Shown one piece after another: positions 1 to 46,564 of a stretch of 46,564 nucleotides of DNA. Position 1 is the stretch's first letter, and every line of letters starts with the position of its first letter. A program made the translations under genes and the position numbers. The notes under the pieces were generated by a model that was not told where the DNA came from, ran no database searches, and saw only the letters and a list, made by a program, of their open reading frames with translations. Source of the stretch: Paludibacteraceae bacterium (GTDB taxonomy: Bacteria > Bacteroidota > Bacteroidia > Bacteroidales > Paludibacteraceae); the NCBI GenBank assembly GCA_017450605.1, contig JAFSTG010000042.1, positions 1 through 46,564 on the forward strand, read 5' to 3'.

Positions 1-2
1 CG

Positions 3-3000
3 CTTGATGATGGATTCTATAGTTTCGACCTCAAGAAAGGTGCCAATATCATATTCAGTCAGAAAGGTAATCCGCAAACCACCGATTTGGAGAATATAAA
101 TGAAGATATCTGCTATGCTTGGCGAAACGGGAACGCTGTCGTTGATAAAAACTGCGAGGGAGTAGCATGTGCTGATGAGATAAAAACCAACATCACCGTA
201 ACTATCTGCGAAGGCGAGGAGTATAACGGCCATACCAAGGCTGGTCCTTACACCGACATCTTCACTGCCGATAACGGTTGCGACTCGATTGTCAATCTCA
301 CTCTTATAGTAACCAAACCGCTTACTATCGAAGCCTATTCTAACAACGACGACTACGGCAAGACGGTGGTTGTGCAACAACCAGATTGTAAGAATGGTAA
401 CACCGCTATTGTCAACGCTATAGCCTACGAAGGTTACCGATTCGTTCAGTGGTCGGATGGTAACAGACAGCCACGCCGGCAGCTACAACTCACCGACGAC
501 CTTAGCCTCGAGGCTATATTCGAAGAGGCAAAAGTGGTGTATTACACATTGAGCATCTCAACAGATAACGAGCAGATGGGGCAGGTGAGTGCTACCGATG
601 TTTATACAACGAGCGGTAATGTAACGAGTTACACCGACTCTTATGAAGACGGCTTGATAGTAACCATAGAGGCTCTACCTTTCGAAGGATATCAGTTTGT
701 AGGATGGTCCGACGGCGAGAAAGACGCAAGGCGCAACATACCCATCCATAGCGACACTGCCTTCGTCGCCTATTTCGATTATGCCGTCTTGACCATTGCG
801 TGGCTCGATGCCGATGGCAGCCTTCTTTCCACTTCAGAAACCGATTACGGTATGCTGCCAACCTACACCGCTTCTACACCCGTAAGAGAAATCGACGGCA
901 AGATGTATATCTTCTCCGGATGGAATCCTAAACTCAAACCTGCAACACAAAATGCCGCATATACCGCTACTTATCAGCCGCTTGTCATGACCGAATCGAT
1001 GGCAGCAATGGGCGTATTCTCGGTAGGTGAGGGTAAGTCGGTTAGATTTGCCAAAGGTAATGTCATCTATAGTGTCGCCACCGATAGTTGGCTTACGGCT
1101 CCCACACAATATGTAGTGGCGGGCGATGTGAATATCAATCTCGGCAATCCTGACTATTCCGGCTTTATCGACCTCTTTGCATGGAGTTGCGAGTCGGCTA
1201 AATTTGGCGTCAATCCTTCTAACGACGACAGCCACTACACCGGCGATTTCGTTGATTGGGGTAGCAACTTCAGCGGTAACTGGCGGACACTCTCAGCCGA
1301 CGAGTGGCAATATCTACTGAGCGGCAGACCTAATGCTTCTCAGCTATGGGCTAACGCTTCGGTGGTTGACAGAAAAGGCTTGCTCCTTTTGCCTGACAAA
1401 TGGGTCAAACCCGAAGGCATTGAGTTTACTCCTGCATACAAGCCTGCCGATTCTTACGAGGAAGACTTCACTGCTAACAAATACAATTATGCGCAGTGGC
1501 AGGCCCTTGAGCTCTCAGGAGCTTTGTTCCTACCTGCTGCAGGCTCTCGCACAGGAGGTTATGGCAATACAATGAACGGGGGCCAGCCTGCCACTTTCGT
1601 CAACGAGCAAACTGGCTTCTACAGCTGGGTTGATAATGTGGATGCTTACGGATATTATTGGTCGTCAACGGCAGTAGAGGAAAAACAGACAATGGCATCC
1701 TATCTTATCTTCGGAGGAGATATGCACGCTTATACCTACGGCAATGCTGTGCTCTGGAATCGTGAGAAGCGTCGAGGCAACTCCGTCCGTCTTGCCACCG
1801 ACGTGATAGCTTATCGGGTGGCATGGCTCAACTACGACGGCACATTGCTCGAACTCGACGAAGAACTTGCACCGGGCGCAAGGCCAGAGTATAACGGACC
1901 AACACCCACACATCCTGACGATGACGAAGCCACATATATTTTCTATGGTTGGACTCCCGAGTTACAGCCTGTTGCCGGCAATACTTTATATACCGCTGTG
2001 TTTGAAAAACGCCAACTCACCCATTTCCGACTTATGCTTGATGTCAACTCTGCGGAGCAAGGAAAGATAAGCGCTGATGCTCAAGAGCCCGTCGCTTCGC
2101 TCGAAAAAGTATATAAGGCAGGCGAGCAAGTAAAGATAGAGGCTGTAGCAGAGCAGGGTTATCATTTTCTGAGGTGGTCGGATGGAGTAACCCAACAGCA
2201 AAGAACGATAACACTCACACGCAACATCAAACTCACTGCTGTCTTTGCTCCCGACACAAAGAAATATACCCTTACCGTCCTCTCTAATAATTCGGAATGG
2301 GGTAGCGCGACAGGAAGCGGGAATTTCGACAAAGGCGAGCAGGCATCAATAGAAGCCATACCCGCCGAAGGCTACCGCTTTATTGGCTGGTCCGACGGGA
2401 ATAAAGAGACACAGCGCACCATCACCATCAAGCAGAATACCACTCTCTATGCTAACTTCGAAAAGATAATCAACTACTACAACCTCACTCTGCTTGCGAG
2501 CGATGAGAATTTGGGATACACTGCCGGTAGCGGCACCTATGCCGAAGGCTTTACTGTCACTATCAACGCCTTCCCGACAAGCGGAAATAAGTTTGTAGGG
2601 TGGTCAGATGGCAACAACGAAGCGCGGCGTACTATCACTATCGATGGAGACATTACCCTTACTGCCAACTTCGAGCCGATACCACAAGAGGTTAAAACCT
2701 ATAAGCTTACATTGCTGAGCAACGGCAATATGGGAAGCGTAACAGGAGGCGGTGATTATGAGAAAGGTACACAAGTCGAGATTGAGGCTCTGCCTTTCGA
2801 CGGTTACTGGTTTGTCGGATGGTCCGACGGCGATATTCGTCAACAACGCACTATCGTTCTCATCTCCGACATTACACTCACCGCTATCTTCGACCCGCTT
2901 CCGCCTCAGTTTACCACCTATTCCGTTACACTTACAACCAATAGCGAACAGATGGGTAAAACCTATGGCTCAGGCAACTATGCTGAGGGTAGCAAAATCC

Positions 3001-4121
3001 TTATTTCGGCTGTCGCTAACAAAGGCTATCGCTTCGTAAACTGGTCTGATGGTAACACTAACGAAAAACGGACTATAACCGTCAACCAAGATGTGGTGCT
3101 AACTGCCAATTTCGAGAAAGTCAATATCATCTACACCCTCAGCCTTTTTGCCGGCGATGCAGTGATGGGGACTGTTAGAGGAGCAGGACAATACGACGAG
3201 GGCACACAGGTTACAATAGAGGCAATACCCTACCACGGGTATCGCTTCGTCGAATGGTCCGACGGCGTCGCTATGCCAACTCGCAATATTGTTGTTGATA
3301 GAAATATCACGCTCACTGCCTACTTCGAAACTACAGCCACTCCGCCACCACCACTCTCCTACCGTTTAACCCTTAGCGTCAATAATACCGCAATGGGTGT
3401 GGTAACCGGCGAAGGTATCTATGCTAAAGATACTGAAGTAGAAATTGAGGCTATACCTAACGATGGCTACCAATTTGTTAAATGGTCTGACGAAAACACA
3501 CAGCCTGCTCGCACTATAACCCTTTCATCTAACTTGCACTTGATAGCTTTCTTCTCACCTCTGCCTGCCGAGAATGTTTACTATACGCTTACAGTCGTTT
3601 CCGCGGATATTATGAAGGGAGCAATAGCTGGCACAGGCGAATATCAACAAGGCACTTATGCCGAGGCTCAGGCGATTCCTTTCGAGCATTTTGTTTTCCG
3701 TGCATGGTCAGATGGCAACGCCGCTAACCCGCGGCAAGTACTTATGGATGGCAATAAGCAACTCACTGCTATTTTCGTAGGAGAAAAACACCAACTCACT
3801 CTTACATGCAACACAATGCACGGACGAGTGAGCGGCGCAGGCTCTTACGAATACGATACAGAGGTTACTGTCGAAGCCTTCCCGCGAGAACATTATACTT
3901 TCCTCAATTGGTCTGACGGAATAGGCGATAACCCGCGACAAATCTATATCAACAGCGATATCACACTCGAGGCACTCTTTGTGCCTGACCCAACGGCGGT
4001 GGAAGACGTCAACTCAGGGCAAACACTCGAATCCAAACCGAGAAAAGTAATCATTGGCGGACATCTCTATATCATTATGCCCGACGGCAAGATATACGAC
4101 TCTACAGGCAAACAACTGTAG
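3..4121 (+). CDS. Giant secreted surface protein with WSDG repeats (5' end missing)
   Basis: The frame is open from the first bases of the window, so the TTG at 87 is not the true start and the N-terminus lies upstream. Visible order, numbered from position 87: end of a module resembling a CBM26-type starch-binding domain (before about residue 30); a Cys-containing repeat ending GCDSIVNLTL (about 37-72); two WSDG repeats (about 77-230); an InlB-like repeat with GWNP (231-300); a FISUMP-like domain (about 301-575, with YYWSSTA and GNSVRLA); a second InlB-like repeat with GWTP; then nine WSDG repeats (about 644-1301). Each WSDG repeat reads roughly Y.LTL..N..MG.V.G.G.Y..GT.V.IEA.P..GY.FV.WSDG....RTI......L.A.F. 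The C-terminus (VIIGGHLYIIMPDGKIYD) resembles Bacteroidales type IX secretion sorting tails. A secreted or surface adhesin or polysaccharide-binding protein is inferred; no catalytic domain is in view. Confidence 0.8.
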   Translation, partial: LDDGFYSFDLKKGANIIFSQKGNPQTTDLENINEDICYAWRNGNAVVDKNCEGVACADEIKTNITVTICEGEEYNGHTKAGPYTDIFTADNGCDSIVNLTLIVTKPLTIEAYSNNDDYGKTVVVQQPDCKNGNTAIVNAIAYEGYRFVQWSDGNRQPRRQLQLTDDLSLEAIFEEAKVVYYTLSISTDNEQMGQVSATDVYTTSGNVTSYTDSYEDGLIVTIEALPFEGYQFVGWSDGEKDARRNIPIHSDTAFVAYFDYAVLTIAWLDADGSLLSTSETDYGMLPTYTASTPVREIDGKMYIFSGWNPKLKPATQNAAYTATYQPLVMTESMAAMGVFSVGEGKSVRFAKGNVIYSVATDSWLTAPTQYVVAGDVNINLGNPDYSGFIDLFAWSCESAKFGVNPSNDDSHYTGDFVDWGSNFSGNWRTLSADEWQYLLSGRPNASQLWANASVVDRKGLLLLPDKWVKPEGIEFTPAYKPADSYEEDFTANKYNYAQWQALELSGALFLPAAGSRTGGYGNTMNGGQPATFVNEQTGFYSWVDNVDAYGYYWSSTAVEEKQTMASYLIFGGDMHAYTYGNAVLWNREKRRGNSVRLATDVIAYRVAWLNYDGTLLELDEELAPGARPEYNGPTPTHPDDDEATYIFYGWTPELQPVAGNTLYTAVFEKRQLTHFRLMLDVNSAEQGKISADAQEPVASLEKVYKAGEQVKIEAVAEQGYHFLRWSDGVTQQQRTITLTRNIKLTAVFAPDTKKYTLTVLSNNSEWGSATGSGNFDKGEQASIEAIPAEGYRFIGWSDGNKETQRTITIKQNTTLYANFEKIINYYNLTLLASDENLGYTAGSGTYAEGFTVTINAFPTSGNKFVGWSDGNNEARRTITIDGDITLTANFEPIPQEVKTYKLTLLSNGNMGSVTGGGDYEKGTQVEIEALPFDGYWFVGWSDGDIRQQRTIVLISDITLTAIFDPLPPQFTTYSVTLTTNSEQMGKTYGSGNYAEGSKILISAVANKGYRFVNWSDGNTNEKRTITVNQDVVLTANFEKVNIIYTLSLFAGDAVMGTVRGAGQYDEGTQVTIEAIPYHGYRFVEWSDGVAMPTRNIVVDRNITLTAYFETTATPPPPLSYRLTLSVNNTAMGVVTGEGIYAKDTEVEIEAIPNDGYQFVKWSDENTQPARTITLSSNLHLIAFFSPLPAENVYYTLTVVSADIMKGAIAGTGEYQQGTYAEAQAIPFEHFVFRAWSDGNAANPRQVLMDGNKQLTAIFVGEKHQLTLTCNTMHGRVSGAGSYEYDTEVTVEAFPREHYTFLNWSDGIGDNPRQIYINSDITLEALFVPDPTAVEDVNSGQTLESKPRKVIIGGHLYIIMPDGKIYDSTGKQL

Positions 4122-4150
4122 CAGATAGCAAACATTGCAAAAACATAACA

Positions 4151-4179
4151 AAAGAGACACCTCAACGATGTCTCTTTTG
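4151..4179. terminator. Bidirectional terminator between the giant surface protein and rplS
   Basis: A perfect 10-bp stem, AAAAGAGACA with TGTCTCTTTT, encloses a 9-base loop. A-rich and T-rich flanks let it work in both directions, which suits two genes that converge here. Confidence 0.85.
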
Positions 4180-4202
4180 TTTTCCATACTACTATCTCAC
4201 GA

Positions 4203-4556
4203 TTACTTAACGCGGCGCTCGGGAATACGGGCCTTCTTGCCGGTAAGGTCACGAAGATAATAAAGTTTCGCACGGCGAACTTTACCGTATTTGTTGATTG
4301 TTATCTTCTCAACAAAAGGTGAGTCCATAGGGAAGATTCGCTCTACACCTACACCATTCGAAATCTTGCGGACGGTGAAGCGCTTCTTGTCCTGATTACC
4401 GCTGATGCGAATAACGTCGCCACGGAACTCTTGGATACGCTCTTTGTTACCTTCCTTGATACGATACGATACCGTTACCGTATCACCTGCTGCAAATGCG
4501 GGAAACTCTTTCTTCTCGCCTGCGAATGCTTGCTCAGCAATCTTTATCAAATCCAT
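4203..4556 (-). CDS. rplS: 50S ribosomal protein L19
   Basis: At 117 residues it has the normal L19 length. The family signature is clear: [13 protein letters not shown] near the N-terminus, the FRGDVI strand, [14 protein letters not shown] and the basic tail [13 protein letters not shown]19 sits at the interface of the 30S and 50S subunits. The gene stands alone, with a strong promoter about 140 bp upstream and a terminator shared with the convergent surface-protein gene. The leader is long enough for structure (an AGACC/GGTCT pairing is possible), but I recognise no known leader family. Confidence 0.97.
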
Positions 4557-4696
4557 TGATTTAAAATTTTATTAAGACAAATCTCTTTGCCTCACTAAGT
4601 TAATGAACAGAGTATATACTACATTTCGACTACTTGCAGACCATCAATGCTGCACAGGTCTATCCATTCGCCAGAGACTCTGCCCGAAAGCGGCTG

Positions 4697-4728
4697 CAAA
4701 GATACAACCTTTTTTTCAATCCGCCAAA
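4697..4728 (-). promoter_or_regulatory. rplS promoter, Bacteroidota type
   Basis: On the minus strand a TTTG box (CAAA at 4725-4728) lies 20 bp before TATCTTTG (CAAAGATA at 4697-4704). The bases after the -7 box, CAGCCGCTTTCGG, are identical to those after the promoter of the tRNA-Arg gene at 41559. Confidence 0.75.
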
Positions 4729-4823
4729 TAACTGGTAATACTAATCACACTTTTTTCTACTCACACACACTCAACTTCCATCTTCAATTTATGTAAACCG
4801 ATACTATCGTTGCAAAAATCCCC

Positions 4824-5564
4824 TCACTTGTAAAACGTGAGCCAGTTTGTGCAGTAACGGCTCTTGCTCGCTGCAGGATATATCTCTTCCGTTGCACCCG
4901 ACGATAAGCGATACCACGAGTGATTCCAACCCTCACCCATGTCTAAGTATAATGCTTCCGTAGGATTCAGTCGCTGAAAAGCTGTAAGAAATTCAGAAAA
5001 TAACGACGGTTCGATGTTTTCTACGATACATAGTCTGCCATCCAACTCGGCAAGCAAACGATAGTTCTCAGTACGGTTGAAACGGGGATTCTCAGTCCTC
5101 GTATTTGACATATAACGACCTCTGTGGATAATTATCTCTTGCATGAATCCCATTCCTCCGTGTTTCGACGCCTCAAGCAACCCTCGCTCCGCAGAAAGTG
5201 TATCTCCAAAGAACTGATAACTGCCCTCATACCATACAAAACCGCCCGTATTGCCTATCCTGACATGCGTCTCCGGACAACTTGCACCTTCATACCATAC
5301 TCCGCCACTTACGTGGTTGCCGTCGATGTTAGTATGTGCGAAGGTGTCGAGTAGAGCCTCCGTGAATGCCGCCTCCGCAACAAAGATAACATCTCTCTCT
5401 TCTATCGACGGCATACGCGCACAGCGCAAATCCAAACGAGAAAATGAAGGGGTGTAAACGCGTAAATTAAGCGAGTCGTGAATGGTTATCTCCACATCTT
5501 CAACCGACGGCGGAGTGCAGGCAACTGGTATCATGGCAATTATGATAAATATAAGTTTCTTCAT
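4824..5564 (-). CDS. Lipoprotein, possible phosphodiester glycosidase-like (NAGPA/DUF2233) protein
   Basis: A 246-residue protein with an N-terminal lipoprotein signal (MKKLIFIIIAMIPVAC, lipid on Cys16). Later motifs FVAEAAFTEA, a run of short Gly/Trp/Tyr segments (GGVWYEG and GGFVWYEG) and the C-terminal LYLDMGEGWNHSWYR resemble the phosphodiester glycosidase fold family, where a late Asp-Met/Gly strand follows a secreted core. The substrate is unknown and the assignment is tentative. It starts 5 bases after the stop of the U32 gene, so the two are probably translated from one message, last in an operon of HerA-like ATPase, U32 protein and lipoprotein. I see no own promoter. Confidence 0.7.
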   Translation of the reverse strand: MKKLIFIIIAMIPVACTPPSVEDVEITIHDSLNLRVYTPSFSRLDLRCARMPSIEERDVIFVAEAAFTEALLDTFAHTNIDGNHVSGGVWYEGASCPETHVRIGNTGGFVWYEGSYQFFGDTLSAERGLLEASKHGGMGFMQEIIIHRGRYMSNTRTENPRFNRTENYRLLAELDGRLCIVENIEPSLFSEFLTAFQRLNPTEALYLDMGEGWNHSWYRLSSGATEEIYPAASKSRYCTNWLTFYK

Positions 5565-5569
5565 TCAGG

Positions 5570-7324
5570 TTAAGAATACTGCAATGCAACATCGTTTACA
5601 TCTGCTGGATATATACTCATTTCACACTTCTTACAATCGAAATGTAGCGCAAATATGTTCTTGCCGCTTCTCAGGTAAGCCGGCTCACGCCGATCTGCTG
5701 CTTGCGACCTGCTGCTTGCAACCTGCTTGCGGCATATACCCATCTCGCGAAGAATACAGTAGCGGCATGTCATAAGAGCCCCAATCTCTTCTTTGCGTGT
5801 GAGACGAGTTCGCGACCTGTTACTTGCTGCCTGCGACCTGCTACTTGCTGTCTGCAACCTGCTACCTGCTATCGTCTCACGACGCATAGTGTTGAGCACT
5901 GAAGCCGGTATAAACCACGGCTGAGAGATCTCAACGCTAATACTTGAAGCCTCATAAGGAGTGTCGCCTAACTTGCTTAGTTGGGTGAGGATGTTATTAA
6001 ATGCCTGCTCGCTGTTGCGAGCAGGTGTCTTTTCGCATTCAAACTCTTTGAACATATCACCAATGCTGAGGCGGAAACCTCTGTCGGTCTCCGCAAAGAC
6101 AATATCCACGGGCAGGCGGCGGCATGTCTTGCTCTTGGCGAGTGTGTCGGCAAACTGTTTGTCGTAGTTACGATATACGGCTACTCCCACGGGCACTGAA
6201 TGTCTTGTTGACGGAATTACGCGAAACAAGTGGGGCGCTATTTGACGGGCGCCATTAACGGAAAAACCTAAGTTGCCTATCGTCAGACCGTCGCCGTTAT
6301 GTAATTCAGTGGAAGTATTTATATCAATGCTTCTACCCGTTTGCTCCGAGCCAAACACCACACCTATCTCTTCGCCTGTTGAAGCAGGTGTCTGCCAATT
6401 GGCAATCTTTCCTTGAACGGGGAAGAAATAGTCGGTGGCTCCGCGATGGAAAGTTTTTTCGGGGTCGGGAGTGAAGTCGATATACACATTGCCTTTTGAT
6501 GCTCTCTTGTATTGAGGGTTAACCGCGAAAATGGCATCTAACTTCCCCCGATAGTATGCTACTATGTTTCTTACGTAGTTCTCGTCTTTAAGTCGCCCCT
6601 CTATCTTGAACGAAGTAGCTCCTGACTCTAATAACTCTAAAAGGTGAGCCGAGCGGTCCATGTCAAGCAACGATAGAGCATACTTGTCGTGCTCTATCAT
6701 TTTCATATCTTTATCTAACAGGTCGTAGCGGTAACGGCACAACTGTGCACAGCAACCTCGGTTGGCACTCCTGCCTGTTACGTACTCGCTCATATAGCAT
6801 CTACCCGAATAACTGACACATAGCGCCCCGTGTACGAATACTTCAAGTTCGATGTCGGTGTTATCACTTATCTCTTTTATTTGCTCGGGGTTTAGTTCGC
6901 GGGCGAGTACAACTCTCTTAAAACCCATTTCCTGCAGACGCAAAACCTGCTCTGTCGTGCGGTTGTCGCATTGTGTAGACGCATGCAGTCTCAGTGGTGG
7001 CAATTCGTAGGATAATAATCTCAGGTCCTGAATCAGAATACCGTCAGCTCCCGCTTCGTATAGTTGCCAAATCATATCAACGGCATCGGCTATCTCATCG
7101 TCGTGAAGTAAAGTGTTAACCGTAACCCATACGCGGCAGTCGAATATATGGGCGTAGCCGCACAACTCGGCTATGTCGGCAATGCTATTGCCGGCTGCCT
7201 GACGTGCACCAAAACGAGGGGCACCGATATAGACCGCATCTGCTCCGGCATCAATAGCAACTTTGCCCACTTTCAAATCGCGAGCAGGAGCAAGAAGTTC
7301 TATTTGTTGAGACTGATTGAACAT
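5570..7324 (-). CDS. U32 family protein (peptidase U32 / RNA hydroxylation type) with repeat insertions
   Basis: The N-terminal half is a typical U32 domain: IELLAPARDLKVGKVAIDAGADAVYIG, the HGALCVSYSGRCYMSEYVTGRSANRGCCAQLCRYRY cysteine region (given here as family landmarks, about residues 165-200) and FKIEGRLK. Characterised U32 relatives (RlhA, TrhP) hydroxylate RNA and bind an Fe-S cluster or a metal through such cysteines; a peptidase role is doubtful. The C-terminal region keeps two more cysteine pairs, CRYC...C and CKKC, close to the end. Two stretches around this region, about residues 485-504 and 533-545, are encoded by 7-bp tandem repeats and read as low-complexity Ser/Arg/Gln/Ala peptide. 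The frame stays open across both, so the gene looks functional. It lies between the HerA-like ATPase and the lipoprotein in one probable operon. Confidence 0.9.
   Translation of the reverse strand: MFNQSQQIELLAPARDLKVGKVAIDAGADAVYIGAPRFGARQAAGNSIADIAELCGYAHIFDCRVWVTVNTLLHDDEIADAVDMIWQLYEAGADGILIQDLRLLSYELPPLRLHASTQCDNRTTEQVLRLQEMGFKRVVLARELNPEQIKEISDNTDIELEVFVHGALCVSYSGRCYMSEYVTGRSANRGCCAQLCRYRYDLLDKDMKMIEHDKYALSLLDMDRSAHLLELLESGATSFKIEGRLKDENYVRNIVAYYRGKLDAIFAVNPQYKRASKGNVYIDFTPDPEKTFHRGATDYFFPVQGKIANWQTPASTGEEIGVVFGSEQTGRSIDINTSTELHNGDGLTIGNLGFSVNGARQIAPHLFRVIPSTRHSVPVGVAVYRNYDKQFADTLAKSKTCRRLPVDIVFAETDRGFRLSIGDMFKEFECEKTPARNSEQAFNNILTQLSKLGDTPYEASSISVEISQPWFIPASVLNTMRRETIAGSRLQTASSRSQAASNRSRTRLTRKEEIGALMTCRYCILREMGICRKQVASSRSQAADRREPAYLRSGKNIFALHFDCKKCEMSIYPADVNDVALQYS
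5693..5727 (-). repeat. Heptanucleotide repeat array inside the U32 gene (5 units)
   Basis: Plus-strand units are ATCTGCT, GCTTGCG, ACCTGCT, GCTTGCA, ACCTGCT at exact 7-bp spacing. On the coding strand they read as AGCAGGT/CGCAAGC-type units and encode VASSRSQAAD, between the GICRK and LRSGKN segments of the protein. Confidence 0.85.
5815..5870 (-). repeat. Heptanucleotide repeat array inside the U32 gene (8 units)
   Basis: Plus-strand units are ACCTGTT, ACTTGCT, GCCTGCG, ACCTGCT, ACTTGCT, GTCTGCA, ACCTGCT, ACCTGCT. The coding strand gives a seven-residue periodic peptide, RLQTASSRSQAASNRSR. Its 56 bp is not a multiple of three, so the flanking bases also contribute to keeping the frame. Confidence 0.88.
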
Positions 7325-7334
7325 GAGAGAATTT

Positions 7335-7376
7335 CAGGAATCAGGAGTCAGGAATCAGGAATCAGGAATCAAGAAT
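7335..7376. repeat. Heptanucleotide repeat array, CAGGAAT type (6 units)
   Basis: Six exact 7-bp steps: CAGGAAT, CAGGAGT, CAGGAAT, CAGGAAT, CAGGAAT, CAAGAAT. It fills most of the 57-bp spacer between the HerA-like ATPase and the U32 gene. The shared YARG core suggests the same family as the NNYARGT arrays. Confidence 0.88.
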
Positions 7377-7381
7377 TACTA

Positions 7382-8983
7382 CTACTTGAGTAGTCCCATC
7401 AGCCCGCGCATAAGCGATTTGCCTAATTCGCGCCCGATGGTATTCATCGCGCTGTCGGCAGCTTTCTCAAAAGGCGACTTGGTAGCGCGACGGGTTGTTG
7501 TGGTGCGTGTAGAGCTTGTTCGTTGAGTCTGACGTTGCAACTCTTTTTCGAATCGTTGACGTTCTTTCTCTCGTTGTTGCTGCTCTTTCTCTCGTTGCTT
7601 TTGCTCCTTCTCACGCTGTTGCTGCAGCTCTTTCTCACGCTGAGCCGCCTGTTTGGCATGCTCGGCTTGCTGTCGCTCGTACTCGGCTTGTCGTTGCTCG
7701 GCATCTGCTTGCTCTTGCAACTCCTCGTATGCTGACTGACGATCAACATATTGTTCGTATTTGCCATATAGGTCGCTCGACAGGATAACATCGCGGCGGC
7801 GACTGTCGTCGATAGCCGACATCGAGCTTTGCGGACATATAATCTTTGCGCGTTCTACAATCTGCGGCTTGCCTTCTTCGTCCAGAAAACTGACAAGTGC
7901 TTCGCCGGTGCCAAGGTCGGTTATGGCATCTTCGGTCTTAAACGACGGGTTAGGTCTAAACGACTGTGCCGCTGCCTTTACGGCTTTCATCTCGGCTGGC
8001 GTGTAGGCTCGCAATGCATGTTGCACACGGTTGCCTAACTGTGCTAATACAGAGTTTGGCAGGTCGGAAGGAGACTGGGTTATGAAATACACACCAACAC
8101 CTTTCGAGCGGATAAGTTTCACTACTTGTTCCACTTTCTGAACTAACACTTTCGGGGCATCAGAGAAGAGCAGGTGTGCCTCGTCGAAGAAAAAGACCAT
8201 CTTGGGCTTGTCCATATCGCCTGCTTCGGGTAAGTTCTCGAATAATTCAGAGAGCAACCATAATATAAAAGTAGAGTAGAGTAGCGGATGCTGGAATAAC
8301 TTGACGCAGTGCAAGATGTTTACATAGCCTTGTCCGTTGCTGTCGGTCTGCATCCAGTCGAATATCTTCAAGTCAGGCTCGCCGAAGAATACATCGCCTC
8401 CTTGGTCTTCTAAAGCCAACAATGCACGCTGAATTGCTCCGAGCGACTGCTGAGTCATAGTGCCGTATAGAGTGGTGTACTCCTTAGCATGCTGAGCAGC
8501 AAACTGAAGCATCGCCTTCAGGTCTTTGAGGTCGATAAGTAGCAATCCTCTGTCGTCGGCTATTCGAAAGATGATATTCAGCACCCCTTCTTGCACTTCG
8601 CTCAAACCTAAAAGTCGAGAGAGAAGTAACGGCCCCATTTCTGATATTGTGGTGCGGACCGGGTGCCCTGCCTCGCCATATACATCCCAAAACCGTACAG
8701 GAAACGCTTTAAACGAGAAATCCTCTATCCCCATCTTGCTAAGACGCTTCTGCAAAGCATCGGTCATCTGCCCCGAGCGACACAAACCTGAAATATCACC
8801 TTTTACATCAGCAAGAAATACCGGGACACCTAATTCTGAAAATGCTTCAGCCATCACTTCGAGTGTGATAGTCTTGCCTGTGCCTGTAGCGCCAGCAATA
8901 AGGCCGTGGCGATTAGCCATACGAGGGTCAAGATAGACGTAATCTTCGCCTTTACCCATAAGAATTTTGCCGTTATGTATCAT
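7382..8983 (-). CDS. HerA/FtsK-type ATPase, DUF853 (YjgR) family
   Basis: 533 residues, usual for this family. The Walker A motif GATGTGKT is at residues 31-38, directly after the short N-terminal strand ([14 protein letters not shown]). [11 protein letters not shown] near residue 270 is Walker B, and the [14 protein letters not shown] segment is the sensor region with conserved Gln. The C-terminal part (about 395-490) is a Gln/Arg/Lys/Glu-rich predicted coiled coil of repeated QREKEQ units, followed by a short tail ending MRGLMGLLK. HerA-like ATPases act on DNA ends or move substrates; the role of the DUF853 group is not established. It is first in an operon with the U32 gene, with a good promoter just upstream. 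Confidence 0.9.
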
Positions 8984-9017
8984 TTCGCTTAAGATTATTT
9001 AAGATTATTCAACATTG

Positions 9018-9048
9018 CAAAGATAGAGAAAAAAAACGAAACAACAAA
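9018..9048 (-). promoter_or_regulatory. Promoter of the HerA-like ATPase operon
   Basis: On the minus strand a TTTG box (CAAA 9045-9048) lies 19 bp before TATCTTTG (CAAAGATA 9018-9025). The leader then contains a 10-bp direct repeat (AAGATTATTT then AAGATTATTC, 8991-9010). Confidence 0.7.
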
Positions 9049-9064
9049 ATCCCTATTTTTGGCG

Positions 9065-9096
9065 ATTGTCAGATTTGTTGAATATGGATAATTTTG
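9065..9096 (+). promoter_or_regulatory. Probable promoter of the porin-imelysin-cytochrome locus
   Basis: TAATTTTG at 9089-9096 fits the TAnnTTTG box. The upstream box is weak: ATTG at 9065-9068, 20 bp away. The start codon follows 43 bp later. I see no clear operator or Fur-box-like palindrome. Confidence 0.5.
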
Positions 9097-9139
9097 CGTC
9101 GAATTTTAAAAGGTGTAATTTGTCTTTTTTAATACGACA

Positions 9140-10630
9140 ATGAGACGACAATTATTTGTATTACTCATATTGGTGTTTGCACTTAGCGATATGTCAATCG
9201 CTTCAGAGCCTGATAGCTTGAAAATCAGCGTGGCAGATTACCAATCGATACTTCGCCGATTAGATGCTCTGGAGAGCAAACAGTCGCAGTCGGTAGATGC
9301 TCATACCGGTGCTACTTCTCTTCAAGCACGCACTGGTGCTACCATAGTTGACACCGCGAAATCTACAACCGATAGTGTGCCGCAGGCGGTAGAGGAGAAG
9401 TCGAAACGTAGCGGGCGACTCACCATTGGTGGTTATGGCGAGGCTGTGATGAGCCGACATTTTTATTCCGACCATTTCAACAGATATATCAACCCTTCGG
9501 CTCATAGAAACGACCGCTCAAACGGCACGGTTGACCTTCCGCATGTCGTAATAAACCTCGGTTACGATTTTGGGCACGGATGGTCGTTTGGAACAGAGAT
9601 AGAGTTTGAGCATGGCGGTACGGAGTCGGCTGTGGAGATTGATGCCGATGAGGCAGGCGAGTATGAGGCAGAGGTGGAGAAAGGCGGTGAGGTGGCTCTT
9701 GAACAGTTTTGGATAAACAAAGAGTTCTTCCCGTTGCTAAACCTCAGAATGGGCGAGATAATAGTGCCTGTGGGCATGACTAACTCTCATCATCTGCCAA
9801 CCGAGTTCTTCACTTCTTATCGCAACGAAGGCGAAATGCAACTCTTTCCTTGCACTTGGCATCAGATAGGAGTAGAGTTGTGGGGTAGAAACGAGTATGT
9901 GGGTTATCAGGCTCAGTTCCTTGCAGGCTTAGATGCCGAACGTTTTTCTGCACCGTGGTTTGTGCATTATGGCGCTACCTCACCTTACGAATTTAAGCTT
10001 GCCAACGGATATGCTTTTGCCGGTCGTGTTGACGGCTATGTCCCTAATAGCGGACTTCGACTCAGTATGAGCGGTTATGTTGGTACTTCGTTTCATAACA
10101 CTCAGTATGCCGGATCTTATAGCAGTAAATACGATAAGATACTTGCTACCCTTGCTATTGCAGCATTCGATTTTCAGTGGGAGCGTTTCGGCGTTATAAT
10201 GCGCGGGAATATAGATTACGCGCACCTCAGTAATGCAGCCGAGGTATGGGCATTGTTCCAAAATTTGAGCAAACACACCTCGCAGGACGGCTCGCCCCGT
10301 ACAGGAAGCCCTGTGTCGTCGCAAGCCCTTTGTGGAGGTTTACAAGTTGGTTACGATATATTCCACTATTTACCTGCTATGCAAGGCAGACGGCAGAAAC
10401 TTATCCCGTTTGTAGTATATGAATACTATGACCCCGTATTCGAGAATAGCACTACCTCTTTCAAGTATGAATATATGAAACGACATCGTGTGGCAGCCGG
10501 TGTTAATTACTATCCCATACCGGAGGTGGTGATTAAAGCCGAATATTCGCGACGATTCCTTCCCGATGGTTACAATGATGAACCTTCCGTGAATTTTTCG
10601 GTAGCCTATTCAGGATGGTTTAAGATATAG
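9140..10630 (+). CDS. Outer-membrane porin-like beta-barrel protein
   Basis: 496 residues with a signal peptide (RRQLFVLLILVFALSDMSIAS) followed by a short predicted coiled-coil segment (ISVADYQSILRRLDALESKQ) and a linker rich in Ser and Thr. From about residue 95 the sequence is alternating amphipathic strands with aromatic residues (GRLTIGGYGEAVMSR, VVINLGYDFGHGWSFGTEIEFEHGG), ending VAYSGWFKI. This is the layout of Bacteroidota phosphate-selective-porin-like proteins. It is the first gene of a four-gene locus; imelysin follows after 65 bp. I infer it provides an outer-membrane route for the substrate of the imelysin and oxidoreductase. Confidence 0.82.
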   Translation: MRRQLFVLLILVFALSDMSIASEPDSLKISVADYQSILRRLDALESKQSQSVDAHTGATSLQARTGATIVDTAKSTTDSVPQAVEEKSKRSGRLTIGGYGEAVMSRHFYSDHFNRYINPSAHRNDRSNGTVDLPHVVINLGYDFGHGWSFGTEIEFEHGGTESAVEIDADEAGEYEAEVEKGGEVALEQFWINKEFFPLLNLRMGEIIVPVGMTNSHHLPTEFFTSYRNEGEMQLFPCTWHQIGVELWGRNEYVGYQAQFLAGLDAERFSAPWFVHYGATSPYEFKLANGYAFAGRVDGYVPNSGLRLSMSGYVGTSFHNTQYAGSYSSKYDKILATLAIAAFDFQWERFGVIMRGNIDYAHLSNAAEVWALFQNLSKHTSQDGSPRTGSPVSSQALCGGLQVGYDIFHYLPAMQGRRQKLIPFVVYEYYDPVFENSTTSFKYEYMKRHRVAAGVNYYPIPEVVIKAEYSRRFLPDGYNDEPSVNFSVAYSGWFKI

Positions 10631-10695
10631 TTATGGCTGCAATTCAAACAATTTGAATGATTCAAATATAATATCAAATATAAAAAACAACAACA

Positions 10696-11841
10696 ATGAA
10701 AACAATTAACTATTATGTCATTACACTGATGACAATTGTAGCGGTGCTATTCACGGCATGCAAAGAAAACGGTCCTCAAGATGAGGATTCTAAAATCAAA
10801 AACGGGTCGCAAGAAGCGGTAGATGCAGCATGCAACCAGTGGAAACAAAGTCGCCAATATTGGGAGTGGTCGGAGGCATTTCTTTTCGGTCCGGCTACCA
10901 CCTATGGTATCGACCCTCATACCGACACATGGCCTTTTGCTAAGGCTCAGTTCGAGAACCTGATGAAGAAGTATAATCCGGCAAGCGACGAGGATGATGC
11001 CGCATTTATTGACGAGTATATTGCTACAGGGCAAAGTTCGGCTGGTTTTCATGCTGTAGAGTATATTATTTTCCGCGATGGTCAACCTCGCAGTATTTCC
11101 GACTTCACAGAAGACGAGGTATATTATGCTGTTGCGGCTTCTAAGGACCTCTATCTTGCTGCTATTAAGTTGGTTGCAGCGTGGGGTGGCGAGATAAGTA
11201 AAGATGAGGAGAAAATCCTTGAAGATGCCGAATGGGAACCGGAAAACAACTATGGGGAGGAGCATTTTCTCAACCAATCGGGCACGAATGCAGCCGTACA
11301 GATTATTGAAGGTTGCCACGATATCATAGGAGAGGTGTCGGAGGCTAAAATAGGCTCGGCATACACCGGCGAAGATACCGACTATATAGAGTCGCCTTAC
11401 GCTCATAACTCAATTCAAGACTTCAAAGACAACGTCTTATCGTGCCAGCATGCTCTCTTTGGCGGACTCGATGCTACGCAACCTCTCGAAGGCTCGCTAA
11501 TCGCTTATACCGATGCTGTGCCTGCAATGCAAGAGCAGAGCGCAAAGGTGAAAACAGCACTCGCAAATGCTATAGCAAAGATAGAGGCAATGAAGAAACC
11601 TTTCGTTCTTAACTATTCGGATATTTCGAGCAAAAATGCTATGGATGCGCTCAACGAGTTAGACGAAGAACTTGACGAGTTGGAAGACCTGCTCAAAGCA
11701 TACGCTAATAACGAAACTCAAAACACACAACTTAAGGCTACCGCTGAGAAATATTATCAGAATGTAGTACTTGCTACCTATCGCGGACTTGCCGACCAAG
11801 GCAAACGTCTTGCTGAGCGTGTTGAGAAGATTTCTCAGTAA
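10696..11841 (+). CDS. Imelysin (peptidase M75 family) lipoprotein
   Basis: 381 residues. The lipobox LFTAC puts the lipid on Cys22. The family motif GxHxxE is present as GFHAVE at residues 117-122. Long alpha-helical segments rich in Glu and Lys follow, as expected for the imelysin four-helix fold. Imelysins are mostly not peptidases; several (IrpA, EfeO-like) are linked to iron uptake and bind a metal near the GxHxxE site. It lies between the porin and a di-haem oxidoreductase, a pairing known in iron-regulated imelysin loci of other bacteria. A role in periplasmic metal binding is inferred from that context. Confidence 0.92.
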   Translation: MKTINYYVITLMTIVAVLFTACKENGPQDEDSKIKNGSQEAVDAACNQWKQSRQYWEWSEAFLFGPATTYGIDPHTDTWPFAKAQFENLMKKYNPASDEDDAAFIDEYIATGQSSAGFHAVEYIIFRDGQPRSISDFTEDEVYYAVAASKDLYLAAIKLVAAWGGEISKDEEKILEDAEWEPENNYGEEHFLNQSGTNAAVQIIEGCHDIIGEVSEAKIGSAYTGEDTDYIESPYAHNSIQDFKDNVLSCQHALFGGLDATQPLEGSLIAYTDAVPAMQEQSAKVKTALANAIAKIEAMKKPFVLNYSDISSKNAMDALNELDEELDELEDLLKAYANNETQNTQLKATAEKYYQNVVLATYRGLADQGKRLAERVEKISQ

Positions 11842-11916
11842 CATTTGAAGGTGTATAATTTCTACTGCAATATACGAAAAAGAGCAATAACACCAAAACT
11901 AAAAACATATAAGAAT

Positions 11917-13566
11917 ATGAATATCAAGCATTATTTAAGCATTGTGGTTGCAATAGCGATGGTGGCCTGCAAAGAGACGCCATCGGTTATTGAAATCGGC
12001 GACCCAGACCCTGCGAAAACTTATTCCGAAGAGTATTACTCGGGCGGCAAACTTGGTACTGTGTTTAATGCCACAGCTTCAGCCTACGAGCAACCTTCGC
12101 CCGCAGTAGAAAACGGCGGTTATTCATTCGATTTCCAGATGGGCGAGTATTTCTTCGAAAAGAATTACAACACTAACTCGGAAGGTGCTTTTCACGGACT
12201 TGGTCCTCTCGCAGTTCGCGAGGGCTGTCTGTATTGCCATCCTGCTTACGGACACGGCAAACGCCAAGATAGTTATCATGGTAAGACAATGGGCAATGGC
12301 TATCTGCTCGTTTTATACGAGAAGATGGATGGTCAGGACAGTTATCTTAGTTCACTTACCGGTATGCCTCAGACCTTAGCATACGGTCCGTTTAAGGCTC
12401 CTATCGACGAGGATAAGATTCGTATCGAATGGAAAGACTACACCGACGAGTGGGGCAACCGCTTCTCCGATGGCGAGACTTATTCGCTGATATACCCTGA
12501 GGTAACGATTCCGGAAGATGCTTATTATGTTCCTCTGCTGGCTACAGTTAACGGTGAACCTAATACCGTAGTTCCTCACGATCAGGTAGGAGTACTGCTC
12601 GAATCGACAATAGGTATTTATGGTACAGGTCTTATCGACGCTATTCCCGACGATTCTATTACCGCACAATGGAGTGCTGAAGAGCAAGCATATAATGCAG
12701 GTTATCTTAAACATTGGAAGAGTGCTTGGTTTGAAGGCGGAGCATGGAAAACTTTCTATAGTGGCTTAGACGGCAATAAGTATGTGCGTCGTTTCACCTA
12801 TGCTATGTCGCGCGGACCGGTACAAGACGGTGCCGGAGCTAACGCTATTTGGAATATCACTAACGTAACTCGTCCCGACCGCCGATATCACTACATGACA
12901 GCTGCATACGCCGAGAAAGCAAGCAAAGACCCTGAGGTGCAAGCAGGATTTGCTGAGTGGATAAACACTCAGGCTAATAAAACCGACAACCCCGAGTTCT
13001 TTACCGACGATGTAGAGCAGAATATCTATAATTACCTGATGTCGAAGAACTTGCCAGTTGAGATGACTGAGAAGCAGTTCACTCAACTTATGGTATGGCA
13101 CCGTGGCTTGGCTGTCCCTGCTGCTCGTAATATCGACGATGCTCAGATTCAGCATGGTAAGGAGTTGTTCTCGCAGATTGGTTGTGCACGCTGCCACCGT
13201 CCGAGTTGGACTACCGGTGCCGACGATGTTCACGACCCAAATAACTCACTTTGCAACAACAGCAACATGCCTCGTTATCCGTATCAGAAGATATGGCCAT
13301 ATACCGATATGGTTCAGCATAAACTATGCATGGTCAACGATATTCGCACCGGGTGGTGTCGTACTACACCTTTGTGGGGACGTGGACTATCAAAACTCGT
13401 TACCGGTGCCGAAGATCGTCTGCACGACTGCCGTGCACGTAACACCTTAGAGGCTATCATGTGGCATGGCTCTCAAGAATCGGATGCACGCGAATCGGTA
13501 GAGCAATTCCGGCAGTTGAGCAAAGAAGACCGTGAGGCGGTAATTAAATTCATTGATGCAATTTAA
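11917..13566 (+). CDS. Di-haem oxidoreductase (DUF1111/DHOR) lipoprotein
   Basis: I place the start at the ATG at 11917, 549 residues. The longer frame from a TTG at 11845 has no signal-like start, whereas 11917 opens a clean lipoprotein signal (IVVAIAMVAC, Cys18). Two haem-binding CXXCH motifs are visible: CLYCH at residues 104-108 and CARCH at 423-427, the spacing of MauG-like di-haem proteins. RPDRRYHYMTAAY and GAEDRLHDCRARNTLEAIMWHG near the end are typical DUF1111 landmarks. The enzyme should act in the periplasm or at the envelope. It is followed after 17 bp by its probable cytochrome c synthase. Confidence 0.92.
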   Translation: MNIKHYLSIVVAIAMVACKETPSVIEIGDPDPAKTYSEEYYSGGKLGTVFNATASAYEQPSPAVENGGYSFDFQMGEYFFEKNYNTNSEGAFHGLGPLAVREGCLYCHPAYGHGKRQDSYHGKTMGNGYLLVLYEKMDGQDSYLSSLTGMPQTLAYGPFKAPIDEDKIRIEWKDYTDEWGNRFSDGETYSLIYPEVTIPEDAYYVPLLATVNGEPNTVVPHDQVGVLLESTIGIYGTGLIDAIPDDSITAQWSAEEQAYNAGYLKHWKSAWFEGGAWKTFYSGLDGNKYVRRFTYAMSRGPVQDGAGANAIWNITNVTRPDRRYHYMTAAYAEKASKDPEVQAGFAEWINTQANKTDNPEFFTDDVEQNIYNYLMSKNLPVEMTEKQFTQLMVWHRGLAVPAARNIDDAQIQHGKELFSQIGCARCHRPSWTTGADDVHDPNNSLCNNSNMPRYPYQKIWPYTDMVQHKLCMVNDIRTGWCRTTPLWGRGLSKLVTGAEDRLHDCRARNTLEAIMWHGSQESDARESVEQFRQLSKEDREAVIKFIDAI

Positions 13567-13583
13567 AACTTAAGTATAGGCGG

Positions 13584-15833
13584 ATGAAATCTGTAAATAC
13601 TGTAAAGGCAGTAAAGGCAATCGCTTTCTCTCTTATGGGAGCGATTGTCTTGCTGCTTGTTGTGGCTTCTATAGTCGAGAAATTCAAAGGGACAGAGTTT
13701 GTTGCCCGCTATTTTTATACATCAACTCTTACTATATGTCTATGGGTGGCAGCTGTGGTGTTTTCTCTCTGGCATTTGTGTAACGTTTTGTTTGTTAAAA
13801 CGTCAGATGCGTCAATAGGTGCTAAGCTATCGCAATTGGGAGTGTTTGGTTTGCACTTCGCTTTTGTTCTTATCCTTGCCGGAGCACTACTCACTCACCT
13901 ATTTGGGGTGCAAGGAGCAGTTGAGTTACGCGAAGGAGAGGCTACTACCGCTTATATCGACAAAGACCATGATTATCAAATCCGCAAATTCCCTTTTTCT
14001 ATTACTCTCACCAATTTTCAAGTGCTAACTTATCCCGGCACCGATACTCCTCGCGACTATGTATCTACTATCATAGTGGATGGTGTGAAGGGGCAAGTGT
14101 CGATGAATAAAATATTCAAGTATAAAGGCTATCGTTTCTATCAATCGGGTTACAATGGCGATGGTCATACTGTTGTTCTCCTTCTCAATCACGATCCTTG
14201 GGGCATAGCCGTTACCTACACAGGCTACCTTCTGCTATTACTTTCGATTCTCGTATTTTTCTTCTTGCCCGATACGCATTTCCGATTACTTGTAAAGCGT
14301 CTGAAAGCAGAACTTGCAGGGGCTTCATCTCTTCGTATGTTAATGGTTGTTTTATTTGTTACATCTGCTACTTATGGTTTGGCTTCGCCACAGACTCTGC
14401 CTGAGCAGCAGTCAGACAGATTAGGCAATCTTTGTGTGTTCTACGGCGGCAGGTTACAGCCACTTAGTTGTCTGGCAACCGACTTTACAGAGAAACTTTA
14501 TGGCAAGTCATCGTATCAGGGTATGACAGCCGAACAGGTGTATGCCGGTTGGCTCCTGATGCCCTATTCGTGGTTAGACGAGCCGATGTTAAAACTCAAA
14601 TCTGCTGATCGCAAGTTATTAGGTTTGAAGGGTCGATATGCTACTTACAACGAGTTGTTTGCTGCTAAGAACGCCGGTTTACAATTATCAGCTTACTCGA
14701 CAGAGAAGATGGCACTTGTATATATGCTGTTGCATGGTGAACTGACGCGTATCTATCCGTATGTAACCGACACAACAAACGCTGCGTCATCGCTTGTCTG
14801 GTATTCGCCAAGTAGCGACTTGCAACTTGGTATGCCCGACGAACAATGGTTTTTCATTCGTAAGTCGGTGGATTATATCGGAGAGTTGGCTTTCGAGAAA
14901 AACTATTCACGTATTGATACCGTAATTAGTAAGATAGCCAAATATCAGCAATCGGTGGCAGGAACGTCAATACCCTCTGAGCGACGCTTTGTTATCGAAC
15001 AGATGTTTCGCCGTATTCATTATAGCAAGCCTATGGCTATGGCTGCGGTAACTATCGGACTGATGCTCTTTTTAGTGTATATGTTGCTTCTATCGCATAG
15101 GAATAGCCTTCCTAAATGGTTAAGTGCAACGGCATTATGGCTGATGGTGGTAGCCGAGTTATTCCTCTCTGTGATGCTTGCGCTGAGGTGGTATGTGAGT
15201 GGTCATGTGCCGCTTAGCAACGGCCACGAGACAATGCAGACCTTGGCTTGGATAGCAATGCTTGTGGCTTTAGGGGCAAGTGCTCAACTAAGCAATGACA
15301 ACCATGCTGTGTCTCGTCTGTTTGTGTTGTCGGCAGGTTGGCTGATAGCAGGATTTGCCTTGCTTGTGTCGATGATGACGGCAAGCAATCCGCAGATAAC
15401 ACCGCTTATGCCGGTGTTGCAGTCTCCGTTATTGAGCATACATGTAGCTGTGATTATGCTCTCTTATGCGTTACTGTTTTTTATTGCTATCAACTCGTTA
15501 GCAGCATTGCTGAGTAAGAACAGGAATATGCAAGTGCATCTTCTCGTAAGCCGGCTACTGCTTTATCCTGCTGTATTCCTTCTTACAATAGGCATTTTCA
15601 TTGGAGCGATATGGGCTAATATAAGTTGGGGACGTTATTGGGGATGGGACCCTAAAGAGGTGTGGGCACTGATAACCATGCTTGTTTATTCATTGCCGCT
15701 TCATAGCAGTCAGTTGTCATGGCTTAATAAGCCAAAGACGTTCCATCTATATTGCGTTGTGGCATTCCTTACGGTGCTATTTACCTATTTCGGCGTGAAC
15801 TTCCTACTTGGCGGTATGCATGCGTATAATTAG
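13584..15833 (+). CDS. ccsA: Cytochrome c synthase, CcsB-CcsA (ResB-ResC) fusion
   Basis: 749 residues. The N-terminal third is ResB/CcsB-like, with membrane segments at about 10-30, 45-70 and 85-108 and a periplasmic strand region (VEREGEA-like, SFSITL, RFYQSGYN). The C-terminal third is CcsA/CcmC-like with about seven or eight membrane segments and the haem-handling WWD motif ISWGRYWGWDPKEVWAL (about residues 679-695), and conserved His in GHVPLSNGHE. System II synthases of this type export haem and attach it to CXXCH motifs. Being directly downstream of the di-haem lipoprotein, it is probably dedicated to that protein. It overlaps the convergent Ntn hydrolase gene by 4 bp. Confidence 0.92.
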   Translation: MKSVNTVKAVKAIAFSLMGAIVLLLVVASIVEKFKGTEFVARYFYTSTLTICLWVAAVVFSLWHLCNVLFVKTSDASIGAKLSQLGVFGLHFAFVLILAGALLTHLFGVQGAVELREGEATTAYIDKDHDYQIRKFPFSITLTNFQVLTYPGTDTPRDYVSTIIVDGVKGQVSMNKIFKYKGYRFYQSGYNGDGHTVVLLLNHDPWGIAVTYTGYLLLLLSILVFFFLPDTHFRLLVKRLKAELAGASSLRMLMVVLFVTSATYGLASPQTLPEQQSDRLGNLCVFYGGRLQPLSCLATDFTEKLYGKSSYQGMTAEQVYAGWLLMPYSWLDEPMLKLKSADRKLLGLKGRYATYNELFAAKNAGLQLSAYSTEKMALVYMLLHGELTRIYPYVTDTTNAASSLVWYSPSSDLQLGMPDEQWFFIRKSVDYIGELAFEKNYSRIDTVISKIAKYQQSVAGTSIPSERRFVIEQMFRRIHYSKPMAMAAVTIGLMLFLVYMLLLSHRNSLPKWLSATALWLMVVAELFLSVMLALRWYVSGHVPLSNGHETMQTLAWIAMLVALGASAQLSNDNHAVSRLFVLSAGWLIAGFALLVSMMTASNPQITPLMPVLQSPLLSIHVAVIMLSYALLFFIAINSLAALLSKNRNMQVHLLVSRLLLYPAVFLLTIGIFIGAIWANISWGRYWGWDPKEVWALITMLVYSLPLHSSQLSWLNKPKTFHLYCVVAFLTVLFTYFGVNFLLGGMHAYN

Positions 15834-16735
15834 TTGAATTGTTGCCTTATTTCTTCCTCTTTTTTTAGGTTAAGGCGACCATGTTCATCTAATTGCGGCT
15901 GTTCTTTATGAAGTTCAGTCCCTTCAGTAACCTGCAGTGGATATGCAATATGTGTTAGCGGATTGCCGATGATAGTCCACATCACCACATTCTGAGGAGA
16001 TGTCTCGGGCACTACCCCCTCAATCACTATTGAAGCTGATGTTATCTTTCGAGGAATAGTGTTGCCCTCTAATACTGTTGCATTGCGCGAAATACGGTCG
16101 AAAAAGAAACGGTGGTCAGCGTCAGCTGTGAATTCGTTGAGCATTACATCCGACGCTATAAGATAGCGTTCCCAACCCTTATAGTCTTCTCTGCGACCTG
16201 ATTGGCAGAAGTTGGTAACAACGCGGTATCCTGCCTCTATCTCGTTAACATCGTATTTAACCCAGCGGAAGTTGTTTACCTCGAAGTATGCGGCTCCGCC
16301 GTGAGCATCTATTATTCCAAAGTTAGCTTCCACACCCATGGGTTTGGGACGCGAGTTGAGAAATGCCTCGAAGTCGTCAACCGTAGCACATACCGACAAT
16401 GCCTCATACATAACCTCACCTTCGCGGTCCATTGGTATGTTAAGAGTGTCGTCGCGAAAGTTATAAGAGGCGGTATTCATTATGCTGAAACCCGCAGAGT
16501 TCGTTCCTGTCCACACTTCACCAGCAGGCGAGTCGGAATTGACGAGTCCAATAAAATCGTAGCGCTCACCGTGAAAAAAGCGTACGCTGTTATTCTGGTC
16601 GTCGGTGTCGCGATGCTTGAGCATCAGCGGCTTGCCGCTTGTCGTGGCTTTGGCGCTGACAATAACCGATGTGCAGGCAAATGCTTGCGACAAACCGGCA
16701 ACTGATAAAAGCAATATTAAGAAAATACGAGACAC
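15830..16735 (-). CDS. Secreted Ntn hydrolase with N-terminal Cys (C45/C69-like)
   Basis: 301 residues, starting at GTG. A signal peptide (FLILLLSVAGLSQAFA) ends at Ala20; cleavage there would leave Cys21 as the mature N-terminus, in the sequence CTSVIVSAKATTSGKPLMLKHRDT. That arrangement, with an N-terminal nucleophile Cys and the downstream KHRD and GTNSAGFSIMN motifs, is that of the C45/C69 acyltransferase and peptidase superfamily. The -3 position is Ala rather than Leu, so a lipobox is unlikely. The substrate is unknown (an amide of the envelope or host is possible). It follows ruvB after 32 bp on the same strand, and its end overlaps the CcsBA gene. Confidence 0.82.
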   Translation of the reverse strand: MSRIFLILLLSVAGLSQAFACTSVIVSAKATTSGKPLMLKHRDTDDQNNSVRFFHGERYDFIGLVNSDSPAGEVWTGTNSAGFSIMNTASYNFRDDTLNIPMDREGEVMYEALSVCATVDDFEAFLNSRPKPMGVEANFGIIDAHGGAAYFEVNNFRWVKYDVNEIEAGYRVVTNFCQSGRREDYKGWERYLIASDVMLNEFTADADHRFFFDRISRNATVLEGNTIPRKITSASIVIEGVVPETSPQNVVMWTIIGNPLTHIAYPLQVTEGTELHKEQPQLDEHGRLNLKKEEEIRQQFN

Positions 16736-16767
16736 GTTAGTGGTATTTGTTAATGGTTAATAACTTA

Positions 16768-17787
16768 TCAGTCAAATAATGTGGCTTCGGCAAACATGCC
16801 GGGCATTGCTTTGCCAAGGTGACGGTAGGCGAGTTCTGTTACTTCTCTTCCGCGTGGTGTCCGTTTGATAAAACCTTCTTTTATTAGATATGGTTCATAT
16901 ACCTCTTCTATCGTTCCTGCATCTTCGCTCATGGCGGCTGCTATGGTGTTCAGACCTACCGGTCCTCCGCGGAACTTGTCGATAATGAGATTGAGCAGTT
17001 TGTTGTCTATCTCGTCGAGTCCGAAAGTGTCGATATTGAGTGCTTCGAGTGCATATTTAGTTATCTCGAGGTCTATCTGTCCGTTACCCTTCACTTGGGC
17101 GAAGTCGCGCACGCGGCGCAGTAGCCGATTGGCAATACGAGGTGTACCTCTCGAGCGGCGTGCTATCTCCGATGCGGCATGCGAATCAAGGCTCACTCCC
17201 AATAGTCGCGCTGAGCGCTTCACTATCTGAGCCAGTGTGCCCGCGTCGTAGTATTCGAGGTGGCACTGAATGCCAAATCGTGCAAGCAGAGGTGAGGTAA
17301 GAAGTCCGCTACGTGTTGTGGCTCCTACAAGTGTAAACTTATTGAGATCGATTTGTATGGTGCGTGCCGATGGCCCTTTATCTATCATTATGTCGATGCG
17401 GAAATCTTCCATTGCCGAATATAGATATTCTTCCACAATAGGCGACAAACGGTGTATCTCATCGATGAAAAGCACATCGTTGGTCTCAAGCGATGTAAGC
17501 AGTCCGGCAAGGTCGCCGGGTTTGTCGAGCACAGGTCCGCTCGTAACCTTGAAACCTACACCAAGTTCGTTAGCAAGGATATTCGATAATGTCGTCTTCC
17601 CTAATCCCGGAGGTCCGAAAAGAAGGGTGTGGTCGAGGTTCTCACCGCGTTGTTTGGCTGCAGCAACAAACACTTTGAGGTTGTCAACAATCTTCTGCTG
17701 ACCGGCAAAATCGGAAAACGAAAGCGGACGCAAGGCATTATCCTGCTCCTTCTCGTTCATCTGTTTACGTATATCGAAGTCAGACAT
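16768..17787 (-). CDS. ruvB: Holliday junction DNA helicase RuvB
   Basis: 339 residues, the normal length. Walker A GPPGLGKT at residues 58-65, Walker B DEIH at 109-112, GATTRSGLL sensor and the C-terminal winged-helix [17 protein letters not shown] are all present. RuvB is the motor of branch migration with RuvA. It lies 92 bp after the GldA-like ATPase on the same strand and may share its transcript, with the Ntn hydrolase downstream. RuvA and RuvC are not in the window. Confidence 0.97.
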
Positions 17788-17879
17788 ATATTTTTAGGGT
17801 TATCAATTTACAAAAGTTGATTAGTTGAATGCGTAGAGACGAAGCTTTGACTCGTCATAACCATTCCGCCATTATAAAA

Positions 17880-18581
17880 TCAATCAATTGTCTTCTCGCG
17901 GAAGCGTTGTTCAAGGTTGCTCAGGTCGTTGCTATCGTCGCGTATAGTGCCGTTGCTGATAATAACCACACGCGAGCATACAGCTGTTATTTCCTGAAGT
18001 ATATGAGTCGAAAGGATTATTGTCCGGTCGTAGCTAAGTGTTTTAATTAGTTCACGTATCTCTTCTAATTGGTTGATGTCGAGTCCTGTGGTGGGCTCGT
18101 CGAGAATGAGTAGTCGAGGATTACCCATCAGTGCTTGAGCCAGACCTACACGTTGTCTGTATCCTTTTGATAGTTGTCTGATGCGCTTGTCAGCCTCCGG
18201 TCGCAGACCTATCCGGTCAAGCATTTGCTCTACTCGCTCTGACCTCTGTGGGCGTGGCACGCCACTTATTTTAGCCATAAACTGAAGATATTGTACAATG
18301 TACATGTCTTCGTAAAGCGGGTTATTTTCCGGTAGATAACCAATCTTAGCTGCTATGGCATGTGGCGAAACCGACATGTCGTTACCCAACACTTCCACTT
18401 TGCCGCCGTCGAAATCCCACAGACCCGTTATTATCTTCATCAGCGTTGACTTGCCTGCTCCGTTAGGACCAAGTAAGCCTATCACTTCGCCCTCGCGGGC
18501 TTGAAGTGAGATATCACTCAGAATCCTACGGTGGTTAATCTCCTTGTAAAGATGTTCTATGTTGATTGTAAGGTTAGCCAT
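17880..18581 (-). CDS. gldA: ABC transporter ATP-binding protein, GldA-like
   Basis: I start it at the ATG at 18581, giving 233 residues (MANLTINIEHLYKE...). An upstream in-frame ATG at 18614 overlaps the -7 box of the promoter at 18612-18642, so transcripts could not include it. Walker A GPNGAGKST, Q-loop ENNPLYEDM, signature LSKGYRQRVGLAQAL, Walker B LLILDEP and the switch His are in order. It resembles the gliding-motility ATPase GldA, but a GldA call is only by family similarity: no membrane permease partner (GldF/GldG) lies near, and many Bacteroidales are non-motile. It probably exports an envelope component. Confidence 0.85.
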   Translation of the reverse strand: MANLTINIEHLYKEINHRRILSDISLQAREGEVIGLLGPNGAGKSTLMKIITGLWDFDGGKVEVLGNDMSVSPHAIAAKIGYLPENNPLYEDMYIVQYLQFMAKISGVPRPQRSERVEQMLDRIGLRPEADKRIRQLSKGYRQRVGLAQALMGNPRLLILDEPTTGLDINQLEEIRELIKTLSYDRTIILSTHILQEITAVCSRVVIISNGTIRDDSNDLSNLEQRFREKTID

Positions 18582-18611
18582 GCTATAGTTGAACTTGCAA
18601 ATAATATTGCG

Positions 18612-18642
18612 CAAAGTTAATCATTTATTTTGATTTGACAAA
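18612..18642 (-). promoter_or_regulatory. Promoter of the gldA-like gene
   Basis: On the minus strand TTTG (CAAA 18639-18642) lies 19 bp before TAACTTTG (CAAAGTTA 18612-18619). The box covers the upstream ATG at 18614, which supports the start at 18581. Confidence 0.65.
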
Positions 18643-18678
18643 AAAGAAGAATATGCCCGTTGAGCATATCCTTCTTTT
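18642..18678 (-). terminator. Terminator of pnp
   Basis: A 15-bp stem with one mismatch (AAAAAGAAG, ATATGC against GCATAT, CTTCTTTTT) and a 7-base loop CCGTTGA. It lies 24 bp beyond the pnp stop, with a T-run on the minus strand, and abuts the promoter of the next gene. Confidence 0.8.
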
Positions 18679-18702
18679 CTATAAATTTCTGTCAGTTATT
18701 AG

Positions 18703-21027
18703 TTATCTGCGAAGGCGTGCGCCGTCGGCTTCAGGGTCGTTCGGACGACGTGTCTCGTGTCCGAAACGCTCGTCGTGGCGTGGATAAGCGCGGTGCTCAT
18801 GATTTTCATGTCCTTCGCGACGATTATTGTCGCGGCGTTCGCCTCTTTCCGGGCGAGGACGACGCTCCTGCTCAACATAACCTTCGGGCTTCTCTTTTAA
18901 AGCACGTGCCGAGAGTTTGAACTTGCCTGTCTTGTCGTCGATTTCAAGAAGTTTAACGGTTATATGGTCGCCTTCTTGCAGACCGGTCTCTTCCATCGTC
19001 TCGTAGCGACGCCAATCGATTTCAGAAATATGAAGAAGTCCTTCCTTACCCGGCATAAACTCAATGAAGCAACCGTAAGGCATGATCGACTTAACTACCG
19101 CGTCGTAAACCTCGCCTACCTCAGGCATGGCAACGATGTTCTTTATCATGGCTACGGCCTTGTCGAGGCTCTCTTTGTTGTTCGAGGCAACCTCTACTAT
19201 GCCACCTTGTTCGTTTTCATCGATAGAAACAACGGCACCCGATTCAGCTTGAATACCTTGTATAATCTTACCGCCGGGGCCTATTACAGCACCGATAAGC
19301 TCTTTAGGTATAGTAAACGATACTATGCGCGGGGCATGTGGTTTGAGGTCGGCACGTGGTTCGGGCATTACCTCGAGCATCTTACCCAAGATATGCATTC
19401 GACCCTCGTGAGCCTGAGCAAGAGCGTTTTCAAGAATCTCATAGCTCAGTCCGTCAACCTTGATATCCATTTGGCATGCTGTTAGACCATCGCGTGTACC
19501 TGTTGTTTTGAAGTCCATATCACCTAAGTGGTCCTCATCGCCAAGAATATCGCTCAGAATAGCGTAGTTCTTACCTTGGTTCTCGGAAATAAGTCCCATG
19601 GCAATACCCGAAACGGGTTTTTTGATTGGCACACCTGCATCCATAAGTGCAAGAGTACCGGCGCAAACAGTAGCCATCGACGATGATCCGTTTGACTCAA
19701 GAATGTCGCTAACCACGCGAACGCAATATGGGAAGTCGTCGGGAACCATAGTCTTGAGAGCACGGCAGGCAAGGTTGCCATGACCTATCTCGCGACGACC
19801 TACACCGCGTTGTGCTTTGGCTTCGCCTGTAGCAAACGGAGGGAAGTTGTAGTGGAGCAAGAAGCGGTCGGTGCCCTGAATGAGAGCTTCGTCAACTATC
19901 TTCTCGTCGCGTTTTGTTCCGAGTGTTACAGTTGAGAGCGACTGTGTCTCACCACGGGTGAAGATACTCGAGCCGTGAGGACCCGGCAGCGGACTTACCT
20001 CGCACCAAATAGGACGAATCTCGGTAGTCTTTCTGCCGTCGAGACGCTTACCTTCATCGAGCACTGCGCGACGCATGGCCTCTTTCTCTACATCATGATA
20101 ATAGCGGTCAACCATGGCAGCTATGTCGTCAATAGTCAGCCCTAATGCCTCGGCGCGAGCAGCCATATAGTCGGCTTTCTCTGCTTTGAAATCTTCGCAA
20201 ATCTGCGAGAACATCTCTTCGCGATGATGCTTGTCGGTGTCGGCTGAAGTAGCCTGAGCGTATGCGCGTGCGTACGAGAACTCGTGTACAGCCTCGCGCA
20301 ATTCATCGTCGTTAACCTCGTGGCAATATTCACGTTTTACGGTCTTGCCGTAAGCTTCCATCATCTCAAGTTGTGCCTGGCATTGAGGTTTGATAGCCTC
20401 GTGGGCAACTTTAATGGCTTCAAGCATCTCGGCTTCCGACACTTCTTTCATTTCGCCTTCCACCATCATTATGTTGTCTAATGTGGCTGCAACCACTAAT
20501 TCGATATCTGCATGCTCGCACTGCTCGAAGGTGGGGTTGATAACAAATTCGCCATTAACGCGTGCAACACGAACTTCCGAAATAGGGCCTTCAAAAGGTA
20601 TATCAGAGCAAGTGAGTGCTGCAGATGCGGCAAGACCTGCTATCGACTCGGGCATGTCAATGCCGTCAGCACTATAAAGAGTTACGTTAACAAAAGTGTC
20701 GCCATGATAATTAGCAGGGAACAACGGGCGTAAAGCGCGGTCGATAAGGCGTGCAATAAGAATCTCGTAATCCGAAGCCTTACCCTCGCGGCGTGTGAAA
20801 CCACCGGGGAAACGACCATTAGATGCAAACTTCTCTTTGTATTCAACTGTCAGAGGCATGAAATCTGTTCCGGGAACAGCCTCTTTTGCAGAGCAAACGG
20901 TGGCGAGAACCATCGTGTTGCCAAGGGTTGCCATAACAGCTCCGTCGGCTTGTTTGGCAAGTTTGCCGGTTTCAAGAGTAATCACGCGACCATCCGGCAA
21001 ACTGATTTCTTTTCTTACAATGTTCAT
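18703..21027 (-). CDS. pnp: Polyribonucleotide nucleotidyltransferase
   Basis: 774 residues. Two RNase PH-like domains are seen ([46 protein letters not shown] with [18 protein letters not shown]), then a KH domain ([24 protein letters not shown], near 580-640) and an S1 domain ([33 protein letters not shown]). It degrades and extends RNA 3' ends using phosphate. The C-terminal ~60 residues are a disordered, charge-rich tail of Arg, Glu, Asp and His ([14 protein letters not shown]...), longer than in enterobacterial enzymes; such tails occur in Bacteroidota. It has its own promoter and terminator. Confidence 0.98.
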
Positions 21028-21080
21028 TTGATACTTAATAAGATTTTTGTTTAATTTTTATAGACTCTGAAAAAATCGTG

Positions 21081-21111
21081 CAAAGATACGCATTTTTTTT
21101 TATCCGGCAAA
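21081..21111 (-). promoter_or_regulatory. pnp promoter
   Basis: On the minus strand TTTG (CAAA 21108-21111) lies 19 bp before TATCTTTG (CAAAGATA 21081-21088), leaving a leader of about 50 bases before the ATG. Confidence 0.72.
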
Positions 21112-21146
21112 AAATGTGTTGCCTGAAGTCCCGTTTTTCGAATATG

Positions 21147-22019
21147 CTATTTTAATTCTACATGTCGGGCAGCAACCTCTTCTCCCATAAAGATAGCTGC
21201 CGGGCGCGCAAAACGTTCTTCCGATTCGGTGGTGAGAAATTCTACTCGCCCGCTGTTGCCGCAATAAGGAAGGAGCGATGGATGGCGACTTAGATAGTCG
21301 GCAAGCGACACTGCTACTATATCACCTTGCGTAAGAAGTCGGATTTGTCGGTCAGGCTGATTCGAGGTCGTCCAGCGGCTGAGGAATGTTTCTATTTTCG
21401 GCAGCAAAAGAGGGTAGTGGGTGCATGCAAGCAGAAGTGTGTCTATCCGCTCGTCGGCAGTAAGGATTTGCTCAAGATATTTACCTACGAAATAGTCGGC
21501 GCCAGCCGATTCATGTTCGGCATTTTCTATTAGCGGCACCCACATAGGGCATGCCTGCTGGTGAACTGAGATGTGCGGGAAGAGTTTGGCTATTTCTATC
21601 GGATACGACTCTGACGCCACAGTGCCTTCGGTAGCAAGCACACCAACGTGTCCGCTTTTAGTGTATTGAGCCAATGCCTCTACCGTAGGACGTATCACAC
21701 CGAGCACGCGCTCAAGACCCCGCTTGTCGTCGCCAACCTCACCACGCTCTTCCCAAAGATAGGGTAAGTCGTTCTGCTGAATGGTGCGTAGCGCTTTAGC
21801 CGATGCAGTGTTGCAAGCAAGAATAACCAACCTGCAACCGCGGCCAAACAGATAGTTAACGGCTTGCAGAGTGTATGAATAAACCACTTCGAACGAGCGC
21901 GAACCATAGGGCGAGCGGGCATTGTCGCCCAAATATAAGTAGTCGTATTGAGGTAAATGCCGGCGGATGGCCTTCAGTATCGTCAGACCACCAAAACCGC
22001 TATCGAATATTCCAATCAT
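21147..22019 (-). CDS. murI: Glutamate racemase
   Basis: 290 residues. GIFDSGFGGLTILKAI starts the protein; both catalytic cysteines are present, in ACNTASAKAL and in ACTHYPLLLPK. It makes D-glutamate for peptidoglycan. An internal stretch (REGEERGEVGDDKRGLERV-like, about residues 85-105) is a little longer than in enterobacterial MurI. It lies 119 bp upstream of pnp on the same strand, each with its own promoter. Confidence 0.96.
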   Translation of the reverse strand: MIGIFDSGFGGLTILKAIRRHLPQYDYLYLGDNARSPYGSRSFEVVYSYTLQAVNYLFGRGCRLVILACNTASAKALRTIQQNDLPYLWEERGEVGDDKRGLERVLGVIRPTVEALAQYTKSGHVGVLATEGTVASESYPIEIAKLFPHISVHQQACPMWVPLIENAEHESAGADYFVGKYLEQILTADERIDTLLLACTHYPLLLPKIETFLSRWTTSNQPDRQIRLLTQGDIVAVSLADYLSRHPSLLPYCGNSGRVEFLTTESEERFARPAAIFMGEEVAARHVELK

Positions 22020-22090
22020 ATTGTTAATCGTTAGTATGCCCGAGGCAGATGAATTTTAATTTCTCAATAAGGAAGCTGTTTATAGACTTG

Positions 22091-22120
22091 CAAAAATACG
22101 AATTTTGTGCGACATACGAA
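22091..22120 (-). promoter_or_regulatory. Probable murI promoter
   Basis: TATTTTTG on the minus strand (CAAAAATA 22091-22098). The upstream box is imperfect: TTCG, 18 bp away (CGAA 22117-22120). It is divergent from, and 50 bp apart from, the dnaN promoter. Confidence 0.5.
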
Positions 22121-22147
22121 AAAAAACAATAATATACTCTGAAAATT

Positions 22148-22177
22148 TTTGTATTTGAAAAATAATTTCTAAATTTG
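22148..22177 (+). promoter_or_regulatory. dnaN promoter
   Basis: TTTG at 22148-22151, 18 bp spacing, then TAAATTTG at 22170-22177. The leader before dnaN is about 87 bases. Confidence 0.65.
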
Positions 22178-22270
22178 CACACTTGAAAATAGGCGTTAAA
22201 TGCAAGCGGCATTTTGCCGACAAAGGTTTTTGTCAATCAAAATTGTATAACAAACAAAATAAAATAAAAT

Positions 22271-23392
22271 ATGAGATTCAAAGTATCAAGCAACAAGTTG
22301 TTTGCACAATTGCAAGCACTCAGCAAGGTTATTTCTTCGAAAAATAGTCTTAATATATTAGAGTGCGTGTTATTCGATTTGCACGATAATCTTCTCACTC
22401 TCACCGCTTCTGATAGTGAGACAACTATTCAAACCACTTTAGAGGTTGAAGAGGCCGAAGGTGCAGGTAAGGTGGCTTTTACTGCCCGTATGCTTACCGA
22501 CACTCTCAAGGAGTTCCCCGAGCAACCCTTGGTTTTCGATATCAACGACCAAAACTTCGGGCTGAATATTATTTCCGATAACGGTAACTACAATTTTGTG
22601 GGAACCAATGGTCTTGAATATCCTCAGATGCCTGCTATCACTGAAGACGTACACACTTTCGAGATGGAAGCAAACACGCTTCTCACTGCTCTGAATAAGA
22701 CCATCTTCTGTGCTGCCGACGACGAACTCCGTCCGGTGATGAATGGTGTGTATTTCGACCTCGCAGAAGAAAGTCTCACTATGGTGGCTACCGATGCTCA
22801 CCGCCTTGTTAAATACACCAATACCAATATCAAGGGCGAGCCTGCAAGTTTCATACTTCCTAAGAAACCTGCCAATCTCCTGCGTCAGGTGCTCGGCAAA
22901 GAAGAGGGTAACGTAAGTATTACTTTCGGTACGAAGAATACACGTTTCGACTTCGGTCAGACTATACTGATTTGTCGACTGATAGAAGGTCGTTTTCCTA
23001 ATTATAATGCTGTTATTCCTAAGAATAATAACAATATTATAGTTGTTGACCGCCAGACTATTCTCAACGCTTCTAAGCGTGTGGCAGTGTTTGCTAATCA
23101 GGGTACAGGTCTTATCAAACTTGCTATAGGCGAGAATACCATACATATCTCGGCTCAGGATATCGACTTCTCTACCAGTGCTGAAGAGCAGATCTCGTGT
23201 AACTATAGCGGTCCGAGCATGGCTATCGGGTTTAAGGCTCCCTTCCTTATCGAGATTCTCGGGACTATCGGTTCAGATGAAATAAACATCGAATTGTCTG
23301 ACCCGTCGAAGGCAGGTCTGATAGTTCCTACTACAAGCGAAGACAACGAAGAGTTAGTAATCTTGTTAATGCCAATGTTGCTTAATGACTAA
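22271..23392 (+). CDS. dnaN: DNA polymerase III subunit beta (sliding clamp)
   Basis: 373 residues, the usual length. It begins MRFKVSSNKLFAQLQALSKVISSKNSLNIL and has the typical clamp features: the FVGTNGLEYPQMP and VATDAHRLVKY segments, and the C-terminal ISCNYSGPSMAIGFKAPFLIEIL followed by LMPMLLND. The ring-shaped clamp holds DNA polymerase to the template. It overlaps the rnz start by 8 bp, so the two are one operon; dnaA and gyrB are not adjacent. Confidence 0.97.
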   Translation: MRFKVSSNKLFAQLQALSKVISSKNSLNILECVLFDLHDNLLTLTASDSETTIQTTLEVEEAEGAGKVAFTARMLTDTLKEFPEQPLVFDINDQNFGLNIISDNGNYNFVGTNGLEYPQMPAITEDVHTFEMEANTLLTALNKTIFCAADDELRPVMNGVYFDLAEESLTMVATDAHRLVKYTNTNIKGEPASFILPKKPANLLRQVLGKEEGNVSITFGTKNTRFDFGQTILICRLIEGRFPNYNAVIPKNNNNIIVVDRQTILNASKRVAVFANQGTGLIKLAIGENTIHISAQDIDFSTSAEEQISCNYSGPSMAIGFKAPFLIEILGTIGSDEINIELSDPSKAGLIVPTTSEDNEELVILLMPMLLND

Positions 23393-24302
23393 TCGCGGAA
23401 ATGTCGGCATATTAGGCTGCGGGTCTGCTAAGCCTGCTAATGGGCACATGCAGGCGTCGCAACTGCTGACATTATGCGATAAGCAGTTTCTAATTGATTG
23501 TGGCGAAGGTGTGCAAACCACTCTCGCACACAACGGTTGGCGAGTGGCTCGGCTTGATAATATCTTTATCTCGCATCTGCATGGCGACCATTGTTTTGGT
23601 TTGCTTGGTCTGCTTTCTACTTGGGGCATGCTCGGAAGAACACGCTCCATTTCTGTATTCGCACAACCCGATCTTGAAAAACTGCTCCGACCTTTGCTCA
23701 ACTATTTCTGCAGCGACATGCCCTACGAGGTGCACTTCGAGCATATCAACCCCAATCATCACGAGGTTGTTTATAGCGACAGGACTCTTACTGTCGAGTC
23801 GCTACCGCTAAAGCATAAAGTGCCCTGTTGCGGTTTCCTTTTCCGCGAGAAGCAGCGGTTGCCACACATATTACCCGAGGCTATCGAGCGCTATGGTATA
23901 TCAATAGCCGACATAGCAAAGATAAAAAACGGCTGCGACTACACCACTTCCTCCGGCGAGGTAATACCTAATGCAGCTCTCACTCGTCCTGCCAACAAGC
24001 CTGTGAGTTACGCATATTGCTCGGATACTGCTTATTCTGAAAAGATTATTCCGTGGATTGATGGTATCGACCTCCTCTACCATGAAGCCACATATCTAAA
24101 CGAAAATATCGACAGGGCAAAGCGCAATATGCATTCTACTGCTGCGCAGGCCGCTACAATAGCAAAAATGGCTAACGTCAAGCAACTGATAATAGGGCAT
24201 TATTCATCGAATATCAAAGATGAAAACCAACTGCTTGCTGAGGCACAACAAGTTTTCCCCAACACACTGCTTGCTCGCGAAGGGCAGAGGTATGCGTTTT
24301 AG
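23385..24302 (+). CDS. rnz: Ribonuclease Z
   Basis: 305 residues, normal for a short RNase Z. The metallo-beta-lactamase motif HLHGDHCFGLLGLL is complete, followed by ALTRPANKPVSYAYCSDTAYSE (metal Asp), YHEATYL and the C-terminal His of IIGHYSS. It trims tRNA 3' ends that lack CCA. Both tRNA genes in this window lack an encoded CCA, so they need 3' processing of this kind. It overlaps dnaN by 8 bp. Confidence 0.95.
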   Translation: MTNRGNVGILGCGSAKPANGHMQASQLLTLCDKQFLIDCGEGVQTTLAHNGWRVARLDNIFISHLHGDHCFGLLGLLSTWGMLGRTRSISVFAQPDLEKLLRPLLNYFCSDMPYEVHFEHINPNHHEVVYSDRTLTVESLPLKHKVPCCGFLFREKQRLPHILPEAIERYGISIADIAKIKNGCDYTTSSGEVIPNAALTRPANKPVSYAYCSDTAYSEKIIPWIDGIDLLYHEATYLNENIDRAKRNMHSTAAQAATIAKMANVKQLIIGHYSSNIKDENQLLAEAQQVFPNTLLAREGQRYAF

Positions 24303-24349
24303 AAAAATAGAATTTTTTGAAATCAACTAATAACCTTAAATAAATTATT

Positions 24350-25516
24350 ATGACAACAAACGAATTGAAAAAAGCCTTTTTTGAGGCTTACGGAAAAGAG
24401 GCAGAGAAAGTCTATTTCTCGCCAGGCAGGGTGAATCTTATTGGCGAACATACCGACTATAATGGCGGTTATGTATTCCCATGCGCGCTGAGTTTTGGAA
24501 CATATCTTCTTATCGCAAAAAACGATAACAAAGTGCTGCATTTCAAATCGCTAAATATGCCTGAGGTTACAGAACTTCAGTTAGACCAACTCTCTACTCC
24601 TCTGCCCAAAAATCACTGGGTAAACTATCCATTAGGTTGTATCGCGCAGTTCATCAAACGTGGGCATAAATTAGAGCAAGGCTACGATATCCTTATCTGG
24701 GGTAATGTGCCGGCAGGTGCAGGACTCTCATCGTCTGCCGCCCTCGAAGTAGTTACTGCCTACGCATTCAACGAACTGCTTGGCACCGGTTACGACCGCA
24801 CCGAACTTGCTAAAATAGGTCAACTCTCCGAGCATGAGTTTGCAGGTGTCAACTGCGGCATAATGGACCAGTTTGCTTCGGCATGGGGAAAGAAAGACCA
24901 TGCCATCTTCCTCAACTGCGACACTCTTGAATTCCAACATGTCCCCGTAAAACTCGAAGGTATAAAAGTAGTTATCAGTAACACTCACTCGCCTCACAAA
25001 CTTGACTCGGGTGCATATAACGACCGTGTGGCTCAGTGTCAGTTGGCGCTCAAGCAACTGCGTGCTGTCCGCCCTGAACTGAAGAATCTTGCTGAACTAA
25101 CCGAGGCTGAGTTCGAGAAGATAGAGAATGCTATTACCGACCCTGTTGCACATCGTCGTGCCCGCCATGTAGTAGGCGAAGTACAACGCACCACCGATGC
25201 TGTAAAGGCGTTGCAAGATGGCGATATTGAGAAGTTCGGGCGACTGATGTGTGCAAGCCATGTGTCGTTGCGCGACGACTACGAAGTAACAGGTCTGCAC
25301 CTCGATACACTTGCTGAGGAAGCTTGGAAAATAAGTGGTGTTATCGGCTCGCGCATGACAGGTGGCGGCTTCGGCGGATGCACCGTATCGCTTGTACGCG
25401 ACGAGGCAATAGAAGAATTCAAACAGAAAGTGGGTAAGGCATACGAAGAGAAAACTGGTATCCATCCCGACTTCTACGTAGCCGAAATAAGCGATGGCGC
25501 ACGTGAGATAAAATAA
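24350..25516 (+). CDS. galK: Galactokinase
   Basis: 388 residues, GHMP-kinase family. SPGRVNLIGEHTDYNGGYVFP is the galactokinase signature, GAGLSSSAALE the ATP-binding loop, NCGIMDQFASAWG the catalytic Asp region and MTGGGFGGCTVSLV motif 3. It phosphorylates galactose to galactose-1-phosphate in the Leloir pathway; galM lies 1.8 kb downstream, across the divergent phosphoethanolamine transferase. galT and a sugar transporter are not in view. A strong terminator follows 14 bases after the stop. Confidence 0.97.
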   Translation: MTTNELKKAFFEAYGKEAEKVYFSPGRVNLIGEHTDYNGGYVFPCALSFGTYLLIAKNDNKVLHFKSLNMPEVTELQLDQLSTPLPKNHWVNYPLGCIAQFIKRGHKLEQGYDILIWGNVPAGAGLSSSAALEVVTAYAFNELLGTGYDRTELAKIGQLSEHEFAGVNCGIMDQFASAWGKKDHAIFLNCDTLEFQHVPVKLEGIKVVISNTHSPHKLDSGAYNDRVAQCQLALKQLRAVRPELKNLAELTEAEFEKIENAITDPVAHRRARHVVGEVQRTTDAVKALQDGDIEKFGRLMCASHVSLRDDYEVTGLHLDTLAEEAWKISGVIGSRMTGGGFGGCTVSLVRDEAIEEFKQKVGKAYEEKTGIHPDFYVAEISDGAREIK

Positions 25517-25530
25517 GCGATGGCACAATA

Positions 25531-25562
25531 AAAAAAAGAGGCGGCCAACCGCCTCTTTTTTT
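25531..25562. terminator. Bidirectional terminator between galK and the phosphoethanolamine transferase
   Basis: A perfect 14-bp stem, AAAAAAAGAGGCGG with CCGCCTCTTTTTTT, and a 4-base CCAA loop. It serves two convergent genes. Confidence 0.92.
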
Positions 25563-25585
25563 ATTCACCATCCAAAAATCCACCA

Positions 25586-27142
25586 TTAAAACATCCCATC
25601 ATTCAACAAATCATGTTCTGCAACGTATGCAGGGCTCTTCAGCCCCATCAGATGTAGCACCGTGTGGAAAACATAATGCTGGTCGATAACTTCAGTTGGT
25701 TGGCAGGTTATAGCAGATGGCCGATAACTGCTGTCTAACCATATTATGAAAGGTATTTCGTATTGCTCGCGCGGAGCAATATTCATTGGCGCGCCGTGCA
25801 TATACAATCCGTTTTCGCCAAGCGACTCGCCATGGTCGCTGACAAATAACGCCGCCGTATGCCAACCGTTGATAGATGCGAGAGTGTCAAGCAGATTGTT
25901 GAATAAGTGGTCGGTGTATAAAATAGTATTATCGTAAGCATTACGGATTCCTTCAGTGTCGCTGTTGCCATTGCCGATATTGCTTGCTACAGGCATATAT
26001 ACTGCAAACTCATCCGGATAACGGCTCTCGTAAAGCGGACCATGACTGGTTGTGGTGTGTACGACAATAAATACTTTGTTCGACTTACTGCTCAGTATTC
26101 GCTCTTTTATGCCCGCAAACATTACACTCTCTTTCCCGTCGTCTTGACTTGGAAACGCTTTTCTCAACTCGGCAAGGGTGAGATACTCGGTGTGCACGGG
26201 AGGCTCTCCCCAATTGTTGCTACGCCACGACACATCCGCTCCCATACGAGATAGATAGTTTGGCAAAATCTCGTGTAACTGCCGCGTCGGTGCTGCCTCA
26301 AGCATACTGCGGACACCGCCTGTCGTATAGGTGGCACACGACTGCGCAGTGAAAATATATAGGTTGTCGTCACGCCGACCGAGCTGGGGATTGGTCTCGC
26401 GTTCGTAACCGTATAGCGAGAAGTTGGCACGGCGCGCCGACTCGCCTATTACAAGCACTACGGCAGTAGGCTCATCATCGGTGAAAGCACCATCGGCAAG
26501 AGGTATTTCTTCTACATTACGTTGTCTGTCTTGCGCAATAATCCGGCAGGTGTTAACCACATACGACCACGGCATTAGCAATCCACCCAATTCGGTATCG
26601 TAAGTGCCAAACCATAACAGCTGATTGTAATTAGCAAGTGCACATACCATACATATAAGCAGACTCACTCCGCTGCTTGCACCAAAACGCTTCCAACTAC
26701 CATAGTCTATTTTCTTCGCAAGCACGTATATAGCCGGCAATATTCCAAGCACTAAGATGGTCAGCCATAGCCACACAGAGAAGAACCCTGATGCCTCAGA
26801 GTAACGGGTGTTGAACACATTACGCAACATCGACTCATCGAGCATTACATGATATGCAACCACAAAATACACACCTGCCGCCGATAGTATATGGGTAATG
26901 GCAATCAGTACACGTCCTACATGCCGCAGCAGAAAAAGGATGAGATAACAAATCAGGAAGTTAAGTGCTAACATCACCACTGCTAACCCTGCAATTAGAA
27001 TTATCCTGCGCCAAAGAATCATGTCGGCATGAGCGCACACAAAAGCAAAAAACGGAATATTATATAAAAGCATGCACACACCGCTCATCAGCAACGAGAA
27101 TTTTAACAGCGGTATGGGTTTGGATTTCCTTAGTACATTCAT
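25586..27142 (-). CDS. Lipid A / LPS phosphoethanolamine transferase, EptA-like
   Basis: 518 residues. The N-terminal ~175 residues carry five membrane segments (for example FSLLMSGVCMLLYNIPFFAFV and GFFSVWLWLTILVLGILPAIYVLA). The rest is a periplasmic alkaline-phosphatase-like domain: VLVIGESARRANFSLYGYERETNP with metal Glu234, the nucleophile segment CATYTTGGVRSML (Thr273 likely), HTTTSHGPLY and VSDHGESLGENGLYMHGAP. Such enzymes transfer phosphoethanolamine to lipid A or core sugars, which in Gram-negatives affects resistance to cationic peptides. The acceptor here is not known. It has its own promoter, divergent from that of galM. Confidence 0.9.
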   Translation of the reverse strand: MNVLRKSKPIPLLKFSLLMSGVCMLLYNIPFFAFVCAHADMILWRRIILIAGLAVVMLALNFLICYLILFLLRHVGRVLIAITHILSAAGVYFVVAYHVMLDESMLRNVFNTRYSEASGFFSVWLWLTILVLGILPAIYVLAKKIDYGSWKRFGASSGVSLLICMVCALANYNQLLWFGTYDTELGGLLMPWSYVVNTCRIIAQDRQRNVEEIPLADGAFTDDEPTAVVLVIGESARRANFSLYGYERETNPQLGRRDDNLYIFTAQSCATYTTGGVRSMLEAAPTRQLHEILPNYLSRMGADVSWRSNNWGEPPVHTEYLTLAELRKAFPSQDDGKESVMFAGIKERILSSKSNKVFIVVHTTTSHGPLYESRYPDEFAVYMPVASNIGNGNSDTEGIRNAYDNTILYTDHLFNNLLDTLASINGWHTAALFVSDHGESLGENGLYMHGAPMNIAPREQYEIPFIIWLDSSYRPSAITCQPTEVIDQHYVFHTVLHLMGLKSPAYVAEHDLLNDGMF

Positions 27143-27167
27143 TTTATTGTCGAGTTATTTTCAACTG

Positions 27168-27198
27168 CAAAGATACTACAGTTTTTACAACCTGCAAA
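27168..27198 (-). promoter_or_regulatory. Promoter of the phosphoethanolamine transferase
   Basis: On the minus strand TTTG (CAAA 27195-27198) lies 19 bp before TATCTTTG (CAAAGATA 27168-27175). Back to back with the galM promoter. Confidence 0.7.
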
Positions 27199-27211
27199 AA
27201 AGCAGTTTTTG

Positions 27212-27243
27212 TTTGGCGCATTTCAGAATTTTACATATCTTTG
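27212..27243 (+). promoter_or_regulatory. galM promoter
   Basis: TTTG at 27212-27215, 20 bp, then TATCTTTG at 27236-27243. The leader before the ATG is about 100 bases and includes TCCGCC, GGTT, GGCGGA, a 6-bp hairpin around 27302-27317. Confidence 0.7.
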
Positions 27244-27345
27244 TAGGCGCAAGAAAAACAGTTGATATATTTCAACTTCTAAACACACTGTTCAACCATT
27301 CATCCGCCGGTTGGCGGAATAAAGACCATTTAACTTTTCAAAGTC

Positions 27346-28392
27346 ATGATAAAAGAAGATTCATTCAGTGCCTTTATCAAAGGTCAACGGGTAAGGCTCA
27401 TCACCCTGCGGAGCAACACAGGATTGAAGGCTTATGTAACCAACTATGGCGCAAAGTTAGTGTCGCTTTTTGTGCCCGATAGCAACGGTCAGATGGCAGA
27501 TGTTCTGCTCGGTTTCCCTACGCTCGACGAGTGGCGTGAGAAAGAAACGTATTTCAATGCTGTGATAGGCAGATACGCCAACCGTATAAAAAACGGACAA
27601 TTCACCCTTGACGGGCAGCAATACCAACTTGCTGTCAACAATGGCACCAATCACCTTCACGGAGGCAATGAGGGATTTAATAAAAAGGTGTGGGAAATAG
27701 TGGGACAAACTGCTTATTCGGTGAGCATGCACTATCGCTCGCACGACGGAGAAGAAAACTACCCCGGCAACTTAGATGTGTATGTAACATACCGCCTCAC
27801 TCGCAATAACTCGCTTGAGATAACCTACGAGGCCAAGACCGATAAACCCACTATCGTGGGCTTCACCAACCACGCTTATTTCAATCTCAAAGGCGAAGGC
27901 AATGGCGATGTAAAAGACCATACCCTGCAAGTTCTTGCCGATTACTATACTCCTTTCGACGATACCGCTTGTCCTACAGGAGAAATCCTTCCCGTTGAAG
28001 GTACACCTATGGATTTCAGACAACCTGTGCTCGTGGGCGATCGTATTGATTTGCCATTCTTCGCACCGGGGAGAGGAATAGATAATAACTTCGTCCTCAC
28101 TCATCCCGATGAGTATAAGAGTGAAACGTCTCACAAGTCGAAGTTGGCAGCTGTTGTTCAGGCTGGTGGCAGAACGATGGAGGTGTGGACAACCATGCCT
28201 GGTCTGCAGGTTTATACAGGAAACTGGGTCGAGAAGAACATAGGTAAGAGTGGTAAGCAATATGATGTGCAAACAGCTATTTGCCTCGAGGCACAAAACT
28301 TCCCCGATTCACCCAACCACGATAATTTCCCGTCTCCTGTGCTACGCCCGGGCGAGATATACTTCCAAAAGTGCAGTTATAAGTTCAAATAG
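27346..28392 (+). CDS. galM: Aldose 1-epimerase (galactose mutarotase)
   Basis: 348 residues. GRYANRIKNGQFTLDGQQYQL and NHLHGGNEGFNKKVW are the N-terminal signature, TNHAYFNLKGEG holds the catalytic His, and CLEAQNFPDSPNHDNFPS holds the catalytic Glu. It interconverts alpha- and beta-galactose to feed galactokinase. radA starts 40 bp after its stop without a clear promoter, so it is probably read through. Confidence 0.95.
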   Translation: MIKEDSFSAFIKGQRVRLITLRSNTGLKAYVTNYGAKLVSLFVPDSNGQMADVLLGFPTLDEWREKETYFNAVIGRYANRIKNGQFTLDGQQYQLAVNNGTNHLHGGNEGFNKKVWEIVGQTAYSVSMHYRSHDGEENYPGNLDVYVTYRLTRNNSLEITYEAKTDKPTIVGFTNHAYFNLKGEGNGDVKDHTLQVLADYYTPFDDTACPTGEILPVEGTPMDFRQPVLVGDRIDLPFFAPGRGIDNNFVLTHPDEYKSETSHKSKLAAVVQAGGRTMEVWTTMPGLQVYTGNWVEKNIGKSGKQYDVQTAICLEAQNFPDSPNHDNFPSPVLRPGEIYFQKCSYKFK

Positions 28393-28432
28393 TTGATTGA
28401 TGATTCCCCTTTAACTTCCCCTTTATCCTTGC

Positions 28433-29800
28433 ATGAAAACCATTTATGTTTGCAATAATTGTGGCGCGCAGGCACCTAAACTGCTCGGCCGTTGTCCCGA
28501 ATGTGGCAAATGGGGCACCTACGAGCAAGAACTCACTGCACCAGCAGGTAGCACTTCCTCCGGCAAACGGACTCTTTCTCTAAACGGTGGAGGTGCACCT
28601 CAACTCGTCAGCGAGGTTCAAGCAGGTGAAGAGGTGCGCATCGATATGCATAATAACGAACTCAACCGAGTGCTCGGCGGAGGGTTAGTAAAAGGTAGTT
28701 TAGTGCTATTAGGAGGAGAACCAGGAATTGGTAAATCTACACTCGCTCTGCAGGTGCTTATGCAGATGGGGGGAATGAAAACACTTTATGCCTCGGGCGA
28801 AGAAAGTGCAAAACAACTTAAAATGCGTGCCGAACGATTGCATGGCTCGCCTGATAATCTGTATATTCTCAGCGAGACTTCACTCAATAGGATTCTCGAA
28901 CACGTAAAACTGCTCAAACCCGAATTGGTGGTTGTTGACTCTATTCAGACTGTCGGCTTGGAGGAAGTGGATAGTACGGTAGGCAGTATATCGCAAGTAA
29001 GAGAATGTGCCGCGCGTATCCTCTCGGTGGCAAAACAGCAAAATATACCCTTTGTTATAATAGGGCATATCAACAAAGAAGGTAGTCTGGCAGGACCTAA
29101 AGTGTTAGAACATATAGTGGATACGGTGCTCCAGTTCGAGGGCGACCAGCATTATATGTATAGAATACTACGAGCACAGAAAAACCGGTTTGGCTCAACA
29201 AGCGAACTGGGTATATTCGAAATGCAGCAGGACGGATTACGAGAGGTTACCAACCCCTCCGAACTCCTACTCGGTAACAACTGGGCTGACGGAGGATTGT
29301 CGGGCATCGCTATCGCTGCCGCTGTCGAAGGTGTCAGACCATTACTTATCGAAGTGCAGGCGCTCGTCTCTTCCGCTGCCTATGGCACACCACAACGAAG
29401 CAGTAACGGATTCGACGGACGACGACTCAATATGCTGCTCGCTGTTCTCGAAAAACGTATAGGCTTCCGACTACCACAGAAAGACGTATTCCTTAATATC
29501 GCCGGAGGAATACGAGTCAACGACCCTGCTATCGACCTCGCTGTGCTGGCAGCTGTACTCTCATCGAATATGGATATCGCCATTCAAAGCGGAGTCTGCC
29601 TGACAGGAGAAGTCGGACTCGCAGGCGAAATACGACCCGTCAACCGAATAGAACAACGAGTACGAGAAGCAGAAAAGTTGGGATTCAACAAGATTATCAT
29701 ACCCGACGGACAAAAACTATCTTTCCAACCCACCAGTCTGCAAATCATACCCGTTAAAAAAGTAAGCGAAGCCTTCCAACAACTCATCATCGGCAAGTAG
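28433..29800 (+). CDS. radA: DNA repair protein RadA (Sms)
   Basis: 455 residues. The N-terminal zinc finger CNNCGAQAPKLLGRCPECGKW, Walker A GGEPGIGKST, the RadA KNRFGST motif and the Lon-protease-like C-terminal domain (GGIRVNDPAIDLAVLAAVLSS) are all present. RadA is a hexameric helicase that helps branch migration in recombination. The last codons, GGC AAG TAG, form the first unit of a 7-bp repeat array, so the stop codon lies inside it. Its 3' third uses CGA for Arg more freely than its 5' part. Confidence 0.96.
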   Translation: MKTIYVCNNCGAQAPKLLGRCPECGKWGTYEQELTAPAGSTSSGKRTLSLNGGGAPQLVSEVQAGEEVRIDMHNNELNRVLGGGLVKGSLVLLGGEPGIGKSTLALQVLMQMGGMKTLYASGEESAKQLKMRAERLHGSPDNLYILSETSLNRILEHVKLLKPELVVVDSIQTVGLEEVDSTVGSISQVRECAARILSVAKQQNIPFVIIGHINKEGSLAGPKVLEHIVDTVLQFEGDQHYMYRILRAQKNRFGSTSELGIFEMQQDGLREVTNPSELLLGNNWADGGLSGIAIAAAVEGVRPLLIEVQALVSSAAYGTPQRSSNGFDGRRLNMLLAVLEKRIGFRLPQKDVFLNIAGGIRVNDPAIDLAVLAAVLSSNMDIAIQSGVCLTGEVGLAGEIRPVNRIEQRVREAEKLGFNKIIIPDGQKLSFQPTSLQIIPVKKVSEAFQQLIIGK

Positions 29801-29861
29801 CAGGTCGTAGGTAGCAGGTCGCAAGTCGTAGGTCTCAGGTAGCAAGTCGCAAGTAGTAGGT
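29792..29861 (+). repeat. Heptanucleotide repeat array across the radA stop codon (10 units)
   Basis: Ten exact 7-bp steps: GGCAAGT, AGCAGGT, CGTAGGT, AGCAGGT, CGCAAGT, CGTAGGT, CTCAGGT, AGCAAGT, CGCAAGT, AGTAGGT. The consensus is NNYARGT. The first unit holds the last RadA codons and its stop spans units one and two. Confidence 0.92.
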
Positions 29862-29870
29862 AGCGGGGTA

Positions 29871-29952
29871 CGCCGGTTTTTAACCGGCGGCATCACACTA
29901 CACACAGGCAAGTAAATTCAACAACGTCCATTCCACCGGTTATTAACCGGTG
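29871..29952. repeat. Pair of CCGGTT/AACCGG hairpins
   Basis: Two perfect 8-bp stem hairpins in direct orientation: CGCCGGTT, TTT, AACCGGCG at 29871-29889 and CACCGGTT, ATT, AACCGGTG at 29934-29952. They share the core CCGGTTNTTAACCGG and each is followed by a CATC-containing segment, so they look like copies of one palindromic repeat. They directly follow the heptamer array. Confidence 0.8.
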
Positions 29953-30238
29953 CTTCATCTAGTCCCCCCACCTAAACAGTAAACAAGTAACAACAGATTT
30001 ATTATATAGAAGCAGCCTTCCACCACAACATGCGCAATATCCACATTACTTGACATTTAGGCTAACCAACCAAATAACACATTAAAAATCAACATAACTC
30101 CCTATAATACATCGCCTTAAACGGCTTTCTCTCCTGTCATCTTCCTGTCATGTTCCTGTCAAGAACGAGTAAAGTGCAAAAAAGAAAGACAATTCAAGTA
30201 AAATACAATAGATTTTTTCAAGACTACTACTTGCTATC
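29953..30238. other. Non-coding spacer before the HD-domain gene
   Basis: Together with the arrays above it makes a 438-bp gap without a gene. It holds an A/C-rich stretch, an 11-bp triple repeat, and no ORF worth calling. I find no TTTG/TAnnTTTG promoter. Just before the next ATG the sequence ACTACT, ACTTGCT, ATCATGA again has 7-bp spacing. Confidence 0.6.
30132..30164 (+). repeat. Three 11-bp tandem repeats, TCCTGTCA type
   Basis: TCCTGTCATCT, TCCTGTCATGT, TCCTGTCAAGA, in exact 11-bp steps. It is a different repeat from the heptamers and lies 75 bp before the HD-domain gene. Confidence 0.8.
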
Positions 30239-30835
30239 ATGAAACAGAAAATCATACAACTCCTCCGTTCCACCAATCGCGAGGGAATGGAAAACGTCAT
30301 CCGATGGCTCGAACAGTCCGACTTCTTCACAGCCCCCGCTTCCACTAACTTCCATGGCAACTACGAAGGCGGACTTGCCGAGCACTCGCTCAACGTCTAT
30401 CAAACAGCACTCGATATCTACAACGTGATGAAACAGCGTAAGCCCTCGCTTGCCGAACACGTGTCGCCCGAGAATATCATCATCGCCGCACTGCTGCACG
30501 ATGCCTGCAAGGTCAATATCTACAAGAAAACCACCAAGTACCGCAAAGACAAATTCGACCAGTGGGAGACCTACGAGACTTATACTGTTGACTACAACGA
30601 GTTCCCGCTCGGACATGGCGAGAAGTCGGTCATCCGACTTCTGCAACTCTCGCTCGCCCTCACCGATGACGAGATCATCGCCATCCGATGGCACATGAAC
30701 GCGTGGGACCTGCCATTCCAAAGCCCAGAGATGAAGTCCAACATCAACGTCGCCCGCAACAAGTGCCCACTACTCTGCCTTATCCAAACCGCCGACGGCA
30801 TCGCCTCCGCCATCCTCGAAAACGACACTTGGTAA
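30239..30835 (+). CDS. HD-domain phosphohydrolase
   Basis: 198 residues. The HD motif LLHDACKVNIYKK (about residues 85-97), with NYEGGLAEHSLNVYQTAL upstream giving the first His and IRWHMNAWDLP downstream the later His, fits a metal-dependent HD hydrolase. Members cleave nucleotides, cyclic nucleotides or RNA; the substrate cannot be told. Codon choice is strikingly C-ending (ATC, CTC, GCC, AAC, AAG), unlike the genes around it, and it sits alone after a repeat-rich spacer, so recent transfer is possible. A perfect 14-bp inverted repeat begins 14 bp past the stop. Confidence 0.82.
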   Translation: MKQKIIQLLRSTNREGMENVIRWLEQSDFFTAPASTNFHGNYEGGLAEHSLNVYQTALDIYNVMKQRKPSLAEHVSPENIIIAALLHDACKVNIYKKTTKYRKDKFDQWETYETYTVDYNEFPLGHGEKSVIRLLQLSLALTDDEIIAIRWHMNAWDLPFQSPEMKSNINVARNKCPLLCLIQTADGIASAILENDTW

Positions 30836-30849
30836 GCTGAACCTGAAAT

Positions 30850-30906
30850 AACAAAATTCTGCATTGTATATAAACATTATCGTTATTTGCCGTGCAGAAT
30901 TTTGTT
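30850..30906. repeat. Perfect 14-bp inverted repeat after the HD-domain gene
   Basis: AACAAAATTCTGCA at 30850-30863 and its complement TGCAGAATTTTGTT at 30893-30906, with a 29-base loop. It could be a terminator-like hairpin, though no long T-run follows, or the remnant of an inverted-repeat element. Confidence 0.7.
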
Positions 30907-30995
30907 GTAATGCAACACCCTTGCGTATAAAAACATTAAGTAAGTAGCAAAATTTGCAGCTTAATCCCTAAAAATATAGATGTGGTGGCGCGATA

Positions 30996-31027
30996 TTTGC
31001 ATATTCGAAAAAAATAGCGTATTTTTG
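30996..31027 (+). promoter_or_regulatory. Promoter of the DUF6089-uppS-bamA cluster
   Basis: TTTG at 30996-30999, 20 bp, then TATTTTTG at 31020-31027. The TTG start codon at 31056 follows a leader of about 22 bases. Confidence 0.72.
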
Positions 31028-31055
31028 TAGGCTAATTTGAGTAAGTGTAGGCTTT

Positions 31056-31766
31056 TTGAAAATTCGTAAGGCAATATTGGGTTGCGTAATGCTCTTGGCA
31101 AGTTGCTCCGCACTGTACGCCGATATACCCTTCTACTTAGTAGAGTGGGGGGTGATGGGCGGCACTTCGTATTATGTGGGCGACCTGCATGAGCATATTT
31201 TTATGCGTCCTCAATATGCTGCAGGCATGCAGGTTAGCTATCATTTCAATAGGCGATGGAGTATAACAGCTAAGTCGCAATTCTGTGAGATAGGCTTTAT
31301 TAAATCGTCAGGACTACCAAACAACCGTTTGATAAACACCGATGTAACGGCAGAATATAACTTCTTCCGATTTGATATGCGCCAATACGACCCCCGTATT
31401 AAGCCGGTAACGCCGTATATTGCAATAGGATTAGGCTGGAGTTTATTCGGAAAAAAATTCGCCGATAACTCTATGTATGTGCCGTTTGTACTCGGAATGA
31501 AATGGAAAATGGCGCCGCATTGGACGATGAATATAGCATGGCAGCACCAGATTCATTTCGGTTTCGATTCCGATAAGATAGAAAATAGTGCGAACTACGA
31601 CAATACCTACAAACTCAACAAAAGTAATATTATCAGATACGATTTGGTATCAACTCTCACTCTTGGCATATCTTTTGCATTTGCTCAGAAACCGAAGAAG
31701 TGTATGATTTGCAAAGACGAGAAACCTAAGAAAATAAAATGGGAACAACGAGTACCACGCGACTGA
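31056..31766 (+). CDS. DUF6089 outer-membrane beta-barrel protein
   Basis: 236 residues. A TTG start is chosen: the frame has a stop 15 bp upstream, a good promoter just before, and only the long form gives a proper signal peptide with a Lys/Arg n-region (MKIRKAILGCVMLLASCSALYA). The mature protein has WGVMGGTSYYVGDLHEH and short amphipathic strands (YIAIGLGWSLFG, WTMNIAWQHQIHFG), as in the small barrel family found before uppS and bamA in Bacteroidales. It ends in a Lys-rich tail with CMIC. Linked to envelope assembly by position only. Confidence 0.85.
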   Translation: MKIRKAILGCVMLLASCSALYADIPFYLVEWGVMGGTSYYVGDLHEHIFMRPQYAAGMQVSYHFNRRWSITAKSQFCEIGFIKSSGLPNNRLINTDVTAEYNFFRFDMRQYDPRIKPVTPYIAIGLGWSLFGKKFADNSMYVPFVLGMKWKMAPHWTMNIAWQHQIHFGFDSDKIENSANYDNTYKLNKSNIIRYDLVSTLTLGISFAFAQKPKKCMICKDEKPKKIKWEQRVPRD

Positions 31767-31808
31767 AATAGCCCAAAGAGGGTACTTTAATTGGGTAAAA
31801 AAGAGAAT

Positions 31809-32546
31809 ATGAAAGAGCAGATAGATATAAACAGATTGCCGCAACATGTTGCTATCATTATGGATGGTAATGGCAGGTGGGCTAAACAGCATGGTGCTGA
31901 GCGTACTATGGGGCATCAGCATGGTATTCAGCCAGTGCGAGATGTGTCGGAGGCGGCTGCAGAACTTGGTATTAAATATCTTACACTCTACGCTTTCTCT
32001 ACCGAAAATTGGAATCGACCGGCTGAAGAAGTTAATATGTTGATGCATTTGCTTGTTGACACTATCGAAAAAGAAACTCCCACGTTGAATAAGAATAACA
32101 TACGTCTTCTCACCATCGGCGATACCGACAGGCTGCCTTTGGCAGTTCATGAGAAGTTCGAGCGCTGCATAGAGCAGACGTCGGCTAACACAGGACTGAA
32201 TCTGGTGCTTGCGCTCTCTTACTCTTCGCGTAGCGAGATAACGCAGGCGATGCAGGATATCGCCCGAATGGCAACCTACGGAGGAGTGAGGGTGGAAGAT
32301 ATAAACGAAGATTTTGTGAGCAGTTGTTTGCAAACAAAGAATATTCCTGACCCCGATTTGCTTATTCGCACCAGTGGGGAACTCCGGTTGAGTAACTTCC
32401 TGCTCTGGCAAATGGCATATACCGAACTCTATTTCACCAATATCTGCTGGCCGGACTTCGATAAACAAGAGTTTTATAAGGCAATAATCGACTACCAACA
32501 TCGTGAACGCCGCTTCGGAAAAACTTCAGAACAAGTAACTAAATGA
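31809..32546 (+). CDS. uppS: Isoprenyl (undecaprenyl) diphosphate synthase
   Basis: I start it at the ATG at 31809 (245 residues) in preference to the TTG at 31791, as the ATG has a purine-rich upstream stretch. [14 protein letters not shown] is the catalytic signature, [13 protein letters not shown] the isoprenyl-binding loop and [27 protein letters not shown] the C-terminal signature. It makes the carrier lipid for peptidoglycan and O-antigen. Its stop overlaps the bamA start by 4 bp (ATGA), so the two are translationally coupled. Confidence 0.96.
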
Positions 32547-35158
32547 AACATAGTTTAATAAGTTTGAAACGCATATTATTTCTCATATTAAGTTTTCTGC
32601 TCTTGCTACCCTTGATGGCACAAGAGCAAGACAGCATAGTCAGTCATAACCGCGTTGACTATTCTTTGCAGCATCGCACCTACGAGATTGCCGACATTAC
32701 CGTCAGCGGAGCCGATAACTACGAGGATTTCGTGCTTATAGGCTTCTCGGGATTAGCAGTAGGCGACAAGATAGATATCCCCGGAGCTCAGATAACTAAC
32801 GCTATTAAGCGATTCTGGAAACAAGGACTCTTCTCGGATGTTAAGATTTATGCTACGAAATTCGAAGGGCAAAAAGTGTGGATAGAGATAGCACTTAAGC
32901 AGCGACCGCGAATATCCGACCTAAAATATGTAGGACTGAAAAAATCAGAGCGTGAAGACCTTGAAGTGAAAACAGGTTTGCAAAAAGGCGGACAACTAAC
33001 ACCTAACACTATTGATAAGGCTGATAACGTGATAAAAAAATACTTCGCTGAGAAAGGCTATTATTCAACTCAGGTTGATTTCCGCCAGTTCCCCGACGAA
33101 GAACATCCGGGGTATGTGAAGTTGGCTGTAAATATCGATAAGAAAGTGAAAACCAAGGTGGGGAATATTTATATTACCGGCAATAAGGCACTTACACATA
33201 CACAAATCAACTGTGCAATGAAGAAGACTAACGACAACCATATCACTAATCTTTTCCGCACCAAGAAATTCGTACAGGCTGAATACGAAAAAGATAAAGT
33301 TGCCGTTATCGAAAAATACAACGAGAAAGGTTATCGGGATGCTTATATAGTTGCCGATTCGGTCGTTCAATCTCCTACCGACTCGACCCGTGTTGATGTG
33401 TATATGACCATCAACGAGGGTGATAAATATTTTGTGAGAAATATCAATTGGGTAGGTAACACTCTTTATCCTTACGAGTATTTGAATGCTATCCTCGGCA
33501 TTAAACCCGGCGATACCTACAACCTCAAAGAACTCAATAAGCGTTTGCAGGAAGACGACGACGCAGTTGCCAAACTCTACACCGACCGCGGTTATTTGTT
33601 CTTTAATGTTGATCCCGTTGAGGTAAAGGTAGATAACGACTCTATCGACTTCGAGATGCGTGTATATGAGGGCAAGCCTGCCACTATCAATCGTATCGAT
33701 ATTGTGGGCAATACCCGTGTGTATGAGCATGTTGTTCGCCGCGAGTTATATACTAAACCCGGACAACTCTATTCCCAAACCGACATTATGCGCTCGTTGC
33801 GTGAGTTAGCGCAAATGGGACATTTCGACCCCGAGAAACTTGTGCCCGACATTCAGCCTAATCCCGAGGAAGGAACGGTTGACATCAAGTATCAACTTGA
33901 GACAAAATCGTCAGACCAGTTAGAGTTCTCGCTCGGTTGGGGAGCCACAGGTTTGGTAGGCTCGGTAGGTGTCAAGTTTACTAACTTCGCTATTCAGAAT
34001 CTCTTCAAACCAGAAACCTATCGAATAGTGCCTCAGGGTGAAGGACAGACTTTCTCGCTCAGTGCACGCACTAACGGTTATTATTATACCAGTGCGCAAC
34101 TATCGTTCCTCGAACCATGGCTCGGCGGAAAACGACCTAACTCGCTATCGGCAAGTATCTATTTCGCTTCGCAACACGGATATTCAAACCGTTACTATCA
34201 GGCATACAACAACCTGTATAATTCTAACTCGTATTACTATTATTATAACAGCGGCTATTCCGATTACTATCAGCAACTTCAGCAAGCTGAAACCGACCCC
34301 GATAAGTACTTGCGTACTTTTGGTGTCTCAATAGGTTATGGTAAGCGACTACGCTGGCCTGACGATTTCTTCACTTTCTATGGTGAACTTTCGTATCAGA
34401 TGTACAGCATGAAAGATTGGCCATATCTGCTTATTGCTAATGGTACTTCACATAACTTCGCTCTCAATTTGACGTTGTCGAGAAACAGTATCGACAACCC
34501 TATTTATACTCGTCGTGGCTCAACCTTTACTTTAGGACTTAAGATAACACCACCTTATTCGCTTATCAATGGTAAGGACTATTCTACAATGACCGATGCC
34601 GAGCGTTATAAACTTATTGAATATCATAAGTGGAAATTCTCGGCTAAGGTGTTCACTCCGCTTAGTAAAGACTCGAAGTTAGTTCTTATGGCGCGTGCAG
34701 AGTTCGGCTACTTGGGGCATTATAACAAATATGCTAAGTCGCCTTTCGAAAGTTATTTTATGGGCGGTGATGGTATGTCATCATACACGTCATATTCAAC
34801 CGAGTATGTGGCAATGCGTGGATATTCGTCGGGTTCGCTTACGCCTTTCGACCCCACTACCAACAGAAACATGGGTTATCTCTACAATAAATATACGCTC
34901 GAGTTGCGATATCCTATCTCACTTGAGCAGAATGCCACGATTTGGGCACATGTGTTTGCCGAGGCGGGCAATTGCTTTAGTGATATCGACAGTTATAACC
35001 CCTTCGATTTGAAACGTTCGCTCGGCGTAGGTGTGAGAATTTATCTGCCGATGTTCGGACTTATGGGTATCGACTGGGGTTGGGGATTCGACCAAGTGAA
35101 CGGCTCGAGTCAGTATGGCGGAAGTCAGTTCCACTTCGTCCTCGGACAAGAATTGTAG
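32543..35158 (+). CDS. bamA: Outer-membrane protein assembly factor BamA
   Basis: 871 residues. A signal peptide ([18 protein letters not shown]) is followed by POTRA domains in the first ~440 residues ([21 protein letters not shown] and four more, with YYSTQVDFR and [10 protein letters not shown] segments) and a C-terminal barrel. A Tyr-rich insert ([24 protein letters not shown]-like, about residues 555-580) lies between barrel strands. BamA inserts beta-barrel proteins in the outer membrane. The protein ends FHFVLGQEL, so its own last residue is Leu and not the aromatic residue usual in beta-signals. Confidence 0.97.
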
Positions 35159-35212
35159 AGTGATGTTTTAATATTTTAAGATAAAATTTTTGAATCGTAA
35201 TTTATTGACGAA

Positions 35213-35749
35213 ATGTCCACAGCAGAACAATTTGATAAGATAATACAGCGTTGCCGCGAGGTGTATCAGGCAAAGATGAAAGATTATGGTCCGTCGTGGC
35301 GCATAATGCGTCCGCAAACGGTGAACGATCAACTGTATATAAAGATAAAACGTATCCGCGAGATAGAAACAACAGGTGTTAACCTCGTTGGCGAGAGTAT
35401 CGAAGGCGAACTGATGGCTATTGTTAACTATAGTGTAATCGGACTCATACAACTCTCAGAGGGTTATGCCGACTCGGTGGATATGACTTGTGAGAGGGCG
35501 CTCGAACTTTACGATAAGTATATCGCCGAGGCGCGGGCACTTATGATTCGCAAGAATCACGACTATGGTGAGGCATGGCGCGAAATGCTTGCCGAGAGTC
35601 TGACAGATATTATCTTCACTAAGATAAATCGTAATAAGTCGATAACAGCCAACGACAACCATACTCTTATCTCAGAAGGTGCCGACGGCAACTATTTCGA
35701 TATGCTCAACTATGCTGTGTTCGCGTTGATAAAAAGAAATAACGATTAA
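35213..35749 (+). CDS. DUF1599 domain protein
   Basis: 178 residues made of two related halves: YQAKMKDYGPSWR ... YIKIKRIREIE ... ELMAIVNYSVIGLIQL and MIRKNHDYGEAWREM ... IFTKINRNKSI ... FDMLNYAVFALIKR. This internal duplication is the DUF1599 pattern, a small helical protein found near tpiA in Bacteroidota. The function is not known; the DYG..W motifs might bind nucleotide. It is followed after 10 bp by the DoxX protein. Confidence 0.9.
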   Translation: MSTAEQFDKIIQRCREVYQAKMKDYGPSWRIMRPQTVNDQLYIKIKRIREIETTGVNLVGESIEGELMAIVNYSVIGLIQLSEGYADSVDMTCERALELYDKYIAEARALMIRKNHDYGEAWREMLAESLTDIIFTKINRNKSITANDNHTLISEGADGNYFDMLNYAVFALIKRNND

Positions 35750-35759
35750 ATAATTTATT

Positions 35760-37031
35760 ATGGACAAGTTTAAACATATATGTGCAAGTATAGCACGTAC
35801 ACTTTTAGGACTGACGTTTGTCTTCTCGGGGTTTGTAAAAGCTGTTGACCCTCTTGGTACAACCTACAAGATAGAAGATTATCTGAAGGCTTTCGGCGAA
35901 TTCTTTACTGTGTTTTTGCCTCTTGCTGAGGTGGCAGCTATATGTCTTATTGCTTTCGAATTTCTGCTCGGCGTATGCCTGCTGTTAAATATCAGAACTT
36001 CTGTTTCCTCATGGCTTGCATTGGCTATGATGGCAGTGATGACACCACTTACCCTCTATATTGCGATAGCCAATCCTGTAACCGACTGCGGTTGTTTTGG
36101 GGATGCAGTTATTTTATCGAACTGGGCTACATTCTGGAAAAACATAGTTCTCTTAGTTCTTGTAGTTGTGTTGCTTGCATGGAAGCGTCATATACCACCT
36201 ACATTCTCGTGGAAAGGTGAGTGTTGTGCGGTAGCGATTGCTTTGCTCGCCGTAGGCGGTTTTATGGCATATAACCTTGTGCATCTGCCTGTAATAGATT
36301 TCCGTCCGTTTAAGGTGGGTAACTATCTGCCAGACCTTATGGTGTATCCAGAGGGTGCCGAACCTGATGAGTATGAAACAACTTTTGTTTATGAGAAAGA
36401 CGGAGTTGAGCAGGAATTTACTATCGATAACTACCCGCAAGGCGATCCTGACTGGCATTTTGTTGAACAAAAATCGGTTCTGGTAAAGAAAGGGTATGAA
36501 CCTCCTATTCACGATTTTGAGATTATCAACTACGAATTCGACGATATAACCGACGAGGTGTTAGACGAGGAGAGTGCAACCATTGTGGTGATGTATGATC
36601 TGAATAAGACACGTAAGAGTCAGGCAGGAAAACTCGTTGATCTTATCTTTGCTTGCTATAATACCGACCAGCCTCTATATCTGCTTACCGGCAGTGGCGA
36701 AGACGATGTAGAGCAATATGTTGACATTCACCTGCAGCCATTCTTCAACGAGGTGGTTGACAAAGAAATGGTAATGTCGCACTTCTGTTTTGTTGACCCT
36801 GTAACACTAAAGACTATAGTACGAGCCAATCCGGGCGTGGTTGAACTAAGACGCGGAACAGTAACAGCTAAATATGCAATGCGCGACTACGAGTTTGATG
36901 TATGTCGTTTGGGGTTTTATGATGCTGCGGAGGCTGGGGAAGGAGAAGAAGATGACTATAGCGAGTCGGAAGAATACGGCAATAGCGATGTATATACCGA
37001 AGAACAGGATTTTTCGGCAGAAATTGAATAA
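35760..37031 (+). CDS. DoxX-like membrane protein, BT_3928 family
   Basis: 423 residues. Four membrane segments in the first ~145 residues (RTLLGLTFVFSGFVKAVDPLG, FFTVFLPLAEVAAICLIAFEFL, WLALAMMAVMTPLTLYIAIA, FWKNIVLLVLVVVLLAWK) form a DoxX/MauE-like core with a conserved CGCFGDAV, plus a fifth segment near 160-180. The rest is soluble (about 185-423), thioredoxin-like in shape but without a CXXC motif, and ends in a very acidic tail (GEGEEDDYSESEEY). MauE relatives are membrane thiol or quinone redox helpers. Its tie to DUF1599 and tpiA is conserved in Bacteroidota, but its role is not established. Confidence 0.85.
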   Translation: MDKFKHICASIARTLLGLTFVFSGFVKAVDPLGTTYKIEDYLKAFGEFFTVFLPLAEVAAICLIAFEFLLGVCLLLNIRTSVSSWLALAMMAVMTPLTLYIAIANPVTDCGCFGDAVILSNWATFWKNIVLLVLVVVLLAWKRHIPPTFSWKGECCAVAIALLAVGGFMAYNLVHLPVIDFRPFKVGNYLPDLMVYPEGAEPDEYETTFVYEKDGVEQEFTIDNYPQGDPDWHFVEQKSVLVKKGYEPPIHDFEIINYEFDDITDEVLDEESATIVVMYDLNKTRKSQAGKLVDLIFACYNTDQPLYLLTGSGEDDVEQYVDIHLQPFFNEVVDKEMVMSHFCFVDPVTLKTIVRANPGVVELRRGTVTAKYAMRDYEFDVCRLGFYDAAEAGEGEEDDYSESEEYGNSDVYTEEQDFSAEIE

Positions 37032-37062
37032 TGTAAATAACACAAAATAAAATACAAATAAT

Positions 37063-37818
37063 ATGAGAACAAAAATGGTAGCAGGCAACTGGAAAATGAA
37101 CAAGACCCTGCAAGAAGGTGTAGCATTAGCTACAGAAATTAAAGAAGCATTGAAAAATCAGAAGCCTGCATGCGAGGTGGTTATCGCCACTCCTTTTATC
37201 CATCTGGCAACAGTTAGTCAAGTCATAGAAGGCAGTCCTATTCATCTGGCAGCCGAGAACTGTGCAGACAAAGCATCGGGTGCTTTCACCGGTGAGGTGT
37301 CGGCAGCTATGGTTCGTTCTACCGGAGCCGAATACTGCATACTCGGTCACTCAGAGCGTCGTGCTTACTATCACGAGGACTATGCCATACTGCGCGAGAA
37401 GGTGCTCCTTGCTCTCGAAAACGGCTTGAAACCTATATTCTGCATTGGCGAGGTTAAGGAAGAACGTGAAGCAAATATCCATGAGCAGGTAGTAAAAGAC
37501 CAACTCGAGGGTTCGGTGTTCAACCTCTCGGCCGAAGATTTTGCCAAAGTAACACTTGCTTACGAACCTGTTTGGGCTATTGGTACCGGACTGACAGCAA
37601 CACCGGAACAGGCACAAGAGATGCATGCATATATCCGTTCGCTTGTTGAGAAGAAATATGGCAAACAGGTGGCAGACGACACTACTATTCTCTATGGTGG
37701 CAGTTGCAATGCTAAGAATGCTGCCGAATTGTTTGCTAACCCCGATGTTGACGGCGGTCTGATAGGTGGTGCTTCGCTGAAAGCTCCCGATTTCTGCACT
37801 ATCATTGCAGCACGCTGA
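37063..37818 (+). CDS. tpiA: Triosephosphate isomerase
   Basis: 251 residues. [24 protein letters not shown] with catalytic His, [11 protein letters not shown] with catalytic Glu, and the phosphate-binding [14 protein letters not shown] and [11 protein letters not shown]. It interconverts dihydroxyacetone phosphate and glyceraldehyde-3-phosphate in glycolysis; gapA is at the window end. A degenerate 7-bp periodic stretch starts at its stop codon. Confidence 0.98.
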
Positions 37819-37852
37819 GAATGTAGAAAGTTGATGGTCGCTGGTATAAAGT
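37818..37852 (+). repeat. Degenerate heptamer stretch at the tpiA stop codon (5 units)
   Basis: AGAATGT, AGAAAGT, TGATGGT, CGCTGGT, ATAAAGT at exact 7-bp spacing, each ending GT. The first unit begins with the last base of the TGA stop. AATATTT and AGTAAAT follow in phase. It resembles the NNYARGT family in decayed form. Confidence 0.55.
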
Positions 37853-37872
37853 AATATTTAGTAAATAGCAAA

Positions 37873-38385
37873 ATGTGTTTAATAAAATCAGTTAGAGGAT
37901 TCACTCCGCAGATAGGCAACGATTGTTTCCTTGCAGAGAATGCCACTATTGTGGGCGATACTGTAATAGGTGATGGTTGCTCTGTTTGGTTCAATGCTGT
38001 TTTGCGTGGCGATGTCAATTCCATAAGGATAGGTAATCATGTCAACATTCAAGATGGCTCCGTACTGCACACTCTTTATCAGAAATCGACTATCGAGATA
38101 GGCGATTATGTGTCGGTAGGACATAATGTTACTATACATGGTGCACACATCCGCGACTATGCATTGATAGGAATGGGTTCGGTGCTACTCGACGACGTTG
38201 AGGTGGGCGAAGGGGCAATAGTGGCTGCAGGAGCTTTAGTTCTGAAAGGAACCAAAATAGGACCATACGAGGTATGGGGAGGTGTTCCGGCTAAGTTCTT
38301 GAAGAAAGCTGACCCCGAGCAGACCAACGAGATAAACCGCAAGATAGCTCATAACTACGCAATGTATGCTTCGTGGTACGAATAA
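37873..38385 (+). CDS. Gamma-carbonic anhydrase family protein
   Basis: 170 residues, a left-handed beta-helix of hexapeptide repeats (IGNDCFLAENATIVGDTVIGDG...). The three zinc-binding His are in place: SVLHTL, VGHNVTIHG. Relatives (YrdA, PaaY, CaiE) hydrate CO2 or are inactive acyltransferase-like trimers, so activity is not assured. It lies 54 bp after tpiA and 22 bp before comF. Confidence 0.92.
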   Translation: MCLIKSVRGFTPQIGNDCFLAENATIVGDTVIGDGCSVWFNAVLRGDVNSIRIGNHVNIQDGSVLHTLYQKSTIEIGDYVSVGHNVTIHGAHIRDYALIGMGSVLLDDVEVGEGAIVAAGALVLKGTKIGPYEVWGGVPAKFLKKADPEQTNEINRKIAHNYAMYASWYE

Positions 38386-38407
38386 TCGGTTGACTTAGAG
38401 GGAGGTT

Positions 38408-39133
38408 ATGAACTTGTCGGTAGGGCGATATTTGTGGTATGGTCTTCGCGACTTGTTCTATCCGCCGATTTGTGCCGGTTGCTCAGGGCCAATCGATGAA
38501 GTAAATGCACCTGTATGCGACCACTGCTTTGCAGCTCTCGAACGCACTCAGCATGCCACTGAGCGAGGCAACAAGGTAGAACTGCTTTTTGCTGATATCG
38601 GGAAAGTGGGCAATTGTGCCGCTTTCTGCTACTACAAGCCCGACTCACTAATTCGCAATATCATACATTGTGTGAAATATAGTGGTCAGCCGAGTCTGGG
38701 GCGTTGGTTGGGCAAACTTGCAGCAACCGAGATAATGCGCGATAACCCTTTGTTTTTTGCAGATATAGATGTGGTGGTGCCTGTGCCGATGCATCCGCAA
38801 AAACTTCGTCAGCGAGGCTATAACCAATCCGAGGAGATAGCAGCGGCTGTGGCAGAGGTAATAGGCAAACCGCTTAATACCGAATGCCTTAAAAAGGTCA
38901 AGATGAACGACTCGCAAACTCACAAGTCGGCTGAGCAAAGAGCCGAGAACACCAAGAATGTGTTTGCTGTAGAGAAAAAGGAGTTATTGCGCGGAAAACG
39001 AATATTGCTTGTTGACGATATAGTAACCACAGGCTCGACCTTAAGAGATTGCATACGTTGTTTGCATCCTTTGCCACGTACAACTTTTCAGATACTTACC
39101 ATGGGTGTAGCAACATATATAACAGCACGTTAA
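38408..39133 (+). CDS. ComF family phosphoribosyltransferase-like protein
   Basis: 241 residues. An N-terminal zinc finger CAGC...CDHC (about residues 20-40) precedes a PRTase domain with RGYNQSEEIA and the PRPP motif ILLVDDIVTTGSTL. ComF-type proteins support uptake of DNA and processing of single strands in competent bacteria; others have unknown roles. It is 22 bp after the carbonic anhydrase gene and 10 bp before pyrH, so it is likely part of one transcript. Confidence 0.92.
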   Translation: MNLSVGRYLWYGLRDLFYPPICAGCSGPIDEVNAPVCDHCFAALERTQHATERGNKVELLFADIGKVGNCAAFCYYKPDSLIRNIIHCVKYSGQPSLGRWLGKLAATEIMRDNPLFFADIDVVVPVPMHPQKLRQRGYNQSEEIAAAVAEVIGKPLNTECLKKVKMNDSQTHKSAEQRAENTKNVFAVEKKELLRGKRILLVDDIVTTGSTLRDCIRCLHPLPRTTFQILTMGVATYITAR

Positions 39134-39143
39134 TTTTATAAAT

Positions 39144-39857
39144 ATGTATAAACGTATTCTTCTTAAACTCAGTGGCGAATCGCTAATGGGTAGTCGCGGG
39201 TACGGAATCGACCCCGATCGACTTACTGATTATGCACGTCAGATTGCTGCTGCCTGCAAGTCGGGCGTAGAGGTGTGTATAGTAATAGGTGGCGGCAATA
39301 TTTTCCGCGGTCTTAGTGGCTCTAAGCAAGGTTTCGACCGTGTGAAAGGCGACCAGATGGGAATGCTTGCTACTGTTATTAACTCGCTTGCATTGGGCTC
39401 TGCTCTCGAGCAGGAAGGTCAATCGGCACGTGTGCTTACTTCGGTTCGCATGGAGCCGATAGGCGAGTTGTATTCGCCTGAACATGCCCGCCGACTGCTC
39501 AACGAGGGCAATGTGGTGATAGTGGCAGGTGGTACGGGAAATCCGTATTTCACTACCGATACAGCTTCGGCTTTACGGGCAATAGAGACTTGTGCTGAGG
39601 TGATGCTGAAAGGTACACGCGTTGATGGTGTCTATTCTGCTGATCCCGAGAAAGACCCCGAGGCTGTGAAGTTCGATTCGATAACCTACGATGAAGTTCT
39701 TGCTCGCGGACTGCGAGTGATGGACCTTACGGCTATTACACTTTGCAAGGAAAACGGTATGCCTATCTATGTGTTCGATATGGATAAGGTCGGTAACCTT
39801 GGCAAAGTACTCAAAGGTGATAATATAGGCACTAAGGTCGTAAGTGGCAAGTCGTAG
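39144..39857 (+). CDS. pyrH: UMP kinase
   Basis: 237 residues. KRILLKLSGESLMG, IVIGGGNIFRGL, the DQMGMLATVINSLAL allosteric region and GGTGNPYFTTDTASALRA are the UMP kinase landmarks. It makes UDP from UMP. The end of the protein (TKVVSGKS) is encoded by 7-bp repeat units and the stop TAG is inside one, so the usual C-terminus has been replaced or extended. frr follows after 87 bp, the usual bacterial order (pyrH-frr). Confidence 0.97.
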   Translation: MYKRILLKLSGESLMGSRGYGIDPDRLTDYARQIAAACKSGVEVCIVIGGGNIFRGLSGSKQGFDRVKGDQMGMLATVINSLALGSALEQEGQSARVLTSVRMEPIGELYSPEHARRLLNEGNVVIVAGGTGNPYFTTDTASALRAIETCAEVMLKGTRVDGVYSADPEKDPEAVKFDSITYDEVLARGLRVMDLTAITLCKENGMPIYVFDMDKVGNLGKVLKGDNIGTKVVSGKS

Positions 39858-39866
39858 GTAGCAAGA
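39832..39866 (+). repeat. Heptanucleotide repeat array across the pyrH stop codon (5 units)
   Basis: CTAAGGT, CGTAAGT, GGCAAGT, CGTAGGT, AGCAAGA in exact 7-bp steps. The pyrH stop codon is the TAG within CGTAGGT. Confidence 0.8.
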
Positions 39867-39881
39867 ATTATTAACTCATCT

Positions 39882-39909
39882 TTCCCATTTATGATTATTT
39901 AAGTGGGAA
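39882..39909 (+). terminator. Hairpin between pyrH and frr
   Basis: TTCCCATTTA and TAAGTGGGAA pair over 10 bp (one T-G wobble) around an 8-base loop. It is followed by TATTTATTAAG, only weakly T-rich, so it may be an attenuator or RNA-processing hairpin, or a weak terminator. Confidence 0.5.
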
Positions 39910-39944
39910 TATTTATTAAGATTTAACTATTAACTTATTTCTCC

Positions 39945-40505
39945 ATGATCGACCCAAAACAAATTAAAGCCGACGCTGAAGACTTGATGCAGTCGGCAGT
40001 ATTGTATCTTGATGATACATTGGCACATATTCGTGCAGGAAAAGCGACTCCAAAGATTCTCGATGCAGTGCGTATCGACTACTACGGTTCGCAGAGTCCG
40101 ATAGCTAATGTGGCTACTATCACTACTCCTGACGCACGCACCATCGTTATTCAACCATGGGAGCGCAAGATGTTGTCGGATATAGAGCGCGCTATCATCA
40201 ATTCGAATATCGGTTTGGCTCCATCCAACAACGGAGAGGTTATTCGCCTTACAATACCTCCTCTCACCGAAGAGCGTCGTCGTGACCTTGCTAAGCAATG
40301 TAAGGCTGAGGCTGAGAATGCCAAGGTCAGTGTAAGAAATGCACGTCGTGAAGCGATAGAGACCCTCAAGAAGCAAATTAAAGAAGGTCTGTCGGAAGAT
40401 AACGAGAAAGACGCCGAAGCTGAAGTGCAGAAATTGCATGACAAGTATATTCGCGATATCGACGAGGTTTATGCAAGGAAAGAGAAAGAGATAATGACCG
40501 TCTGA
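39945..40505 (+). CDS. frr: Ribosome recycling factor
   Basis: 186 residues. [28 protein letters not shown] and [23 protein letters not shown] are the family signatures, with the long three-helix bundle continuing to the end ([25 protein letters not shown]). With EF-G it splits the post-termination ribosome. rsgA starts close behind. Confidence 0.98.
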
Positions 40506-40531
40506 GGCGTTTGCTCTTAACTAACTTGGCA

Positions 40532-41470
40532 GTGCGCGGTTTAGTAATAAGAAATACCGGTAGTAGTTATGTCGTGCTCGACGAGCAACGACAGCAGCGT
40601 GAGTGCCATATAAAAGGCAACTTCCGTATTAAGGGTATTCGTTCAACCAACCCGATTGCGGTGGGAGATAATGTTAAGTTCGAGCAGCAGGCCGACGGCA
40701 CCAACTGGATAACAGAGATTGAGGATAGGCGTAATTATATAGTGCGTCGTTCAACAAACCTGTCGAAAGACTCGCATATCCTTGCAGCGAATATAGACCT
40801 CGTAGCGCTTATGATTACTGTCAATCATCCGGCTACGAACACTATTTTTATCGACCGATTTCTTGCTACAGCACAAGCCTATCGCATTCCGGCACTGCTT
40901 GTGTTTAATAAGATAGACTTACTCGGCGACGATGAACTTGCATATCTTGAGGCACTCAAAGGACTGTATAATTATCTTGGTTATCAGAGTATAGCGCTCT
41001 CGGCGAAAGGACTTGAGCCTTCGTCGCCTCAGTATCAGGAACTGGTAGGGATACTTAGCGACAAAACAACTCTTCTTTCGGGCAATTCGGGTGTGGGGAA
41101 ATCAACTCTTCTCAATTCTCTGACAGGTGAAGAGGTGGCTCGGGTAGGGCATATCTCCGACGCACACGACAAGGGTATGCATACCACCACCTTCTCTGCA
41201 ATGTATGAGTTGCCGAACTATAATGCATGGCTTATAGATATTCCGGGAATTAAGGGGTTTGGCTCATTCGATATGAAGGCAGAAGAAATTTCGCACTATT
41301 TCACTGAGATATTTGAGACGGGCAGGCGTTGCCGTTTCTCGAATTGCACGCACACCAACGAACCAGGATGTGCAGTGAAAGAGGCTGTTAATAACCATAC
41401 TATTGCTACTTCGCGATACGATAGTTATTTGTCGATGTTAGGTGATTGCACTGAGAGTAAATATCGCTGA
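40532..41470 (+). CDS. rsgA: Small ribosomal subunit GTPase RsgA
   Basis: I prefer a GTG start at 40532 (312 residues), which gives MRGLVIRNTGSSYVV, the usual N-terminus; the frame also reaches a TTG at 40511. The OB-fold, the circularly permuted GTPase motifs (LLVFNKIDLLG, GNSGVGKSTLLNSL, DIPGIKGFG) and the C-terminal zinc motif CRFSNCTHTNEPGC are all visible. RsgA checks late assembly of the 30S subunit. It lies 26 bp after frr. Confidence 0.95.
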   Translation: MRGLVIRNTGSSYVVLDEQRQQRECHIKGNFRIKGIRSTNPIAVGDNVKFEQQADGTNWITEIEDRRNYIVRRSTNLSKDSHILAANIDLVALMITVNHPATNTIFIDRFLATAQAYRIPALLVFNKIDLLGDDELAYLEALKGLYNYLGYQSIALSAKGLEPSSPQYQELVGILSDKTTLLSGNSGVGKSTLLNSLTGEEVARVGHISDAHDKGMHTTTFSAMYELPNYNAWLIDIPGIKGFGSFDMKAEEISHYFTEIFETGRRCRFSNCTHTNEPGCAVKEAVNNHTIATSRYDSYLSMLGDCTESKYR

Positions 41471-41502
41471 CAAAGAAAAAAACGATTTTTTTTAAACATT
41501 TA

Positions 41503-41534
41503 TTTGCATATTTCAAAAAGTTGAATTATCTTTG
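41503..41534 (+). promoter_or_regulatory. Promoter of tRNA-Arg(ACG)
   Basis: TTTG at 41503-41506, 20 bp, then TATCTTTG at 41527-41534. The bases after it, CAGCCGCTTTCGG, match those after the rplS promoter exactly. The tRNA starts 24 bp later. Confidence 0.8.
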
Positions 41535-41558
41535 CAGCCGCTTTCGGAAAGAAAGACT

Positions 41559-41632
41559 GGTCCATTAGCTCAACTGAATAGAGTACCACACTACGGATGT
41601 GGGGGTTGCAGGTTTGAATCCTGCATGGATCA
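41559..41632 (+). tRNA. tRNA-Arg (anticodon ACG)
   Basis: 74 bases fold into a full cloverleaf: acceptor GGTCCAT/ATGGATC with discriminator A, D-stem GCTC/GAGT, anticodon stem CCACA/TGTGG around CTACGGA (anticodon ACG), a 5-base variable loop, and T-stem GCAGG/CCTGC around TTTGAAT. CCA is not encoded. It reads the CGN Arg codons starting with CGT. Confidence 0.93.
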
Positions 41633-41642
41633 CAAGTTGAAT

Positions 41643-41676
41643 AAAAAAGCATGTATTCGAAATACATGCTTTTTTT
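41643..41676. terminator. Bidirectional terminator between tRNA-Arg and the gtrA-like gene
   Basis: A perfect 9-bp stem GCATGTATT/AATACATGC with a CGA loop, extended by six A on the left and seven T on the right. Confidence 0.88.
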
Positions 41677-41684
41677 GTATGCAA

Positions 41685-42107
41685 TTATTTGTCTTTACCT
41701 ACTTGCTCCCCATTGGTGTCAACTTTGTTGCGATAGACGACAAAACGTTGATATGCGAATTCAGTAATAAGATTGAGTATCATCATGCAGGCCGTCACTA
41801 AATATTCGTTCCAGCCAATGTCTTCAGCTAACCAGTCGCCGAGCCATGTAGAGGCAGGAGTGAAGAATAGGTAGTATAGTACAACAAGCGCCATGGCTTT
41901 AGGCACGTTTGCATTGGAGTGGAATGTGAACCTGCGGTTGATGGTGAAGTTCCATAGCACGCTCATAGTAAGAGCAATAAGATAACACGGCCAATATCGC
42001 CAATGCAGCAATTCGTTAAGTAGTGTAAAACTGCCTAATTCTATTATTCCGGCGCTTGCCGAAATGAGAGTAAACTTAAGGAATCGGGTTGTCTCTTTTG
42101 GGCTCAT
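41685..42107 (-). CDS. GtrA-like membrane protein
   Basis: 140 residues with four predicted membrane segments (FTLISASAGIIELGSFTLLNELL, YWPCYLIALTMSVLWNFTIN, MALVVLYYLFFTPASTWLG, YLVTACMMILNLITEFAYQRFVVYRN), the GtrA layout including the NFTINRRFTF and FVVYRN motifs. GtrA proteins flip or present lipid-linked sugars. It is the last gene of a tight four-gene minus-strand run, 4 bp after the MATE gene. Confidence 0.9.
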   Translation of the reverse strand: MSPKETTRFLKFTLISASAGIIELGSFTLLNELLHWRYWPCYLIALTMSVLWNFTINRRFTFHSNANVPKAMALVVLYYLFFTPASTWLGDWLAEDIGWNEYLVTACMMILNLITEFAYQRFVVYRNKVDTNGEQVGKDK

Positions 42108-42111
42108 ATTC

Positions 42112-43437
42112 TTATTGTATATCTTTCCATTTAATTGTCATATAGACGGTTCTTATCAGAAGGTGCATGAAGTATGCTGCATACAGTGCCTGAGTGCCTG
42201 CTGAAGTTTGCAATGCAAAATATGTTATGGTGAAGCCTATTGCTGCCCATATCATGCAGTTTCGTACGGGTATGGCGGCTGTTGCACCTATGTAGATACC
42301 ATCCCACATGAAGGCAAGCGACGAAATGAAAGGCATCAGAACAAGCCATATATAATACGACTTAGCGGCTTCTAAAATGTCGGTATTGTTGGTCATTAAC
42401 TCAATAAACTCGTTGCGGAAAATGCCATATAGAAGTGAGAATTGCAGTCCGATACCTATTGCCCATACAAAGAGTACTATCACTATTTGTTTGACGATGC
42501 CGTTCTTCTCCCATCCTATCGACTGTTTGGCTCCGTATCTGCCTATAAGTGCTTCGCCCGCATAAGCAAACCCATCGACGAAATACGAGAAGAACATAAA
42601 GAATTTCATCAGTATAGAACTGATGGCCAATTCTGTATCGCCGTAATGTGAAGCTATGGCGGTATATCCTACATACACCACCATGAAGCACAGCGAGCGT
42701 ATAAACAGATTGGAGTTTAGTACAAACAACCTGCGCATCTTTTGCCAGCGGAGACATTCGCGCAGAAAATCGGCAGAGAAAATTTGTTTGAGAGTAGTTC
42801 TATATCTTGCCACAAGAATTACGGCAACAGTGGCAAGACCTGTATATTGCGCTATCAGTGTGCCCCATGCCACACCCATTGCACCAAGTGGGGTGAATAC
42901 GGCAAGTGTGTAACTTGCTATCATGTTGACCACATTGACCACAATATCTGATATCATTGGTGCTATGGTGTTCTGCATACCTATAAACCAGCCTTTGAAA
43001 GCCATCAGACTAAGAGCGGCAGGTGCTGCCCATATACGGACATGGAAGTATTGTTTTGCGAAGTCGGCAACGGCTTCGGAACAAGGCATGATATACAATA
43101 CTGCCGTTACGAAGAACCACTGGATGAGCCATATAAGAAGTGCTGCACCTCCGGATATAGCAACCGACTGCGCAAGGAGTTGTGTGCATGCCTTCTTGTC
43201 GTTACGTCCGAAGGCTTGTGCTGTCATGCCGGCTGTTCCAACACGCAGAAAGCCGAAGTTCCAATACAGAAGGTCGAAGAGGGTAGAACCGACAGCTATT
43301 CCGCCTATGGCAGAGGCATCGGAGATATGTCCGGCTATAGCGGTATCCACTATTCCTACAAGCGGGATAGTGATATTGGCTAAGATACTCGGGATGGCAA
43401 GTCGGAGTACCTCACGGTTGATATTTATCAGTTCCAC
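42112..43437 (-). CDS. MATE family efflux transporter
   Basis: 441 residues, starting at GTG (MELININREVLRLAIPSILANIT). About 12 membrane segments, with the MATE N-terminal motif PLVGIVDTAIAGHISDASAIGGIAVG. MATE proteins export cationic compounds against Na+ or H+. The substrate is not known. It lies 7 bp after DUF2461 and 4 bp before the GtrA-like gene. Confidence 0.94.
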   Translation of the reverse strand: MELININREVLRLAIPSILANITIPLVGIVDTAIAGHISDASAIGGIAVGSTLFDLLYWNFGFLRVGTAGMTAQAFGRNDKKACTQLLAQSVAISGGAALLIWLIQWFFVTAVLYIMPCSEAVADFAKQYFHVRIWAAPAALSLMAFKGWFIGMQNTIAPMISDIVVNVVNMIASYTLAVFTPLGAMGVAWGTLIAQYTGLATVAVILVARYRTTLKQIFSADFLRECLRWQKMRRLFVLNSNLFIRSLCFMVVYVGYTAIASHYGDTELAISSILMKFFMFFSYFVDGFAYAGEALIGRYGAKQSIGWEKNGIVKQIVIVLFVWAIGIGLQFSLLYGIFRNEFIELMTNNTDILEAAKSYYIWLVLMPFISSLAFMWDGIYIGATAAIPVRNCMIWAAIGFTITYFALQTSAGTQALYAAYFMHLLIRTVYMTIKWKDIQ

Positions 43438-43444
43438 TTTCGTG

Positions 43445-44113
43445 TCAGAACTCCTCTAAGGTGTAGTTTAAGAAGTCGTTAAGAGGCTTGGCTGCCTTCG
43501 ATATGTCAACGAGCAGGTCGAGAAAATCAGGGCGACAGACGTCCTCCTCGCTCAAGGGGCATGTAATGGTAAACGTTTTGAGTTTTAACCAGTCGGCATG
43601 TTCAAAGTCGCGTGGATAGCCGTGCGGTACGGTTTTGAGCGAATAGTAGCTGTCGAAATCGGTGAAATAGCGGCGGAACGAAGGTGCCTGCATAAGGTCT
43701 TCTAATTCGTCGTAGTTGTCGTAAACCGATTGGCGAAGCGACAGCAGAAGGTCTTTCTCAGGGCACCACATGCCGGCCGCAAACATACAAGCGTCGGGTT
43801 GCAAATGGAAATAGTAACCTCCATACTGACTCTTCTTTCCGCCTTTTTGGGCAAGGAACGTACCAAAATGGTTCTTATATGGAGTCTTGTCGAGCGAGAA
43901 GCGTGTGTCGCGATAGATACGCCACATACAATCGGCAGGTTTAAGACCTGCCAACTGTGGTTCGACCGAAAGCATGGCATTTATGTAATCTGTCGTAAAC
44001 TGCTCGAAGTCAGCTTTGCAGGCAAGATAGAGCTCTTTGTTGGCTTGAAACCATTCGCGATTGTTGTTGCTTATCAGCTGACGAAGAAAAGATAATGAAC
44101 GGTGTGCATTCAT
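43445..44113 (-). CDS. DUF2461 domain protein
   Basis: 222 residues. NREWFQANKELYLACKADFEQF, WRIYRDTRFSLDKTPYKNHFGTFL and GGYYFHLQPDACMFAAGMWCPE are the family landmarks. The function is unknown; the domain is soluble. Tightly packed between DUF456 (11 bp) and the MATE gene (7 bp). Confidence 0.93.
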   Translation of the reverse strand: MNAHRSLSFLRQLISNNNREWFQANKELYLACKADFEQFTTDYINAMLSVEPQLAGLKPADCMWRIYRDTRFSLDKTPYKNHFGTFLAQKGGKKSQYGGYYFHLQPDACMFAAGMWCPEKDLLLSLRQSVYDNYDELEDLMQAPSFRRYFTDFDSYYSLKTVPHGYPRDFEHADWLKLKTFTITCPLSEEDVCRPDFLDLLVDISKAAKPLNDFLNYTLEEF

Positions 44114-44124
44114 ACGTGAGTCTT

Positions 44125-44598
44125 TTATACAAGTGCTTTAATAAAGTAATAGGTCATCATTCCGCAGCAAACGAGTTTGAGGACGGTGCCTGTAAGCAGT
44201 CCGACAAACGAGCCAAATCCGGCTTTCAGGGCTGTTCCTGTTTGTTTGCCGGCTATCAGTTCGCCTACCACAGCTCCAAGGAACGGACCGAGAATTATTC
44301 CCCAGATGCCTGCAAACAGACCGATAACAAGTCCGATGGTGGCACCCCAAGTACCTGCTTTGCTACCTCCCATCTGTTTTGTCCCCCAGACGGGGATGAA
44401 AGTGTCAAGAACCTGCACGGTGATAGTTACAATAAGCCAGATAACAAGAAACTGCCAGCTGAATTGTACTCGGTCGGTAAGGTGGAGTGCAAGCAGTCCG
44501 ACGTATGCTAAAGGTACTCCGGGCAGAACGGGTAGCACACATCCCGCTATACCTACCACAAGCAATATTGCACCTACAATAATAAGAAAGATATCCAT
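44125..44598 (-). CDS. DUF456 membrane protein
   Basis: 157 residues, with several Gly-rich membrane segments (IIVGAILLVVGIAGCVLPVLPGVPLAYVGLLAL, QFLVIWLIVTITVQVLDTFIPVWG, and more) and the family motif GTKQMGGSKAGTWGATIGL. Function not known. It is the first gene of the DUF456-DUF2461-MATE-GtrA run. Its upstream spacer holds heptamers and a large inverted repeat, and I see no clear promoter. Confidence 0.9.
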   Translation of the reverse strand: MDIFLIIVGAILLVVGIAGCVLPVLPGVPLAYVGLLALHLTDRVQFSWQFLVIWLIVTITVQVLDTFIPVWGTKQMGGSKAGTWGATIGLVIGLFAGIWGIILGPFLGAVVGELIAGKQTGTALKAGFGSFVGLLTGTVLKLVCCGMMTYYFIKALV

Positions 44599-44602
44599 GT
44601 TT

Positions 44603-44831
44603 GTTTAGTGTTTAGAGTTTAGTTATCGTATATCACAAGTTCGTTTACACTTTTTGCAAACCAATTTGCTGTTTCATAACAACTTCGTAATTATTTATAA
44701 AAAGATGTCTATCATTGATTTGCAGAGTTGTTTTCCAATACCAAGAAAACCCATAAAGATACAACCAAAAGTGTAAACGATGTTCTGATACACGTCATTT
44801 AGTGTTTAGTGTTAACTTGCTACTTCCTTCC
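44603..44831. repeat. TTTAGTG-type heptamers either side of an inverted-repeat element
   Basis: Left array: GTTTAGT, GTTTAGA, GTTTAGT (44603-44623). Right array: ATTTAGT, GTTTAGT, GTTAACT, TGCTACT, TCCTTCC (44797-44831), which runs into the 3' end of rnhA and contains its stop. Together with the element between them they fill the 221-bp spacer. Confidence 0.7.
44627..44794. mobile_element. Possible MITE-like inverted-repeat element (168 bp)
   Basis: Arms of 28 bp, 44627-44654 and 44767-44794, match at 24 positions, with a perfect 14-bp core (TCGTTTACACTTTT and AAAAGTGTAAACGA). The interior has no ORF. Both sides carry the same TTTAGTG sequence. This is the shape of a short non-autonomous element, or of a large RNA hairpin. 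Confidence 0.5.
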
Positions 44832-45467
44832 GAAGTCGGCGGGTATTTCACCCCAGAGTTTGGTGTCCCACTTAAGTATGGGATTGTTATAAGTGTTGTT
44901 TTGCAGCCAAGTTTCGGCTCTGGCTACGACGTTGAATAGTCGGCGATTATGTTCGTTGAGTTGCAGTTTGCTTTTGCATTTCTTTTGTTTTACCCAACTT
45001 TGTGCAGTGCGACTATCGGAATAGATGGGTAGGGTATTGAAACCCTTCTTGTTGAGCATGGCCAGAGCATAAACAATAGCGAGAAACTCGCCTATATTGT
45101 TGGTGCCTTCGGCATAAGGTCCGTCATGAAATATCTCTTTACCTGTAGAGGCTTCCACTCCCCTGTATTCCATCAATCCGGGATTACCCGAACATGCAGC
45201 GTCAACAGCCAACGATGGGTATATGGGACGCTGCGATTCAGGAAGGTCGGCTATATTCTTTCGGGCAACATGTTGCCTGAAAGATGGCGAGAAATACTCT
45301 TCCCATGAGCCGGCTGCAGCCAATTCGGCTTCAGAGTGTGAGGAAAACCCCTTGTATTTAGCCCCTTCGAATCCCTTGGTTTGCAGTTCGCATTCCTTCC
45401 ACGAAGAGTATATACCGGGTTCTCGTCCAACCCAAACAACATAATATTTTTGTTTCGACTTTGCCAT
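44820..45467 (-). CDS. rnhA: Ribonuclease HI with N-terminal viroplasmin domain
   Basis: 215 residues from the ATG at 45467; an in-frame TTG lies 6 bp upstream. The N-terminal ~50 residues (YYVVWVGREPGIYSSWKECELQTKGFEGAKYKGF) are the viroplasmin/RHBD hybrid-binding domain. The RNase H domain has its four acidic residues: AVDAACSGNPG, TNNIGEFLAIVYALA, IYSDSRTAQSW and the late WDTKLWG. It removes RNA from RNA-DNA hybrids. Its stop codon lies in a 7-bp repeat unit. Confidence 0.93.
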   Translation of the reverse strand: MAKSKQKYYVVWVGREPGIYSSWKECELQTKGFEGAKYKGFSSHSEAELAAAGSWEEYFSPSFRQHVARKNIADLPESQRPIYPSLAVDAACSGNPGLMEYRGVEASTGKEIFHDGPYAEGTNNIGEFLAIVYALAMLNKKGFNTLPIYSDSRTAQSWVKQKKCKSKLQLNEHNRRLFNVVARAETWLQNNTYNNPILKWDTKLWGEIPADFGRK

Positions 45468-45562
45468 GTCCAATCTTTTTACTACTTTTGCAACGCTTTA
45501 AAAATAATAGTCAATATAAGCAATAAAATAATAAAAAATCAAATATCGGCTATTTGCTGTTG

Positions 45563-45634
45563 GGTTCTGTAGTTCAATGGATAGAATACGGGTTTCCTAA
45601 ACCTTAGATCCGGGTTCGATTCCCGGCAGGACTA
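45563..45634 (+). tRNA. tRNA-Arg (anticodon CCT)
   Basis: 72 bases: acceptor GGTTCTG/CAGGACT with discriminator A, D-stem GTTC/GAAT, anticodon loop TTCCTAA (anticodon CCT, reading AGG), T-stem CCGGG/CCCGG around TTCGATT. The anticodon stem CGGGT/ACCTT has one mismatched end pair (C-T) and the variable loop is only 4 bases, but the rest is sound. CCA is not encoded. No TAnnTTTG promoter is seen upstream. Confidence 0.88.
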
Positions 45635-45650
45635 CTTCTTAAAGTTTATG

Positions 45651-45680
45651 AATATCCGCCAAACGGCGGATATTTTATTT
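45651..45680 (+). terminator. Terminator of tRNA-Arg(CCT)
   Basis: A perfect 10-bp stem AATATCCGCC/GGCGGATATT with an AAAC loop, followed by TTATTT. Confidence 0.85.
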
Positions 45681-45681
45681 T

Positions 45682-45716
45682 ATCTGCAACCTACCACTTT
45701 CTACCTTCGATTTCCA
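45682..45716. repeat. Heptamer stretch after tRNA-Arg(CCT) (5 units)
   Basis: ATCTGCA, ACCTACC, ACTTTCT, ACCTTCG, ATTTCCA in exact 7-bp steps; minus-strand form of NNYARGT, partly degenerate. It directly follows the tRNA terminator. Confidence 0.65.
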
Positions 45717-45812
45717 CAGGTTGGCTGCAAAATTACTCTTTTTTCTTTTGTCGTGCAAATATGCAAACTTAATTTTGCAAAATAAGAAAATCTAACATGC
45801 TGTGTGCGTATA

Positions 45813-45835
45813 TTTGAAAAATATTTGTATCTTTG
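45813..45835 (+). promoter_or_regulatory. Probable gapA promoter
   Basis: TATCTTTG at 45828-45835 is a full -7 box. The only TTTG upstream (45813-45816) is 11 bp away, too near to be the usual partner, so the -33 contact is weak or non-standard. The leader before gapA is about 70 bases. Confidence 0.55.
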
Positions 45836-45909
45836 CGCTGCTAAAGAAAAATAGCGTTGTTAAAGAGAAAATATACATATTTTTAATCCATAAAAACAAT
45901 AACATTATT

Positions 45910-46564
45910 ATGACAAAAGTAGCTATTAACGGCTTTGGCCGTATTGGTCGTCTGGCATTCCGCCAGATGTTTGAGGCAGAGGGTTATGAAGTTGTTGCTA
46001 TCAACGACTTGACGAGTCCTAAGATGTTGGCTCATCTGCTTAAGTATGACACAGCACAAGGTGGTTTCGCCGGCAAGTTGGGCGAAGGCAAGCACACTGT
46101 AACTTACAAAGATGCAGTTCTTGCTGAAGATGGTAAGACAGTTGTTACTCCGGGTTCGATTACCGTTGATGGTAAGGAAATTACTATTTATGCTATGCCT
46201 AATGCAGCTGAACTGCCTTGGGGCAAACTTGGTGTTGATGTAGTTCTCGAGTGCACAGGTTTCTATACCAGCAAGGCTAAATCTGAAGCTCACATCAAAG
46301 CCGGCGCAAAGAAAGTCGTTATCTCGGCTCCTGCAGGCAACGATCTTCCAACTATAGTTTACAATGTAAACCACAAGACTCTTACTCCTGCCGACACCGT
46401 TATCTCGGCTGCTTCTTGCACAACCAACTGCTTGGCTCCTATGGCTGCAGCTCTTAACAACTATGCTCCTATCCAGAGCGGTATCATGTCAACCATCCAC
46501 GCTTACACCGGCGACCAGATGATTCTTGACGGTCCTCAGCGTAAGGGCGACCTCCGTCGTAGCC
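45910..46564 (+). CDS. gapA: Glyceraldehyde-3-phosphate dehydrogenase (3' end missing)
   Basis: The ATG is at 45910 and the frame runs off the window after 218 codons. [18 protein letters not shown] is the NAD-binding start, [18 protein letters not shown] the middle, and [17 protein letters not shown] carries the catalytic Cys with its His beyond, in [14 protein letters not shown]. It is a standard glycolytic enzyme; the type (NAD-linked) is inferred from the fold motif and not tested. Confidence 0.97.

What the first reader, a model, noticed from the sequence alone, without database searches (positions are those of the whole stretch)
5693..45716. A dispersed family of degenerate 7-bp tandem repeats (about NNYARGT)
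Exact 7-bp periodicity with a shared YARG(T) core appears at eight or more places: 5693-5727, 5815-5870, 7335-7376, 29792-29861, 37818-37852, 39832-39866, 44603-44831 and 45682-45716. Arrays have 3-10 units and vary much more in the first three positions than in the ARGT core. Heptanucleotide repeats of this kind (STRRs) are known from heterocystous cyanobacteria; I am not aware of a described equivalent in Bacteroidales. Eight in 46 kb implies many hundreds in the genome, so something must spread or maintain them.
Basis: partly seen in the sequence, partly recalled or inferred. Interest (0 to 1): 0.85.

Follow-up and report, generated by a model that had tools for sequence, protein, structure and literature searches.

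The report
Seven-base repeat arrays at gene ends
Short arrays of an imperfect seven-base repeat sit mostly at the ends of genes in this uncultured bacterium; they belong to a known but unexplained class of bacterial repeats that is common in its relatives, each with its own unit sequences, and they look like by-products of DNA copying rather than a new regulatory system.

Summary
The repeats are real, but fewer and less uniform than reported. Of eight listed places, five carry YARG-type 7-bp arrays, one holds two very short arrays of another unit, and two are not above chance. In the whole assembly, strict four-unit YARG arrays occur at 17 loci, five of them in this window, so "many hundreds" is wrong; about 100 arrays of all units is likely.

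Period 7 is still the commonest short tandem period in noncoding DNA of 151 Bacteroidales loci not chosen by pattern (53 arrays; 0 at period 5, 4 at 6, 19 at 8, 25 at 11), and none was found in 26 beta/gamma-proteobacterial loci. Different species carry different units at the same gene junction, often matching the local stop or start codon, so birth looks local. Identical units recur more within than between genomes, so some also spread. The window's family abuts stop codons (9 of 11 noncoding arrays; 2.85 expected).

Best reading: lineage-specific degenerate heptanucleotide simple-sequence repeats, tolerated at gene ends and protein linkers. Heptamer repeats are already in print, including TAACTGA arrays in Bacteroidetes such as Paludibacter. 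Why 7 is favoured remains open; array-rich and array-poor species of one genus make it testable.

The parts
5691..5727 (-). GCARGTN array, about 5 units, inside the U32 peptidase ORF, in a loop between Cys motifs
5815..5871 (-). GCARGTN array, about 8 units, inside the U32 ORF, in the linker between the DUF3656 domain and the Cys-rich tail
7334..7376 (+). TCAGGAA array, 6 units, between the HerA-like and U32 genes, antisense to both, starting 6 bp after the HerA-like stop codon
29793..29863 (+). GCARGTN array, 10 units, beginning at the stop codon of radA
39837..39866 (+). GCARGTN array, about 4 units, supplying the last codons and the stop codon of pyrH
44602..44622 (+). short TTTAGTG-type array, about 3 units, a different unit
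44798..44813 (+). short TTTAGTG array, 2.3 units, a different unit
5570..7324 (-). U32 peptidase gene with two arrays in its coding sequence
7382..8983 (-). HerA-like ATPase gene, upstream neighbour of the TCAGGAA array
28433..29800 (+). radA-like gene whose stop codon is part of the first unit (name from its domains and recalled RadA architecture)
39144..39857 (+). amino-acid kinase family gene, pyrH-like (name recalled), ending inside the array

Best explanation
The arrays are degenerate heptanucleotide simple-sequence repeats, a lineage-specific crop of a repeat class common in Bacteroidales noncoding DNA. Most likely course: (1) short tandem duplications of about 5-9 bp arise locally, often from the sequence around a stop or start codon (shown by comparison at the radA end and at one junction in rumen relatives; strand slippage as the means is inferred). 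(2) Steps of 7 bp, less often 8, are preferentially extended to three or more copies (shown as counts; cause unknown). (3) They survive where reading frame does not matter, at gene ends and junctions, or in tolerant protein linkers such as that of the U32 peptidase (shown as placement; survival as the reason is inferred). (4) Some units are copied to other loci of the same genome, giving the GCARGTN and TCARGAR families (indicated by unit sharing; template switching or gene conversion is inferred). (5) Point changes make them degenerate (inferred). No function is needed.
For: Lag 7 dominates noncoding tandem periods in 151 Bacteroidales loci not chosen by pattern and after removal of duplicates in all 163 loci (65 at lag 7); none in 26 beta/gamma loci (27 kb unique noncoding) and none in first-order shuffles at six lags. 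Same junction, different units: at the radA stop codon in 30 genomes the array differs by species and fits local sequence; one junction in rumen relatives has units like the next gene's start, with copy number differing by multiples of 7. The own radA unit GCAAGTAG equals the gene's own end, and a relative ends ggcaagtaa with no array. Placement at stop codons: 9 of 11 against 2.85 expected. Identical units in 6.1% of 296 within-genome pairs against 0.4% of 5384 between-genome pairs. Three of four arrays fold no better than shuffles.
Against: Between G017 and G074 (84-95% identical in the aligned blocks) all seven 7-bp arrays keep their length, including three noncoding by my gene model, whereas two 8-bp arrays change; ordinary slippage predicts change. 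Nearness to stop codons beyond uniform placement could mean function or a targeted mechanism. Slippage does not by itself explain 7 over 5, 6 or 10. In the unbiased own sample only 1 of 66 array pairs has an identical unit, so spread rests on G058 and on pattern-found loci. No direct view of spread between loci.
Confidence: 0.6

Rival explanations
1. A dedicated process writes or moves 7-nt steps: an enzyme (reverse transcriptase, terminal-transferase-like or break-repair activity) adds heptamer arrays at gene ends, so the class is actively spread.
For: Sharp preference for 7 at the extension step whatever the unit; array-rich and array-poor species in one genus; identical units at several loci of a genome; 5 of 17 strict loci in one 46-kb contig.
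Against: Several unrelated units in one genome exclude a single template; units match local gene ends at radA; 8-bp arrays behave alike. No candidate enzyme was sought or found.
Confidence: 0.14
2. Regulatory elements: the arrays are binding sites, in DNA or mRNA, for a repeat-recognising protein acting at 3' ends or leaders, as proposed for TAACTGA repeats in Beggiatoaceae (PMC4679880).
For: Own-family arrays abut stop codons; the GCARGTN unit keeps near-constant A and G across seven loci; one array (5812-5872, minus) folds with z -2.4.
Against: Orthologous gene ends in most of 30 relatives have no scored array, and those that do use other units; arrays also lie inside coding sequence; the neighbouring genes named here are unrelated; three of four arrays fold no better than shuffles.
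Confidence: 0.1
3. Phase-variation repeats that switch their genes by changing copy number.
For: Two arrays lie in a coding sequence and 7 bp is not a multiple of 3.
Against: No length change in seven 7-bp arrays between G017 and G074 (not tested in G000); neighbours are housekeeping-type genes.
Confidence: 0.03
4. Chance or low-complexity artefact.
For: True for two of the eight listed places.
Against: Four window segments at score 10 or more against 0.1 expected; 0 in shuffles and 0 in beta/gamma loci.
Confidence: 0.02

Closest known systems
Heptanucleotide long simple-sequence repeats of prokaryotes (Mrazek et al. 2007, seen only as cited in passages of PMC4679880 and PMC4692102; a look-up under a DOI recalled for it failed)
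   Same: 7-bp unit, over-represented, mostly intergenic, many genomes, function unknown
   Different: The passages name Cyanobacteria, Burkholderia, Actinobacteria and Xanthomonas; here Bacteroidales, with strongly degenerate and species-specific units
TAACTGA direct repeats (MacGregor 2015, PMC4679880)
   Same: Heptamer arrays, also in a few Bacteroidetes including Paludibacter
   Different: One fixed unit, mostly just upstream of start codons in Beggiatoaceae; here other units, own family mostly at stop codons; the TAACTGA dimer is absent from the window (two hits with 1-2 mismatches) and found in 1 of 345 loci
GGGNATC-type repeats of Xanthomonas and Nostoc (PMC4692102, passages seen)
   Same: Heptamers with constant and variable positions, many intergenic loci, length variation between species
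   Different: G-quadruplex-forming; the window units have no regular GGG runs
Cyanobacterial STRR (one passage of PMC2670836 seen)
   Same: Usually 7-bp tandem repeats, function unknown
   Different: Cyanobacteria; hairpin potential reported, not seen in three of four arrays here

Membership tests
Heptanucleotide simple-sequence repeats (prokaryotic LSSR) | Tandem unit of 7 bp, at least three copies | tested here: met
   (five of eight places)
Heptanucleotide simple-sequence repeats (prokaryotic LSSR) | Longer or commoner than chance | tested here: met
Heptanucleotide simple-sequence repeats (prokaryotic LSSR) | Mainly intergenic | tested here: met
   density 24.0 against 2.6 per 100 kb noncoding and coding, own gene model
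TAACTGA repeats | Unit sequence TAACTGA | tested here: not met
TAACTGA repeats | Placed a few bases upstream of start codons (Beggiatoaceae) | tested here: not met
   own family: 9 of 11 noncoding arrays at stop codons; one array (C18:16136) probably lies in a 5' leader
Cyanobacterial STRR | Degenerate 7-bp tandem repeats | tested here: met
Cyanobacterial STRR | Ability to form a hairpin | tested here: inconclusive
   z-scores -0.03, 0.90, -2.41, 0.71
Cyanobacterial STRR | Host is a cyanobacterium; common descent with cyanobacterial units | tested here: not met
   host is in Bacteroidales; units not compared with cyanobacterial ones
GGGNATC-type repeats | G-tracts able to form G-quadruplexes | tested here: not met
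   unit listing: units of type YARGTNG and CAGGAAT without regular GGG runs
Phase-variable repeats | Copy number varies between close relatives | tested here: not met
   seven of seven 7-bp arrays unchanged in length, G017 against G074; not testable in G000 itself for lack of a close relative

The most novel reading that the evidence does not exclude
Bacteroidales cells carry a sequence-independent process that extends tandem steps of seven (and eight) nucleotides, but hardly five, six or ten, and seeds favoured units at gene ends across the genome; the process is strong in some species and weak or absent in close relatives of the same genus.
Probability: 0.2. Interest if true: 0.75.

Novelty: new member of a known kind. 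Interest (0 to 1): 0.42.

Why it matters
Heptamer repeats have been noted in scattered bacteria since 2007 without a proven cause. Here one genus holds array-rich and array-poor species; the first duplications look local and not tied to 7 bp, while the extension step is. That separates two steps and gives a natural comparison for finding the responsible factor. It also shows that such arrays can alter the ends and linkers of ordinary proteins (U32, pyrH).

Tried and rejected
One dispersed family as the whole story: rejected, because several unrelated units coexist. RNA structure: three of four arrays no better than shuffles, one at z -2.4. Rfam around radA (28000-32000): one match, E 0.96, below the family cut-off. 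A fixed motif in two-copy 7-mers: none seen by eye, units diverse. Two-copy spectrum as proof of a 7-bp birth step: withdrawn after one search showed that many two-copy events are remnants of longer decayed arrays. Column-specific hypervariability within arrays: not claimed, since a few changes copied by block duplication can give the pattern. A Pho-box reading of the 11-bp element (Pho box recalled, from no call): its downstream genes are not phosphate genes (names by my reading of the sequences). Orthologous 3' ends of the other own-family genes: few or no relatives among the loci held. My notebook entry after called the G075 linker array a heptamer; one search reads it as 8 bp and the report uses that.

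Biases: stretches L163, L165, L170, L172, L179, L199, L218, L219 and L220 came from contigs already known to hold YARG matches; one search recounts without them and the window, dropping only three overlapping loci as duplicates, while removes duplicates but keeps those stretches. Two all-N contigs were counted by mistake and dropped later. Gene calls are my own codon-usage model. At C3 and pyrH the stop codon counted lies inside the array itself; without these two it is 7 of 9 against 2.13.
Full report
WHAT WAS CHECKED. The window is contig C2 of a 2.24-Mb, 120-contig, 84% complete assembly. The nearest named relatives by the U32 protein are titled Paludibacteraceae and Bacteroidales MAGs, several from rumen. 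Five of the eight reported places hold YARG-type arrays, one holds two very short arrays of another unit, and two are not above chance. The five fall into two units: GCARGTN (5691-5727 and 5815-5871 on minus; 29793-29863 and 39837-39866 on plus) and TCAGGAA (7334-7376).

HOW MANY. The strict four-unit pattern matches at 17 loci of the own genome, 69 overlapping matches against 18 for the backward control. TCARGAR trimers give 43 own matches against 0 control; in a phylum sample 9 of 148 genomes, the own one included, have any. Among 61 genomes (own, 36 same genus, 24 same order) 44 have the YARG pattern, with counts from 0 to 267, and the backward control is itself high in some, so other heptamers are common too. 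In the own sample outside the window, 10 arrays of any unit were found in 220 kb at score 14 or more, which suggests about 100 per genome.

THE CLASS. Over 151 Bacteroidales loci not chosen by pattern (256 kb noncoding and 1395 kb coding by my own gene model), noncoding arrays at lags 4 to 12 number 0, 0, 4, 53, 19, 14, 3, 25 and 3; coding ones at lag 7 number 47. After removal of duplicated sequence, in all 163 loci, lag 7 gives 65 noncoding and 38 coding arrays. In 26 beta/gamma loci there are none at lag 7 (27 kb unique noncoding; about 6.5 expected at the Bacteroidales density, by hand). One first-order shuffle per locus in three of the sets gave none at lags 5-9 and 11. Within the genus the load varies: 0 in 120 kb (G027), 0 in 40 kb (G014), 0 in 18 kb (G013), 1 in 80 kb (G011), 1 in 40 kb each (G020, G071), 12 in 200 kb (G017), 10 in 267 kb (own, window included); G025 and G034 (2 in 20 kb, 4 in 40 kb) are from contigs with known matches. 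Some genus members have 8-bp and 11-bp arrays.

WHERE THEY SIT. Of 11 noncoding own-family arrays with both neighbours known, 9 touch or lie within 10 bp of a stop codon, where uniform placement gives 2.85 (P about 1e-4). At two of these, C3 and pyrH, the stop codon lies within the array itself; without them it is 7 of 9 against 2.13. Not in that count: four arrays inside ORFs by the gene model, one of which (C18:16136) is probably a 5' leader upstream of the true start; the C27 array near a contig end, which also overlaps a stop; and the long C60:64 array at a contig end. Over all 69 noncoding Bacteroidales arrays with both neighbours, with pattern-chosen contigs and some orthologous arrays included, the excess is similar at stops (23 against 15.1) and at starts (24 against 15.5). 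Within genes they lie in tolerant places: the U32 linker and a loop between Cys motifs. Between the same two U32 domains other species have other arrays, a TCAACTG heptamer in G081 and an 8-bp AAATGANN array in G075.

BIRTH. The radA stop codon was read in 30 genomes (the loci returned, of 58 with a match). Lag-7 arrays were scored at the stop in three (own, L293, L310), about 60 bp downstream in L314 and again in L310; by eye L309 and L313 have 8-bp arrays made of the stop-start junction; the rest have no scored array. Each unit fits local sequence. The own unit GCAAGTAG equals the gene end GGC AAG TAG; a relative, L302, ends ggcaagtaa with no array. In five rumen relatives one junction carries TGAATAA-like units resembling the next gene's start in four of five, with lengths differing by multiples of seven, and another shows a 28-bp gain in two. 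So birth looks local; strand slippage is the inferred means. A duplication holding both the stop and the next start keeps both genes intact whatever its length, which may explain the placement (inference).

SEVEN BELONGS TO EXTENSION. Isolated two-copy duplications with clean flanks number 178, 79, 45, 20 and 9 for 5 to 9 bp, against roughly 146, 52, 16, 4.5 and 0.8 expected, summed by hand from the second-order shuffles over nearly the same loci; one locus, L170, holds many of the 8-bp events. The excess is broad. Only longer arrays are sharply 7-specific. The cause is unknown; the idea that 7 nt is the polymerase contact length is reported from Mrazek 2007 in PMC4679880 and PMC4692102.

SPREAD. 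Units identical up to rotation and strand make up 6.1% of 296 within-genome pairs of distant arrays, 0.4% of 5384 between-genome pairs and 0.5% after shuffling unit letters. G058 gives about half of these (20.9% of its 43 pairs); the own sample gives 1 of 66 and G017 3 of 116. The own GCARGTN arrays at seven loci share constant A and G and the same variable columns. The means of spread is not shown.

STABILITY. Between G017 and G074 seven 7-bp arrays have unchanged length, four in genes and three noncoding by my model; two noncoding 8-bp arrays differ in length, with a 16-bp gap in one and a larger difference in the other. This speaks against fast slippage of the 7-bp arrays, on a small sample.

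COMPARISON WITH PRINT. Seen: PMC4679880 abstract, passages and the Bacteroidetes section; PMC4692102 passages; PMC2670836 one passage; the rest as search listings. Searches. In these no paper on degenerate, unit-diverse heptamer arrays across Bacteroidales appeared, but the library lacks most subscription journals. Heptamer arrays as a kind are known, also in Paludibacter.

VERDICT. A real feature of a known class with an unexplained period preference. The dispersed 11-bp element at 30131-30162 (noticed items) deserves its own study.

Noticed in passing
window 30131-30162 (+), upstream of the HD-domain gene at 30239: An 11-bp direct repeat, three units of TTCCTGTCATS, is part of a conserved element of about 100 bp found at about 24 loci of this genome. 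In 22 loci aligned, 20 are co-oriented with the downstream gene, 68-262 bp before its start; the genes look diverse (by my reading groES, uvrB, ruvA, ftsA, hpf-like and others). Among 60 other genus genomes only G008 and G019 have it. Upstream of groES, 5 of 30 genomes including the own one have an 11-bp repeat, each of different sequence: possibly an operator whose sequence changes fast.
   Followed up: partly
L165 (G041:C158) 11093-14831: Thirteen or more heptamer arrays within 4 kb, in which the unit changes gradually along an array while the 7-bp period holds; the contig was chosen because it had matches.
   Followed up: no
same-genus homologues of window 5570-7324, e.g. L062, L063, L065, L069, L085, L087: The U32 peptidase gene is split: the Cys-rich C-terminal part lies in another frame right after, or overlapping, the end of the main ORF.
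   Followed up: partly
G017 and G074, queries L189:17561-17649, L189:10581-10656, L187:5064-5118: A dispersed repeat of about 50-80 bp, partly matching on both strands, at dozens of places in G074.
   Followed up: no
L170 (G046:C91:20001-40000) 10607-11035: An 8-bp unit ACGCAAAG recurring in a cluster of about 32-bp repeats.
   Followed up: no
window 7555-7718: 21-bp tandem repeats in the HerA-like gene, encoding a Gln/Arg/Glu-rich tail; a coding repeat, apparently unrelated to the 7-bp arrays.
   Followed up: no
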